From the IMG/VR virus record IMGVR_UViG_3300027858_000009, positions 1-47,245 of that record: a DNA stretch of 47,245 bases; one strand, 5' to 3'. The notes beneath the pieces were generated by a model, which had not been told where the DNA came from, searched no databases, and saw nothing but the letters and a program-made list of their open reading frames with translations. Below, in pieces: positions 1 to 47,245 of this stretch. Both the position numbers and the translations under genes were made by a program. The stretch is from a virus. How positions within the stretch are numbered: the stretch's first letter is position 1; every line of letters starts with the position of its first letter.

Positions 1-377
1 TCTGCCGCCCTCCTTACTACTGTATTACTGTATGTTTATTACTATTTGTTTTGCATATATTGACCCTCCGTTCTTTTTCTGTGCTACATACTGCCCTTAC
101 ACTACTTTCTATATGTATGTACTGTATTATTGATATACTGTTGTTCTATTGTTGTTCTACTGTTGTTCTTCTATCTGTATGTATTTATTAGTATATTATC
201 ATACTGCTCCACCTCTCTTCCATCTACTACTCTTCTATTATTCATTTATTATTCATTTATTACTCATCTACTTTTGTACCTGGCCGATCTCTTATACTGT
301 ATGTATTTATATACTATATGGTCTCGATCGAACACACATACTGGCCGATCGACGCATCGATCGATAAAAACGATCGG
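1..377. other. T-rich non-coding region with CGATCG cluster
   Basis: I find no gene with a ribosome binding site here. The + strand is pyrimidine-rich with many short TACTG/TATTG motifs. Long + frames through it are low-complexity Tyr/Leu/Ser strings and look like chance. Four copies of CGATCG fall within 52 bases (325-330, 346-351, 358-363, 371-376), just beyond the end of the leftward operon at 378. They could fold into overlapping hairpins and end that transcript, or bind a protein. Confidence 0.45.
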
Positions 378-560
378 TTAATTTGTTGGAATAGCATCTA
401 CTATACATGTCAGTACAGCAATAGCAAATACTATATATGCAAACAGACTCCATCCAGACATCAGATTAAAATGTGTAGTGTCTCTGGATACATACAGTAT
501 AGTACTTATACCTACACCCAGTACAAATAGGAATATTAATAGTACTATTGCCCCAGTCAT
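378..560 (-). CDS. Small two-helix membrane protein
   Basis: A 60-residue protein with two hydrophobic segments: about residues 4-23 (IVLLIFLFVLGVGISTILYV) and 38-56 (SLFAYIVFAIAVLTCIV). They are joined by a short polar loop (SRDTTHF). The start follows AGGAGG by five bases. It is the third and last gene of a tight leftward operon of tiny hydrophobic proteins. Two-helix proteins of this size include holins and exclusion proteins, but no motif decides between them. I do not recognise a family. Confidence 0.7.
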   Translation of the reverse strand: MTGAIVLLIFLFVLGVGISTILYVSRDTTHFNLMSGWSLFAYIVFAIAVLTCIVDAIPTN

Positions 561-569
561 TATTCCTCC

Positions 570-722
570 TTATGTAATTATCCATATATTATCGGTTTTT
601 ATGGACTTATACACCATTATCCACCATTTGAGACAGGATAAGCTCCACCAAATGCATGTAACCTGCCACACCCAGTCAGGGAAATTACCAGTAAATACAA
701 TAAGTAATATAATAGTTCTCAT
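570..722 (-). CDS. Tiny Trp-rich hydrophobic protein
   Basis: A 50-residue protein beginning MRTIILLIVFTG, with a second Trp-rich stretch around residues 17-37 (WVWQVTCIWWSLSCLKWW). Its ATG overlaps the stop of the upstream gene as ATGA, so the two are probably translationally coupled. Its own ribosome binding site (GGAG, nine bases upstream) lies in the end of that gene. The GGAGG of the next gene follows its stop directly. Likely membrane-associated; family not recognised. Confidence 0.6.
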   Translation of the reverse strand: MRTIILLIVFTGNFPDWVWQVTCIWWSLSCLKWWIMVYKSIKTDNIWIIT

Positions 723-820
723 TCCTTTTTCTCCTTTGTTTCATCCCTTTTATTTCTCTTTAGAGGTGTAGAGCGACTCAGTGCTAGTAATATTAATCCA
801 AGCGCCAATAAAGTAAGCAT
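719..820 (-). CDS. Tiny single-span membrane peptide
   Basis: A 33-residue peptide: hydrophobic N-terminus MLTLLALGLILLALS followed by a highly charged tail (KRNKRDETKEKKE). This is a typical one-span protein with a cytoplasmic basic/acidic tail. GGGGAG lies eight bases upstream of the ATG. It is the first gene of the three-gene leftward operon and overlaps the next start as ATGA. It lies divergent to the regulator gene at 1008 and shares its intergenic region, so the same operator array may affect both. Confidence 0.6.
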   Translation of the reverse strand: MLTLLALGLILLALSRSTPLKRNKRDETKEKKE

Positions 821-835
821 TATATTCTCCCCGTA

Positions 836-866
836 TCTAGCAAAAAGCAGTTTGTGTTCTATAATA
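836..866 (+). promoter_or_regulatory. Phage promoter copy P1 (TCTAGCAAA-N12-TTCTATAATA)
   Basis: Upstream box TCTAGCAAA at 836-844 and -10 box TTCTATAATA at 857-866, exactly 21 bases start to start as in six other copies. It points at the ribbon-helix-helix gene. The expected start of transcription is at about the first base of the operator array, so a bound repressor would block this promoter. Confidence 0.85.
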
Positions 867-870
867 TAGT

Positions 871-995
871 TGTAGCTACAGTTGTAGCTACAAATAGTCT
901 GTAGCTACAGAGTTGTAGCTACAAATAAACAGTCTGTAGCTACAAAATAAATCTGTAGCTACAAGTTGTAGCTACAAAAGTAATCTGTAGCTACA
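871..995. repeat. Eight-copy TGTAGCTACA operator array
   Basis: The perfect 10-bp palindrome TGTAGCTACA occurs at 871-880, 883-892, 900-909, 914-923, 935-944, 954-963, 967-976 and 986-995, with start-to-start distances of 12, 17, 14, 21, 19, 13 and 19. The last copy abuts the GGAGG of the regulator gene. I found no copies elsewhere in the window. Ribbon-helix-helix dimers typically bind short palindromes cooperatively in arrays, so these are most likely operators for the adjacent gene product. Confidence 0.9.
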
Positions 996-1007
996 AGGAG
1001 GATTACA

Positions 1008-1289
1008 ATGAAAAAGATATGCCAGTTTAGAATCGAAGATGAATTACAGTACGGATTCAAACAGTACTGTATCAGTAAAGATACTACTATGAGTAATGTA
1101 CTTATAGATTATATTACTACATTAGTAAAAAAGCCGGGTAAATCACCCGCTGAGAAAAAAAATTCGGTTAGGATGATGCCACCAACTGTACCATATCACT
1201 GTCCTTGGTGTGGAAAGGATATAACCCACCTAATTCCCCCAGATAGACTAAAACACCTTCAAAATTGCCAAAATGGACGAAAAGAGTGA
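1008..1289 (+). CDS. Ribbon-helix-helix regulator with C-terminal zinc finger
   Basis: A 93-residue protein. Residues 1-41 fit the Arc/MetJ-type ribbon-helix-helix fold: a beta strand (KKICQFRIEDEL) followed by two helices ending in VLIDYITTLVKK. Residues 64-87 carry CPWC followed by H74 and a HLQNC end, a likely Zn-binding C2HC unit. The start follows GGAGG. It is transcribed from the P1 promoter through eight palindromic operator copies, so negative autoregulation is the natural inference. It may also repress the divergent membrane-peptide operon. The combination of RHH and zinc finger is not one I can assign to a named family. Confidence 0.8.
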   Translation: MKKICQFRIEDELQYGFKQYCISKDTTMSNVLIDYITTLVKKPGKSPAEKKNSVRMMPPTVPYHCPWCGKDITHLIPPDRLKHLQNCQNGRKE

Positions 1290-1418
1290 TTTAGTTCTCG
1301 ATATATTCGTATACCTCCGTAATAACTTGTTTTGTTCCAGATATGCTTCATAATGGACTCGATCAGTTGATTTTGTTCCCGGCGATCAAAAAATCCTTTC
1401 GATATAAATGATTTCACT

Positions 1419-1775
1419 TTAGACAACCTCATTGGTAAGGTCTTCCAAACGCATCTCTTGCTCCTCTCTTTTCCGTGATTCCTCCACTTGTTTCTGTAAT
1501 TGCCTGCTTATCCGCTCCCACTCCGGGTCTTTCTTGTACCCAGGCTTCATTTTCTTTTCTGCTTCTTTATTAGCCTCCTTTTCTCTTTCTTCTTCTGTAA
1601 CATACAACTCTTCCTCTACTAAATCAGACTCGCGGTCCTTAGAACCAACAGCCACCAGATCAAAGTGCAGCAACAAATAAATCCCCCCGCATATGAGCCC
1701 AGCCAAAGCTACCGTACAGAAATGATACAGTAGTAAATACAAACATATAGATCCTATCAGGATAACTTTAAACAT
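1419..1775 (-). CDS. Membrane protein with charged coiled-coil tail
   Basis: 118 residues from the ATG at 1775, which has GGAGGT seven bases upstream; a longer frame exists but lacks a ribosome binding site. The N-terminus has two hydrophobic stretches (MFKVILIGSICLYLLLY and VALAGLICGGIYLLLHF). The rest is Glu/Lys-rich and predicted to be coiled coil. It is the last gene of the long leftward arm and sits behind the terminator that follows ssb, so it may be expressed separately or by read-through. Function unknown; spanin- or scaffold-like architecture only. Confidence 0.65.
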   Translation of the reverse strand: MFKVILIGSICLYLLLYHFCTVALAGLICGGIYLLLHFDLVAVGSKDRESDLVEEELYVTEEEREKEANKEAEKKMKPGYKKDPEWERISRQLQKQVEESRKREEQEMRLEDLTNEVV

Positions 1776-1848
1776 GGATCCTACCTCCAAAAGAATGCGG
1801 GTATTAAAAATTAAAAAGGTATACGAGTAAAAAAATTCGGTATATAAG

Positions 1849-1887
1849 AAAAAAGATAGGGCCAGCCCCAATTAAGAGGCTGACCCT
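1849..1887 (-). terminator. Rho-independent terminator after ssb
   Basis: Read leftward, AGGGTCAGCC (1887-1878) pairs with GGCTGGCCCT (1867-1858), ten pairs with one G-T, across a ten-base loop. The stem is followed by ATC and six T. It lies 37 bases past the ssb stop. Confidence 0.8.
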
Positions 1888-1924
1888 GTATTGGACGAAA
1901 TAGGGATACTACATTAGATTACTC

Positions 1925-2680
1925 TTAGAAAGGATTGATGGGCTGACCATCGGCCCCAACAGTCCCAGCAACCGGCGCATTAACTGGAGCACCAGCAGCT
2001 GTAGCAGCCGCAGCCGCCGTAAGAGCATTCATTTCGGCCTGCATCCGTGCAAGTTGAGCAGCCGTATCTGCCGGAGTTCCCGGAACGCTAGTCATTGGAG
2101 CACCAGCAGGCACGGGACTTCCAGCAACGAGCATACCTACGCCCTTGATGTAAACTTGGGCATTACCGTAACGACCAGTTTGCGCGGCGGTAGTGGGATT
2201 GTAATCGTAGGCAGGCTGCCTTTTAACCACGAGCAATTCCTCTGGCGTCATCGGGGCATTCGGATCCCTGGTGCCAGCTTCCTTCGCGGCTTGGATAGCG
2301 GCCATGTTTCCACCGATTCTCTTGGACAGGGCTTTCAAACTGTCGGCGGAGAATTCGAACCCCTTCACATGTATCGAAGTGGTCCTGTTCAGTTCTTTCT
2401 TACCATTGGGTTTGATGCGGCCTGTATCGACCGTATATGACCTCAACACACCATCCACGTTGATCGCTCTGCCCTTATCCAGGTACAGCGCTGCCGTCTG
2501 AGCATACTTTCCCCAGTAGACAAGCGTGAATTCGTCGGTCAGTTCAACACCCTGCTGGTTTTTCCCGCGATTCTTAATAACAGTAATCAGACACCTGTGT
2601 TTCTTAGGGTCATCTGCCGGGAAGAATGTTGGGGCTCCTGCCACTCTAACGTTACTTAAACTTACCATACTGTCTATCAT
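1925..2680 (-). CDS. ssb: Single-stranded DNA-binding protein
   Basis: 251 residues. The N-terminal ~115 residues look like an OB fold of the SSB family: SLSNVRVAGAP, then CLITVIKNRG, FTLVYWGKYAQTAALYLDKG and AINVDGVLRSY. A low-complexity Ala/Pro linker follows, and the protein ends in DGQPINPF, like the acidic-Pro-Phe tip by which SSBs recruit replication and repair proteins. The start follows GGAGGT. It is longer than the usual ~150-180 residues because of the extended linker. It coats ssDNA during phage replication, and a terminator follows. Confidence 0.85.
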   Translation of the reverse strand: MIDSMVSLSNVRVAGAPTFFPADDPKKHRCLITVIKNRGKNQQGVELTDEFTLVYWGKYAQTAALYLDKGRAINVDGVLRSYTVDTGRIKPNGKKELNRTTSIHVKGFEFSADSLKALSKRIGGNMAAIQAAKEAGTRDPNAPMTPEELLVVKRQPAYDYNPTTAAQTGRYGNAQVYIKGVGMLVAGSPVPAGAPMTSVPGTPADTAAQLARMQAEMNALTAAAAATAAGAPVNAPVAGTVGADGQPINPF

Positions 2681-2808
2681 GATGTTACCTCCGTAATAAT
2701 AAAAATGTTAATAAATGGGGTGAAAGTTCGTTTAGTTGCATACACCCTACTCGTCCAAACTCTGAAATTCTTTCAATTAAAAGGTTTGAGCTGCCATCAA
2801 GGCTGCCT

Positions 2809-3297
2809 TTAGAATGGGGGGCTGCTTTCGTCAATAGCCAGCAGTACTTCCCATTCCTTGCCTGCGAACAAGTCCCTGTGTACGTGGAATACAGCACTTT
2901 CTTTGATTAACTGAAGGAATATCTTTTCACCGTCTGCGTCATCGATCGAGAAGGCCGTCTTATCCCATTTCTTAGCGCCGCCAACAACCATGAATTGTAT
3001 TCCCTTAGAGGTAAATGCCAAAGGACCTTCGCACAATGGCGCTATCTCGTCTGACTCAAGCCAGGCCTTGAATACTAGGCTGTCCAGTGAGTAGGTATAG
3101 ACGAACAGCAGAGGCTTGTCATCTTGAACTTGATTGATTATCACGTCTACTCTCATACCGAAGGCAGTTTTAAAGTTGATCGCCTGGCCAATCGCCATCT
3201 TCTTCTCTTTCAAGAGGTTCTCCAGTAATTCCACTGAGGATATCAACGTAGCTCTCAGCGCTATATCCTTTACTACCGACATCAATAATCTTTCCAT
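2809..3297 (-). CDS. Hypothetical protein with SSB-like acidic C-terminal tip
   Basis: Up to 162 residues; family not recognised. The start at 3297 has GGAGG seven bases upstream but overlaps the preceding gene by 128 bases in another frame. An internal ATG at 3198 (MAIGQAINFK) would reduce the overlap to 29 bases but has only a weak Shine-Dalgarno. The protein ends AIDESSPPF, which resembles the acidic-plus-PF tip of SSB next door. It may belong to the ssDNA-handling module. Confidence 0.6.
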   Translation of the reverse strand: MERLLMSVVKDIALRATLISSVELLENLLKEKKMAIGQAINFKTAFGMRVDVIINQVQDDKPLLFVYTYSLDSLVFKAWLESDEIAPLCEGPLAFTSKGIQFMVVGGAKKWDKTAFSIDDADGEKIFLQLIKESAVFHVHRDLFAGKEWEVLLAIDESSPPF

Positions 3298-3592
3298 ATA
3301 ATGCTTCCTCCGTATGTGGGCCCTCTATGCCTACCAGGGGCTCATCTTGCATAACTTCCTGCAAGTCTGGGTTTAATCCAAGTAAGGCCTGCATGTCCGC
3401 TACTTCTTTGGGCAGTACCTTAACGATGTGCCGGTTGAGGGCGTCAAGAATGAAGCAAACTTCTTGTCCAATCTCAAATCCCTCATTTTTGCACTCGAAC
3501 TTGCCGCCGCGTGGTGCCACTATGGTAATCGTGCTCCCATTATGTGACACCGATCTGACTATGCCGTAATTGGCATTTATCCATCTACTCAT
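3170..3592 (-). CDS. Hypothetical protein, possible small beta-barrel N-terminus
   Basis: 140 residues from ATG 3592, preceded by a G6 ribosome binding site that lies in the end of the upstream gene. Residues 8-62 (IVRSVSHNGSTITIVAPRGG ... EVCFILDALNRHIVKVLPKE) alternate beta-like hydrophobics and Gly, suggesting a small barrel. The C-terminus is acidic (LEREEDGDWPGDQL). It overlaps its neighbours at both ends, including a long overlap with the gene starting at 3297. Function unknown; its position between ssb and the zincin suggests DNA metabolism. Confidence 0.65.
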   Translation of the reverse strand: MSRWINANYGIVRSVSHNGSTITIVAPRGGKFECKNEGFEIGQEVCFILDALNRHIVKVLPKEVADMQALLGLNPDLQEVMQDEPLVGIEGPHTEEALYGKIIDVGSKGYSAESYVDILSGITGEPLEREEDGDWPGDQL

Positions 3593-4208
3593 AGTCCCCC
3601 CAATCAGGTGGCTCCTCCATTTCCGAGACAGACTGTAGCACATACTCGGGGATATCTGCGTTACTGGGAATTTCTGGCAAGTTTTGTGGCATTGCATTCT
3701 CGATAGCCAGATTTGCCATTGGAGTGCCCGATGTGCCAGGAATGCCGTGAAAGTTAGGATCATTGATATCTTGATCAATGTGGCCATATGCGGCATCTAC
3801 CCGTGCCTCGTGCTCCGGCGCGTTATAGTTATATTGTGCCGGTTTAGTAGCAGTCTCAAAGGCAGGTACCCATGCACCATCCTGAATTCTTCCCAGCCAA
3901 CTACCTTTACGATCGATTACCCACATGATTTTGTGGCCCAGGCGTGCCAAGTTGGCGTTCGGCTTTAGGTTGCCTAAGTTGTCTGTCTTGTTGGGGTTCT
4001 GTTCGAGGCACCGGATTTGGACTATCTTATCACCAGCGTTGATGTCTACGTCAAAACCCCTAAGCGTCTGACTCACAAACCATCGCCCTGGGAATTTACC
4101 CATGTTGGTGATGATATTTACCTTGGTGATGTCAGTGTTACTCTGCTTGCTCTGAAACAGATTGTTGTAAATCCCCATCAGAATGTCCATCTTCTCTTGG
4201 TTCGTCAT
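3585..4208 (-). CDS. Hypothetical protein
   Basis: 207 residues from ATG 4208 (AGGAGGT six bases upstream; a longer frame has no signal). It has a compact N-terminal part of ~115 residues ending near MWVIDRKGSWLGRIQDG, then a Pro/Asn-rich flexible tail with the acidic end EMEEPPDWGDYE. No family recognised. It overlaps the end of the zincin gene by 71 bases, so translation is probably coupled. Confidence 0.65.
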   Translation of the reverse strand: MTNQEKMDILMGIYNNLFQSKQSNTDITKVNIITNMGKFPGRWFVSQTLRGFDVDINAGDKIVQIRCLEQNPNKTDNLGNLKPNANLARLGHKIMWVIDRKGSWLGRIQDGAWVPAFETATKPAQYNYNAPEHEARVDAAYGHIDQDINDPNFHGIPGTSGTPMANLAIENAMPQNLPEIPSNADIPEYVLQSVSEMEEPPDWGDYE

Positions 4209-4923
4209 GTGACCTCCTAAATTTGACTTGGTGAGTTGTGTTAATGGCATCGTAGGCGGTGAAGTATCTCTTTTTGTTAACAATTACTCCTACGTACCCG
4301 TCATCAATTGCGTCGAATAGTGCAAGCATGTCCTCCTTGTTTTCGTATTGTTGGTTGACAAGAGCGGCATGCATGGCATTGGCTACTGCCGTAGTGCCTT
4401 CCACTGCCATTTCGTCAACCACCTCATGCGGGGTTTGGGCGTACAGTCTGTTAAGTAGTGATTTGATCTGTTCGCCCACCCAATTCATTTCATTGAGCCT
4501 TGGGATGACTCCCTCTTTTGCCCATTCAAGTAACGAGTCTTCGGCAATTGTATTAGCTTCATCCTCGAACTCTTGCGGCAACTTGTCAAAGTCCAATAGC
4601 TCTGGGTCTTCTTCCAATTGGAATGCATGGGCCACCTCGTGGAATAAAGCAAAGACCAGATTGAACCAGACATTAGGGATATACATAACTCCCTTTTTCA
4701 TCCAGCTTCTGCTGTTAACACAATTACCCATGTCAATGATGACAATGCCGTTGTTGGGGTCAAAAGCGCCCAAACTACCTTTCAATTTGCCAATGAATGC
4801 GTCAAATACTATTGTTTTAATGATTGCGCATTCAGCTCCTGCCCTCTGAGCTATACTGACTAACTCTGGTGGGGCACCTTTGTTGTCGATGATGTGAACG
4901 TTTGGTTTTTGTACAATATCCAT
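4138..4923 (-). CDS. ImmA/IrrE-like zinc metallopeptidase
   Basis: 261 residues. The zincin motif HEVAH is at residues 95-99. It is followed after about 20 residues by EFEDEANTIAED, matching the HExxH ... E-x-EAN-x-FA pattern of ImmA/IrrE peptidases (H95, H99 and a Glu in 118-122 as probable zinc ligands, E96 catalytic). In mobile elements ImmA-type enzymes cleave repressors, so a regulatory or host-protein-cleaving role is possible but inferred. The start follows GGAGGT, and the 3' end overlaps the next gene by 71 bases. No HTH domain is visible in the protein. Confidence 0.7.
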   Translation of the reverse strand: MDIVQKPNVHIIDNKGAPPELVSIAQRAGAECAIIKTIVFDAFIGKLKGSLGAFDPNNGIVIIDMGNCVNSRSWMKKGVMYIPNVWFNLVFALFHEVAHAFQLEEDPELLDFDKLPQEFEDEANTIAEDSLLEWAKEGVIPRLNEMNWVGEQIKSLLNRLYAQTPHEVVDEMAVEGTTAVANAMHAALVNQQYENKEDMLALFDAIDDGYVGVIVNKKRYFTAYDAINTTHQVKFRRSHDEPREDGHSDGDLQQSVSEQAE

Positions 4924-4965
4924 TTTGTTACCTCCGTTTTGCTGGTTTATATGCGGTTAGAGCTG

Positions 4966-5247
4966 CTAGGGCAGTTTCTTAAATGAGGCTGTTAGTTGAT
5001 CTATTGCCTCGGTGTTTTGTGATAACATTGTGTCAAAACACTTGCTTATCAGTGTTTGAGCATGCCTTACATCTGGTAGTTCTGTGCTTGCGTCTATTGC
5101 TTCATTCAATTCCTCCATTAGTTCTTCAAGCTTTTGGCCTTGAGAGTATTCACCACTCTCGCTGAAGTCATCCTCGTACTTATGGACCACCTCGTTTTGC
5201 TCTATGAACTCTATCATATTTCGTGATGCTCTCACTAAATTTGGCAT
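4966..5247 (-). CDS. Small acidic helical protein
   Basis: 93 residues, Glu/Asp-rich and predicted all-helical (EELMEELNEAIDASTEL; AIDQLTASFKKL). GGAGGT lies just upstream of the ATG. It is part of the leftward early arm, between the zincin and a 65-residue protein. No family recognised. Confidence 0.65.
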   Translation of the reverse strand: MPNLVRASRNMIEFIEQNEVVHKYEDDFSESGEYSQGQKLEELMEELNEAIDASTELPDVRHAQTLISKCFDTMLSQNTEAIDQLTASFKKLP

Positions 5248-5284
5248 AATACACCTCCTGTTAGTTCATTCGCGGTTAGAGCCG

Positions 5285-5482
5285 CTAAGGCTGTTGTACT
5301 ATCCTGGCTATTGGGTCTGTTACTAACGTGTCGCCGTTCTTTAGGGCTTTAAGTATTGATTTGTTTGATGGAGTCCACCAGCAGATCATGTGGCGCGTGA
5401 TCTGGCCATCTATTGCTTTTGTAGTGATGTATGTGACTGGGCCTTTGTGTCGTATCTTGTCAATTGTCATTTTCTCTGGCAT
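5285..5482 (-). CDS. Small hypothetical protein
   Basis: 65 residues with alternating hydrophobic residues (GPVTYITTKAIDGQITRHMI) that look beta-rich, followed by a helix SILKALKNGD. GGAGGT lies upstream. Function unknown. The 217 bases upstream are non-coding and contain a direct repeat. Confidence 0.65.
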   Translation of the reverse strand: MPEKMTIDKIRHKGPVTYITTKAIDGQITRHMICWWTPSNKSILKALKNGDTLVTDPIARIVQQP

Positions 5483-5533
5483 GTTGCACCTCCTAACTTG
5501 GCTGTTGTTGCTGTTAATTGCGTATGGCCGTTC

Positions 5534-5657
5534 TACTGGCTGGACATCACCGACTGTTACGCCTGGCTATGCAGGCTGTTAGCTATTACACTGTTCTGGT
5601 CGAGCTTGGCCACTATTCAGTACTGGCTGTACTGGCTGGACATCTTGACCGGTTACG
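5534..5657. repeat. Imperfect 28-bp direct repeat in an intergenic region
   Basis: TACTGGCTGGACATC followed by a variable six bases and a shared GTTACG occurs at 5534-5561 and 5630-5657, 96 bases apart. A partial third copy of TACTGGCTG starts at 5621. The gap 5483-5699 has no supported gene. Possible protein-binding or replication-related site. Confidence 0.5.
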
Positions 5658-5699
5658 TAACACCCTTTACCAATACAAATTGGCTTTAGACCACTCATA

Positions 5700-6461
5700 T
5701 TACTTAGCCTTTGCGAAAGGGTCTTGGACATTACCAACTACCTTGCTATGATTTGTCCATTGTGGGGTATTCTCAACAGGCATGCCCGGTGTGGGTACTG
5801 AGGCAGTAACCCCTTGAAGCTCATCTATCCGCGCTTGAAGCACTGCCAACTTGGCTTGTATTTCAGCTTGTGCATTACCACCAGTTGTCAAAGGAGCAGG
5901 CGTGCCGTCTGGATTTAACGGGTGATACACTACCTTATTGGCATACTCTTGTTCAGTAAGTACTTTGATAGAGTCACCATAATTGGTGTACACCATTATC
6001 AAGAGCTCGACCTTTGGAGTCTTGTCTTTGGCCAGGAACCATGAGGGAACTAACTGATGGTTCATAGTGAGTATCTCTACCTTAGCCCCCTTACGGCACC
6101 TACTATGCTCTGCTGGAGGAACGAGTACTCCATAGTCATCCATGAATGAGAACAGTTTGAACCTGTATACAGGGAACATACCATTTGTTCGGTTGGTAAT
6201 AGCATCAGCATCTCGTTTGTCCTGTTTGGGACCGAAAGCGGGGTAAACAGTGCCTTCAGAGATTGCTAAAGCTTTACCATCTGGACTGGTGAGATAGGTT
6301 AACAACAGACCACATTTAGGACAGTTGCTCAATTCATGAGAAGAGTACATACCCTTACATCCAGGACAAGTCCTGTCAAACAGTTTGTTGTCGTGACCTA
6401 AATAACCGACTATCTTAAACGCATAATTCACACTCTTGTTGTTCTGTACTTGATTTTCCAT
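5700..6461 (-). CDS. Zinc-ribbon protein of the SSB neighbourhood
   Basis: 253 residues. A CPGC ... CPKC zinc ribbon lies at about residues 33-51. A mixed domain follows to ~190, then a short coiled coil (AEIQAKLAVLQARIDELQG) and a Pro-rich tail ending NVQDPFAKAK. The layout of domain, flexible linker and Asp-Pro-Phe near the C-terminus recalls the SSB in this arm. A second ssDNA-binding or SSB-partner protein is possible, but this rests on architecture only. GGAGGT lies upstream of the ATG. Confidence 0.6.
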   Translation of the reverse strand: MENQVQNNKSVNYAFKIVGYLGHDNKLFDRTCPGCKGMYSSHELSNCPKCGLLLTYLTSPDGKALAISEGTVYPAFGPKQDKRDADAITNRTNGMFPVYRFKLFSFMDDYGVLVPPAEHSRCRKGAKVEILTMNHQLVPSWFLAKDKTPKVELLIMVYTNYGDSIKVLTEQEYANKVVYHPLNPDGTPAPLTTGGNAQAEIQAKLAVLQARIDELQGVTASVPTPGMPVENTPQWTNHSKVVGNVQDPFAKAK

Positions 6462-6550
6462 TGTAATACCTCCAAGTTTAGTTTACTACCTCGTCACTTT
6501 TTATGGGAGTTTAGAACCCGACAGGTTAGGTAGTCCAGCCCTATTAACGA

Positions 6551-7033
6551 CTAATAATCTATTTCCTTCAGATTGTGGAGAATACGGGCCAATTCCGCAA
6601 TAAGAGGTAAAGATTCTATCTTCATTCTTCTGTCAAACAGTTCATTTGCAAAATATTTGGCAAGATCTACCACATACTCTTCAGGTGTGATATAACCACC
6701 GTGTATTTGGGTAGTGGGGTACACATATGATATAATCTTTTTTATAAGTTCCTCTTTTTTAATTGTAGGTGGTGTATCCTCTTCTTTTGGTTTCTCGGTT
6801 GGAAGTGGCATTTTCCCTTCCATCATACGTTGTATGTCGCCCCCATCTCCAGAATGTGATTTATACCATTCTGCATCTGTGGCTTCCAGTAATAGTTCGT
6901 ACGCAAACCTTTTGGCACCATATGGGGTTAAACTTATAACACCTTCACCATAGTGGGGATTTCCAGTACCATTTACTGGGGTTCCAGCCAAATGTATTTC
7001 TACATTACCTTCGTGATTGTGTGTTACTTGCAT
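6551..7033 (-). CDS. Hypothetical protein
   Basis: 160 residues from ATG 7033 (AAGGAG upstream; an upstream ATG at 7069 lacks a site). The N-terminal half looks like a small alpha/beta domain (NVEIHLAGTPVNG ... GVISLTPYGAKRFAYELL). A Pro/Glu linker and a helical C-terminus follow. No family recognised. Its Shine-Dalgarno lies in the last codons of the 52-residue zinc-finger gene. Confidence 0.6.
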   Translation of the reverse strand: MQVTHNHEGNVEIHLAGTPVNGTGNPHYGEGVISLTPYGAKRFAYELLLEATDAEWYKSHSGDGGDIQRMMEGKMPLPTEKPKEEDTPPTIKKEELIKKIISYVYPTTQIHGGYITPEEYVVDLAKYFANELFDRRMKIESLPLIAELARILHNLKEIDY

Positions 7034-7035
7034 AA

Positions 7036-7194
7036 TTATTCTCCTTTCTCTGAATAGATTTTTTCCCATTTCTCCGATTCACCGGGTATACAAGATGTGT
7101 GGTGGACTACTTCTTCTTTCTTAGAAGCAAATGCTCCACAATCATTGCATACCCACATCTTTGCCTCATCTATGTAGGTGTATTTGTTTATCAT
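7036..7194 (-). CDS. 52-residue zinc-finger protein
   Basis: Begins MINKYTYIDEAKMWVCNDCG. The CNDC pair at residues 16-19 and H31/H32 with C35 (HHTSC) give a C2HC-type zinc site. GGAGGT is upstream of the ATG. The stop is two bases before the next start, indicating coupling. Function unknown. Confidence 0.65.
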   Translation of the reverse strand: MINKYTYIDEAKMWVCNDCGAFASKKEEVVHHTSCIPGESEKWEKIYSEKGE

Positions 7195-7206
7195 ACTACC
7201 TCCTTT

Positions 7207-9174
7207 TTAGAATGCTACTGCTGTAGGCTCTATACCACAAAGCCAGTCCATCCCATCTGGGTTATCGATTGGCGTGGCCGCACTGTCGTCATTGATTAAA
7301 GGTTTATTGGAAGGGTTACATAACTCATAGTAACTCTCCTTATCGTCTTTGTGCATTTTAACTACATCTCGTTGCCATGCGTTAATGATACCACATATAT
7401 CACTATTGTTGACAAGACTATCACCAATGGTATACTGCTGTCTTACCTGATATGTCCCACCATTAAGTTCAATAGTAACATACCCAACATCATCTTTTCT
7501 CATAGAGAATATGAGAGAGTGCCCACTTAAACATCTGTCTACATACCCACCTACGCAGTGGTGCATTACTACTCCTTCTTCTACGAGAGCTGCTGGGGTA
7601 CCAATAAACTTGAATTGAAATCCACTATATAACTTGCTTGGTGCATCAAAAGTAAGAAAGTTCTTATGCTTGTACTTTACTAAGACTTGTCTGTCACGAG
7701 TTTGAATAGCAACAAGGTGGGTATGAAATTGTAGCACATCATCTAAGTCATTGAATTTGCGTGGTCTAACACGTACATGGTATCTTTCAGCCATGTTGTA
7801 CATATCTCTCCACATATAAACAGTTGGTGGTGGCTGACCCTTTTTTATGAATCGTAGGGCAGTAACAGCCCATTTGTCAGTTATATCTGGGCGACCTTCG
7901 GCAGTATCATTTAACGCATTGTATATACTTCCTAAGGCATGCCGTTTATTAGAATTGTCCAAATCACTGTTAATTATAGCATGTAACAGATGGTGTATTG
8001 TTTTGGGCATACTTTTTTCGTTTATATGGGATGCTATATGGGTGTACACAATTATATCAGGATCGTACGGCATCAACTTCAGTAGTATTTTGGTGTATAA
8101 TTTCCCAAATATAGATTCAATTAAGGACGTATAGTTTGTGTACTTTCTCAAATGCGGTATGAATTTACGAATCTTAGACCTATGCACTTTGTTTAGGAGG
8201 TCGTGGTCTGACTCAGAAACTAACCCATCTTTCGTTAAGAAGAACTTATTATGTAGTATCGCACTCGCTTTTATATATAGTGCCTGATCAATCCAATCCA
8301 CTCTTTTGCCGAGTTTGTGTTGTAATACCAACAATTCAACTGGATAGGCCCAGTTACTGGTCATTTCATAAGACAGTAGTGGGGTGTAAACATCAGGTAC
8401 GTCACATTTAACAGCCTTTTCTATTTCTTCTACGAATTTGCGAACTATGTAGTTATCTCCTGATATGTGTGCTGCACATAACATATAATTCATAAGAACG
8501 CCGTGTATTACGTATTTGTAACGATTCTTTGTGCCTGATTTAACTTTGTAGATTTTATACAAATTTCTAGTTTTCTTGTTATAGGTTAGCATTTTGTTTT
8601 GTGGCGATTGTTCTGAGGTAATATTCCTAACTCTATCAAACCAGTAACTAACTCTTACGTATCTAATTTTATCACCACTTATTGAAATACTCTTTTTGTG
8701 AAGTATTACTGTGTCTGGATTTGTTCCAACCCCACAGGCTGTCATGGTGTATACCTTCTTATCCTCGTATATCCTACTACCTGGGCCTAACACATTCTTA
8801 GGAGGGCAGAGTTGAAATTGTGGTGGGCACATTTTCTGATCAGTTGGTTCGTGGTATTCAAGCTCTGGTTTTAATATTAATGTTTCTGGTATCTCTGGCG
8901 TCTCAATTTCTTCAAAATTATATCTATCTCTTGGCGTTGATGTAGATACATTACTGTTGGTGTTGGATACTAAATTAATGATATCGCGGTCATCTTTAGT
9001 AAATGCTGGGTTATCATCTGGTTCTATTGTATCCACAGCCCTTTGTACAATTTGGTTAATACGGCGGTGAACGTTTTCCTCCTCGTCATATTGATTTATG
9101 TCCATCAAGTATTGTCTATAACTGGGATCTAACTTCGCTATAACGTTATAGTCAAATACATACGTATTTTTCAT
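7207..9174 (-). CDS. PcfJ-like domain protein
   Basis: 655 residues from ATG 9174 (GGGGG eight bases upstream). It is the largest gene of the leftward arm. The C-terminal ~130 residues match the PcfJ pattern: EEGVVMHHCVGGYVDRC, then SLIFSMRKDD, a beta strand YVTIELNGGTYQVRQQY, an Asn pair and a Trp in GIINAWQRDV. The N-terminal ~500 residues have no recognised domain. PcfJ-type proteins occur on conjugative plasmids and phages with no settled biochemical role; the conserved H-C-G motif suggests a catalytic or metal site. Confidence 0.65.
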   Translation of the reverse strand: MKNTYVFDYNVIAKLDPSYRQYLMDINQYDEEENVHRRINQIVQRAVDTIEPDDNPAFTKDDRDIINLVSNTNSNVSTSTPRDRYNFEEIETPEIPETLILKPELEYHEPTDQKMCPPQFQLCPPKNVLGPGSRIYEDKKVYTMTACGVGTNPDTVILHKKSISISGDKIRYVRVSYWFDRVRNITSEQSPQNKMLTYNKKTRNLYKIYKVKSGTKNRYKYVIHGVLMNYMLCAAHISGDNYIVRKFVEEIEKAVKCDVPDVYTPLLSYEMTSNWAYPVELLVLQHKLGKRVDWIDQALYIKASAILHNKFFLTKDGLVSESDHDLLNKVHRSKIRKFIPHLRKYTNYTSLIESIFGKLYTKILLKLMPYDPDIIVYTHIASHINEKSMPKTIHHLLHAIINSDLDNSNKRHALGSIYNALNDTAEGRPDITDKWAVTALRFIKKGQPPPTVYMWRDMYNMAERYHVRVRPRKFNDLDDVLQFHTHLVAIQTRDRQVLVKYKHKNFLTFDAPSKLYSGFQFKFIGTPAALVEEGVVMHHCVGGYVDRCLSGHSLIFSMRKDDVGYVTIELNGGTYQVRQQYTIGDSLVNNSDICGIINAWQRDVVKMHKDDKESYYELCNPSNKPLINDDSAATPIDNPDGMDWLCGIEPTAVAF

Positions 9175-9195
9175 TTTACACCCCCTCTCTGATAA

Positions 9196-9215
9196 GGGGG
9201 CCTTGGTAAGCCCCC
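9196..9215 (-). promoter_or_regulatory. Intergenic GC hairpin
   Basis: GGGGGC (9196-9201) pairs with GCCCCC (9210-9215). The hairpin lies between the stop of the 100-residue gene and the start of the PcfJ-like gene. There is no T tract, so an mRNA-stabilising or processing element is more likely than a terminator. Confidence 0.5.
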
Positions 9216-9224
9216 ATGTTAAGT

Positions 9225-9527
9225 TTATTGCTTCATACAAAGACTACATAAAGGTAGCCCTGCATCTTTTGGGCGTACAAGATATGCCTCAACAGTCTTC
9301 TTACCATGTTTGGTACACCCATCCTTATGCACCATACCAGTGCCTGTGTTGATAACGAACTTTCTTATTTTGCTGTTGACAATTTGACGAACACAGGAAT
9401 TGTCATCCTTCATCTGTTTGTAGAGCTTTTGCCCTACTTGAATGATTGGGTAACTGGTGCCTTGTTTTTTCATCGCACTCAAAGCTGCCTTTACATCGCC
9501 CGATTTTGTATTGCATATTGCGTACAT
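9225..9527 (-). CDS. Small protein with metal-binding His-Cys C-terminus
   Basis: 100 residues from ATG 9527 (AAGGGAG upstream). The last ~40 residues, with VHKDGC and, after about 25 residues, GLPLCSLC, fit the short H..C ... C..C metal-binding module seen at the ends of several secreted and nuclease-associated proteins. The N-terminal part (YAICNTKSGDVKAALSAMKK) is unrecognised. Function unknown. Confidence 0.6.
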   Translation of the reverse strand: MYAICNTKSGDVKAALSAMKKQGTSYPIIQVGQKLYKQMKDDNSCVRQIVNSKIRKFVINTGTGMVHKDGCTKHGKKTVEAYLVRPKDAGLPLCSLCMKQ

Positions 9528-9632
9528 GTTTGTTCTCCCTTTTCGTACCAATGATACTTTGTGAATTTAGACATCAGTCGGTGCCCACGAGTGGTACGAT
9601 GTCTCTGATGAGCACCTTTATTCCGCTTCTGG

Positions 9633-9809
9633 TTAAACTTTTTGTTTCCATTTCGTCTTGGCATTATTTATTGATATTACCCCCCTTATTTGTTTCCAAA
9701 TGGTTCGTTCATAAAGCCAACATAATTCCCTGGATAATCGCCGGGGAAATACCTTCCTAAGTCTACAATAGACATGGAGAGGGTTAAGCCAATGTTGTAA
9801 TCTATGCAT
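9633..9809 (-). CDS. Small basic protein
   Basis: 58 residues from ATG 9809, with AAGGGGGTG six bases upstream; a GTG three codons earlier overlaps that site. Strongly basic and Trp-rich (MHRLQHWLNP, RLRKVFPRRLSREL, KTKWKQKV), consistent with nucleic-acid binding. The 105 bases between its end and the next gene contain only short frames without ribosome binding sites. Function unknown. Confidence 0.5.
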   Translation of the reverse strand: MHRLQHWLNPLHVYCRLRKVFPRRLSRELCWLYERTIWKQIRGVISINNAKTKWKQKV

Positions 9810-9841
9810 ATCAATCACCCCCTTTAGGGATAGTTAGAGTT

Positions 9842-10162
9842 CTATATTACACCACTAATGGAGTGTTTGAATCGTCTACATGTAAGATGGTATACGTTGT
9901 AAATGCCCCTCTTAGTCACGCCTATTTTGGGGCAATCCCATATTTGCTGGTTATGGGTGGCACACTTTAGTTTCATCATAGATGTTCTCAGTCTCCAAAG
10001 CGCATAACCAACGCCTTCTTGTTTGGTTATGAGGTATTTGAGGTTAGTAATTGGGACCCATTTGTTACCCACCTTTTTCTTAGGTGTACACCACTGTTTT
10101 GTGTAGGTATTTAGGGTCTGCCTAAACTCTGCTATCTGTGGTTGGTTTGTTTGATTTGCCAT
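9842..10162 (-). CDS. Hypothetical protein
   Basis: 106 residues from ATG 10162 (GGAGGT upstream; an earlier ATG at 10240 lacks a site and overlaps the neighbour). Basic, with conserved-looking Cys and His (LKCATHNQQIWDCP ... HLTCRRF) that could bind zinc. No family recognised. Confidence 0.6.
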   Translation of the reverse strand: MANQTNQPQIAEFRQTLNTYTKQWCTPKKKVGNKWVPITNLKYLITKQEGVGYALWRLRTSMMKLKCATHNQQIWDCPKIGVTKRGIYNVYHLTCRRFKHSISGVI

Positions 10163-10163
10163 T

Positions 10164-10319
10164 TTAACACCTCCATCCATTTTGCCTCCCCCAGAACTCT
10201 TCGTTCTCACGGAGTTTTTGTTTATGCCATGTATCTTCACTGATATACTCGTTAATGGTTATAGGTTTATTATAGGGAAACAATTTACTTAGAACCCACT
10301 GAACTAATTTCTTCATCAT
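10164..10319 (-). CDS. 51-residue hypothetical protein
   Basis: Begins MMKKLVQWVLSKLFPYNK, an amphipathic N-terminus, and ends in a charged Trp-containing tail. AGGAGGTG is upstream. It overlaps the end of the zinc-finger gene at 10285, and its stop is one base before the next ATG. Possible membrane-surface peptide; function unknown. Confidence 0.55.
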   Translation of the reverse strand: MMKKLVQWVLSKLFPYNKPITINEYISEDTWHKQKLRENEEFWGRQNGWRC

Positions 10320-10500
10320 TGTCACCTCCTAATTGAGTGTTTTGTATACCGCCCCCTAATTGTTTTGGGATTGGTAGATATTTTGATGGTGTATCGTTAC
10401 AAACAGCACTTTTACCACATATTTCACATGCGCCCATAGATTTCATGAAAGTATCTATAGGCCAACCTCTTTCTTTACCACACGTATGACAATAGAACAT
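10285..10500 (-). CDS. Zinc-finger protein
   Basis: 71 residues with CHTC at 4-7 and CEIC at 25-28, a four-Cys zinc ribbon, followed by a Gly/Asp-rich tail. AGGAGG is upstream of the ATG. It overlaps the next gene by 35 bases. One of many small zinc-binding proteins in this arm; function unknown. Confidence 0.65.
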   Translation of the reverse strand: MFYCHTCGKERGWPIDTFMKSMGACEICGKSAVCNDTPSKYLPIPKQLGGGIQNTQLGGDNDEEISSVGSK

Positions 10501-10501
10501 A

Positions 10502-10798
10502 TTACTTACCTCCTGTGTTGTTTACTACAAGTTTTAACTTCTTTTCTACCACGATGGGAACTTTCTTGACACCGAGGATTTCCATACAGATAGACCGCCC
10601 AACTTCGAGTTCATCAATTAGGCCACCCAATCCATCAAAAGCTTTACGTGCGTCTATAGCTCTTTTATGCATTTGCCTACTAATTGCATGGTCCTTTAGT
10701 AATCCAGATTGGGCCCTTGCTTGACGTAGTAGGTTAATACGCTTGTCTAACATGTCCAAGTTTCTTTTAGCTTTAGCTTGTGTTTTTACTATAGTCAT
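10502..10798 (-). CDS. Helical hypothetical protein
   Basis: 98 residues, basic and helical in the first two thirds (QAKAKRNLDMLDKRINLLRQ), then a beta-like stretch VPIVVEKKLKLVV. GGAGGT is upstream. No family recognised. Confidence 0.6.
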   Translation of the reverse strand: MTIVKTQAKAKRNLDMLDKRINLLRQARAQSGLLKDHAISRQMHKRAIDARKAFDGLGGLIDELEVGRSICMEILGVKKVPIVVEKKLKLVVNNTGGK

Positions 10799-10882
10799 TT
10801 GATTACCTCCGAGTATTAAAAGATTAAAGGATTCAAGGACTTTAAAAATCGCAGATTACACTTCATCAGCTATTCGTATTAT

Positions 10883-11035
10883 CTATACATAGATGTCCAC
10901 GCCTCCTGGAGTAAGTTGTTTGAGTTTAATTTCCTTTATTTGTTTTACTGGTTTAGGTTGTTCCACTATTCGCTCATATACAAGAACGAATTTACCATAC
11001 TTAATACCAAACCTCACTATCTTACATTCTGGCAT
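10883..11035 (-). CDS. 50-residue hypothetical protein
   Basis: Begins MPECKIVRFGIKYGKFVLVY; the whole protein looks beta-rich with a Lys/Pro-rich middle. GGGAGGTG is upstream of the ATG. The 84 bases between its stop and the next start hold nothing I can support. Confidence 0.55.
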   Translation of the reverse strand: MPECKIVRFGIKYGKFVLVYERIVEQPKPVKQIKEIKLKQLTPGGVDIYV

Positions 11036-11038
11036 CAA

Positions 11039-11353
11039 TCACCTCCCTTCAGACAAATGTTTGAATTCTTCATCCATTACTTCTCGTAAAGCTTCTTCCT
11101 TTGTAGACGGTTTAGATTTAGTGCTGTACTTTTTGTGCCTGGGCCGTACCCGAAATCTATGGGACAAGTGAGTGGGCTGTTGGTCCATGATATCCAATAT
11201 TGAGTCAAGACCAGTACTTACTGGGTTAGGATCTTCTTTAACTTCAAGTACTGGTTCAGGAACCCCGTCTGACTTTACCTCTAATACCAACTTATCGAAC
11301 CTGCCTTGCCATTTACGATTACATAACATAACTAACCAAGTTACAAGTTTCAT
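11039..11353 (-). CDS. Hypothetical protein
   Basis: 104 residues. A short hydrophobic N-terminus (MKLVTWLVMLC) is followed by a charged, Pro-rich disordered region and an acidic/basic helix (STKEEALREVMDEEF). Its ATG is one base past the preceding stop, with GGAGG upstream. Function unknown. Confidence 0.55.
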   Translation of the reverse strand: MKLVTWLVMLCNRKWQGRFDKLVLEVKSDGVPEPVLEVKEDPNPVSTGLDSILDIMDQQPTHLSHRFRVRPRHKKYSTKSKPSTKEEALREVMDEEFKHLSEGR

Positions 11354-11354
11354 A

Positions 11355-11825
11355 TCAGTCCTCCATGCATATATCCATTAGTTTCGGCATGTATAAGTCA
11401 GTGATTGTTTCGTACTTATCCTTCCTTGACATGTATGCGCCAGCTGTTGTCAGGAACATCTCTGATAGTACACGAAGTACTTTTGCTCTAAGCTCGTCCC
11501 TGGGGGACATCCTTGTGGGGTCCACTTCAATATTGTACTCATCTATATCGTACCATCTGCTAAACCGTTCTTCACCATCGTACATATCAATGGTCTCTTC
11601 GTAGACATTGAAGTTGTGTTTTTCTATATACAGTTTGGCCTTTTCTAAAGACCCGAACACTCCGCATACTATGCCACCCGATAGTTCTAATTCGCCCCCT
11701 TTCTCGCATAGTGAGTGTTGCCTAACTATATAGACTATGGGCAACTTTTCATCTTGTTTACAGTCCCACACTCTAACTTCCTTGCCTTTTACTATTACGA
11801 CATCTCCTTTAGTTTGGCTTTTCAT
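11355..11825 (-). CDS. Hypothetical protein
   Basis: 156 residues. The middle segment, VYIVRQHSLC ... GIVCGVFGSLEKAKLYIEKH, resembles small phage/bacterial domains in which an aromatic-Ser-x-x-x-Ala helix follows a beta strand (DUF7336-like pattern, tentative). The C-terminal half is helical (LRAKVLRVLSEMFL). AAGGAG is upstream. Confidence 0.55.
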   Translation of the reverse strand: MKSQTKGDVVIVKGKEVRVWDCKQDEKLPIVYIVRQHSLCEKGGELELSGGIVCGVFGSLEKAKLYIEKHNFNVYEETIDMYDGEERFSRWYDIDEYNIEVDPTRMSPRDELRAKVLRVLSEMFLTTAGAYMSRKDKYETITDLYMPKLMDICMED

Positions 11826-11840
11826 AGTATTATCTCCTTT

Positions 11841-12152
11841 CTATTCTATTTTCATTAATTGTTCTATTTGAAGATCTGACATTACACAATACTTTGGATA
11901 TCCAGGTTCTTCGTATATCTCTCCTTCTTTTACTTCGCCGTATGAATCGCCTCCTTTCCATTTCAAAATGGTGTTTGAGGTTTTTGGATCAATTCTTAAA
12001 GATCCTATTGGATACTTCATCTTACATTTTTCTTTAAGTATTCTAATTTCCTCATCTAATATCCAAGAAGGGTCTGCGAGTGTGGGGACTACTCTTGCTT
12101 CCACTGCGAGAAGGGTCATAGTAACTATAAATGATAGTAATAAGATTTTCAT
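11841..12152 (-). CDS. Secreted small protein
   Basis: 103 residues from ATG 12152 (AAGGAG upstream; an earlier ATG at 12227 lies in the neighbour). The N-terminus is a clear Sec signal peptide, MKILLLSFIVTMTLLAVEA, with cleavage expected near residue 19. The mature part contains two Cys (KCKMKYP, PKYCVM) that could form a disulphide. Possibly exported to the envelope early in infection. Family not recognised. Confidence 0.65.
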   Translation of the reverse strand: MKILLLSFIVTMTLLAVEARVVPTLADPSWILDEEIRILKEKCKMKYPIGSLRIDPKTSNTILKWKGGDSYGEVKEGEIYEEPGYPKYCVMSDLQIEQLMKIE

Positions 12153-12163
12153 AATAATACTCC

Positions 12164-12379
12164 TTAATATGCTATTCCATCTTTCCAGATTTCTGTCTTT
12201 GAAACGATGGGTTTGTAGTATACCCAATTTACGAGCTTGTCAGTACAACCTAACAGAATAACAAATTCACCATAGCCAGTGCGACCGAAGTCTATTTCCC
12301 ACAATGCATAAGCACCGGAGTAATATACTCTAAAGTACTTCCGCTCTATCAGTCGCAAGTGTTTTTGGACATTCCTCAT
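12164..12379 (-). CDS. Hypothetical protein
   Basis: 71 residues, aromatic-rich (RKYFRVYYSGAYALWEIDF) and beta-like. GGAGG is upstream; the start overlaps the end of the next gene upstream by four bases (ATGA-type coupling). Function unknown. Confidence 0.6.
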   Translation of the reverse strand: MRNVQKHLRLIERKYFRVYYSGAYALWEIDFGRTGYGEFVILLGCTDKLVNWVYYKPIVSKTEIWKDGIAY

Positions 12380-12576
12380 TTAGATTCCTCCTTTTCAAAC
12401 AGTTCAAGTTTATTGGTTGAATACATATCATTATCAGTGCATAGATATATATAGGCCATACCACGAAAAGTATTGGTTATAGGTTCTGGGATGTAATAAG
12501 GTTGTCCTGTACTGACGAACCCTATTGCTTTGACACCGATTAAGAATACGATATCGAATCTCTTTTTGACCACCAC
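12376..12576 (-). CDS. Hypothetical protein, GTG start
   Basis: About 66 residues. A GTG at 12576 or 12573 is the start; both are spaced five to eight bases from GGAGG, whereas a GTG at 12582 overlaps it. The N-terminal region is hydrophobic (RFDIVFLIGVKAIGFV), possibly one membrane span or a beta core. Coupled to genes on both sides. Function unknown. Confidence 0.5.
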   Translation of the reverse strand: MVVKKRFDIVFLIGVKAIGFVSTGQPYYIPEPITNTFRGMAYIYLCTDNDMYSTNKLELFEKEESK

Positions 12577-12578
12577 TA

Positions 12579-12956
12579 TCACCTCCCTTCTCTAACAGTA
12601 ATGATCAAAAAACCAAGGTCGTAAGAACAAACGTAAGCACGTTCAATATGGAAACAGAAGTCAAGACCAGTTATTTCTTTTAAATCTCTGAGTTCTTGGT
12701 CAGATACTTTAGTTTCATAAAAGAAATTAGCATCGTCTGACGCTATGGAGTTGAGGCAGTTATCTCTCATCTGCACATATGGAGTTGCTTTTTTACGCCA
12801 TTTTTTATCATAACGTTTACGTTTGCCAAGATAAGAACCGCATTTAGGGCAGTAAGTACTACAGAGTATATCAACCCAGCGATCCATGAAATACTCAATG
12901 TACCGTTTTTGCCAAATATGTCCACATAAAGAGCATCTAATACGTGGTTTTTCCAT
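12579..12956 (-). CDS. Zinc-ribbon protein
   Basis: 125 residues. CSLC at 8-11 and CPKC at 36-39 form a zinc ribbon, followed by a basic patch (GKRKRYDKKWRKK) and a C-terminal alpha/beta region. GGAGGTG is upstream. Probably binds nucleic acid; function unknown. Confidence 0.65.
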   Translation of the reverse strand: MEKPRIRCSLCGHIWQKRYIEYFMDRWVDILCSTYCPKCGSYLGKRKRYDKKWRKKATPYVQMRDNCLNSIASDDANFFYETKVSDQELRDLKEITGLDFCFHIERAYVCSYDLGFLIITVREGR

Positions 12957-12976
12957 TTAGTTTCACCTCCTTTCTA

Positions 12977-13294
12977 TTACCATTTTGTTTTCCAAGTTTT
13001 ACCACAGTTGTGACAATGATATACCCAAACATTATTAACAGGTTTAGGAATAATACTTCTATGGCAGGAATTACAATACATACTACGCTTTTCACACCCC
13101 CATTTGTAGGAGTCTGCGGCATTCTTCCGACGAGCTTTTAGTTCTTTTTCCCAAGCTTTATTGTTTATATAATCAATTATCTCCAATACAATATATATAA
13201 CAATAATGCTCCCCACAATAATACTGAGTGATACCAAAGGATGTATGATTAGCCACCATACTCCACTGAAAATGTTACACACAGAGTACCACAT
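12977..13294 (-). CDS. Membrane protein with C-terminal zinc ribbon
   Basis: 105 residues. A long hydrophobic N-terminal region (about residues 8-43, VWWLIIHPLVSLSIIVGSII and on) gives one or two spans. A basic linker follows, then a zinc ribbon with CNSC and CHNC. GGAGGTG is upstream. Unknown; domain order suggests a membrane-tethered nucleic-acid- or protein-binding module. Confidence 0.65.
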   Translation of the reverse strand: MWYSVCNIFSGVWWLIIHPLVSLSIIVGSIIVIYIVLEIIDYINNKAWEKELKARRKNAADSYKWGCEKRSMYCNSCHRSIIPKPVNNVWVYHCHNCGKTWKTKW

Positions 13295-13315
13295 TTCGTT
13301 TTCACCTCCCCTCTA

Positions 13316-13858
13316 TTAAGTTAATTCTATGCCTAATTCATTTGCGACCTTCAAGAACTGTAACCTGGAGTGTGACCCGCTGACCTTGACTGTGCCATTG
13401 GGGTATAGGTACGCTCTATTCCAACCCCCGCATACTATTTTGTCTTCTTCCTTTGTGACACAGAAGTCTTCTGAGACACCTGCTAATTCAAATAGACTTT
13501 TTACATCCTCCAGTGTCCATCTTTGTGTTTCTAAGTACTCTCTTTCCAACTCTTCTCCTTCCAAGGCATACCTTTGTATGTCTTCCCCTAACTCCTCGGT
13601 AACTTTGGCCAGCATTTTTGACAGTACTGGAATAAGATCGAGAGTAAGGGGGATATCAAATTCCACTTCATCCCCCACTTCAGTAACAGATATATTACAA
13701 AGTCTAACGTGACCGCCTTTATCAGCATGTAATTCAGTTGTTTCTACTACCTCCCCATCTTTGTTATCGTGGTAAACTTCTTTGTAAATGACACTAATAG
13801 TGCATTCGTCTTTGCCAGTGTTATGTATCACCTCCATTGTACGTGGTATTAATCCCAT
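13316..13858 (-). CDS. Hypothetical protein
   Basis: 180 residues from ATG 13858 (GAGGAG upstream; the longer frame runs into a hairpin). Beta-rich first half (ECTISVIYKEVYHDN ... VEFDIPLTL), helical middle, and a C-terminal segment ending SRLQFLKVANELGIE. No family recognised. Preceded by a UUCG-loop hairpin in the mRNA leader. Confidence 0.6.
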   Translation of the reverse strand: MGLIPRTMEVIHNTGKDECTISVIYKEVYHDNKDGEVVETTELHADKGGHVRLCNISVTEVGDEVEFDIPLTLDLIPVLSKMLAKVTEELGEDIQRYALEGEELEREYLETQRWTLEDVKSLFELAGVSEDFCVTKEEDKIVCGGWNRAYLYPNGTVKVSGSHSRLQFLKVANELGIELT

Positions 13859-13885
13859 ATCAATATCTCCTCTTTCCATAGGCTG

Positions 13886-13901
13886 GGGGGCCGAAGCCCC
13901 C
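13886..13901 (-). promoter_or_regulatory. C(UUCG)G tetraloop hairpin
   Basis: On the leftward transcript GGGGGC-UUCG-GCCCCC, a six-pair stem closed by the exceptionally stable cUUCGg tetraloop. It sits ten bases past the stop of the 23-residue gene and upstream of the next ribosome binding site. No T tract follows. Confidence 0.7.
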
Positions 13902-13910
13902 AAAGGTTAA

Positions 13911-13982
13911 CTACAATAGGATTATGAGTGTTGATAATCCAATACCTAACATTAACCAAAAGAATGATTTGGCACTATGCAT
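13911..13982 (-). CDS. Very small membrane peptide
   Basis: 23 residues, MHSAKSFFWLMLGIGLSTLI plus ILL: a short polar start and a single hydrophobic helix. GAGGAGG lies eight bases upstream, among the best sites in the window. The frame stays open upstream to an ATG at 14054 without a good ribosome binding site, so a 48-residue form is less likely. Function unknown. Confidence 0.5.
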   Translation of the reverse strand: MHSAKSFFWLMLGIGLSTLIILL

Positions 13983-14100
13983 TATACTTACCTCCTCTCT
14001 CTTAGATTTAATTCCATATGAGAGGCCAAAGCCGCATTGGTAGCCATGCTTGTGCATGTACGTTAAATCCAATTCGTTTACCTTAACCTCTCATACGGAA

Positions 14101-14118
14101 GGGGGACCGAAGTCCCCC
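14101..14118 (-). promoter_or_regulatory. C(UUCG)G tetraloop hairpin
   Basis: On the leftward transcript GGGGGAC-UUCG-GTCCCCC, a perfect seven-pair stem with a cUUCGg loop, six bases past the stop of the gene at 14125. No T tract follows. Together with the hairpins at 13886 and 14496 it punctuates consecutive genes. Confidence 0.7.
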
Positions 14119-14124
14119 AGGTGG

Positions 14125-14409
14125 TTAGGCGCCGACTGCTCTGGCCTTCAATGCTGCTTCCTGAGCCAGTAGCGTACGTTTTACTCTTCTTGCTACAGCG
14201 GCTGCCTTTCTTTGGTGACGGTTCTTCCCAGTCCTGAAATAGACAGCACAATCGTAACATGGCATAGGTGTGCCAGGTGCATGGCGACTAACAACATTCT
14301 TTTTGAGCGGAGCACGAGACACCCCCTCTGCACCACGTACTTTTGCACAGTGTGGGTTGGAACAGAACACCGTTGTACTTCTCTGGTCGAAACTAAATGG
14401 TTTTTTCAT
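14125..14409 (-). CDS. Basic zinc-binding protein
   Basis: 94 residues. CSNPHC and CYDC (about residues 16-21 and 51-54) form a likely zinc site. The C-terminus is strongly basic and helical (GKNRHQRKAAAVARRVKR), suggesting nucleic-acid binding. AAGGAG is upstream. Function unknown. Confidence 0.65.
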   Translation of the reverse strand: MKKPFSFDQRSTTVFCSNPHCAKVRGAEGVSRAPLKKNVVSRHAPGTPMPCYDCAVYFRTGKNRHQRKAAAVARRVKRTLLAQEAALKARAVGA

Positions 14410-14495
14410 AACACGCTCCTTTCTGTTTAAGGGTTAATACCAAACATCTTATACATCCACTAAGAGATACAACTATGTTATACCCCTTAATAGAT

Positions 14496-14518
14496 GGGGG
14501 AGACCCAATGCCTCCCCC
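14496..14518 (-). promoter_or_regulatory. Intergenic GC hairpin
   Basis: GGGGGAG (14496-14502) pairs with CTCCCCC (14512-14518) across a nine-base loop, 16 bases past the stop of the gene at 14535. There is no T tract. Same position relative to a gene end as the two UUCG hairpins. Confidence 0.55.
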
Positions 14519-14534
14519 TTGCCCCTGTTGAATG

Positions 14535-14693
14535 TTACACTGCCGCAACCTTCCTACGCAGTATCATCTGCGCACCTCTCTTATGGTTCTTAAAGAAAGG
14601 GTCTTTTTCCCGCTTATGCTTCTGCGGGGTAGGGTTTGGTTTCAGTGTGACTGCTGGCCAAAATACTGTTTGTATCACACTACCTCTTAACAT
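14535..14693 (-). CDS. 52-residue basic protein
   Basis: Begins MLRGSVIQTVFWPAVTLKPN, then a Lys/Arg/His-rich region (PQKHKREK, KNHKRG, ILRRKVAAV). GGAGG is upstream and lies in the last codons of the acidic gene before it; the ATG is one base after that stop. Probably binds nucleic acid or the acidic neighbour. Function unknown. Confidence 0.55.
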   Translation of the reverse strand: MLRGSVIQTVFWPAVTLKPNPTPQKHKREKDPFFKNHKRGAQMILRRKVAAV

Positions 14694-14694
14694 T

Positions 14695-14820
14695 TTATAC
14701 CACCTCCTCCAACTCGTCTATGAGAACATCTGTGGGATGTTCATCTACGTTATCGTTTGCATTCTCCTCATCTAAGAAGTATGCGCCTTCACCAATGTCT
14801 TCCAAGAAATCATCTACCAT
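14695..14820 (-). CDS. 41-residue very acidic protein
   Basis: Starts MVDDFLEDIGEGAYFLDEEN; about a third of the residues are Asp or Glu. AAGGAGGTG is upstream. It is directly coupled to a small basic protein, so the two could form a pair, for example an acidic inhibitor or DNA mimic with a basic partner. This is inferred from charge only. Confidence 0.5.
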   Translation of the reverse strand: MVDDFLEDIGEGAYFLDEENANDNVDEHPTDVLIDELEEVV

Positions 14821-14824
14821 AGTG

Positions 14825-15199
14825 TTATACCACCTCCTTCCATTGTTTAATGAAGTCCGTAAACCCTTCTAATTCATACGGGTTGACATATTCTATCTCT
14901 ATACCACGTTCTTCCATATGTTCTTTCTCTGCGGTAACCCCAGAGGACTTGTTCCAACCCTCTATCTTTACTATCTTAAATCGTCCACATACACCCAGGA
15001 ACTCTCTATCCTGTGACTTCCAGTAGTTCCAGTCACCTGGAAGTCCGTATTGTACCATCGGATGAGTGTGAGAGATGGGGGAGAATATAATCTCTCCTTG
15101 TTTCATAAGTGTAGATGCAACAAAGTTTGCAATCTCGAATCTCATCAATTCAATTTTTTTATTGTTGTGTGAATAAGGACACGCAAGATACGTAATCAT
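14825..15199 (-). CDS. DUF1937 / nucleoside deoxyribosyltransferase-like protein
   Basis: 124 residues. YLACPYSH at the N-terminus, IIFSPISHTHP, a Trp-rich segment ending REFLGVCGRFKIV and GWNKSSGVTAEKEHMEERG are the hallmarks of DUF1937 in the nucleoside 2-deoxyribosyltransferase fold. The S-x-GV-x-x-E element supplies the expected catalytic Glu. Likely acts on N-glycosidic bonds of nucleotides or NAD-like substrates; the exact reaction is unknown. AAGGAG is upstream. A second DUF1937 gene lies at 23215. Confidence 0.75.
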   Translation of the reverse strand: MITYLACPYSHNNKKIELMRFEIANFVASTLMKQGEIIFSPISHTHPMVQYGLPGDWNYWKSQDREFLGVCGRFKIVKIEGWNKSSGVTAEKEHMEERGIEIEYVNPYELEGFTDFIKQWKEVV

Positions 15200-15213
15200 A
15201 ACAACTCTCCTTT

Positions 15214-15354
15214 CTACCCATGTTTCTTTTTTAACTCATTTTCTACGTCCTGGTCTAACAGTTTACCATAATACTCACATTCTGTACATTTAGAGTTTCT
15301 ATCACACTTCCTACAAATCCACTTTTCAACATATACTACTTTACTATTCTTCAT
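15214..15354 (-). CDS. 46-residue zinc-ribbon protein
   Basis: Begins MKNSKVVYVEKWICRKCDRN, with CRKC and CTEC pairs at residues 14-17 and 23-26, a compact four-Cys zinc site, then a charged helix. AAGGAG is upstream. It is the first gene of the leftward arm beside the divergent control region. Function unknown. Confidence 0.6.
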   Translation of the reverse strand: MKNSKVVYVEKWICRKCDRNSKCTECEYYGKLLDQDVENELKKKHG

Positions 15355-15484
15355 GATAATCTCCTTTCAGTTGTATTTACATAAGGGGGGCTATAACCAC
15401 TTATGTTTGTTTATATATGTACATTATATATAGGGGAGCCTCTAGCAATAAATTTGGCTGAAAAGGGTCTATGACCACGATGTG
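15355..15484. promoter_or_regulatory. Divergent control region between the two arms
   Basis: No gene is supported. Together with P2 this gap separates the leftward from the rightward arm, so it should carry the promoter of the leftward genes. An inverted repeat ACATAAG ... CTTATGT (15379-15385, 15400-15406) lies 25 bases above the first leftward gene. An AT-rich stretch near 15418-15434 reads TATATAATG leftward and is the best -10 candidate, with only poor -35 matches. It also holds a degenerate TCTAGCAA at 15440. Confidence 0.35.
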
Positions 15485-15515
15485 TCTAGCAAAATGGCAA
15501 AAGTATTCTATAATA
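15485..15515 (+). promoter_or_regulatory. Phage promoter copy P2
   Basis: TCTAGCAAA at 15485-15493 and TTCTATAATA at 15506-15515, the constant 21-base spacing. It lies 44 bases before the GTG of the lipoprotein gene and opens the rightward arm. Confidence 0.85.
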
Positions 15516-15559
15516 ACTAATAAATAGTACAGTATACTACAAACAAAAGGAGGTAAACT

Positions 15560-16060
15560 GTGAAAGCTCTAAAAATCGCTTTTCTATTAATACTTGGCTC
15601 CCTGTTACTATTATTTGCTTGTGCAGCCCAACAGCCTGAGAAACCTATTATAACTAATCCAGTAGTAGAAGAAAAAGCGCCGGAGTCTAATACATCGATG
15701 TACACGCAATACAATTGTTGGAAAAGCCCATTTAATCCACATGAGGCATTGGAAACATGGCCAAAGTTAAGTATATACCCAACTGATAGTTTATTAATAA
15801 TAGTTGTAGCAGGAAACCCAAAGATAAATTGGCAAACAGATTACGTGCCAGGAACACCATTTACAAGTGTAGATGTGCCTGAAGGTGAAGTAACTTCAGT
15901 CATCATATTTGTTTTTGGAATTATAGATGCAGACACAATAGAATTATTAGTTTTTGGATACCAAGATAAATATGAGCAACATTCTATTTACAAACTGGAT
16001 GTAGATAGAAAATGTTATGTACTAGAAATAGAAGAACTCCAATCTGCTAGTGCCAAATAA
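15560..16060 (+). CDS. Phage lipoprotein
   Basis: 166 residues, GTG start with AGGAGGT upstream. The N-terminus MKALKIAFLLILGSLLLLFA with Cys21 is a lipoprotein signal peptide with lipobox LFAC. A Pro/Glu-rich linker follows, then a beta-rich domain with two further Cys. Phage lipoproteins expressed early often block receptors or DNA entry by related phages (for example T5 Llp). That role is inferred here from the signal, size and own promoter. Family not recognised. Confidence 0.7.
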   Translation: MKALKIAFLLILGSLLLLFACAAQQPEKPIITNPVVEEKAPESNTSMYTQYNCWKSPFNPHEALETWPKLSIYPTDSLLIIVVAGNPKINWQTDYVPGTPFTSVDVPEGEVTSVIIFVFGIIDADTIELLVFGYQDKYEQHSIYKLDVDRKCYVLEIEELQSASAK

Positions 16061-16120
16061 ACCACGTAATCTCATCTAATTCCCACGTTCTAGCATATCT
16101 CTATAAATCTGTACAAACTA

Positions 16121-16151
16121 TCTAGCAAAACCCATAAAATATTCTATAATA
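16121..16151 (+). promoter_or_regulatory. Phage promoter copy P3
   Basis: TCTAGCAAA at 16121-16129 and TTCTATAATA at 16142-16151. It precedes the unit 16216-21071, which ends at the terminator at 21096. Confidence 0.85.
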
Positions 16152-16215
16152 CATGTAGTAAAATACTATATTACTATATAATACATACAATAAGTACGTA
16201 TAAAGGAAAATAATT

Positions 16216-16398
16216 ATGAAATATACAATTACCTATAAAAACAGTGAAGGTGATGAAGAAAGAGAAGTACTTGATGCTAAATTTGTGCAGGTACTTAATG
16301 GAAATTTACATTTGCTGTCTGATATAGCAGTTGATGCACGTGTGATAGCAATATTCTCAAGCTGGATTAAAATAATAGAAATAAACGAAGGAGAATAA
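16216..16398 (+). CDS. Small hypothetical protein
   Basis: 60 residues, beta-rich at the N-terminus (MKYTITYKNSEG) and acidic. AAAGGAAA is upstream of the ATG. First gene after P3. Function unknown. Confidence 0.6.
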   Translation: MKYTITYKNSEGDEEREVLDAKFVQVLNGNLHLLSDIAVDARVIAIFSSWIKIIEINEGE

Positions 16399-16400
16399 CC

Positions 16401-16562
16401 GTGAATGTGTTAGATATCGATGAACATGAAGATGGATCAGCCACAGTAAGTTTGGATTGTACGGATGAAGAAATAAACCTATTAGTACAGTACGCAGTAC
16501 TAGATATATTAAAAAAGTCTTTAAACAGTGTAAATAATGAGGATTTAGAAGATAAACAGTGA
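16401..16562 (+). CDS. 53-residue acidic protein
   Basis: GTG start with AAGGAG seven bases upstream. Begins MNVLDIDEHEDGSATVSLDC followed by a helix (EEINLLVQYAVLDILKKSL). Phages carry similar very small acidic proteins with a beta strand and a helix, but I cannot assign one. Ends GTGA, overlapping the start of the next gene. Confidence 0.55.
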   Translation: MNVLDIDEHEDGSATVSLDCTDEEINLLVQYAVLDILKKSLNSVNNEDLEDKQ

Positions 16563-16735
16563 CAGTAGTAAAAACAGCAAGTATATCTACATTTATAATA
16601 CTATTAGCTACGTATATAGCCTTATTTGGGTTTAACTGGTATGTAATAACAATAGGACTACCTATATCTATTGTACTTAGTATTATATATTATAAGATAT
16701 TGAAACAAACAGATAAATTAGAGTTAAAGAATTAA
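16559..16735 (+). CDS. Small two-span membrane protein
   Basis: 58 residues, GTG start overlapping the previous stop (GTGA). Two hydrophobic segments (ASISTFIILLATYIALFGF and YVITIGLPISIVLSIIYY) and a charged tail. The ribosome binding site is weak, fitting coupled translation. Function unknown. Confidence 0.5.
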   Translation: MTVVKTASISTFIILLATYIALFGFNWYVITIGLPISIVLSIIYYKILKQTDKLELKN

Positions 16736-16764
16736 ATCATTATTTTGAAGCAGGAGCATTTAGG

Positions 16765-17016
16765 ATGTATACAGGATTAGAACTAGCAGTTATAGGTTAC
16801 GTATTAGGGTTCGTAATACATATAGGGTTCTTTAGGTTTTTTGAAAAGTTCTATAAGTTTGCAGAGAACTTCCATTTAGTAACCCCAACAGCTTGGTGTT
16901 TCTTATGGCCTCTAACTTGGCTAATAGTCTGTATACACTATATAAGTAGGTTTATAGGATTCTGTTATGCTATAGTAAACTACATCGTTAGCAATCAGTG
17001 GAAATTCAAATGGTGA
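16765..17016 (+). CDS. Membrane protein
   Basis: 83 residues, largely hydrophobic and aromatic (LAVIGYVLGFVIHIGFFRFF; AWCFLWPLTWLIVCIHYI), with two predicted spans. AGGAG is upstream of the ATG. The 125 bases after it hold no supported gene. Function unknown. Confidence 0.6.
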   Translation: MYTGLELAVIGYVLGFVIHIGFFRFFEKFYKFAENFHLVTPTAWCFLWPLTWLIVCIHYISRFIGFCYAIVNYIVSNQWKFKW

Positions 17017-17141
17017 TTACTCCCGCCGAAAATTTCTGTATGTAACTATAGTTATCGTGGTGGTGAGTAAATAGATATACGTTTAAAAACAAGAGTAAAC
17101 AAAGGAAAACAGGAAATCCATAAAATTTTGGGGATAGATGA

Positions 17142-17453
17142 ATGACAAACGACCAAGATACGGAAAAGGACGCTAAAGATAAAGAAATTTTAGAAAAGAT
17201 ATTTTGTTTGAAGCCAGATGACCTAGAAGAACCGCAATCTTGGAAAGCCTGGAAATCAGGCGAATCAGGATATAAACCTTTTAGTTTGCAATATAGAGAG
17301 TGCCACGATAATATGGGTTTATTTTTGGAAAAGTGCCACGTATGTGGGCACGAACTGATCATGTGTAAAAAATATGGTGGGCAGTGCCGTAGCAGTAAAT
17401 GTAAAGCTGAGAGGATTGAAAATATAAAACAAGGGGAACAAGATGACAGCTAG
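17142..17453 (+). CDS. Zinc-cluster protein
   Basis: 103 residues. A charged helical N-terminus, then CHVCGHELIMC and C-x4-C (about residues 65-87), which could bind one or two zinc ions. It overlaps the next gene by 11 bases. Function unknown. Confidence 0.6.
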   Translation: MTNDQDTEKDAKDKEILEKIFCLKPDDLEEPQSWKAWKSGESGYKPFSLQYRECHDNMGLFLEKCHVCGHELIMCKKYGGQCRSSKCKAERIENIKQGEQDDS

Positions 17454-17733
17454 TACTATGTTTACAATATTAAGTTGGGGAGGCCCAATTTTAGGGGTTA
17501 TAGGGTTTATAATTACGCCAGGATTAACTCATATCAAGCCTTGGTTAGTAGAAAGGTTTAATAAAAATAAAGAAGACAGGACAACTAAAGTACTGAGTAA
17601 AAATTATAATACTATGAAAGCGGTTGATTTGATTAAGGAATATATAAATCTTAAAGACAATTATAAGTTTGATTGGCGATCAAAAATCCGTGCTCGTAAA
17701 AAAGAATTAAATATTGCTATGAGAAATGTTTAA
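17443..17733 (+). CDS. Single-span membrane protein
   Basis: 96 residues. N-terminal span (ILSWGGPILGVIGFIITPGL) followed by a basic soluble domain (SKIRARKKELNIAMR). Start overlaps the previous gene; GGGGAA is upstream. Function unknown. Confidence 0.6.
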   Translation: MTASTMFTILSWGGPILGVIGFIITPGLTHIKPWLVERFNKNKEDRTTKVLSKNYNTMKAVDLIKEYINLKDNYKFDWRSKIRARKKELNIAMRNV

Positions 17734-17744
17734 GGATAGGTAGG

Positions 17745-18317
17745 ATGATTTATTTTATAGACGGAGAATTAATAGCTAAGCATGGGGATGTCAGTGTTTA
17801 TCTATATGACAAACTTCTACATTTGGAGATAGGTCCAGGGCATAATCTTTGGATGGTTGAAAGTGAATTAAAAGAGTTGTCCGAACAAATAGGCGACCTC
17901 CCTCGTGGAAAATGCTTAGAAATAGGGTTAGGACTTGGAGTAGCTTCAAAATATATTCTATCCTTCCCTGAAGTAGAGTCTTTGACTACAGTTGAAATAA
18001 ATCCGGATGTTATAGCTGTCCATGAAATGATAACCAGTAGAGATGATCCAAAGCATAGGATAGTACATGCCGGTGGTTTAGATTTTATAGTACAGACAAG
18101 TGAAAAGTACGATTTTATATTTTTAGATTACTATTCTATAATAGACGAGGACACATTAGAAATATTAGATATTTACGCTAAAGCGGCGAGAAAAATCCTA
18201 AATAAGGATGGAACATTGCTAGCTTGGTTTGATATTTATACTCCAGAAGAACATGCAAAGAAATTTTTTGATATATTTTTAAAATTAAATAAAGGCCCTG
18301 TGTTAGTGGGTCAATAA
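17745..18317 (+). CDS. SAM-dependent methyltransferase, spermidine-synthase-like
   Basis: 190 residues. Motif I CLEIGLGLGVA (57-67), the acidic motif TVEINPD (82-88), and DFIFLDYYS (123-131) are those of Rossmann-fold SAM enzymes; the E-I-N-P form and overall order are closest to spermidine-synthase-like methyltransferases. Two regions look truncated relative to full spermidine synthases (~280 residues), so polyamine synthesis is doubtful. The substrate is unknown. Sits among membrane and secreted proteins in the P3 unit. Confidence 0.65.
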   Translation: MIYFIDGELIAKHGDVSVYLYDKLLHLEIGPGHNLWMVESELKELSEQIGDLPRGKCLEIGLGLGVASKYILSFPEVESLTTVEINPDVIAVHEMITSRDDPKHRIVHAGGLDFIVQTSEKYDFIFLDYYSIIDEDTLEILDIYAKAARKILNKDGTLLAWFDIYTPEEHAKKFFDIFLKLNKGPVLVGQ

Positions 18318-18337
18318 ATAAAAGGAGAACTAGAAAT

Positions 18338-18643
18338 ATGGCTAAAATAAAAGACGTAACTCTATCATTTCCACCTTCTGATTCAGCGGATACGGTAGGT
18401 TATAAACTTTATCTTGAGATAGCGCCAGCAGAAGTGACACACGAGTCCCCAAGCCATGATCTTGGGAATAATACTAGTATTCTGTTGAATACTATTCTTG
18501 GGACTGTAGATGGGGTGTACAACATAGGTGTAGCTGCGGTGGATGATGTGGGGAATGAATCTGACTTTAGTTTAATGAATGACGTCCCTTTAGATTTCGT
18601 CCCTCCGGTACCACCTGGAGCCCTTACTATTACATCATCATAG
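18338..18643 (+). CDS. Fibronectin type III-like domain protein
   Basis: 101 residues forming one Fn3-like beta sandwich: VTLSFPPSDSADTVGYKLYL, then YNIGVAAVDDVGNESDFS, then PPVPPGALTI. It is paralogous to the gene at 22652, with the same opening MAKIK and DLGN/NESDFSL segments. Just after its TAG stop the +1 frame runs on as a hydrophobic helix (IIIAGIVAAIIAAAVFLP) without its own start codon. Fn3 domains in phages mediate surface binding. AAGGAG is upstream. Confidence 0.6.
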   Translation: MAKIKDVTLSFPPSDSADTVGYKLYLEIAPAEVTHESPSHDLGNNTSILLNTILGTVDGVYNIGVAAVDDVGNESDFSLMNDVPLDFVPPVPPGALTITSS

Positions 18644-18711
18644 CGGGTATAGTTGCTGCAATTATAGCAGCAGCTGTATTTTTACCTTAGAGGATCTGGG
18701 AGGGACTATTT

Positions 18712-19323
18712 ATGAAAAGATTAGCAAAACTATTTCTCATAATAGGTCTTAGTATATTTTTAACTGTGACACCTGTTTTAGCTGCAATTCAATATGATTA
18801 TGTTACTTATTATATGCTAACAAGTGAACAAATCACTGTAGCATGGACTAATACTAATGAGGGCTTAAACACATTTGATGTATATGTTGAACGGGTTGAA
18901 TGGAACGAAGTAGTTACTAAATATATGAATATAGAAGCTACTGAATATGCTATTACTTTACCAAGAGCTGGTTTATATATTTTCATGGTTAGAGCTAAAA
19001 AAGCTCTAACAACTATCGAAATTGCCAGTATAAATGGAATGGATAGGCCATTATTGCTACAGTTTATCCAAGATAATAATATATCCGATATTGTGGGAGA
19101 TACTGATGAATTAACGGACCAACAGATTAAAGACGCTGTCATAGCGGCTGGCAGAGCAAGTACATGGGCCAAATCAACTACGCATGGTGAAGTCGATGGA
19201 GCTGATAGAGGCTGGTGGGTATATGGGTATCTTGCAAAACCAGGGCCAATTATTATTGGAAGCCTTAAAGCAATAAAAGAGGTTAACACTGTTTGGATAC
19301 GTGGCGATTGGGCGGAAATGTAA
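18712..19323 (+). CDS. Secreted protein with Fn3-like domain
   Basis: 203 residues. Signal peptide MKRLAKLFLIIGLSIFLTVT, with cleavage expected near PVLA-AIQ (24/25). A beta-sandwich resembling Fn3 (QITVAWTNTNEGLNTFDVYV ... LYIFMVRAKK) is followed by a helical and Trp-containing C-terminal region (GADRGWWVYGYLAKPGP). GGGAGG is upstream. Exported protein, possibly at the envelope with the lipoprotein and metacaspase of this region; function unknown. Confidence 0.6.
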   Translation: MKRLAKLFLIIGLSIFLTVTPVLAAIQYDYVTYYMLTSEQITVAWTNTNEGLNTFDVYVERVEWNEVVTKYMNIEATEYAITLPRAGLYIFMVRAKKALTTIEIASINGMDRPLLLQFIQDNNISDIVGDTDELTDQQIKDAVIAAGRASTWAKSTTHGEVDGADRGWWVYGYLAKPGPIIIGSLKAIKEVNTVWIRGDWAEM

Positions 19324-19563
19324 ATGCCTGTGTATGGATTTACTTTAAATGAATTTATTAGACGGGTACCAAGAGAAGAAATAAATAACGTTAAAGCTTT
19401 GGTAAATGAAAGACAGTCATTGCGTAGAGAAATAAAAAGTATTGAAAATAGGATAGGTAGAATAAACAAAGAATTGAAACTTATTTTTAAAAAGAAAAAT
19501 CCAAAGGATTACGAAGCGTATGAAAAAAATGCTAGAGATCCATTAGTATTAATGGGTCGTTAG
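19324..19563 (+). CDS. Small coiled-coil protein
   Basis: 79 residues, one long charged coiled coil (VNERQSLRREIKSIENRIGR) between a short N-terminus and a basic end. It starts directly after the stop of the secreted protein. Function unknown. Confidence 0.55.
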   Translation: MPVYGFTLNEFIRRVPREEINNVKALVNERQSLRREIKSIENRIGRINKELKLIFKKKNPKDYEAYEKNARDPLVLMGR

Positions 19564-19579
19564 AAAGGAGGAAGTTAAA

Positions 19580-20089
19580 ATGCAAAGTTGTAGTTGTGTA
19601 ATACTAAATGGGGACTACTCATACCTGAATACTGTTAGTTGGCAGAAGGCTATTAAACTGATGGTCAAAGGAAAAGCTACAGTAATCAAATATGCTGAAG
19701 TAGTGGTAAGAACTGCGGAACATGTATCTGTGAAAATTCCAGCAGTGATGAAATTAATAAAAATAATTAGAACTATTTATAGAACTAAAGTTCCGTTCAG
19801 TAAAAAACATGTGATGGTACGAGACGGATTTTCTTGTCAATATTGTGGAACAGCAAAATCATTGACAATAGATCATGTTATTCCCGTATCTCGCGGAGGG
19901 AAAAGTACATTTGAAAACTGTGTAGCTGCATGTAAGTCTTGTAACAACAAGAAAAGCAATAAACTTCCTTCCGAGGTACCTATGTATTTAAGAAAACAAC
20001 CTATATCACCTACGATTGCAGAATTTACTAGGCTTAAAGCTGTTAAATCTGGTGTATATGATATTCTTAAAGAATTAGGTGTATATTAA
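19580..20089 (+). CDS. HNH endonuclease
   Basis: 169 residues. C86-x2-C89, D98-H99 in the segment TIDHVIPVSRGG, then C118-x2-CNNKK: a complete zinc-stabilised HNH site. The N-terminus VILNGDYSYLNTVSWQKAIK with GKA resembles the small domain seen at the start of free-standing HNH nucleases. GGAGG is upstream. Such nucleases in phages are often mobile homing enzymes; its insertion between a coiled-coil gene and the metacaspase is consistent with that, but no interrupted host gene is visible. Confidence 0.8.
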   Translation: MQSCSCVILNGDYSYLNTVSWQKAIKLMVKGKATVIKYAEVVVRTAEHVSVKIPAVMKLIKIIRTIYRTKVPFSKKHVMVRDGFSCQYCGTAKSLTIDHVIPVSRGGKSTFENCVAACKSCNNKKSNKLPSEVPMYLRKQPISPTIAEFTRLKAVKSGVYDILKELGVY

Positions 20090-20114
20090 AATGAAAAATG
20101 GGAGGGTGTAAAAA

Positions 20115-21071
20115 ATGGCAGTTCCTGTACCTTTAATAGTAATTGGTGCCGCTGTTGTTATAGGTTTAGTTATAATGGTAATACTTAAAAACAGGAAAAA
20201 TGATGATGATGACTATACATACGACGGAAAATATGATGTTAAAATAAACCCAGATACTTCAGCCAGAGATCCTAGAAAAAAAGCATTGTTAGTGGGGATT
20301 AATAAATATATGGACCCAGGCAATGACTTACAAGGGTGTGTAAATGATGCTGAAACAATGTATAGTTTATTGGCCAACCAATTTAAATTTGACCCAGCTA
20401 ATATACGTGTTCTAGTAGATGAAAGAGCTACTAAAAAGGGTATTCTACAAAGACTTGAGTGGTTACTTACAAACTATAAAATAGGGGATGAATTAGTATT
20501 TTACTATTCAGGCCATGGTAGTCAAATTAGAGATAGAAATGGGGATGAATTAGACGATCAATTAGATGAAATTTTATGTCCTTACGATTTGAATTGGGAT
20601 GACCCTTTAACTGATGATTGTCTTGGAACTTTGTTTAAACAAATCCCTGAAGGCGTTCATTTAAGTATGATATGTGATTCCTGTCATAGTGGTACTATAA
20701 CTAAAAATATATCTAAAACCCATAGTGACAGATCAAAAAACATTTTACCTCCATTTGATATAAGAGCAAGGTCTTTAAATAGAATATTGCCTAAAAATAA
20801 AATGGGTAAAAAAGATTCTGGAGTTCAAAAACATTTATTGTTTTCAGGATGTAAAGATTACCAAAGTTCTGAGGACGCTTATATAGATGGGAAATATCAA
20901 GGAGCGCTTACTTGGGCACTGACTAAAACTATTCGAGAAAATCTTGATATTGAATGGCATCAAGCACATATAGATACGGTTACCTTGTTGAGTAGTAATG
21001 GTTATACACAAGAACCTCAACTTAGTGGTAGTGCAAATGTGATTTTTCGTAAAGTGTTTGGTGGTAAGTAA
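20115..21071 (+). CDS. Membrane-anchored metacaspase (caspase-like peptidase)
   Basis: 318 residues. An N-terminal membrane helix (PLIVIGAAVVIGLVIMVIL, about 6-24) with a charged Lys/Asp stretch is followed by a C14-type caspase domain: KKALLVGINKYMDPGNDLQG, ELVFYYSGHGSQ with catalytic His134, DEILCPYDLNWDD, and LSMICDSCHSGT with catalytic Cys190. Expected to cleave after Arg or Lys like other metacaspases, though specificity is not visible. GGGAGG is upstream. Last gene of the P3 unit before a terminator. Bacterial caspase-like proteins often act in cell-death immunity, so a phage copy could counter or exploit this. Confidence 0.85.
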   Translation: MAVPVPLIVIGAAVVIGLVIMVILKNRKNDDDDYTYDGKYDVKINPDTSARDPRKKALLVGINKYMDPGNDLQGCVNDAETMYSLLANQFKFDPANIRVLVDERATKKGILQRLEWLLTNYKIGDELVFYYSGHGSQIRDRNGDELDDQLDEILCPYDLNWDDPLTDDCLGTLFKQIPEGVHLSMICDSCHSGTITKNISKTHSDRSKNILPPFDIRARSLNRILPKNKMGKKDSGVQKHLLFSGCKDYQSSEDAYIDGKYQGALTWALTKTIRENLDIEWHQAHIDTVTLLSSNGYTQEPQLSGSANVIFRKVFGGK

Positions 21072-21095
21072 TTAGATTAAAAGGAATTTCGTTAT

Positions 21096-21128
21096 CGGGG
21101 AGTAGTGTGCAGCTGCTCCCCGTTTTTT
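21096..21128 (+). terminator. Rho-independent terminator
   Basis: CGGGGAG (21096-21102) pairs with CTCCCCG (21116-21122), with further pairing of AGC/GCT inside, followed by six T. It ends the metacaspase unit and is immediately followed by promoter P4. Confidence 0.9.
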
Positions 21129-21129
21129 A

Positions 21130-21160
21130 TCTAGCAAAATCGTGATTTTATTCTATAATA
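21130..21160 (+). promoter_or_regulatory. Phage promoter copy P4
   Basis: TCTAGCAAA at 21130-21138 and TTCTATAATA at 21151-21160, starting two bases after the terminator T run. It drives the small-gene block 21192-26631. Confidence 0.88.
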
Positions 21161-21191
21161 TACATAACGACCACGATATAGGAGAATTAAT

Positions 21192-21542
21192 ATGTCATTT
21201 CACATTAAATGTTTCTTTGGCAAACACGATTGGGAAGTAATAAATACTATTAGTGAAAGAAAGATATTGGAATTAATGGTCAGTAAATCGGCTAAAGATA
21301 GAATAAAGGTAATAAATCATCAATCCAGAGAATGGTTTCTTGGCCCCAAAGACGGTGCATTATATGAACAAAAAATATGTTTGAGGTGCTGTGCTATTAA
21401 AGACGAGCCAAGTGAATATATGCAAAACCTTATTGGCACAGAAATTGAAGCTGGTTTTGAAAAATTTCAGGCTGAACGTAGACAAAGACAAGCTAAATCA
21501 ATGTCCGAATCATGTGTTGCGGATAAATTTGTGAGGATATAA
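21192..21542 (+). CDS. Hypothetical protein
   Basis: 116 residues. An N-terminal segment FHIKCFFGKHDWEVI and later KICLRCCAIK supply Cys/His that could bind metal. The C-terminus is basic and helical (KFQAERRQRQAKS). First gene after P4; its stop overlaps the next ATG by one base. Function unknown. Confidence 0.6.
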   Translation: MSFHIKCFFGKHDWEVINTISERKILELMVSKSAKDRIKVINHQSREWFLGPKDGALYEQKICLRCCAIKDEPSEYMQNLIGTEIEAGFEKFQAERRQRQAKSMSESCVADKFVRI

Positions 21543-21799
21543 TGTATAAAATAAAACCATTAGAATGGGTGTATGAAAACACAACTGAAAGATATGACGA
21601 TGTGGAAAAACAGTGGTCAGCTAATACAAAATTTGCCTATTTTCGTATAGATAAGTATCGGGATGACGATGAGCTACTAACTTATTGTAACTTTTGTGGT
21701 GATTATTGGTATGAAACTTTTACCAATTTGGAAGAAGCCAAAAAATATTGTGAAAACGAATGGCAAAAACATATAAAGAAATGTTTAATAGAGGTATAG
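21542..21799 (+). CDS. Small phage protein, I-K-P-L-x-W type
   Basis: 85 residues beginning MYKIKPLEWVYENTTERYDD, the opening typical of a widespread small phage protein group (short beta hairpin, Trp, then Leu-Glu-Glu-Ala-Lys helix, here NLEEAKKYC). Two Cys-rich spots (YCNFC) are unusual. Function of the group is unknown. Start overlaps the previous stop. Confidence 0.6.
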   Translation: MYKIKPLEWVYENTTERYDDVEKQWSANTKFAYFRIDKYRDDDELLTYCNFCGDYWYETFTNLEEAKKYCENEWQKHIKKCLIEV

Positions 21800-22069
21800 A
21801 TGTTAGAAAAAATACAAGAAAAGTTTTATAAAAAAATAAGAAAAGGCCTGTTAAATCAAACTAGTATAGAAGTACCATTCAAAAATTTGGTGGTGGGGTG
21901 GTTTACTAATCAAAAAGTAGATGATCAAGTTTTAACTAACGCTTTATTAAAATTTGATAAAAAATATAATTTAGACCATATAATTATATTGAACGGTAGA
22001 AAAGCTGAGGCTATTAGGTTTTGGTGGCAAAAAGGTAAAATAATGGAGGGAGGGGAACAAAATGCCTGA
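21800..22069 (+). CDS. Hypothetical protein
   Basis: 89 residues, basic helical N-terminus (EKIQEKFYKKIRKGLLN) and mixed remainder. Starts directly after the previous stop. Family not recognised. Confidence 0.55.
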   Translation: MLEKIQEKFYKKIRKGLLNQTSIEVPFKNLVVGWFTNQKVDDQVLTNALLKFDKKYNLDHIIILNGRKAEAIRFWWQKGKIMEGGEQNA

Positions 22070-22235
22070 TGTAGTAGTACTGCCTTCTAAAAGCGAGATG
22101 GAGCAATTAAGAAGATTGCTAATTAGGTACCGTGACAACGAAATTAGCGAGCATGAGATAGAAAATTTAATAACTGGTATGCTGGCTGAAACATTTAGAC
22201 TAGCTAAGATAGTGGTTAAATTCACGGGGGATTAA
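22062..22235 (+). CDS. 57-residue helical protein
   Basis: Begins MPDVVVLPSKSEMEQLRRLL and continues as two helices (EHEIENLITGMLAETFRLAK). GGAGGGAGGGG lies upstream, within the end of the preceding gene, which it overlaps by eight bases. Function unknown. Confidence 0.6.
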   Translation: MPDVVVLPSKSEMEQLRRLLIRYRDNEISEHEIENLITGMLAETFRLAKIVVKFTGD

Positions 22236-22238
22236 AAA

Positions 22239-22652
22239 ATGCCTTATGTAAAACAAGAAAGAAGGCCAGCTTTAGATGAAGTAATTGACGAATTAGTAAA
22301 ATTTGATATACAAGCTGGTGATATATATCTATTTTTGTCAAATCTTGCGTCTAAGGATAAACCTTATCGTTTTTGTTATTTTGGTAAGCGTATAGATGAC
22401 GCGGTAAAAAAAGCAGAGGAGGTTGATGTAAAACCTAATGGTGATATAAATTATATTTTATTCAAATACTGTAAATACAATATCGAGCCATCCTATAATA
22501 ACTATAAAGCCTTTATGGGTGAAATATATAATAGTGTGGATGGTGCACCAGTTAAATTCAAAAATGAATTTAGAGAATCAGCTGAATGGATAAGAATTAA
22601 ACTTTTAACTCCTTATGAAGAGAAGGCTATAGAAAGAAATGGGGATGTATAA
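22239..22652 (+). CDS. DUF6899-like phage protein
   Basis: 137 residues. The opening MPYVKQERRPALDEVIDEL, the central NGDINYILFKYCKYN and the ending LTPYEEKAIERNGDV fit the conserved phage family that starts M-P-Y-I-x-Q-E and ends in Y-E-x-x-K-x-x-x-N-G-D-V. Function of the family is unknown. Its stop overlaps the next ATG. Confidence 0.65.
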   Translation: MPYVKQERRPALDEVIDELVKFDIQAGDIYLFLSNLASKDKPYRFCYFGKRIDDAVKKAEEVDVKPNGDINYILFKYCKYNIEPSYNNYKAFMGEIYNSVDGAPVKFKNEFRESAEWIRIKLLTPYEEKAIERNGDV

Positions 22653-22954
22653 TGGCTAAAATAAAAACTGTAAGGCTTTCGTTTCCACCGTCTACTTCGA
22701 CAGATGTTGTTGGGTATAAACTTTATATTGAAACATCACCAACTGAAATAACGTACAACTCCCCAAGTTATGATCTTGGAAATAAAACCAGTGTTAGATT
22801 GAATAAGATACTTAAACGTACAGAAGGCGTGTTTAACTTGGGTGTAGTTGCAGTAGATAGTGCTAGTAATGAATCTGACTTTAGTTTAATATACAATGTA
22901 CATTTAGATTTCATACCACCGATTATGCCAAAGATAACGATAAATATAAAATAA
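22652..22954 (+). CDS. Fibronectin type III-like domain protein (paralogue)
   Basis: 100 residues, close paralogue of the gene at 18338: same start MAKIK, VRLSFPPSTSTDVVGYKLYI, DLGN, FNLGVVAVDSASNESDFSLI and a Pro-rich end. It ends without the out-of-frame hydrophobic tail of its paralogue. Start overlaps the preceding stop. Probably a surface-binding or virion-associated module; role unknown. Confidence 0.6.
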   Translation: MAKIKTVRLSFPPSTSTDVVGYKLYIETSPTEITYNSPSYDLGNKTSVRLNKILKRTEGVFNLGVVAVDSASNESDFSLIYNVHLDFIPPIMPKITINIK

Positions 22955-22983
22955 ATATTTAATTGTTTTAGAGGAGTTGTATA

Positions 22984-23214
22984 ATGACTGATGATGAAGA
23001 AAGAACAACTATAAAATTAGAAGATGACGAAGCTGCTTTAGTGATGGATTCTGATAGTAATGTTAGTATTTATTTTCCACATATGGATGATGATGATGAC
23101 GTGCCAGACCATGTGCAACTTATAGCTGCTATAGCAGCTATAGCTACAACTGATCAAGAAATAATGGACTTAATATGGAAAAAATTTTACGAAGCTGCTA
23201 ATGAGGTGAATTAA
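22984..23214 (+). CDS. Acidic phage protein
   Basis: 76 residues, very acidic at the N-terminus and in a Met-Asp5-Val stretch at residues 34-40. A beta strand VSIYFPH is followed by a helical C-terminus (LIAAIAAIATTDQEIMDLI). GAGGAG is upstream. Family of unknown function. Confidence 0.55.
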   Translation: MTDDEERTTIKLEDDEAALVMDSDSNVSIYFPHMDDDDDVPDHVQLIAAIAAIATTDQEIMDLIWKKFYEAANEVN

Positions 23215-23604
23215 ATGTCAAAAGGTAAAATAGAGTATTTAGGATTACCATACACTGATGAAAACTCATTACTAAAAGATTGGAGATCACTTGTTTCCGA
23301 TAAAGTTGCAGCAGATTTGACTACACAAGGTAGAATTATATTTGCTCCAATCAGTGCATGGCACCATATTGCTAAAAGATACGCCTTACCAGGGACATTT
23401 GAATATTGGTTAGAATTAGACGAAGAGTTCATTAAAATCAGTAAGAAGTTGTTAATAATTATGTTACCGGGGTGGAAAGAGTCTAATGGTGTAAACGGAG
23501 AAATTGAACTAGCGAACAAATATGGCATTCCAATAGAGTATATAGACCCAAAACCTTATATAAAACAAATGGAGAAAGAAAGTGGTGTTGATAATGAGAG
23601 ATAA
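23215..23604 (+). CDS. DUF1937 / nucleoside deoxyribosyltransferase-like protein
   Basis: 129 residues. Paralogue of the gene at 14825: YLGLPYTDEN replaces YLACPYSH, and IIFAPISAWHH, ELDEEFIKISKKLLII and GWKESNGVNGEIELANKYG are the matching elements, with the catalytic Glu in GVNGEIE. N-glycosidic chemistry on nucleotides is likely; substrate unknown. Starts directly after the previous stop. Confidence 0.7.
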   Translation: MSKGKIEYLGLPYTDENSLLKDWRSLVSDKVAADLTTQGRIIFAPISAWHHIAKRYALPGTFEYWLELDEEFIKISKKLLIIMLPGWKESNGVNGEIELANKYGIPIEYIDPKPYIKQMEKESGVDNER

Positions 23605-23791
23605 ATTATTTAGAGCAGATCATTGTAAAGTTGGGACTATAAGAGTAATAATAGATACTTGTAATGTTTGTAACGAAAGAAAGTTCGTTATTGCTATTGA
23701 TAGTAGTGAAGAGGAATATGGTCCAGGATGTATATGTGAAAATTGTGCAATAAGACTATTTAGGGAAAGAGAAAATGCCAACACTATGTAG
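23582..23791 (+). CDS. Small zinc-binding protein
   Basis: 69 residues if the GTG at 23582 is used (GGAG seven bases upstream); an ATG at 23594 is the alternative. CNVC and CICENC form a zinc site (about residues 27-30 and 51-56). Overlaps both neighbours, so translation is coupled. Function unknown. Confidence 0.55.
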   Translation: MVLIMRDKLFRADHCKVGTIRVIIDTCNVCNERKFVIAIDSSEEEYGPGCICENCAIRLFRERENANTM

Positions 23792-23969
23792 CCCAGAATG
23801 CATACCGTTATGTGATTTTTGTGATCACTATAACTTTAACGCTGATGAAGAAGGTCGTTATATTGGTAAGGGTTGGTGTACTTTACACAACGAGTCATCT
23901 GAACCGTACGATTACTGTGAAGATTTTTACTGTTTTCTTGTCAATGAAAAAAAGGAGAAAATTAAATGA
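23775..23969 (+). CDS. Cys-rich small protein
   Basis: 64 residues with eight Cys, beginning MPTLCSPECIPLCDFCDHY. Reads like a metal-binding knuckle of unknown function. Overlaps the previous gene by 17 bases and the next by four. Confidence 0.55.
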   Translation: MPTLCSPECIPLCDFCDHYNFNADEEGRYIGKGWCTLHNESSEPYDYCEDFYCFLVNEKKEKIK

Positions 23970-24277
23970 GATGTACAATATGCGGAGCTAAACTTATAGC
24001 TTGCGAAGACGGCACAGCATCAACTTTGCTTGGGTATTATTCTCCCCCTGATCATAATCATGATGACAACTGTTTAAAAAAAGTATATTTTTGTGAAAAC
24101 GGTCATTCTCAAATAATATCCAAACGACGTAGATGTCCAAATCCAAACTGTGATTGGGTAGGCAAAGAAGATTGTTTTTGCCATGATGGTAAAAAAGTGG
24201 ATGAATGGCCAGAAGTGGACGAAATACGACCGGCATGGTGGAAAAATAAAAAGGAGAAGGAAAATGGAAAATCCTAA
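23966..24277 (+). CDS. Zinc-finger protein
   Basis: 103 residues. CTIC at the N-terminus, two central Cys/His groups (DHNHDDNC; YFCENGH) and CPNPNC suggest two zinc sites. Overlaps the start of the next gene by 14 bases. Function unknown. Confidence 0.6.
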   Translation: MRCTICGAKLIACEDGTASTLLGYYSPPDHNHDDNCLKKVYFCENGHSQIISKRRRCPNPNCDWVGKEDCFCHDGKKVDEWPEVDEIRPAWWKNKKEKENGKS

Positions 24278-24752
24278 GAAAAGACATTACATTTATTTAG
24301 CTGGTAATATTAGTGAGGACAATCGAACTTATGAATGGCGTGAAGATTTTACAGAACTTATGAGTGATGTAGATAATGTGGTTGTTGTAAATCCGTGTGC
24401 TAACAAGTTCAATCAAGGCATGAAAAATACCACTTCAGAGGGCGTAGCTTTTGTTAAAGAAGCTAAAAAGAAATCTCAAAAAATTCTGCGGGCCAAAGAT
24501 TACCAATTAGTAAAGATGTCCAGCGTAATAGTGGTTAATTTAGAGCTTCATAATGTAAATAGACCAATGATAGGCACTGTTCAAGAGTTAGCTTGGGCTA
24601 GTGATGTTTTTTATGTACCAGTTATTGCAATTACAGGTAAGGAAGGTAATATTTATACACACCACCCTTGGATTGATGAATGTTGTAGTGCTAAGGTTGA
24701 AACAGTAGATGAAGCTGCTGAAATGATTAAAACTTTTTTCTTGGAATACTAA
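24264..24752 (+). CDS. Nucleoside 2-deoxyribosyltransferase-like protein
   Basis: 162 residues from ATG 24264 (AAGGAG upstream; the longer frame lies over the previous gene). IYLAGNISEDNRTYEWRED at the N-terminus, DYQLVKMSSVIVVNL in the middle and GTVQELAWASDVFYVPVIAI with a conserved Glu are typical of the nucleoside deoxyribosyltransferase superfamily. Third member of this fold in the window, pointing to nucleotide salvage, base modification or NAD-type chemistry. Substrate unknown. Confidence 0.7.
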   Translation: MENPKKRHYIYLAGNISEDNRTYEWREDFTELMSDVDNVVVVNPCANKFNQGMKNTTSEGVAFVKEAKKKSQKILRAKDYQLVKMSSVIVVNLELHNVNRPMIGTVQELAWASDVFYVPVIAITGKEGNIYTHHPWIDECCSAKVETVDEAAEMIKTFFLEY

Positions 24753-24765
24753 AAGGAGATACAAA

Positions 24766-24939
24766 ATGTATATTATAATTTTTGAGGACGACTCAATTAG
24801 ATCAGTTGACAAACTGGATGATAGTTTATTAGATGCATTGCAAGATAATCTAATAGACATTATTGACCCAAAAGAAATGAAAATGTTGACTGCTGGCCGT
24901 GGTGATGATTTAGTTTGGGAAGATATTAAACAAATATAG
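24766..24939 (+). CDS. 57-residue protein, first of a tandem pair
   Basis: Begins MYIIIFEDDSIRSVDKLDDS and includes LIDIIDPKEMKML. AAGGAG is upstream. It is paralogous to the next gene, of identical length. It ends in TAG, and the next gene is in the same frame four codons later, so read-through of this TAG would give a two-domain protein. Function unknown. Confidence 0.6.
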   Translation: MYIIIFEDDSIRSVDKLDDSLLDALQDNLIDIIDPKEMKMLTAGRGDDLVWEDIKQI

Positions 24940-24951
24940 GGAGACCACGAA

Positions 24952-25125
24952 ATGCCTATTATAATTTTTGACGATGGTTCAATTCAATTAATTGAAGAGA
25001 TAAGTGAAGATTGTTTTTCTGAGCTTGAAACAGATCTAATTGATATTACTAATCCAGATGAATTGAAAATGCTGAAAAAGGCTATTAAAAGAAATCCAGC
25101 ATGGGATAAACTAATAAGGATGTAA
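24952..25125 (+). CDS. 57-residue protein, second of a tandem pair
   Basis: Begins MPIIIFDDGSIQLIEEISED and shares the IIIF-DD/DG-SI opening and the LIDI-x-(D/N)P-x-E-x-KML core with the preceding gene, so the pair arose by tandem duplication. GGGAG is upstream. Function unknown. Confidence 0.6.
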   Translation: MPIIIFDDGSIQLIEEISEDCFSELETDLIDITNPDELKMLKKAIKRNPAWDKLIRM

Positions 25126-25136
25126 GGAGTACTAAA

Positions 25137-25436
25137 ATGGATTACATTGACAAAATGAAAAGAATAGAATATATAAATAGGTATTTACGAGATTTTACAG
25201 AAAACCAGTCTAACACAATAGATAAGTTAAGTGCTAAAATAGCTGATGAAGTATTTGAGGAGTTATGTGAAGAATATGAAGTGTGTTATGTGTGCGGAAA
25301 GAATTTAGTGCCTAATGTACGCCTAATGGTTAGGGAACCCTACCCAAGTACAATGTATAGAAAAATTTTCACAAAAGGTTGTCCCGATACATCCTGCGAA
25401 TATAATAAACGTTTAGTAGCTAAATATGAAAACTAA
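25137..25436 (+). CDS. Zinc-binding hypothetical protein
   Basis: 99 residues. Helical N-terminus (KMKRIEYINRYLRDFTENQ), then CYVCGKN and later GCPDTSC, a four-Cys site. AAGGAG is upstream; the end overlaps the next gene. Function unknown. Confidence 0.6.
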   Translation: MDYIDKMKRIEYINRYLRDFTENQSNTIDKLSAKIADEVFEELCEEYEVCYVCGKNLVPNVRLMVREPYPSTMYRKIFTKGCPDTSCEYNKRLVAKYEN

Positions 25437-25692
25437 AAAAGATATAAAATATAGTTTCAATCATACGAAAGAACGAATGAAATCTCGTTATGATATTTCT
25501 ATAGATTTACAAGACTATATGGAAATGTGTGATCGTGTAAATAAAAAGAGAGATGTCAAATTTATTTCTGAAGAAAAGCAAAAAAAGGATATTCAGCAAA
25601 TATATGATATACTTTTTAAAGGCGCTGTTATAAGAGTGGTGTGGAGTAGGGCTAATAGATGTGTCAAAACAGTTTTACCGATGGGTGATTAA
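25426..25692 (+). CDS. DUF4258/BrnT-like small protein
   Basis: 88 residues. FNHTKERMKSRYDISI (H and R pattern), a helical middle and a C-terminal beta hairpin IRVVWSRANRCVKTVLP resemble RelE-fold families such as DUF4258 or BrnT. In those families members act as toxins or RNA-binding proteins. The match is by eye and tentative; no antitoxin-like gene is adjacent. Confidence 0.45.
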   Translation: MKTKKDIKYSFNHTKERMKSRYDISIDLQDYMEMCDRVNKKRDVKFISEEKQKKDIQQIYDILFKGAVIRVVWSRANRCVKTVLPMGD

Positions 25693-25704
25693 AGGAGAAT
25701 TAAA

Positions 25705-25893
25705 ATGATAGTATATGGTGTAAAATTTAAGAGTCAAGGCAGTCCTACTTGTATATGGGCTACAAGAGGACAAGCTTGTAGAGAAGCATTTGACATTCTT
25801 GGGGAAGCTGATATTGGTGATGAAATATTAATTACAGTTAAAGAAATTTCGAAAGAGAAGTTTAGAAATATGAAAGAATTTATGGGATATTAA
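25705..25893 (+). CDS. Small hypothetical protein
   Basis: 62 residues, beta-alpha-beta pattern (IVYGVKFKSQGS ... EILITVKEIS). AAGGAG is upstream. Function unknown. Confidence 0.55.
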   Translation: MIVYGVKFKSQGSPTCIWATRGQACREAFDILGEADIGDEILITVKEISKEKFRNMKEFMGY

Positions 25894-25911
25894 TAAAATA
25901 GGAGAATTAAA

Positions 25912-26631
25912 ATGGGAATTAAAAGAAATAAGTTACTTAGATTAGGCCAAAAATTACTACCATTTAAGGCTAAACAGTTATTAGTTAAATATAATATAAT
26001 CAAAAAAACAAATACTATTCAGTCGTTAGTGTACAATGATGATGATGTTCTAGAATTTTGGTTGCCTAAATTTAATGATGATGGTCTTGAAAAACCTTTT
26101 AAACATATTATGAAACTTTACGATATGTATTTAAAGGACGATCCTAACTGGCACTTTATTTATGAAGGTCATTATACTTTAATCAGATGTTCTTACAAAT
26201 ATGTGCCTGATTTAGTGGGTTATTTCAACGAACATGGTATTGAAACTAATCCACCCACTTGGTGGCAAGAAGGAACTCATGTAACATCTACTTATAAATC
26301 GATTTACAAAGAAATCTTTCATTGGACTTCTGTGTTAGCAATTCAAATGGCTAAAAATAAAGAGGAAAATGTGCAGATTGGTGTAGCTGCTGATAGAATG
26401 GTGCATGTATTTTTATTACAAGCTATTTATCTAGCTGAGTTAAATGGGTCATTAGACCTGTATAGAAACCGCGGGTTAGATATAATGTATTGGGAAGCAA
26501 CTCATATGTCCGATATTACTCAATATAGAACTTACCATATAGGAACAATAGCTGGACATAACGCACTTAAAGCACATTGGGATAAACTACGAAAAGAAAA
26601 AGAAGAATCAGAATGTTCCGACACAGATTAA
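25912..26631 (+). CDS. Hypothetical protein, 239 residues
   Basis: Soluble alpha/beta protein rich in aromatics and His. Notable segments are WHFIYEGHYTLIRCSYKYV, NPPTWWQEGTHVTSTYKSIY and VAADRMVHVFLLQAIYLAEL. The pattern of an Arg-containing strand, a later DRxxH and a Glu helix recalls enzymes of the thiopeptide/lantibiotic-dehydratase C-terminal type, but the likeness is weak. AGGAG is upstream. Last gene of the P4 unit. Confidence 0.5.
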   Translation: MGIKRNKLLRLGQKLLPFKAKQLLVKYNIIKKTNTIQSLVYNDDDVLEFWLPKFNDDGLEKPFKHIMKLYDMYLKDDPNWHFIYEGHYTLIRCSYKYVPDLVGYFNEHGIETNPPTWWQEGTHVTSTYKSIYKEIFHWTSVLAIQMAKNKEENVQIGVAADRMVHVFLLQAIYLAELNGSLDLYRNRGLDIMYWEATHMSDITQYRTYHIGTIAGHNALKAHWDKLRKEKEESECSDTD

Positions 26632-26635
26632 AGTA

Positions 26636-26666
26636 TCTAGCAAATTCAAAAATGTATTCTATAATA
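26636..26666 (+). promoter_or_regulatory. Phage promoter copy P5
   Basis: TCTAGCAAA at 26636-26644 and TTCTATAATA at 26657-26666. It precedes the two lysis-enzyme candidates and the tRNA cluster. Confidence 0.87.
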
Positions 26667-26674
26667 TAAACAGA

Positions 26675-26744
26675 CGCTCTCTATTAGATTCCGACACTGA
26701 CGCCGTGTAGGTAATAATAAAGAAGCGAGAATATGTAGGGAGCG
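26675..26744 (+). promoter_or_regulatory. Structured mRNA leader below P5
   Basis: CGCTCTCTA (26675-26683) can pair with TAGGGAGCG (26736-26744), nine pairs with one G-T. This encloses a smaller hairpin ACAC ... GTGT (26694-26709). It starts within about ten bases of the expected P5 transcription start and ends before the ribosome binding site of the next gene. Possible stability or translation-control element. Confidence 0.45.
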
Positions 26745-26770
26745 CAAATAACTGGGGGTATATAAAAAAT

Positions 26771-27298
26771 ATGGATCTTCAAACAGGAGATGTTATATTA
26801 ACATCCAAAGATTCCATTATAGTGTGGTTTATGAATTTATTTCAAAAAGACCCGTGCTTTTGGGGACATGTTTTAGTAGCTAAAGATAATGAAGATGCAT
26901 GGGAAGCTAATTGGACATTAAGAGAATCAAATATAGAAAGAGTTCTTAAGAAACATAAGTACTACAAAATAATGAGAAAAAAGGATTTAACTGAAGAACA
27001 AAAAGAAGATATGCGCGAGACAGCCCCAGAGCTGTTAGGTCATCCTTATGGTGTAGGGCGTATTTTTTTACAAGCGCTAGATCATGTTTTTCATACAAAT
27101 TGGTTTACTAGACTTGATGACAGGGAGTATATTCAAGTATGTTCAAGTTATGGTGCTTGGATATATAAAATGACCTGTGATTATGAATTTAATGGGGTTT
27201 CCTGGCAATCATGTGACCCCGATGACATAGAAGACGACCAATTAATATACCCAGAAAATTGGCAGATTATAGGGGAAAAGGGTATTAGGAGGAAATAA
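26771..27298 (+). CDS. Permuted NlpC/P60 (YiiX-like) papain-fold enzyme
   Basis: 175 residues. LQTGDVILTSKDSIIVWFMN, then WGHVLVAKDNEDAWEA (the His of the permuted NlpC/P60 order), then QVCSSYGAWIYK with the likely catalytic Cys, and a Pro-Glu-Asn-Trp end. These proteins hydrolyse cell-wall peptides or acyl bonds. Adjacent to an M15-type peptidase, so a cell-wall role is likely. Upstream the site is a weak GGGGG. Confidence 0.65.
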   Translation: MDLQTGDVILTSKDSIIVWFMNLFQKDPCFWGHVLVAKDNEDAWEANWTLRESNIERVLKKHKYYKIMRKKDLTEEQKEDMRETAPELLGHPYGVGRIFLQALDHVFHTNWFTRLDDREYIQVCSSYGAWIYKMTCDYEFNGVSWQSCDPDDIEDDQLIYPENWQIIGEKGIRRK

Positions 27299-27702
27299 TG
27301 GCAAGTTTTGGATCAAGATCTCGTATGAATTTGTCACGTTCCCACCCGGATTTACAGCGGATATTCAACGAAGTAATAAAGTATTATGATTGTGCAATAA
27401 TTTGTGGGCACCGAAATGAAAAAGATCAAAACAAAGCTTACAATGATGGGTTATCGAAGTTAAAATACCCCAAAAGTAAGCACAACAGCATCCCTTCATT
27501 AGCTGTAGATGTTGTTCCTTGGTTTAAAAAGAAACCACATATTAGATGGAACGATAAAGCTAAGTTTTATGAATTCGCTGGGTTTGTTCAAGGCATAGCT
27601 GCCACATTAGGAATACCAATTAGATGGGGCGGAAATTGGGACATGGACGATGATTTAACAGATCAATCATTTTTTGATTTACCACATTTTGAATTACTAT
27701 AG
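27298..27702 (+). CDS. L-alanyl-D-glutamate peptidase-type endolysin (M15)
   Basis: 134 residues, nearly the length of the T5 endolysin. FGSRSRMNL, SHPDLQRIF, CGHRNEKDQNKAYNDGLSKL, SKHNSIPSLAVDVVP and FDLPHFELL match the VanY/M15 endolysin family; H62, D71 and H130 are the zinc ligands. It cleaves stem peptides of peptidoglycan. No signal peptide, so a holin would be needed for release. AGGAGG lies upstream, inside the end of the preceding gene. Confidence 0.85.
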   Translation: MASFGSRSRMNLSRSHPDLQRIFNEVIKYYDCAIICGHRNEKDQNKAYNDGLSKLKYPKSKHNSIPSLAVDVVPWFKKKPHIRWNDKAKFYEFAGFVQGIAATLGIPIRWGGNWDMDDDLTDQSFFDLPHFELL

Positions 27703-27785
27703 TGAGGATAATATGTATAGATTACTATATAACTACGGAGGAATATATGATGCCTTTTAAGTGAATTTAACTTAGGAGGTGTTAT

Positions 27786-28331
27786 ATGTATACTGTACCA
27801 CAGTATAAAATCGAGATTAGGTTAATAGACCAAAATCAAGTGGTTAAAGTTTATCCTGATTACGATACTTTTGTGTCTAGTGTTAAATACTATTTTGTAG
27901 AACAGCATGTAGTAACTACATTTAAAGATTGGCCGGAGCGTTGGTTTGATTTTTACAAATTTGGGGAACGTTACACAAAATATATTGTAAGAGATAAATT
28001 TGGGAGCGTTTTTACTCCCACAGAAATTCTTCAAGATATTAGATCAAACACTTATCACAGTTATGATTTACATCTGTGGTTTCTAAGAAGATTAGATTTT
28101 ACGTATAGAAGAACTCCAGTACCTTTTACTGGAAAAAGAGATTGGAGCTTTCATAATCACTATAAAGTTCCTAAAATTACACAAGAAAAAAAGTGGAGTA
28201 TCGCTCACAAAGAGTATGTTAGAGGAAAACGACGTGCAAAATATCTTCCTAATCCATGGGATGATTATCAAAGGGGAGATATTCGTAATAGAAAAAATTG
28301 GAAAAGTCGTAGAAAAACTCAATGGAAATAA
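27786..28331 (+). CDS. Basic hypothetical protein
   Basis: 181 residues. Beta-rich N-terminal half (YKIEIRLIDQNQVVKVYPDY) and an Arg/Lys/Trp-rich C-terminus (RGDIRNRKNWKSRRKTQWK) that looks RNA- or DNA-binding. AGGAGGTG is upstream. Its stop codon is directly followed by the first tRNA gene. No family recognised. Confidence 0.55.
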   Translation: MYTVPQYKIEIRLIDQNQVVKVYPDYDTFVSSVKYYFVEQHVVTTFKDWPERWFDFYKFGERYTKYIVRDKFGSVFTPTEILQDIRSNTYHSYDLHLWFLRRLDFTYRRTPVPFTGKRDWSFHNHYKVPKITQEKKWSIAHKEYVRGKRRAKYLPNPWDDYQRGDIRNRKNWKSRRKTQWK

Positions 28332-28407
28332 GCTTGGGTAGCTTAGTGATATAGAGCGTCGGCCTTCCAGGTCGAAGACGCAGGTTTAAATCCTGCCCCT
28401 CGCTCCA
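28332..28407 (+). tRNA. tRNA-Gly (TCC), imperfect acceptor stem
   Basis: 76 bases including an encoded CCA. Anticodon stem TCGGC/GTCGA with loop CTTCCAG gives anticodon TCC. The T arm GCAGG-TTTAAAT-CCTGC is perfect. Acceptor GCTTGGG against CCCTCGC has two internal mismatches (positions 3-70 and 4-69), so activity is uncertain. A second Gly-TCC tRNA follows at 29662. Confidence 0.75.
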
Positions 28408-28409
28408 AA

Positions 28410-28481
28410 GCGGGGATAGTTTAATAGGTAGAATGCCAGCTTGCCATGCTGGTGGCGCGGGTCCGATTCCCGTTCCCCGCT
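28410..28481 (+). tRNA. tRNA-Gly (GCC)
   Basis: 72 bases to the discriminator T, with CAA rather than CCA following. Acceptor GCGGGGA/TCCCCGC is perfect; anticodon stem CCAGC/GCTGG with loop TTGCCAT gives GCC. Two bases after the first tRNA. Confidence 0.9.
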
Positions 28482-28498
28482 CAATAAGGAGATTAACT

Positions 28499-28549
28499 AT
28501 GTTGTAGAAACGATTTAACGGGTTGTAGATTATTAGAGGGCCTCCGTAA
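28499..28549 (+). other. RBS-led mini-ORF interrupted by two TAG codons
   Basis: AAGGAG stands eight bases before ATG-TTG-TAG. The frame then reads KRFNGL, a second TAG (28526-28528), IIRGPP and TAA. It is only a gene if TAG is read as sense; otherwise it is a two-codon minigene or a gene remnant. It lies inside the tRNA cluster that carries the candidate CTA-anticodon tRNA. The rest of the gap to 28592 is AT-rich and empty. Confidence 0.3.
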
Positions 28550-28592
28550 TTTATTTTCTTTTAAATGTTAAACAAATTAAAGGAGATAAATT

Positions 28593-28928
28593 ATGAAAGG
28601 TAAAATGTTAGAACTTAAAAATTGGCTGAAAGATTCAGGAAAAGAAATTAGAAGAATGAGAGAATTACATAAAGACTATCAGAGAGGTAATTACGAAAGA
28701 GCCCCTTGGAATTCAGAAAGTAGTCAGGTATATTTAAAAAATTCAAATACTCTTTGGAAGCTTAGACAAGAGTATAGGCACAAACATATAGCTTATTCTG
28801 AACTAAGAGGTCATACAAGAGCAGAAATAGAAAACCCACGAGAAGATAATTTACCTAACGAAGATTTGATTTTGTCAATAAAAAAGGAATATTCTGATGA
28901 GCAAGAGACTCTACGTAATAGTGCGTAA
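28593..28928 (+). CDS. Conserved-type phage hypothetical protein
   Basis: 111 residues, basic and helical, with the segment EYRHKHIAYSELRGHTRAEIE. Similar RH-x-HIA-x-x-x-LRG-x-TR-x-x-IE segments occur in small phage proteins of unknown function. AAGGAG is upstream. Overlaps the PTH2-like gene by 32 bases. Confidence 0.55.
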   Translation: MKGKMLELKNWLKDSGKEIRRMRELHKDYQRGNYERAPWNSESSQVYLKNSNTLWKLRQEYRHKHIAYSELRGHTRAEIENPREDNLPNEDLILSIKKEYSDEQETLRNSA

Positions 28929-29187
28929 GGACTTATCAGAGTCTTACAGAGCGGTACAAGCTGGTCATGCAGTGGCTGAATGGTTACTATATGACCAGAC
29001 TTGGAGAAATGAGACATTGATTTATTTAGGTGTTGAAAATGAGACAGATCTTCTACGTTGGGTAGATAAGTTAAAGTTTAAAGATATCAAATATATAGGT
29101 TTTAATGAACCAGATATTAATAATGAATTAACAGCTATTGCAACTGTGTGTAATGATGGAATATTTAATAAACTCAAATTACTATAA
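28897..29187 (+). CDS. Peptidyl-tRNA hydrolase 2-like protein
   Basis: 96 residues. LYVIVRKDLSESYRAVQAGH, HAVAEWLL, VENETDLLRWVDKL and NEPDINNELTAIATVC follow the PTH2 fold: VVR-x-DL, Q-x-x-HA and the late acidic-Leu-Thr-Ala-Ile segment. It is shorter than cellular PTH2 (~115). It should release peptides from peptidyl-tRNA, recycling tRNA. The stop codon is directly followed by a tRNA gene and it sits inside the tRNA cluster, which supports the call. AAGGAA is upstream. Confidence 0.65.
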   Translation: MSKRLYVIVRKDLSESYRAVQAGHAVAEWLLYDQTWRNETLIYLGVENETDLLRWVDKLKFKDIKYIGFNEPDINNELTAIATVCNDGIFNKLKLL

Positions 29188-29257
29188 GCGCATATCGCCC
29201 TGGGGCGGCGGCGGATTCTAATCTCGCTATTCGGGGGTTCGAGTCCCCCTATGCGCT
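29188..29257 (+). tRNA. Atypical tRNA; best fold has anticodon CTA (amber suppressor)
   Basis: 70 bases to the discriminator. Acceptor GCGCATA/TATGCGC and T arm GGGGG-TTCGAGT-CCCCC are perfect. The D arm is short (GCC-CTGGGGC-GGC). The anticodon stem GCGGA/CTCGC has three Watson-Crick pairs, one G-T and an A-C mismatch next to the loop TTCTAAT, giving CTA, which would read TAG. Shifting one base gives TCT (Arg) but with two internal mismatches. CAC, not CCA, follows. Confidence 0.6.
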
Positions 29258-29262
29258 CACTG

Positions 29263-29339
29263 GCCACCATAGCTCAGTCGGTCAGAGCGCATCCTTGGTA
29301 AGGATGAGGTCCCCGATTCGATTTCGGGTGGTGGCTCCA
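29263..29339 (+). tRNA. tRNA-Thr (GGT)
   Basis: 77 bases including CCA. Acceptor GCCACCA/TGGTGGC is perfect, anticodon stem CATCC/GGATG, loop TTGGTAA giving GGT, T arm CCCGA/TCGGG. All stems pair fully. Confidence 0.95.
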
Positions 29340-29364
29340 AAAACAAATTAAAGGAGATTTAATA

Positions 29365-29661
29365 ATGGAAGAAAATGTGGAAAAGGTAGATACAGTAAGA
29401 AGTGAAGTAAAAGAAGTAATGGAATCTACAGCTAGTAGAGAGATTTCTCCAGAAGAACAACAGGTTGTGGATGAACAGGACAGGCAAAAACGGGTTGATG
29501 CTTGTAGATCAGTAATTCAAAAAATATTACAAGAAAATAAATGTGATTTAGATGTTACGGTAATTTTGAAGGCCGGTCAGGTTATTCCTAGAATAGGAAT
29601 TGTACCTTTGGAGGTATTACAAGCCCAACAAGGGCCAGCTCCTCAAAATTCACCAATGTAA
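29365..29661 (+). CDS. Hypothetical protein between tRNAs
   Basis: 98 residues. An acidic helical N-terminal half (REISPEEQQVVDEQDRQKRV) followed by a small beta region (CDLDVTVILKAGQVIPRIGI) and a Pro/Gln tail. AAGGAG is upstream. The stop TAA at 29659-29661 abuts the next tRNA. Family not recognised. Confidence 0.6.
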   Translation: MEENVEKVDTVRSEVKEVMESTASREISPEEQQVVDEQDRQKRVDACRSVIQKILQENKCDLDVTVILKAGQVIPRIGIVPLEVLQAQQGPAPQNSPM

Positions 29662-29736
29662 GCGGGTGTAGCTCAATTGGTAGAGCGGTGGCCTTCCAAG
29701 CCATTGACCGGGGTTCGATCCCCCGTATCCGCTCCA
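29662..29736 (+). tRNA. tRNA-Gly (TCC)
   Basis: 75 bases including CCA. Acceptor GCGGGTG/TATCCGC with G-T pairs, D stem GCTC/GAGC, anticodon stem GTGGC/GCCAT with loop CTTCCAA giving TCC, T arm CGGGG/CCCCG. Better formed than the other Gly-TCC gene at 28332. Confidence 0.93.
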
Positions 29737-29739
29737 TAC

Positions 29740-29814
29740 TGGGAGGTAGTTCAGTGGCAGAACGCCTGGCTCTGAACCAGGAAGTCGGAGGTTCGACCCC
29801 TCCTCTCCCAGCCA
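29740..29814 (+). tRNA. tRNA-Gln (CTG)
   Basis: 75 bases including CCA. Acceptor TGGGAGG/TCTCCCA with one G-T pair and discriminator G, as usual for Gln. Anticodon stem CCTGG/CCAGG with loop CTCTGAA gives CTG, reading CAG. Confidence 0.93.
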
Positions 29815-29835
29815 AATAGTTGAAGGAGTAGAACA

Positions 29836-30198
29836 ATGGTTAAATGGATATCGCTGGGGTTAACAATCTTGGTTGTAGTTGTTGGCGCCATTTGGTCCTT
29901 TGAGAATAGATATCATAAAATAGCTGCTGCTGAAGAAATGAACAAAATCACTGTTGAAAAGATAGTGTTAGCTAAAGCAGATGTGTCAAAAGAAGTATTA
30001 GGCACGTTTCAAGCTGTACAGCAATCATTTAAATCGATGCAAAAGTCTAATGATGTCAATCTTTTAGATTCTCTTCGTGACCGCAAATACTTGTTAGAAC
30101 AACAACTATCAACAGATCCGACTAATAAGTTACTACAAGAAAAGGTGTTGATATTAGATAGACAAATTAAGAGGTTAGAGATTAAGCTGTGTGAGTAG
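29836..30198 (+). CDS. Spanin-like membrane/coiled-coil protein
   Basis: 120 residues. A single N-terminal span (ISLGLTILVVVVGAIWSF, 5-22) with a short cytosolic start, then an exported-looking helical coiled coil to the C-terminus (NKLLQEKVLILDRQIKRLEI). This is the architecture of inner-membrane spanins. No outer-membrane partner lipoprotein is adjacent, so the role is unproven. AAGGAG is upstream. Confidence 0.5.
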   Translation: MVKWISLGLTILVVVVGAIWSFENRYHKIAAAEEMNKITVEKIVLAKADVSKEVLGTFQAVQQSFKSMQKSNDVNLLDSLRDRKYLLEQQLSTDPTNKLLQEKVLILDRQIKRLEIKLCE

Positions 30199-30206
30199 AT
30201 TATATT

Positions 30207-30419
30207 ATGATGGATGTAGATCAATATATATTATTATTTATACAAACTAAGACGGAAGAGATAAAAAAGTTTAAAATATATATCCAAACCTCTGACTATC
30301 TTAATAAAGAAATTTCACAAAGTGAGTGGGAAACCTTGTATTTAAATTGGGCACTTACGCAGGATGAGTGTATTGGAAAATCCGGTAAAATGCCCAAAAT
30401 ATATTTGAATGAAGATTAA
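30207..30419 (+). CDS. Small hypothetical protein
   Basis: 70 residues, helical start (YILLFIQTKTEEIKKFKIYI) and a Trp-containing middle. The ribosome binding site is poor; it starts nine bases after the previous stop, so coupling is likely. Function unknown. Confidence 0.5.
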   Translation: MMDVDQYILLFIQTKTEEIKKFKIYIQTSDYLNKEISQSEWETLYLNWALTQDECIGKSGKMPKIYLNED

Positions 30420-30434
30420 TTAAAGGAGACGGTT

Positions 30435-30725
30435 ATGGCAAGACGAGGATGGCATATGAAAGAAGAAGAGTTTTTAATTAAAAACTACGCTATTCTAACT
30501 ATAAAAGAATTAAAGAATGGGTTGGAAGAATTAGCAAACAAAAATAGACGTGCAGATCTTCCACCGATTGTTAGAACACCGGACTCTATCAATGCTAAGA
30601 TTAAAAGACTTAAAGCCGAGGACAAGATTGAAGGACAAAAAGACGAGTTAACTGTACAAAGATCCTTAATACAACGGCGGAGAGATAATGACCAAAAACC
30701 AAGGGAATCTATGCAAAAATTGTAA
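30435..30725 (+). CDS. Myb/SANT-like helix-turn-helix DNA-binding protein
   Basis: 96 residues. WHMKEEEFLIKNYAILTIKE, then a spacer with RTPDSINAKIKRLKAEDKI: the Trp, acidic first helix and the Arg-Thr-x-x-(A/S)-I-x-x-K-x-x-x-L recognition helix of phage SANT-like HTH proteins. GGAG is upstream. Probably binds DNA near the replication or regulatory region; target unknown. Confidence 0.65.
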   Translation: MARRGWHMKEEEFLIKNYAILTIKELKNGLEELANKNRRADLPPIVRTPDSINAKIKRLKAEDKIEGQKDELTVQRSLIQRRRDNDQKPRESMQKL

Positions 30726-30945
30726 ATATAGATTTAGAAGAGTTTTCATACCGATGCGTTCTGAAAAATATGAAGATGACGAAGGTAATGTAGTGATTAC
30801 GAATGGAGAAAATATAATTATTTCAAACCAATGCTTGATAGTAGATATAGATATAGATGGGGAATCTACTGTGGATTGTTCTCACTTCACACCAAGAACT
30901 GAGAATGATAAATACGACTTCCCTCTTTTAAAACATTTAAAATAA
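30688..30945 (+). CDS. Cys-containing phage protein
   Basis: 85 residues. CKNCKYRFRRVFIPM at the N-terminus, two further Cys (NQCLIV; VDCSHF), and a central acidic loop. Probably a single zinc site built from the four Cys and His. Overlaps the SANT-like gene by 38 bases. Function unknown. Confidence 0.6.
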   Translation: MTKNQGNLCKNCKYRFRRVFIPMRSEKYEDDEGNVVITNGENIIISNQCLIVDIDIDGESTVDCSHFTPRTENDKYDFPLLKHLK

Positions 30946-30961
30946 AAGGATAGATAGAATT

Positions 30962-31471
30962 ATGGTTGAGTTTCGTACTAATCAAAAATTATTATCTGTA
31001 ACAAAGAAAAATGAAAAGGAAAAATCTTATAGCGGTAATAATTACGAATACCGCATGCCTAAGTGGGTTATGAAAAGTGAAACATATTTACAAGCCTTTA
31101 AAGGACCTAAAACCGTCTACGATTATTTATGGATGAATATAATCAGGTCCCCCAGATCCAATGACAATTATAATGTGTATGAAGATTATTATTGTAGAGG
31201 GCAGCTTGCTTGTTCGCCGAATATTAAAACTATTGCAAAAAATTGCAGTATTTCTGAAAGTAGTGTTAAACGATATTTAAACCATTTGAAAGAACATCGA
31301 CTCATACAAGTATTCACCGTACCTTCCAAGTATATGCCTAAATCATCCAATGACAATAAATACAATGATATCAAAAACATATATGTTTTAGGGTTCATTA
31401 CTTATGATAAAATAGAAGGTAAAGACAAGGAAATAACTTTTTTAGAGGATTCAGCTCGTAAAGAACAATAG
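30962..31471 (+). CDS. Winged-helix protein, possible replication initiator
   Basis: 169 residues. The core YCRGQLACSPNIKTIAKNCS, SISESSVKRYLNHLKEHRLI and a wing IQVFTVPSKY form a winged HTH of the type found in phage and plasmid replication initiators. KSETYLQAFKGPKTVYDYLW is the helical part in front. Its last base abuts three GC-rich palindromic repeats, which may be its binding sites. Stop is TAG; AAGGAT is upstream. Confidence 0.6.
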   Translation: MVEFRTNQKLLSVTKKNEKEKSYSGNNYEYRMPKWVMKSETYLQAFKGPKTVYDYLWMNIIRSPRSNDNYNVYEDYYCRGQLACSPNIKTIAKNCSISESSVKRYLNHLKEHRLIQVFTVPSKYMPKSSNDNKYNDIKNIYVLGFITYDKIEGKDKEITFLEDSARKEQ

Positions 31472-31535
31472 CCGGGCCAAATATGGCCTGGGGGCCGGGC
31501 CGAATATGGCCCCGCTAGCCGGGCCGAATATGGCC
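31471..31535. repeat. Three GC-rich palindromic iterons
   Basis: GCCGGGCC(G/A)AATATGGCC occurs at 31471-31488, 31494-31511 and 31518-31535, start distances 23 and 24. Each contains an interrupted palindrome GGCC...GGCC. The local GC is far above the surroundings. No T tract follows, so these are not standard terminators; binding sites or an origin are more likely. Confidence 0.75.
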
Positions 31536-31638
31536 CTATAATAAGTGTAAGTTAAATAAGTACAAAGAATAAGTGTGTGCTTCGCACAAAAAACGTCCTG
31601 TTACAAAGAATTTTCTTGTTGTAGGAAAACTAACAGTA

Positions 31639-31669
31639 TCTAGCAAAGTTGAAATTGTGTTCTATAATA
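31639..31669 (+). promoter_or_regulatory. Phage promoter copy P6
   Basis: TCTAGCAAA at 31639-31647 and TTCTATAATA at 31660-31669. It lies 37 bases before the clpP start and about 100 bases after the iterons. Confidence 0.87.
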
Positions 31670-31706
31670 AATATAATAAATTTTTAGAATTACGGAGGAA
31701 TTATTT

Positions 31707-32288
31707 ATGAGCGTGCCTTATGTGATTGAAGGATCGGAAAACAACGAAAGAGTGTATGATTTATATTCAAGACTTTTGAAAGACCGTGTGATTTTTATTG
31801 GTAAAGAATTTACAGAAGATTTAGCTAATTCAGTAGTAGCTCAGTTATTGTTTTTAGAAGCGGATAATCCCGAGAAGGATATTATAATTTATATTAATAG
31901 TCCTGGCGGATTCCTGTCTGCTCAGACAGCTATTTTTGATACTATGAATTATGTGAAACCGGATATAAGCACTGTTTGTATTGGACAAGCTGCGAGTGCT
32001 GCTGCGTTTACCTTAGCAGCTGGTACGAAGGGGAAAAGAAGTGCATTGAAGAATGCTAGAATTATGTTTCATCAGGTGTCAGGTGGTGCCTCAGGCCATA
32101 TAGATGATATGAGAATACATATGAAGGAAACAGAGTTTTTAAATGAGAGAATGATTGCTGAAGTGGCTAGAATTACTAAAAAAACAATTAAAAGAATTAA
32201 ACAAGATTTAAGCAGGGATTATTTTATGGGTGCGGAAGAAGCTAAAAAATACGGAATCATCGATGAAGTTTTGTATATGAGAAGTTAA
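31707..32288 (+). CDS. clpP: ClpP-type serine protease
   Basis: 193 residues, the length of mature cellular ClpP. Catalytic triad: Ser97 in GQAASAAAFTLAAG, His122 in ARIMFHQ, Asp171 in LSRDYFM; INSPGG (63-68) gives the oxyanion strand and the C-terminus EAKKYGIIDEVL is typical. Such subunits form two stacked heptamer rings and degrade unfolded substrates fed by a Clp ATPase; none is encoded here. GGAGG is upstream. Operon partner of a coiled-coil protein and an actin-like ATPase. In other phages ClpP-fold proteases mature the prohead, but a separate candidate exists at 42595. Confidence 0.9.
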   Translation: MSVPYVIEGSENNERVYDLYSRLLKDRVIFIGKEFTEDLANSVVAQLLFLEADNPEKDIIIYINSPGGFLSAQTAIFDTMNYVKPDISTVCIGQAASAAAFTLAAGTKGKRSALKNARIMFHQVSGGASGHIDDMRIHMKETEFLNERMIAEVARITKKTIKRIKQDLSRDYFMGAEEAKKYGIIDEVLYMRS

Positions 32289-32289
32289 T

Positions 32290-32892
32290 ATGTCAAGGAT
32301 CAGGTATAACAAAGAAAAATCATCTAGCAAACAGTTGGGTGGCGGTGGTCCGCGAGACAGGCAAGCGGCTTTGAAATTACAGCAACAAAGAGAGTTAATT
32401 AAGCGTGAGGCTTTAGTAGAAGCGTCAAAACAACCGGAAATTGATCTTTCTCAGTATTTACCTTTTGATGAGGTTAGAACAAAAATAGCGGACGCAGTGG
32501 CGTCTACAGTAGTGTCAGAGCGTAAAAAATTTGAAAGTAGTTTGAAAAGTTTGGAAGACCGGTTACAAGAAAAAGATGTGGTTATTTCTAAACTAAGGTA
32601 TGAGCTTGACACAGAATCATCGAAGCGTTTAGAAGGATTAAAATTTAAGTTGGATAAATTATATGACAGAATATCTGATGGGTCTATACAACATTTAGTG
32701 GGCAGTAAGATGGGACGTCCAGCATTAGAAAATAATATATTTATAGATCCGATTGAGAAAGATGTAGACCCAAAATTAGATGCACATATAGATATAAAAG
32801 AAGATGCAACTTCAGAAGAAGTATCGGATCGTGATATAAATACAGATTTAGTTAAATTGCGAAATTTACTAAAATGCAAGGAGGAATTATGA
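32290..32892 (+). CDS. Coiled-coil protein of the ClpP/actin operon
   Basis: 200 residues. Basic Gly-rich N-terminus (KSSSKQLGGGGPRDRQ), a central coiled coil (FESSLKSLEDRLQEKDVVIS and on) and an acidic C-terminus. It starts two bases after the clpP stop and overlaps the actin-like gene by four bases. Its place suggests an adaptor or partner of one of the two enzymes. Family not recognised. Confidence 0.6.
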   Translation: MSRIRYNKEKSSSKQLGGGGPRDRQAALKLQQQRELIKREALVEASKQPEIDLSQYLPFDEVRTKIADAVASTVVSERKKFESSLKSLEDRLQEKDVVISKLRYELDTESSKRLEGLKFKLDKLYDRISDGSIQHLVGSKMGRPALENNIFIDPIEKDVDPKLDAHIDIKEDATSEEVSDRDINTDLVKLRNLLKCKEEL

Positions 32893-33887
32893 TGGGTATT
32901 AAAGGGGCTGGGTTAGATATAGGAACTAATATGTTGGTTTCAGCTATTATGAATGAGGAAGGTAATCCGGTATATAAAAGACAGAGAGATGCTTTTTTCA
33001 AACTGGTTCCTAAATCAGAAGTTAATCGTAAAAGTATTCAGATGTCTTTAGAAGGACGTAAGGCAAATTTTATTATAGATGGCGATGCTTTTATTGTGGT
33101 AGGTGAAGATGCGTTGCATATGGCTAATGAAAGAAATTTGGAAGCTAGGCGCCCAATGAAACGTGGGGTATTATCCCCCAAAGAAAAAACTTCTTTACCT
33201 ATGATTAAGTTGATTATAAAAAGTTTAATAGGCCAAGGGACTGGCGATGATAAATTAATTTTTTCTATACCAGCAGAACCCATTGATGGTGACTTCGATA
33301 TTTTTTATCATACAGAAATGATGAAAGCTTATTTGAAAGAAATGGGGTTTAATGCTGAACCTTTAAATGAGGGATTTGCTATTGCTTTTTCAGAATTATT
33401 GGATGATAATTTAACAGGTATGTGTTTGTCTTTCGGTGCTGGCATGGTCAACGTAGTGGTTTGTTATGAGGGAGACCCGATAGTTCAATTCTCTCTTACT
33501 AAGGGCGGTGATTGGATAGACAGTTCTGTTGGCAAAGCTTTAGATTTAAGTGCATCATTAGTGCAAATTGAAAAGGAAGAATCTAAAGTAAATTTGTTAA
33601 AGCCCAAAGGACAAATTCAAGAAGCTATTGTAGTTTATTATAATGTTTTAATGAATTATGCTCTTGATAATATTGTTTATGAGTTAGAAAGGTTTAAGCT
33701 TCCATCCTTTAGGGAGCCTATCCCTATTGTGGTCTCAGGAGGTTTAGCTTTAGCCACTAATTTTGTGGATAGGTTTAAAATAGAAGTAGGGAATAAAAAG
33801 TTTCCTTTTGAAATAAAAACAATTCGTAGAGCTAAAGACCCAATGACTTGTGTGGCTCATGGATGTTTGATGGCTGCTATTTTATAA
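32889..33887 (+). CDS. Actin/ParM/Hsp70-superfamily ATPase
   Basis: 332 residues from ATG 32889 (GGAGG upstream; the earlier ATG at 32874 overlaps that site). Phosphate-1 loop GAGLDIGTN (6-14), connect-1 NEGFAIAF (about 160-167), phosphate-2 CLSFGAGMVNVVV with GGDWID, and adenosine loop VVSGGLAL (about 282-289) are the full nucleotide-binding set of the actin fold. It is nearest to the ParM/MreB/plasmid-segregation type by size. It could form filaments that position phage DNA, capsids or the nucleoid. Third gene of an operon with ClpP. Confidence 0.8.
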   Translation: MMGIKGAGLDIGTNMLVSAIMNEEGNPVYKRQRDAFFKLVPKSEVNRKSIQMSLEGRKANFIIDGDAFIVVGEDALHMANERNLEARRPMKRGVLSPKEKTSLPMIKLIIKSLIGQGTGDDKLIFSIPAEPIDGDFDIFYHTEMMKAYLKEMGFNAEPLNEGFAIAFSELLDDNLTGMCLSFGAGMVNVVVCYEGDPIVQFSLTKGGDWIDSSVGKALDLSASLVQIEKEESKVNLLKPKGQIQEAIVVYYNVLMNYALDNIVYELERFKLPSFREPIPIVVSGGLALATNFVDRFKIEVGNKKFPFEIKTIRRAKDPMTCVAHGCLMAAIL

Positions 33888-33893
33888 CAATTG

Positions 33894-33924
33894 TCTAGCA
33901 AATTTAGTAAAATATTCTATAATA
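33894..33924 (+). promoter_or_regulatory. Phage promoter copy P7
   Basis: TCTAGCAAA at 33894-33902 and TTCTATAATA at 33915-33924, just behind the actin-like gene. The leader below it carries the perfect palindrome CGCCTTATAAGGCG (33933-33946), a probable mRNA hairpin ahead of the cold-shock gene. Confidence 0.87.
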
Positions 33925-33979
33925 TAGGTAGGCGCCTTATAAGGCGTTGTAATTTAATTAAGAGGAGGTTTTAAGTATT

Positions 33980-34195
33980 ATGGAAGAGAGAGTAAATGGA
34001 ACGGTGAAGTGGTTTAATGCGGAACGTGGATATGGATTTGTGCTGGAAGATGGAGACGAGTCGAATGAATATTTCGTTCACTATTCCTACGTACAGATGG
34101 AAGGGTATAAAACTTTACGGGCAGGTCAAAAAGTTACATTTATGTTGATAGAAACCGATAAAGGTGTGCAAGCTCAAGAAGTAATGCCTGAATAA
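33980..34195 (+). CDS. Cold-shock domain protein
   Basis: 71 residues, the usual CspA length. KWFNAERGYGFV (10-21, RNP1) and YFVHYS (31-36, RNP2) identify a CspA-type OB fold. Binds single-stranded RNA/DNA and melts RNA structure, possibly aiding translation or antitermination. GAGGAGG is upstream; directly behind promoter P7. Confidence 0.92.
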   Translation: MEERVNGTVKWFNAERGYGFVLEDGDESNEYFVHYSYVQMEGYKTLRAGQKVTFMLIETDKGVQAQEVMPE

Positions 34196-34208
34196 AAGGA
34201 GATTGTTA

Positions 34209-34667
34209 ATGCTTTTGGCAGAGGTTATTAGGGAAAAGGATTATATAAAAAAATCTATATGCGGTATTGAAGACTATATAAAAAGTCTTATGACCGTTCA
34301 AGATAAAACGGAATTTAAAACAAATAAAACCTTAATTGAAGGTAGATTGGAAGAATTAAAAGAGTTATACAAAAAGTATCAACAGTTTTCCGTTACTATT
34401 GAGAGGGCAAAGGCGAGAGCCTCAATTAAGGTCAACGATACTACATTAAGTTTATTAGATGCGGTTGCTATTAAAAATGCTATGAATTTTAAATTGTGGA
34501 ATTTTGAAGGTTTGTTAGCTTACGCATCGCTAAAAAATACAACAATGGTAGAAGTTTTGTGCATTGACTTGGATGTGTTATTTAAGGAAATGGAAAATAT
34601 TAAAATAGATATTAAAACTTTAGACTCTGAGATAGAATATGCATATTGGAATGTTGAGGTTTCATAA
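34209..34667 (+). CDS. DIP1984/septicolysin-like coiled-coil protein
   Basis: 152 residues from ATG 34209 (GGAG upstream; a TTG two codons earlier is less likely). LAEVIREKDYIKKSICGIED opening, a long helical hairpin, and ARASIKVNDTTLSLLDAVAI resemble the DIP1984-type family, in which an Asn-x-Thr-Thr-Leu segment follows two helices. Function of the family is unclear. The stop overlaps the next ATG. Confidence 0.5.
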   Translation: MLLAEVIREKDYIKKSICGIEDYIKSLMTVQDKTEFKTNKTLIEGRLEELKELYKKYQQFSVTIERAKARASIKVNDTTLSLLDAVAIKNAMNFKLWNFEGLLAYASLKNTTMVEVLCIDLDVLFKEMENIKIDIKTLDSEIEYAYWNVEVS

Positions 34668-34918
34668 TGCTTTTTAAATATTGGATAGAATTTGATGAGG
34701 CCGGAGAAATAAAAACATTCAATAAATCTAAATATAAGTGTGGAACATCGTGCGAAGAGTATATAGTAAAATTAATACCGATAGATAGAAAACAAAAAGA
34801 GTTGTCAGAAAATACAGATAAAGTTGTTGAGTCAGCTAAACATATTGTTAAAGGCATTAAAAGATTGGATACGGAAGTGCATAAAGCTGTAAAAGACTTA
34901 AGGAGACTTAAGATATGA
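34667..34918 (+). CDS. Hypothetical protein
   Basis: 83 residues, a small N-terminal beta region with two Cys (KYKCGTSCEEY) and a helical C-terminus (ESAKHIVKGIKRLDTEVHKA). Overlaps both neighbours by a few bases (ATGA-type coupling). Function unknown. Confidence 0.55.
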   Translation: MLFKYWIEFDEAGEIKTFNKSKYKCGTSCEEYIVKLIPIDRKQKELSENTDKVVESAKHIVKGIKRLDTEVHKAVKDLRRLKI

Positions 34919-35577
34919 TTATAGGGGTGACAGGAAAAGCACGTAGTGGAAAAGATACTTTTGCAAAATATTTAACAGAGTGTTTGAAGGAAAGGCACCA
35001 AAGAAATTTTGAACATGTAGCATTTGCCAAACAGTTGAAAATGATGTGCCAAGAACATTTTGAACTATCCGATGAACAGTTATGGGGAGACAAAAAGGAA
35101 GAATGGACTAAATTTATAAGAATACCAAGAATAAATTTAGATGGGTATAAAGGCAGTGTTTTAGAACCGCTAGAGGATTATTGGACCCCACGAGAAATTA
35201 TGCAAGAACTAGGTGGTTTTTATAGACGTATAGACCATGATTTTTGGGTAAAAGCTCTTAACCTTCATTTGATAGGTAACGATATAAAAGATGCTATAAT
35301 TACAGATGTTAGACATATCAATGAGTGCGCGTATGTTAAAACTAATAAAGGTGTTTTGATTAAAATTTCTAGATCGGATGTTGCTGAAATTCATGGGATG
35401 GATCATGAGTCGGAAACTGCTCTTGATCATATGCCAGAAGATTATTTTGATATAGAAATAAATAACTCTGGAACTTTAGAGGATTTATATGCAGCGGCTG
35501 AGGATACATCAGACGCAATAATTATATTTGATAATATGATAAAAAATGGGAGGATTGTAGAGGATGGCCAAAAATAA
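34915..35577 (+). CDS. Deoxynucleoside monophosphate kinase
   Basis: 220 residues. P-loop GKARSGKDT at 7-15 directly after the first strand, HVAFAKQLKMM and a substrate-side segment YWTPREIMQELGG, then AIITDVRHINEC (Asp-x-Arg) fit the phage dNMP-kinase family (T4 gp1/T5 type). It phosphorylates dNMPs for DNA synthesis. AAGGAG is upstream; coupled at both ends. Confidence 0.8.
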   Translation: MIIGVTGKARSGKDTFAKYLTECLKERHQRNFEHVAFAKQLKMMCQEHFELSDEQLWGDKKEEWTKFIRIPRINLDGYKGSVLEPLEDYWTPREIMQELGGFYRRIDHDFWVKALNLHLIGNDIKDAIITDVRHINECAYVKTNKGVLIKISRSDVAEIHGMDHESETALDHMPEDYFDIEINNSGTLEDLYAAAEDTSDAIIIFDNMIKNGRIVEDGQK

Positions 35578-35833
35578 AGGATTGACTATTAATATTATGC
35601 CAGAGGAGATTGTCGGGTCAGAAATCGTAAAAAGCGGTGACTATAAGTATGCCAGTATAGGAATTAAAAGAGGCGATGATGAGTATATGAGAATTTCTTA
35701 TGAATGGAAAGGCGATGGGGTGCCTGAGTTCGTAATGGGGGTTATGAGTTGGATGCAATCCAATCAGGAAGAAGTTGATAAAGCTAAAGAATCTGGTGCT
35801 GAAGAGTATGCTGCGCTAAAAGAGAGGGCGTAA
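35564..35833 (+). CDS. Hypothetical protein
   Basis: 89 residues, beta-rich first part (YKYASIGIKRGDDEYMRISY) and helical acidic end. GAGG is upstream within the kinase gene, overlapping it by 14 bases. Function unknown. Confidence 0.6.
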   Translation: MAKNKGLTINIMPEEIVGSEIVKSGDYKYASIGIKRGDDEYMRISYEWKGDGVPEFVMGVMSWMQSNQEEVDKAKESGAEEYAALKERA

Positions 35834-35834
35834 T

Positions 35835-36068
35835 ATGGCATTGCCTGAGTCAGCGTTTCAAACACCATATTGGGTTAGAATAAAATATGAAGCTACTCTT
35901 GCAAGGGATGATAGGCGTAGGTTTGATAATATGAACTTGCAGTACGGTGGCCAGCCTAATCGCCATTGGCGAATAGAGCCGCAGTCTGGGTATAATGCTC
36001 AAAGTTCTAATATAAAACGTGATAGAGTAGATTTAAGTACAGATACCCCATACATACGTGCGCGTTAG
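35835..36068 (+). CDS. Small basic hypothetical protein
   Basis: 77 residues, Arg- and aromatic-rich (FQTPYWVRIKYEATL; RDDRRRFDNMNLQYGG), probably unstructured or nucleic-acid binding. The last ~24 bases and stop TAG are part of a terminator stem. The next gene is in frame 11 codons after the TAG, across the terminator. Function unknown. Confidence 0.55.
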   Translation: MALPESAFQTPYWVRIKYEATLARDDRRRFDNMNLQYGGQPNRHWRIEPQSGYNAQSSNIKRDRVDLSTDTPYIRAR

Positions 36069-36083
36069 TATTGGGGTTTTTTT
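36045..36083 (+). terminator. Rho-independent terminator overlapping a gene end
   Basis: ACCCCATAC (36045-36053) pairs with GTATTGGGGT (36068-36077), with one bulged base, followed by a run of seven T. The 5' arm lies in the last codons of the preceding gene. Confidence 0.8.
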
Positions 36084-36101
36084 ATTAAAAGGAGAATTAA
36101 T

Positions 36102-36674
36102 ATGGATTATAAGGATAGGTTAGAAGCGTTTAAAGATGAGTTGGATCTTATATCTAAACCAATAATTAGGGAATTTACAGAAGCTTGTATAATGGCTGCA
36201 CCAGATTATGTGTTTGAAGATTGTCCTTCAAGTTCTACTGGTAAATATCATCCTATTGATGAATTAGGCCCGGACGGGACTATTCTTCATACCAAGAGGG
36301 TATTTGCTTTGGCTTACGAGTTAAGTCGGGGGCTTGATTGCGAACATAACCGAGATGAGATATGTGCTGCTGCTCTTTTACATGATATGGCAAAACGCGG
36401 ACTGAAGAGTTCCGAACACACTGTAAAAGACCACCCTCAAATAATGGCTAAGTTGGTTGCTAGTGTTTATAGAGAAAAATTTAAAGATAAATTAAGTAGA
36501 GAATCAGCTCTAATTATTTATTATGGGATTTTTTATCATTATGGGCCGTGGACTTCTCGATCAGATAAGAAACCACTTTCTGAATACACGCCGGAAGAAT
36601 TATGTGTGTATGTATCTGATTATGTAGTTAGTAAGAAATTTATACATGTAGACCATAAAAGGAAAGGCAGTTAA
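36102..36674 (+). CDS. HD-domain phosphohydrolase
   Basis: 190 residues. H63 in GTILHTKRV, H94-D95 in ALLHDMAKRG and D173 in VYVSDYVVS form the metal-binding HD site. Such enzymes hydrolyse nucleotides (dNTPs, cyclic or ppGpp-like). Substrate not evident. AAGGAG is upstream. Near the dNMP kinase, so nucleotide-pool or signalling chemistry is plausible. Confidence 0.8.
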   Translation: MDYKDRLEAFKDELDLISKPIIREFTEACIMAAPDYVFEDCPSSSTGKYHPIDELGPDGTILHTKRVFALAYELSRGLDCEHNRDEICAAALLHDMAKRGLKSSEHTVKDHPQIMAKLVASVYREKFKDKLSRESALIIYYGIFYHYGPWTSRSDKKPLSEYTPEELCVYVSDYVVSKKFIHVDHKRKGS

Positions 36675-36676
36675 AG

Positions 36677-36925
36677 ATGGCTGATCGTAGATGGATTCCA
36701 GAAGGTGGGATAAAAAAACATAATGAAAAAATCCACAGGGAAAGTAAAATAGCAGACGATTATAAGAATTTACCTTTTACATTTTCTAAACCGGCGAAAG
36801 ATAAAAGACATGATTGGTTTGAATGTGTAGAATGTGGTAAAATGATAGCTGCCCCTGTAAACACGGTTATGTGTATATGTCCTGATTGTAAGAAAGTTAC
36901 TAAAGTTGAAAGAGTTAAGGAGTGA
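36677..36925 (+). CDS. Zinc-ribbon protein
   Basis: 82 residues. CVEC at 50-53 and CPDC at 68-71 form a zinc ribbon behind a basic N-terminus. Three bases after the HD gene. Function unknown. Confidence 0.6.
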   Translation: MADRRWIPEGGIKKHNEKIHRESKIADDYKNLPFTFSKPAKDKRHDWFECVECGKMIAAPVNTVMCICPDCKKVTKVERVKE

Positions 36926-36928
36926 ATT

Positions 36929-37414
36929 ATGGTAGAATGGCATGTTTGGACTATAAACCAGCAAAGACATAAAAGGGTAAAGGAATTTTTAGATAGTTTG
37001 CCAGAAATTAATGATTATTTTTATCCTACAGTGACTAAAGAGTATCAAACTAAATCTGGTAAGAAAACTAAAGATGTTGCATTGTTTAGTAACTACATAT
37101 TTATTAGGTATGAATGTGATAACTATTTACAGGAAAAAATATCTAATAATAATTGGATTAAAGACTATGTAGGCCAGTGTTCTAAAAAAGAAATGAAAGA
37201 TGTTTTAGCGTTGTCCAAAAAGAAATACGAAGATTTAGTTCCTACAGGTGAAGTACAAAAAGGGCGAAGTTACAAGTTGATAGGAACGCCGTTTGTGGAT
37301 ATGACTTGTACTGTAGTAGATATTGATGGCGACAAATTAGTTGTATCTGTAGAGTTGTTTGGGTCAGGTAGACTTATAAAATGTTCGATTAATGACATAG
37401 ACTTGGAAAGGTAA
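36929..37414 (+). CDS. NusG/RfaH-like transcription elongation factor
   Basis: 161 residues. WHVWTINQQRHKRVKEFLDS, YFYPTV, KKTKDVALFSNYIFIRYE and YVGQCSKKEM are the NGN domain (the Pro-Gly-Tyr-x-Phe position reads SNYIF). KGRSYKLIGTPFVDMTCTVV, GDKLVVSVELFGSGR and IKCSINDIDLE form a KOW end. NusG paralogues bind the polymerase clamp and promote processive transcription. Directly before the packaging genes, which have no copy of the phage promoter. GGAG is upstream. Confidence 0.75.
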   Translation: MVEWHVWTINQQRHKRVKEFLDSLPEINDYFYPTVTKEYQTKSGKKTKDVALFSNYIFIRYECDNYLQEKISNNNWIKDYVGQCSKKEMKDVLALSKKKYEDLVPTGEVQKGRSYKLIGTPFVDMTCTVVDIDGDKLVVSVELFGSGRLIKCSINDIDLER

Positions 37415-37419
37415 TGTAA

Positions 37420-37860
37420 ATGGGGGATGAGGTTAGGGTTACTAAGAATAGAGGAAGGCCGCTCGGGCATAGATTGAGTGAGGAAACTAAAGATAAAATA
37501 AGGCATGGGAGACTAGGCACCCATCATTCTAAGAAAACTAGAGATAAAATATCTAAATCTTTAATAGCATATTTTAAAAAGAGGGACTCGTTATCAGCTA
37601 GTATTGCACAGGAGTATAAATATGTGTCCGAAGAAGCTGCTGATTGGGTCTATGAAAATAGGGATGAGATTGATGAAACTGAACATGTGGTGACCGAAAA
37701 AAGATTGTCTTATTTGAATCAATTAGAGTTGTGTTTAGGTGGTGATATAGAAAAGATGTTTGGGCACAGTACTACCCCAGAATTTTTATTAATATTAAAG
37801 GAGGAACTTGTAGAAGCTTTTGGTAAAGACAGGCTTGTTGAGCTACATTCTTTACTATAG
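37420..37860 (+). CDS. NUMOD3-motif hypothetical protein
   Basis: 146 residues. The N-terminus contains GRPLGHRLSEETKDKIRHGR and THHSKKTRDKISKSL, two copies of the short NUMOD3-like DNA-binding motif found in GIY-YIG/HNH homing enzymes. The remainder is helical and lacks a nuclease site. It may be a terminase-associated DNA-recognition protein, since it directly precedes the small terminase candidate. Confidence 0.55.
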   Translation: MGDEVRVTKNRGRPLGHRLSEETKDKIRHGRLGTHHSKKTRDKISKSLIAYFKKRDSLSASIAQEYKYVSEEAADWVYENRDEIDETEHVVTEKRLSYLNQLELCLGGDIEKMFGHSTTPEFLLILKEELVEAFGKDRLVELHSLL

Positions 37861-37870
37861 AGGAGAGAGT

Positions 37871-38395
37871 ATGATAAAAGCTAAGAGAGGAAGACCGAAA
37901 AAAACACCTAAATTTAAAGACTTATTGAGGAAAACCATACCCGCAGCTGATATATTTGATGAAAGCGAGTTGGCTACTTATGAGGCATTGGTAGGTATAT
38001 ATTTAAAGGATTTTGATGAGTCGCAGTTAACTGCTAATGATATGGATGATATCATGTCCATAGCTATGAATAGGGTTTTAGAGATAAGATTATTAAGAGC
38101 TAGTAAAGGCGATGCTACGATGCAGATAGATGCTTCGACTGCTATAGAACGTCTTAGAAAGCAAACAGAAAAACTTAAAGATAATTTAGCCGCTAGACGG
38201 AAGGATCGTATAGATCCTAAAAGGTATAGCGGTTTTTCTATTGTTGATATGGCTGTGTCTTTTGATATGGACAAAAAGAGGGAGATAATGGAAAGAGCGT
38301 CCAAAATGTCGGTAGGAGAAGAGGAAGTTAAGAAATCAGACCTTCTTATAGGTAATCGTGATGATGAGGGCGCTGATGTGGTAGAAGAGGAGTAA
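37871..38395 (+). CDS. Probable terminase small subunit
   Basis: 174 residues from ATG 37871 (GAGGAG upstream; a longer frame overlaps the previous gene). Basic N-terminus (KAKRGRPKKTPKFKDLL), helical core (AMNRVLEIRLLRASKGDATM), coiled coil (TAIERLRKQTEKLKDNLAA) and acidic tail. The size, helical architecture and position directly before the large subunit support the call; sequence alone does not prove it. It recognises phage DNA for packaging. Confidence 0.55.
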   Translation: MIKAKRGRPKKTPKFKDLLRKTIPAADIFDESELATYEALVGIYLKDFDESQLTANDMDDIMSIAMNRVLEIRLLRASKGDATMQIDASTAIERLRKQTEKLKDNLAARRKDRIDPKRYSGFSIVDMAVSFDMDKKREIMERASKMSVGEEEVKKSDLLIGNRDDEGADVVEEE

Positions 38396-38396
38396 A

Positions 38397-40115
38397 TTGC
38401 CTAACATTGATCTTTACGAGAATATGGATCTAATTATAGATCAGGGGTCTGCTATGATCAAATACTATAGAGGAGACCCTGTAATGGCGGCCTATGATCT
38501 TTTGAATGTAGATTTGGCCCCCATACAAAGAGTTATATTACGTGATATGTGGTTTAAGAGTTTTGATATCACTGTTATGGGCCGAGGCGGTGGTAAAACG
38601 TTCTTATTGGGTGTTAATGCTACACTACATGCTCTTTTGTACCCTGGGTATAGGGTAGGATTAATCGCACCTTCTTTTCGTCAGTCTAAGATGATATTTG
38701 CAGAAGTAGAAAAGATTTACCAAAGGGCGCCTATATTAAGGGAAGCTTGTGCAAAAAAACCTACCAGAGGATCTGACACTTGTTTTCTTAAATTTAAAGG
38801 CACAGATTATTCTAACGGGAGCTTTATTGAGGCACTGCCAATAGGTGTTGATGGTGCTAAAATTCGTGGTTCCCGTTTTTATTTGGTCCAAATAGATGAG
38901 TTAGCACAAATGCCCACAGATATTATTGATTTAGTGGTTCGTCCTATGGCAGCTGTATCACTTGAGCCAATGCAACGTGTTCGGGAGCGCCAACGCCAGA
39001 AGGAGATGATTAGACAGGGATTGGCTACGGAAGATGATTTTGCAGATGAATCAGCTAATAAAATGATAATGACTTCGTCTGGATACTTTAAATTTAACCA
39101 TATGTGGCACAGAATGAAATCTTATTGGAAAGCCATTAAAGAAGAAGGTGAAAACACTAAATACGCTGTGCACCAAGTACCATACCAATTGTTACCTAAA
39201 GGTTTTTTGGATGCCGAGAATATAAAAGAAGCTCGTCGTACGATGTCAAGTATTGAATTTATGATGGAATACGAAGCTGCTATGGTTTCAGATAGTGATG
39301 GATTTTTTAAGGCATCTATGTTGGAAGCATGTACTTTGGGGAGTACTTTTAGTATACGCCTTGTAGGCCAGAGAGGTAAAGAGTATGTTATGGGGATTGA
39401 CCCGAACCAGGGCGGCAAAGCTTCGTGCGGTGTAATTATAATAGAGGTAGGATCACCACATAAAATAGTCTATGTTGCAGGACTGAAGAAAAAGACCACC
39501 CAAGAAATGGTTATGGAATTTCAGAGACTTTCAGATACGTTTAATGTTGTACGTATATTTATGGATTCGCAAGGTGGTGGTAATGCTGTTATGGATTTAT
39601 TACGGGAGGGGTATAATAATCATGAACCTATATTGGATCCAAACGATGAATTGTCAAAAGGAAAGACCGGAAGATATATATTAAGAATGACAAATCCTGC
39701 TCCATCGTGGATAAACGATGCTAATTTTGACACCTTGGCTATGTTTGAACACAAAGATTTAAGATTTCCAGAGTTACCTGTGTCAAATACGCCTGATCTT
39801 ATAGCTGAAAAACTGTATGAAGAGGTCAGAATACTGAAAGCGCAATTGTTAAACATAGTTGTAACCCAAACAGCTAGGGGGGTAAGGCATTTTGACACGC
39901 CTAAAAAAGGTCAAAACAAGGATTTATACTCAGCGACTATACTTGCTGCTTGGGGTGTAAGAGAAATGTATAGAGAGTTAGTGGAAGTTGATGTAGTTTT
40001 AGAATCCCAGGGATTAGTACGACCACATCAACAAGGTAGCAGATTCACTCATTCTATGGCAGGAGTATCAGGGATGGGCCATCTAAAAAACGCTGTTTTG
40101 ACTAAAATAAAATAA
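38397..40115 (+). CDS. terL: Terminase large subunit
   Basis: 572 residues, TTG start with GAGGAG four bases upstream. Walker A MGRGGGKTF (61-69), Walker B FYLVQIDE with D167-E168, then the RNase-H-like nuclease with D335 in VMGIDPNQGG and D390 in RIFMDSQGGG. The ATPase pumps DNA into the prohead and the nuclease cuts the concatemer. No intein or intron is visible. It starts one base after the small-subunit stop. Confidence 0.92.
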   Translation: MPNIDLYENMDLIIDQGSAMIKYYRGDPVMAAYDLLNVDLAPIQRVILRDMWFKSFDITVMGRGGGKTFLLGVNATLHALLYPGYRVGLIAPSFRQSKMIFAEVEKIYQRAPILREACAKKPTRGSDTCFLKFKGTDYSNGSFIEALPIGVDGAKIRGSRFYLVQIDELAQMPTDIIDLVVRPMAAVSLEPMQRVRERQRQKEMIRQGLATEDDFADESANKMIMTSSGYFKFNHMWHRMKSYWKAIKEEGENTKYAVHQVPYQLLPKGFLDAENIKEARRTMSSIEFMMEYEAAMVSDSDGFFKASMLEACTLGSTFSIRLVGQRGKEYVMGIDPNQGGKASCGVIIIEVGSPHKIVYVAGLKKKTTQEMVMEFQRLSDTFNVVRIFMDSQGGGNAVMDLLREGYNNHEPILDPNDELSKGKTGRYILRMTNPAPSWINDANFDTLAMFEHKDLRFPELPVSNTPDLIAEKLYEEVRILKAQLLNIVVTQTARGVRHFDTPKKGQNKDLYSATILAAWGVREMYRELVEVDVVLESQGLVRPHQQGSRFTHSMAGVSGMGHLKNAVLTKIK

Positions 40116-40171
40116 TCTAACTATGTTTTAATAGAGGCTTGTACTCTTTATTATATTAAGGAGATTTGGTT

Positions 40172-40561
40172 ATGGTGGAAGAAAAAACTGAAGTTACTAC
40201 TGTAAAAGATATGTCAGATCGTATACATGCTAAGATAGATGATTTTGCTGATGAAATTGATGAAGAATTTTTAGACGAGTTAGATGTACAGCTAAAAGCA
40301 AAAAAGCGGGGTGATAGGGGATATTTTATATGTAAAAATAGTTATTGGGATATGTGGTTCCAAAAATTATTTGCCCAATTGATATCCGTTAAAATATGGA
40401 TTATAGCTTTAATAACTGTTTTGTTAAAATTAGCCTTGATTACTAATATTCAGTTTGCCTCAATACTAGGAATTATTATGGCTTTGAAGGGAAGCTTCCA
40501 AATAGCGGGAGTTTGGAAAAAGAACGGTAACGGCGGTGATAATGCTGTGGATAAAACATAA
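40172..40561 (+). CDS. Membrane protein between terL and portal
   Basis: 129 residues from ATG 40172 (AAGGAG upstream; a TTG two codons earlier is weaker). Acidic N-terminus (HAKIDDFADEIDEEFLDELD), then two hydrophobic segments (KIWIIALITVLLKLALI and FASILGIIMALKGSFQIA). Such two-helix proteins in head clusters are sometimes holins, so it is a holin candidate, not more. Overlap and codon use are like the neighbours. Confidence 0.55.
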   Translation: MVEEKTEVTTVKDMSDRIHAKIDDFADEIDEEFLDELDVQLKAKKRGDRGYFICKNSYWDMWFQKLFAQLISVKIWIIALITVLLKLALITNIQFASILGIIMALKGSFQIAGVWKKNGNGGDNAVDKT

Positions 40562-40572
40562 GGAGTACCTAC

Positions 40573-42522
40573 ATGGATTCTAAAACATTAAACAAAGTTA
40601 CAGCTGAACTGAAGGATAAGTACCCAGAAGTTGGGATTCAGAAGATTGAAGTAGATGAAAAAGTTGGAACATCTACTTTTTTCGTGAGTCCTACTAAAAA
40701 AGTTTTGGCCACACTGCCCCCAGAAAAAGCTGTTAATTTACATGGAGCTGCTGAAGCTGCTTCCACTTTGAGGCGGAATGTCATTGACCGCTCAGTATTA
40801 GATTTAATTAAGAAATCAGTTTCTGAAGAGGATCCACATGAAATATTTAAGAGAGCTATAAAATATTATTATGAAGGCGATTACTATGGTTCGCATGTAG
40901 ATATTTTGACTAATTTTGCATCTAAGGGGTTTGAGAATGATATTGATGATGATACAATAAAAGCATTCTACGATACTTGGAATTTTGATGTAAATTTCAA
41001 ACAAGTTATTGATTGGATCTTTTTTGATTTTTTTAGAGTTGGTATGGTGAGGACTTATAAAATCATAGGTAAATATGAGCCGGGTGTAAGTTATTTGTCT
41101 CCGATTCCAGGTGCAAAGAAAGCCAAAGGCGATCTTAAATTGTTGACGGCGAGAGCTGCACGTATACACCAGAAGAGATTACGGAATCTTGAAAAACAGT
41201 TGAAGGCTCTTGATGGACGCAAGAAAAGTGAAAGAGATCTTTATAAAGAATTATCAGCTAAAAAAAGAGTGTGGTCTAAAGGATTTATGCCAATAGCTTA
41301 CACTGTTTTAAATCCACTTTTGATTGAAATTGATGGTAGTTTGTTATTTGATAAAACTAAAGTGACTTTAAAGCCTTCAGATAGTCTTAAAAAGTTACTT
41401 AAAAAACCAGTGTCAGAACTTACTGATGATGAAAAACTTATTCTTAAGCTTTTGCCTTCAGATTTTAAAGCGTCTGTTGACGAGGGTGGGGGAGTTGTAC
41501 TCGACCCATTATTTGTTGGTGCTGTAGATTATAGAAAGCAACCTTATGAGCGTTACCCCAAGCCTCGTGGCGTCAAAGTTTTTGATGCGATAGAATATAA
41601 AAATTCATTACGCGAAGCAGATTTGAGTACACTCGATGGGATTACTAATTATATTTTGAAAATAACAGTAGGAAATGATGAGTATCCAGTAACTGAACAG
41701 ACCCAGTTGGAAACGGTTGCTGAACTATTTAATACCACTTCAAAGTCATTTGATGTTGTGTGGAACCACACATTAGAAGTTGAAAAAATAGTATCACCTG
41801 AAATTGAAGCTATTTTGGGACAGGATAAGTATGCCCAAGTTAATGAAGATATTAGTGGTGGTCTTGCTTTGTCTAGAGCACTTGTTGATGGAATTACTAA
41901 TGTTCAGGAAGCTGAGGCTGGGTTAATTGTTAAAACGGTTATAGAAGAAGTAAATTATGCAAGAGAGCAAGTGTCGCGATGGATATATAACGAGTATAGG
42001 CAGATAGCCGAGGCTATGGGGTTTGATAGATTTCCTAAAGTCAGGTGGGATAATACAGTACTGCGTGATATTATACTATATATGAGTACTATTTCTCAAC
42101 TGGTCGATAGACGTATGTTATCGTATGAAACTGCTCTTGGGCAACTTGGGTTTGATTATGACAATGAGTTTAATAATATGGAGAACGAGTTGCCGTCAGT
42201 TTTGAAGGGTGTTTTGGGTATTTTGGGCAGCCCATTTCAGCAATCAAAGACGCAGCCTACTCAAAATGCTCCTGTGGGCACGCCATCTAGTGGCAGACCT
42301 AAAGGACAGGTGCCCAAGAAGAAACAACCTAGTACTAATGTAAAAAATAAAACTAAAGTGCCTAATCAATCGCCAAGCAATCAGCCTGGCGGTAGTCCGC
42401 AAGCTGCTAATATAAATATAAAAACTTTAATTACTGCTGCCGCAGAGATGATGGATGAGGATCAATTTAGTATGTTTTTAGGAGGATTTTTAGAAGAATT
42501 AAGACGTGCCAATTCTGAGTAG
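40573..42522 (+). CDS. Portal protein
   Basis: 649 residues. Its place directly behind terL, its length, the helical C-terminal wing (VIEEVNYAREQVSRWIYNEY) and the long disordered Gln/Pro/Lys tail ending in a short helix fit phage portals. The portal forms the DNA entry ring of the capsid and docks the terminase. AAGGAG is upstream. Ends in TAG. Confidence 0.75.
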   Translation: MDSKTLNKVTAELKDKYPEVGIQKIEVDEKVGTSTFFVSPTKKVLATLPPEKAVNLHGAAEAASTLRRNVIDRSVLDLIKKSVSEEDPHEIFKRAIKYYYEGDYYGSHVDILTNFASKGFENDIDDDTIKAFYDTWNFDVNFKQVIDWIFFDFFRVGMVRTYKIIGKYEPGVSYLSPIPGAKKAKGDLKLLTARAARIHQKRLRNLEKQLKALDGRKKSERDLYKELSAKKRVWSKGFMPIAYTVLNPLLIEIDGSLLFDKTKVTLKPSDSLKKLLKKPVSELTDDEKLILKLLPSDFKASVDEGGGVVLDPLFVGAVDYRKQPYERYPKPRGVKVFDAIEYKNSLREADLSTLDGITNYILKITVGNDEYPVTEQTQLETVAELFNTTSKSFDVVWNHTLEVEKIVSPEIEAILGQDKYAQVNEDISGGLALSRALVDGITNVQEAEAGLIVKTVIEEVNYAREQVSRWIYNEYRQIAEAMGFDRFPKVRWDNTVLRDIILYMSTISQLVDRRMLSYETALGQLGFDYDNEFNNMENELPSVLKGVLGILGSPFQQSKTQPTQNAPVGTPSSGRPKGQVPKKKQPSTNVKNKTKVPNQSPSNQPGGSPQAANINIKTLITAAAEMMDEDQFSMFLGGFLEELRRANSE

Positions 42523-42594
42523 TGGCAGGCATTTAACTAACCGTATTATAAATAGAGGACTATTGTTTTAATTTTAGGTAGGGGAGGACTTATT

Positions 42595-43659
42595 GTGAAA
42601 CATAAATATAGCCCAGTAACGCTTGAGGCTAACATAGAACTTTTTGAGGGTACTGATGAGCTTAGACAGGAAGTGGCCTCTGTAGTACCGTTCCCAGAAA
42701 ATAAAACACCAGATATGTTATTCTTTTCTGGCATTTTTGTGTCATCTGGTGAAAATCTAAATAAAGCATTTTTCTTACCTTCCGAACTTGTAAAATCCCA
42801 CCACACCATTAATAATAAAGCACTAGATATTGAACATGATGAAACCCAGATTATTGGGCATATATATTCAAGTGCTTTTGTAGACCGAAGCGGGGTTAAG
42901 CTTAATATAGATACTTTGCAAGACATGAATCATGATGAACTTGAAAAGATGGATATAGATGTTATGATTGCGGGTATTATATATAAAAGTAGATTTCCAG
43001 AACTTGCCAGCGAAGTCAAAGAGAGTAAGTGGAAATTATCTATGGAAACCTATTTTCAAGACTATGATGTGAAAATAGGGGATCTTATATTATCTAAAAA
43101 AGAAGCTGAGGCTTTAGGTTTGGCTTCGGATGAGGTATTAGGGCGTGTAGCAAGGATTTTAAAAAAGGGAAAGGAGATGGCAAAGGGCGAAATTGCACGT
43201 GTTTTAAAGGGCTTAATGTTTTCCGGATGTGGTTTGGTTAAGAACCCAGCTAATCCTAGATCTGTTATTTTAGAAACAGCTAAGAAAAAAGAGTTGGATA
43301 ATGGAGAACTAGTAGTTGAGTTAGACCCAGAAACTAAGCGTAAGAAAAAGGAAGAGGCAGATCTTGATATTGTTGATATACGCACGCAAACCAGTCCTGG
43401 CATCTGTGTGAGCTATAAAAGACGTGTAATAGACGCGACTTTTGAAGGCCCAGATGTTAAGGTTTTACATGAGGATTGGTGCACACTTTATGACACTGGA
43501 TGTACATCACCTTCTAGAGGAGCTGATCATCCAGAGTGTATTAGGCATCAAGTAATAGCAGTAACAAGGGATTATACCCAACACAAGTTAAGTGATTTGC
43601 AAGCAAAAGACAAACGAGGCGGTCTTTTAGCACGATTGATGAACTTGTTAGGTGTTTAA
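42595..43659 (+). CDS. Putative prohead maturation protease
   Basis: 354 residues, GTG start with GGGGAGG upstream. Two candidate elements are ALDIEHDETQIIGHIYSSAF (His) and SKWKLSMETYFQDYD (Ser), in the order and spacing of herpesvirus-assemblin/T4 gp21-type prohead proteases. Position between portal and scaffold supports this. It could cleave scaffold and capsid proteins during maturation. The C-terminal 100 residues have paired Cys (YDTGC, HPEC) and no assignment. A ClpP-fold protease is also present upstream. Confidence 0.5.
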   Translation: MKHKYSPVTLEANIELFEGTDELRQEVASVVPFPENKTPDMLFFSGIFVSSGENLNKAFFLPSELVKSHHTINNKALDIEHDETQIIGHIYSSAFVDRSGVKLNIDTLQDMNHDELEKMDIDVMIAGIIYKSRFPELASEVKESKWKLSMETYFQDYDVKIGDLILSKKEAEALGLASDEVLGRVARILKKGKEMAKGEIARVLKGLMFSGCGLVKNPANPRSVILETAKKKELDNGELVVELDPETKRKKKEEADLDIVDIRTQTSPGICVSYKRRVIDATFEGPDVKVLHEDWCTLYDTGCTSPSRGADHPECIRHQVIAVTRDYTQHKLSDLQAKDKRGGLLARLMNLLGV

Positions 43660-43685
43660 AAATTTAAAATAGGAGGAAATCGCTC

Positions 43686-44084
43686 ATGCCACAAGCACAA
43701 GTAGGAAAAACAAAAAGCATGCCTAAAGTTGTTAGGGTTAATGCTGCTGATGGTGAAGCCGTACTGTATAGAAATTTAGGTAACGGTCGAAGGCTGCCCT
43801 TTCTGTGGGGTACTACTGTTACGTTGGCATCAGGTGCCACCGAAGTAGTGGTGTCCAGCGGTGTTTCATTTAATGATCATGACGTAGCAGACGCTATTAT
43901 TCAAGTAGCTCCTTTGTCAGCTGCTGGCGCAGCTTTAGAATACTATGTATCTAAAGACACCGGTACTAACGTTGTTAAGTTGGTTGCTGGGGCACCGTCA
44001 GCGGACTGTGATTTTGACGTTGTGATTATGTTAGGTGTTGGTTATGACTTTTTGAGTACTCATACCAACCAGATTTGGAGCTAA
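43686..44084 (+). CDS. Probable head-associated protein
   Basis: 132 residues, Ala/Val/Gly-rich and beta-like (TTVTLASGATEVVVSSGVSF; DCDFDVVIMLGVGYDFL). The composition matches decoration or head-completion proteins of this cluster. AGGAGG is upstream. Not assigned to a family. The 121 bases after it hold no gene. Confidence 0.5.
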   Translation: MPQAQVGKTKSMPKVVRVNAADGEAVLYRNLGNGRRLPFLWGTTVTLASGATEVVVSSGVSFNDHDVADAIIQVAPLSAAGAALEYYVSKDTGTNVVKLVAGAPSADCDFDVVIMLGVGYDFLSTHTNQIWS

Positions 44085-44205
44085 TTATTAGAATTACTTT
44101 TATGATATGTGTATTAGGTTAAGGAAATGGGAAATTTAAATTACTAATATGAGGTTGGTAGTTAATTTTTTAATGTTTTAAAAATTATTGTAGGAGGTTT
44201 AGTTT

Positions 44206-44994
44206 ATGTCTGATAAACTTACTCAAGATGTTCAAGGTATTGTTGACGAGATCTTTAAGCAAAAAGAAGAAGTCGCTATGAGGAAACAGACTGAGGACGC
44301 TTTAAATAAGTCAGCTAATAAAATAACTGAACTGTCCACATCTTTGGAGGCAAAAGATGAGGAACTTAGTGAAGTTGTAGCGAAGCTGGCGGAGTCTGAA
44401 GCAGCTGTTTCTGGACTTTCCGATGTTAATAAGGAACTCGAAAAGAATCTTGAGAAAGCGACCTCTGATTTTGAAGCTGAGAAGGAAGTGTTAACCAAAA
44501 GAGCGGAAACGGCCGAAAAAGAACTTGAGGATATGAAAAAGGATCAGCTTACACAAGCTAGATTCGAAGAACTCAAGGGCGAAGGCGTGTCTGCTACTGA
44601 TGAAAAAGCTATAGAAGATCAGGTTGCTAAGATTCGTGAAATGGAAGATGAAGATTTTGAAGCTTATAAAGTGGAGCGTGTTGAACTACGCAAAGCTGTT
44701 GTTGCTGAGCTGGAAGCATCTCCTAAAGAAAAAACAGCTGAAGAACTAGCTGCTGAAGAAGCTGCTGCTGCTGCTGAGGAACTTTCTGAAGAAGCAAAAG
44801 CTGCTAAAGAAGCTGAAGAAGAAGCTGCGAGAATAAAGGCTGAAGAAGAGGCTGCTGCCGCTTCTGATAGTCCGATAGAACCGATGAAAGCTATGGCTGC
44901 TCTACTCAATATGGAAACTGCTCCTAATGCTGATTTACTTACTAAGTATAGTGAATTAGGTAAAGCAATGGCCAAGAAATATGAGAAAGAGTAA
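44206..44994 (+). CDS. Scaffold protein
   Basis: 262 residues. Almost entirely Glu/Lys/Ala-rich coiled coil (residues 20-170), an Ala/Glu low-complexity segment, and a short ordered C-terminus (TKYSELGKAMAKKYEKE), the usual capsid-binding end of scaffolds. It lies between the protease and capsid genes. AGGAGG is upstream. Would guide capsid assembly and be removed by the protease. Confidence 0.75.
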   Translation: MSDKLTQDVQGIVDEIFKQKEEVAMRKQTEDALNKSANKITELSTSLEAKDEELSEVVAKLAESEAAVSGLSDVNKELEKNLEKATSDFEAEKEVLTKRAETAEKELEDMKKDQLTQARFEELKGEGVSATDEKAIEDQVAKIREMEDEDFEAYKVERVELRKAVVAELEASPKEKTAEELAAEEAAAAAEELSEEAKAAKEAEEEAARIKAEEEAAAASDSPIEPMKAMAALLNMETAPNADLLTKYSELGKAMAKKYEKE

Positions 44995-45041
44995 GATAGT
45001 AAGTAATCGTTGTAAAATATAGTTAAGGAGGGAAGGTAATT

Positions 45042-45635
45042 ATGTTTATTCCTAGACATCCTGTTGTAGAAAATCAATTTTGCCAGCTTGCCACTACTTC
45101 AATTTCTGGTGGAACTGGTAATGTTTTAGCTTATGCGGGTTCAGCTTGTTATCTCGATGACTCAGCTGCGGCTACTACTGTAAAAATTTACGCTGCTAAT
45201 GAAAACAAACCTTGTTTTGGTTTCTTGATGCAGAAGGTGAAAAATGGCTATCACGCTATTCATCCAGCTGGTATGGTGCTTCCTGGAGATCTTGGATCTT
45301 CTGATGTTATCGCACAACCTAGTTATGATGCTAATGGTCAGATTACTGGTAGTAAAGAAGCACCTGTAGGTGTGGCCCATTTGGGTATTTGGGATACTAT
45401 TCATTATTATGGCAGTGGCGCATTGAATGCTGGAGTTAATCTGTGGGTACGCCAGTCTAGCTTGTCTGAACTTTGTGATACTGGTGCAAGTAAGAATACT
45501 GGTAATACAGTAACTACTTGGACTACACCTGCTGGTTCAGTTGCTGTTGTTGTTAAGGGAGCAAGTGCTGCACAAGTTACTGCTAATAATAATAACACCA
45601 CGCTTTATCCTATTAGGGTAAAACTTTTAGTGTAA
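45042..45635 (+). CDS. Head decoration-type protein
   Basis: 197 residues, beta-rich with Gly/Ala/Thr/Asn, ending LYPIRVKLLV. Directly upstream of the major capsid gene, where decoration or cement proteins lie. GGAGGGAAGG is upstream. No family-specific motif seen. Confidence 0.55.
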   Translation: MFIPRHPVVENQFCQLATTSISGGTGNVLAYAGSACYLDDSAAATTVKIYAANENKPCFGFLMQKVKNGYHAIHPAGMVLPGDLGSSDVIAQPSYDANGQITGSKEAPVGVAHLGIWDTIHYYGSGALNAGVNLWVRQSSLSELCDTGASKNTGNTVTTWTTPAGSVAVVVKGASAAQVTANNNNTTLYPIRVKLLV

Positions 45636-45714
45636 TAAAAAAATCAAGGAAATTAAGTATGGATCAAAGCACGTATAGTGCATCCAAAACTACTTGAGGG
45701 AGGAATGTTAGGTT

Positions 45715-46785
45715 ATGGATAGAAAAGAAATGCAAGATCTGTTTAATGCTACAGCTGCTATTAATACTCCAGAGGGATTGATGGCGTATAAAGCTTTTGC
45801 TGCTGCTCTGACAACTCCGATCCTTCAAGCTATAGAGAGAGACTCCATTATGAGACAGCTGTTTGCTGTCGAAAGGCTAGGACCTGGAGCACAGGCTAGT
45901 TATCCTGTTGCTGAAGACTTTGAAATTCCTGTTTGGGTATTACCGGGTCTTGGTTATGTTGCTCAGAACTTCATCGAGGGTATAGGGGAAGAAGTATATG
46001 TTCCTACGTTTACTATCGATGCGTCTGGTGACTGGAAACTCACTTATGCTAGGGATTCGAGGATTGATATTGCAGCGAGAGCTGCTGAGAAAGCTGCTAA
46101 GGCTATGGCAGATTATGAAGAGGAATGTGGTTGGAGGGTTATTCTACCAGCGGCCACTTCAAGATTTTTCGGAAAGGGACTGCTTGGCTCACGTCCTGCT
46201 CCTATTTATGAAATTAATCCTGCATCTACTGGTGCTGGATATCTTTCAAAAGAGCTTATCAACAAGATGATTGTTGGTTTTAAAAGAATTGGTCGAACTC
46301 TTACTGATCTGTATGTATCTCCTGAAGATGCAGCTGATATTCGTGAGTGGACTGATACCGATATTGACCCAGTAACTAGGAGAGAAATCTTCCAGGCTGG
46401 CGGTATGGGGAGTATTTGGAATGTTGCTCTGAATGAAGTACAGCATCTTGGTGCTACTGGTTTGTATAATATTAATGGAAATGCTTCAGCGTATGGTAAG
46501 TTCATTGCCGATGGTAGTGAAGAGTATAATGCCTATACACTGGATAATCCTAATGTTACTGCGGCTGATGGTACTGTAGCTACTTTGGGCGAAACCCAGG
46601 TGATTGGTTTTGACCTTAGTGTTAATGATTCATTGGTTATGCCTGTTCGTAAAGAGTATGAAGCATATGACGATCCTACCCTTCTTAGGGTCCAGAAAGC
46701 TGGATTCTTTGGTTGGGAAGAAATTGGATTTGCATGTCTTGATCCTCGTATGTTGGGTATGGGAATCATTGATAGATCATTATAA
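45715..46785 (+). CDS. Major capsid protein (HK97 fold)
   Basis: 356 residues. N-terminal helix (YKAFAAALTTPILQAIERDS), then ERLGPGAQASYPVAED, an acidic E-loop-like part, a spine helix with AARAAEKAAKAMADYEEECG and an A-domain with LYVSPEDAADIREWTDTDI and WNVALNEVQHLGATGLYNI. Position after scaffold and decoration genes supports it. Forms the icosahedral shell. GAGGGAGG is upstream, with a strong hairpin after it. Confidence 0.75.
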   Translation: MDRKEMQDLFNATAAINTPEGLMAYKAFAAALTTPILQAIERDSIMRQLFAVERLGPGAQASYPVAEDFEIPVWVLPGLGYVAQNFIEGIGEEVYVPTFTIDASGDWKLTYARDSRIDIAARAAEKAAKAMADYEEECGWRVILPAATSRFFGKGLLGSRPAPIYEINPASTGAGYLSKELINKMIVGFKRIGRTLTDLYVSPEDAADIREWTDTDIDPVTRREIFQAGGMGSIWNVALNEVQHLGATGLYNINGNASAYGKFIADGSEEYNAYTLDNPNVTAADGTVATLGETQVIGFDLSVNDSLVMPVRKEYEAYDDPTLLRVQKAGFFGWEEIGFACLDPRMLGMGIIDRSL

Positions 46786-46809
46786 GATTGATGTTGGAAT
46801 GATATATCA

Positions 46810-46839
46810 GCGTGTCTCGCCGGTTTCGGCGAGGCATGC
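46810..46839 (+). terminator. Strong hairpin after the capsid gene
   Basis: GCGTGTCTCGCCG (46810-46822) pairs over 13 positions, with two G-T pairs, with CGGCGAGGCATGC (46827-46839) across a GTTT loop. Only TTTCT follows, so it may end part of the transcription or protect the abundant capsid mRNA. Confidence 0.65.
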
Positions 46840-46859
46840 TTTCTAACGGAGAAGGTAGT

Positions 46860-47201
46860 ATGTTAGCTTTAGAAATTGTTTGTACTATAATTTTAATTGA
46901 AGCTATGACTAACATCTTAACTAAGTCTGATATACTTAGACCGTTGAGGGCATATTTATTTAGTAGTAAGAATAAAGTATTAAAATTTATTCACAATATA
47001 TTAGATTGTCCTTATTGTACGTCAGTGTGGGTGAGCTTGTCCAGCATAGTGTTGCTGTGTTTATATATTAATCATTTACTGCCACATATACTGGCGTTGT
47101 TTTTTATGGGGGTCATACTACATAGATTGTCGAATGTATTACATTTTATTATTGATAGAATAGATTCAAACCATATAGGTTTGGACAAGGAAAACGAATG
47201 A
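46860..47201 (+). CDS. Membrane protein, DUF1360-like
   Basis: 113 residues from ATG 46860 (GGAG eight bases upstream; the longer frame runs through the hairpin). LALEIVCTIILIEAMTNIL, RPLRAYLF, ILDCPYCTSVWVSLSSIVLL and a further span are close to the DUF1360 pattern of a C-P-(F/Y)-C-x-x-(V/I)-W centre between membrane helices. Function unknown. Probably begins the next virion block outside the window. Confidence 0.6.
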   Translation: MLALEIVCTIILIEAMTNILTKSDILRPLRAYLFSSKNKVLKFIHNILDCPYCTSVWVSLSSIVLLCLYINHLLPHILALFFMGVILHRLSNVLHFIIDRIDSNHIGLDKENE

Positions 47202-47213
47202 AATAAAAAAAGT

Positions 47214-47238
47214 TGGAGGACTTTGTCCTTCAAATGAG
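47214..47238 (+). other. Possible hairpin at the window end
   Basis: TGGAGGAC and GTCCTTCA pair around TTT (47213-47233) just after the last gene. The sequence ends before a T tract could be seen, so terminator or leader structure cannot be decided. Confidence 0.35.
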
Positions 47239-47245
47239 TATTTTG

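Follow-up and report, generated by a model that had tools for sequence, protein, structure and literature searches.

A probable promoter class with a substituted -35 box in uncultured large tailed phages

A two-box element that recurs seven times on one strand of an uncultured virus genome raises two questions, namely, whether it is a promoter and what would read it. The window analyzed here is one IMG/VR virus record (IMGVR_UViG_3300027858_000009; 47,245 bases) and represents part of the genome of a large tailed phage. A leftward arm (~1.4 to 15.4 kb) is followed by a rightward arm that begins with small genes and continues with a ClpP-like prohead protease, an actin-like (Volactin family) protein, a cold-shock protein, a dNMP kinase, an HD protein, a NusG-like protein, terminase, portal, and head genes. 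A 150-kb relative (G009) starts where the window stops in the head genes and carries on, on a single strand, with tail, replication (clamp, RecA), and other genes; the full genome is therefore probably longer than 190 kb. Cultured relatives are remote (terminase identity, at most ~32%), and the only cultured portal match was to Bacillus phage G (21% identity). Genes were called with a simple script, and the contigs compared are fragments.

All seven copies match exactly on the + strand, with box starts 21 bases apart, and all lie in gaps, as the initial annotation had reported; a start codon follows 32 to 142 bases downstream (Table 1). None serves the leftward arm, and the - strand of the window holds no copy. 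A scan of the window returned these 7 exact matches and 0 further sites with 1 to 3 mismatches (0.13 in shuffles). Two copies, those at 836 and 31639, have the G variant (TGTTCTATAATA); the copy at 21130 begins two bases past the T-run (21123 to 21128) of a hairpin (21096 to 21122) that reads as terminator-like. An automatic sigma-70 scan of positions 1 to 20000 found fewer promoter-like sites than shuffles did (45 versus 61). A second TCTAGCAA box at 15441, considered as a phi29 p4-like early/late switch, was attributed to chance (such a box occurs at 1 of 75 sites).

Table 1. Features of the window, with predicted transcription starts (+1) and downstream genes
Feature	Position	Strand	Predicted +1	Downstream gene	Evidence
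Promoter copy 1	836..866	+	872	1008-1289	TCTAGCAAA 836-844; TTCTATAATA 857-866; exact match; +1 from logo
Leftward (putative early) arm, motif-free	1419..15354	-			Motif scan; partly conserved in G018
Promoter copy 2, divergent gap	15485..15515	+	15521 (a T; off consensus)	15560-16060	Exact match and logo
Promoter copy 3	16121..16151	+	16157	16216-16398	Exact match and logo
Terminator-like hairpin and T-run just ahead of copy 4	21096..21128	+			Sequence
Promoter copy 4	21130..21160	+	21166	21192-21542	Exact match and logo
Promoter copy 5	26636..26666	+	26672	C92-peptidase-like, 26771-27298
Promoter copy 6	31639..31669	+	31675	ClpP-like prohead protease, 31707-32288
Promoter copy 7	33894..33924	+	33930	Cold-shock protein, 33980-34195
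NusG/RfaH-like protein	36929..37414	+			Pfam PF02357 (E 3.4e-7); phrog_6386; RfaH and NusG chains in PDB

A logo built on 77 nonredundant sites from relatives gave the full consensus TRTCTAGCAAA-WT-N4-AWW-N-TRTTCTATAATA-TA-NN-T-R, which reads from offset -2 as TR-TCTAGCAAA-WT-N4-A-WW-N-TR-TTC-TATAAT-A-TA-NN-T-R. The distance between the boxes is fixed (12 bases at 72 sites; any other spacing at 4 sites or fewer). These 12 bases had been described as unconserved, a description that the logo contradicts: offset 9 is W, offset 10 is mostly T, offset 15 is A (87%), offsets 16 and 17 are W, and offsets 19 to 21 are TRT. Conservation also extends beyond the motif first described, to the T/R immediately upstream of the box (TRTCTAGCAAA) and to T35-R36, the likely -1/+1 initiator (T, 82%; A or G, 93%), which stands at the position expected for a bacterial start site. 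With R at offset 36 taken as +1, TATAAT falls at -12 to -7 and the box at -36 to -28, so that CTAGCA occupies the usual position of TTGACA with a 17-base spacer; the sequence immediately upstream is rich in A+T. TATTC-TATAAT is invariant, and the -10 is that of canonical sigma-70 promoters (TATAAT at ~100% and a purine at +1 in 93% of sites). At the -35, in place of TTGACA at 16 to 18 bases, there is CTAGCA at 17 bases, three transitions away (T to C, G to A, and A to G). We conclude from sequence evidence, with a probability of about 0.93, that the motif constitutes a class of promoters whose -35 has been substituted.

The exact 19-position pattern was found in 51 IMG/VR stretches spread over about 37 contigs, with several on the same contig in many cases; the reversed pattern, used as a control, gave 5 stretches, one per contig, on contigs without genes in common with the clade. 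Equal frequency inside genes or on the opposite strand would have argued against promoters, and relatives had neither. Sites were one-stranded in all 27 records with at least 2 sites, and 75 of 86 lay wholly in gaps, which account for 12% of the DNA (binomial, 4e-57); 8 of the 86 overlapped only a gene end and 3 fell within called open reading frames. Allowing up to 2 mismatches in 42 records, 38 had sites on a single strand per record, the other 4, all motif-less relatives, had no sites, and the control gave 0 hits. Among 84,980 bacterial and archaeal genomes, five matches on chromosomal contigs looked like chance (spacer scores, -10 to -26), and a sixth, in a Lokiarchaeota bin, was on a contig that belongs to the phage clade. 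No cultured phage carried the full motif, and literature searches with the box string or on related topics returned no such phage promoter.

The motif-bearing phages were placed on a tree of 79 terminases (quick method; careful search unfinished). All 18 motif-bearing rows fell within one 42-row clade (support, 100), and in the 37-row sister group, 0 rows had the motif and 8 had a canonical promoter ahead of the protease gene. At the prohead-protease locus, sister phages have a canonical TTGACA promoter (e.g., AACTTGACAAAGACATAAACATGCATATATT), and the orthologous locus in the motif clade reads TATCTAGCAAAATTATAAAAATATTCTATAAT. The sister-clade sigma-70 promoters share with the motif the locus, a spacing of 16 to 17 bases, and AA trailing the hexamer; the motif differs in having CTAGCA for TTGACA and a -10 region fixed to TATTCTATAATA. 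One member of the motif clade on a long branch (L124) has TTTACAAA with the same TATTCTATAATA, a single site that may be an intermediate or a reversal. Gap-wide counts (up to 1 mismatch per hexamer, against shuffled gaps) ran in opposite directions: in the motif clade, TTGACA occurred 25 times versus 21.3 in shuffles and CTAGCA 82 versus 9.6, whereas in the sister clade TTGACA occurred 42 times versus 15.6 and CTAGCA 6 versus 9.3. This opposition indicates a clade-wide swap of -35 specificity and not for the addition of a few odd promoters. Canonical bacterial promoters at the orthologous sites of the sister clade also disfavor reading the -10 as an archaeal TATA element.

The genes downstream belong to replication, head, and lysis functions. 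Syntenic copies precede the prohead protease (an orthologous promoter at 7 other motif-clade loci for copy 6), the cold-shock protein (copy 7), the C92 peptidase (copy 5, with a counterpart in G026), and a thymidylate-synthase-like gene, as well as clamp-loader-like, endolysin-like, and other genes (names assigned partly by eye). The divergent arm is excluded. A second contig, G018, holds part of it (SSB-like, PcfJ-like, and five other genes), likewise served by no copy; two copies inside that arm face the opposite way, one toward an HNH-type gene. The window and G018 agree that the class is distinct from the divergent arm, as had been proposed; the accompanying division into early and later classes draws on gene content and layout, and the layout fits an early arm and a later promoter class.

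Nearly all motif contigs share many genes with the clade, the exceptions being G010 (1 of 23 genes) and G012 (4 of 33). G010 is a siphophage-type fragment whose terminase is ~35% identical to those of unrelated phages, and G012 has a different head module. G010 carries three sites (matrix scores, 45.5, 33.9, and 22.3) and G012 carries one (48.7). Because the spacer and initiator preferences were absent from the search pattern, they provide an independent test of authenticity; their combined scores (12.0, 6.7, and 1.5 in G010; 15.1 in G012) lie within the fit of the clade (median, 12.3; minimum, -1.2). Sample numbers in the names of these contigs (3300018080 and 3300031578) recur in the large-phage clade or among terminase relatives. 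The original description of a phage-specific promoter with a noncanonical -35 holds for the promoter family and its -35, and "phage-specific" holds only in part, as the motif is not confined to one phage family. Its presence in both contigs favors either a host factor common to these phages or a mobile one.

What reads the box was sought among phage proteins. The initial annotation had pointed to a phage activator, an appropriated sigma factor, or a modified polymerase; this was conjecture, and no such factor was found. Sigma-70 region 2 and region 4 domains (PF04542, PF04545, and PF08281) gave nothing above cutoff in these fragmentary genomes. A multisubunit RNA polymerase beta'-like subunit (PF04998) had no match in 22 records, in a search where the controls did score, and MotA (PF09114) had none in 22 records, with control genomes likewise silent. 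Comparing presence and absence over both clades left a single gene, that of the NusG-like protein at 36929, which tracks the clade (present in 21 motif records and 6 further members of the clade; absent from all 25 sister records). It marks the clade and may alter elongation; as box reader, it was rejected, since NusG proteins act in elongation and it was not found in the G010 and G012 fragments. A 188-amino-acid protein downstream of the sliding clamp (L156:18724), tried as a gp55-like sigma, has a helical model of fair confidence (pLDDT, 77), no fold match, and no PDB relative, and it occurs in the sister clade too. Early-arm genes were dismissed as a source of the factor (only G018 has them in common). 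A TTGACA site after the major head gene of G014, considered as proof that the host reads TTGACA, encodes a stretch of head protein.

We favor, at roughly even odds, a phage-supplied post-early factor as reader. Comparative sequence analysis shows a promoter class of sigma-70-type geometry, with a perfect -10 TATAAT and a purine start, whose -35 box changed from (C)TTGACAAA to TCTAGCAAA; the class would drive post-early genes (replication, nucleotide metabolism, head maturation, and lysis), to judge by gene content and its absence from the divergent arm. Since canonical TTGACA promoters are not above chance here, we infer that, during transcription of these genes, the -35-reading domain of RNA polymerase is something other than an ordinary sigma region 4. 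Mechanistically, we consider most likely an early-made factor (a diverged sigma, a protein that takes the place of sigma region 4, or an activator acting together with sigma remodeling) that would make the contact with TCTAGCAAA while region 2 of sigma opens the -10, much as in T4 middle transcription; the unrelated motif phages would have gained the same factor by horizontal transfer. This reading is weakened by the lack of any sigma-70 domain or multisubunit polymerase among the search results, by the two unrelated contigs sharing the motif, for which a shared host factor is simpler, and by the absence of TTGACA from the presumed early promoters of both the window and G018, so that host reading of TTGACA is an assumption. 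A rival reading is a host sigma that reads the box, either the primary sigma, its -35 specificity altered, or an alternative one. Phages entering that host, unrelated ones too, would have adapted their promoters to it, and the sister clade would infect hosts with ordinary sigma-70. In favor of a host sigma, the searches gave no phage sigma, the sites of G010 and G012 agree with the clade in box, spacer preferences, and initiator, the sample numbers are shared, and TTGACA promoters are nowhere above chance in the clade. Against a host sigma, the leftward arm is served by no copy of the motif, and the exact matches in the genome collection score far below the phage median of +12, although an exact scan would miss degenerate host promoters or a host outside the collection; we regard this explanation as tentative but worth keeping in view.

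An unlikely alternative is a DNA-binding regulator (a repressor or a class II activator) sitting on TCTAGCAAA over a weak -35, with sigma-70 holoenzyme otherwise ordinary. The 9-base length and strict conservation of the box suit a regulator site, and CTAGCA retains 3 of the 6 TTGACA bases at the 17-base spacing; yet the box stands in place of the -35, in a fixed 17-base register, at essentially every promoter, no second operator lies nearby, and TATTC upstream of the -10 is just as invariant. That the repeats are instead sites for replication, packaging, or recombination is very improbable: strong conservation and repetition would suit such sites, but the perfect -10, the initiator, the gene-wise orientation, the placement before ribosome-binding sites, and the substitution for TTGACA promoters at orthologous loci do not. 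Across these readings, a -35 specificity switch common to unrelated phages, owed either to a mobile phage stand-in for sigma region 4 or to a bacterial sigma reading TCTAGCAAA, is probable.

The -35 contact of sigma-70 is among the most conserved readings in bacteria. With TTGACA in one sister clade and TCTAGCAAA in the other at the same gene and place, a wholesale change of recognition can be located on a phylogeny, and what caused it can be sought. The substituted -35 would imply that no ordinary host sigma factor chooses the starts of later genes in uncultured large phages and in at least one smaller unrelated phage. A mobile phage-encoded stand-in, if true, would extend sigma appropriation beyond the T4 family; a host-lineage reading, if true, would be a sigma that reads TCTAGCAAA and not TTGACA, first visible via phages. 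The motif can also serve as a highly specific tag to retrieve fragments of motif-clade genomes, and it links unrelated phages that may have a host or a regulator in common.

Among known systems, SPO1 has promoters read by phage-encoded sigma factors for its middle and late gene class. Promoters of phiEco32 and 7-11 that use a phage sigma are likewise a phage-specific class serving middle and late genes (PMC4331800). Phage 7-11 has short TGATGT/TATA-type motifs and a detected phage sigma (PMC4331800), whereas the motif is a two-box promoter with a standard TATAAT and no detectable sigma. T4 middle promoters combine a MotA box with a sigma-70 -10 and depend on sigma appropriation by AsiA/MotA; the MotA box (WWWTGCTTtA) lies 12 ± 1 bases from the -10 and tolerates changes (PMC2988021). 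Like the motif, they have a stringent host-type -10 at -12 to -7, a phage element for the -35, and post-early genes. Unlike the MotA box, TCTAGCAAA keeps an exact -35 register, 15 bases away from the hexamer, and hardly varies between sites; as it fails the defining box sequence and spacing of that family, we do not file it there. T4 late promoters (gp55/gp33/gp45) have no upstream -35 element (PMC2988020, PMC7892883). They resemble the motif in serving a late gene class, and the motif clade encodes its own sliding clamp; in the motif, by contrast, the upstream box is nearly invariant and is the most informative part.

Features of the window discussed here, with their positions and characteristics
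Feature	Position	Characteristics
Palindromic repeat array	871-995	Eight copies of TGTAGCTACA
93-aa protein gene	1008-1289	RHH-like N-terminus (by eye); zinc-ribbon-like tail
Caspase-domain (Peptidase_C14) protein	20115-21071	Membrane-like segment at N-terminus
tRNA, anticodon CTA	29188-29258	Called as tRNA-Pyl by ARAGORN; confirmed as a tRNA by Rfam
Actin-like protein	32889-33887	Pfam Volactin match (2.4e-68)
NusG/RfaH-like paralogue	36929-37414	

The family name of the actin-like protein, Volactin, suggests archaea; the sister clade of this phage has bacterial promoters. One phage contig of the motif clade (L140; JAEORV010000165.1), bearing two copies of the promoter, was placed in a Lokiarchaeota genome bin, and a second contig from that bin (C416) carries a promoter copy with one mismatch; this is probably misbinned phage DNA. 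The NusG/RfaH-like paralogue is found throughout the motif clade, with none in the sister clade. The caspase-domain protein is phage encoded and kept in relatives. The tRNA could be a suppressor or pyrrolysine tRNA, despite the use of TAG as the stop codon of 21 of the 101 called genes in the window, including portal. For G018, a relative sharing part of the leftward arm, a ACCCGCCGGGGTTAAATTT element recurs in several early-arm gaps (L163 and L162, 50.5-67 kb) and is possibly an early promoter or operator.

The palindromic array occupies the gap from promoter copy 1 to the 93-aa protein gene, whose product had no match to Pfam RHH_1. An equivalent arrangement was observed in G010 (L017, 11934-12052), a structurally unrelated siphophage-type fragment that also carries the promoter motif, where a different repeat, TGTGCCCACA, precedes a protein weakly similar to the 93-aa protein (BLASTP, 8e-5). 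The 93-aa protein and its TGTAGCTACA array look like an autorepressor with its own operator array, and the layout in G010 appears alike.
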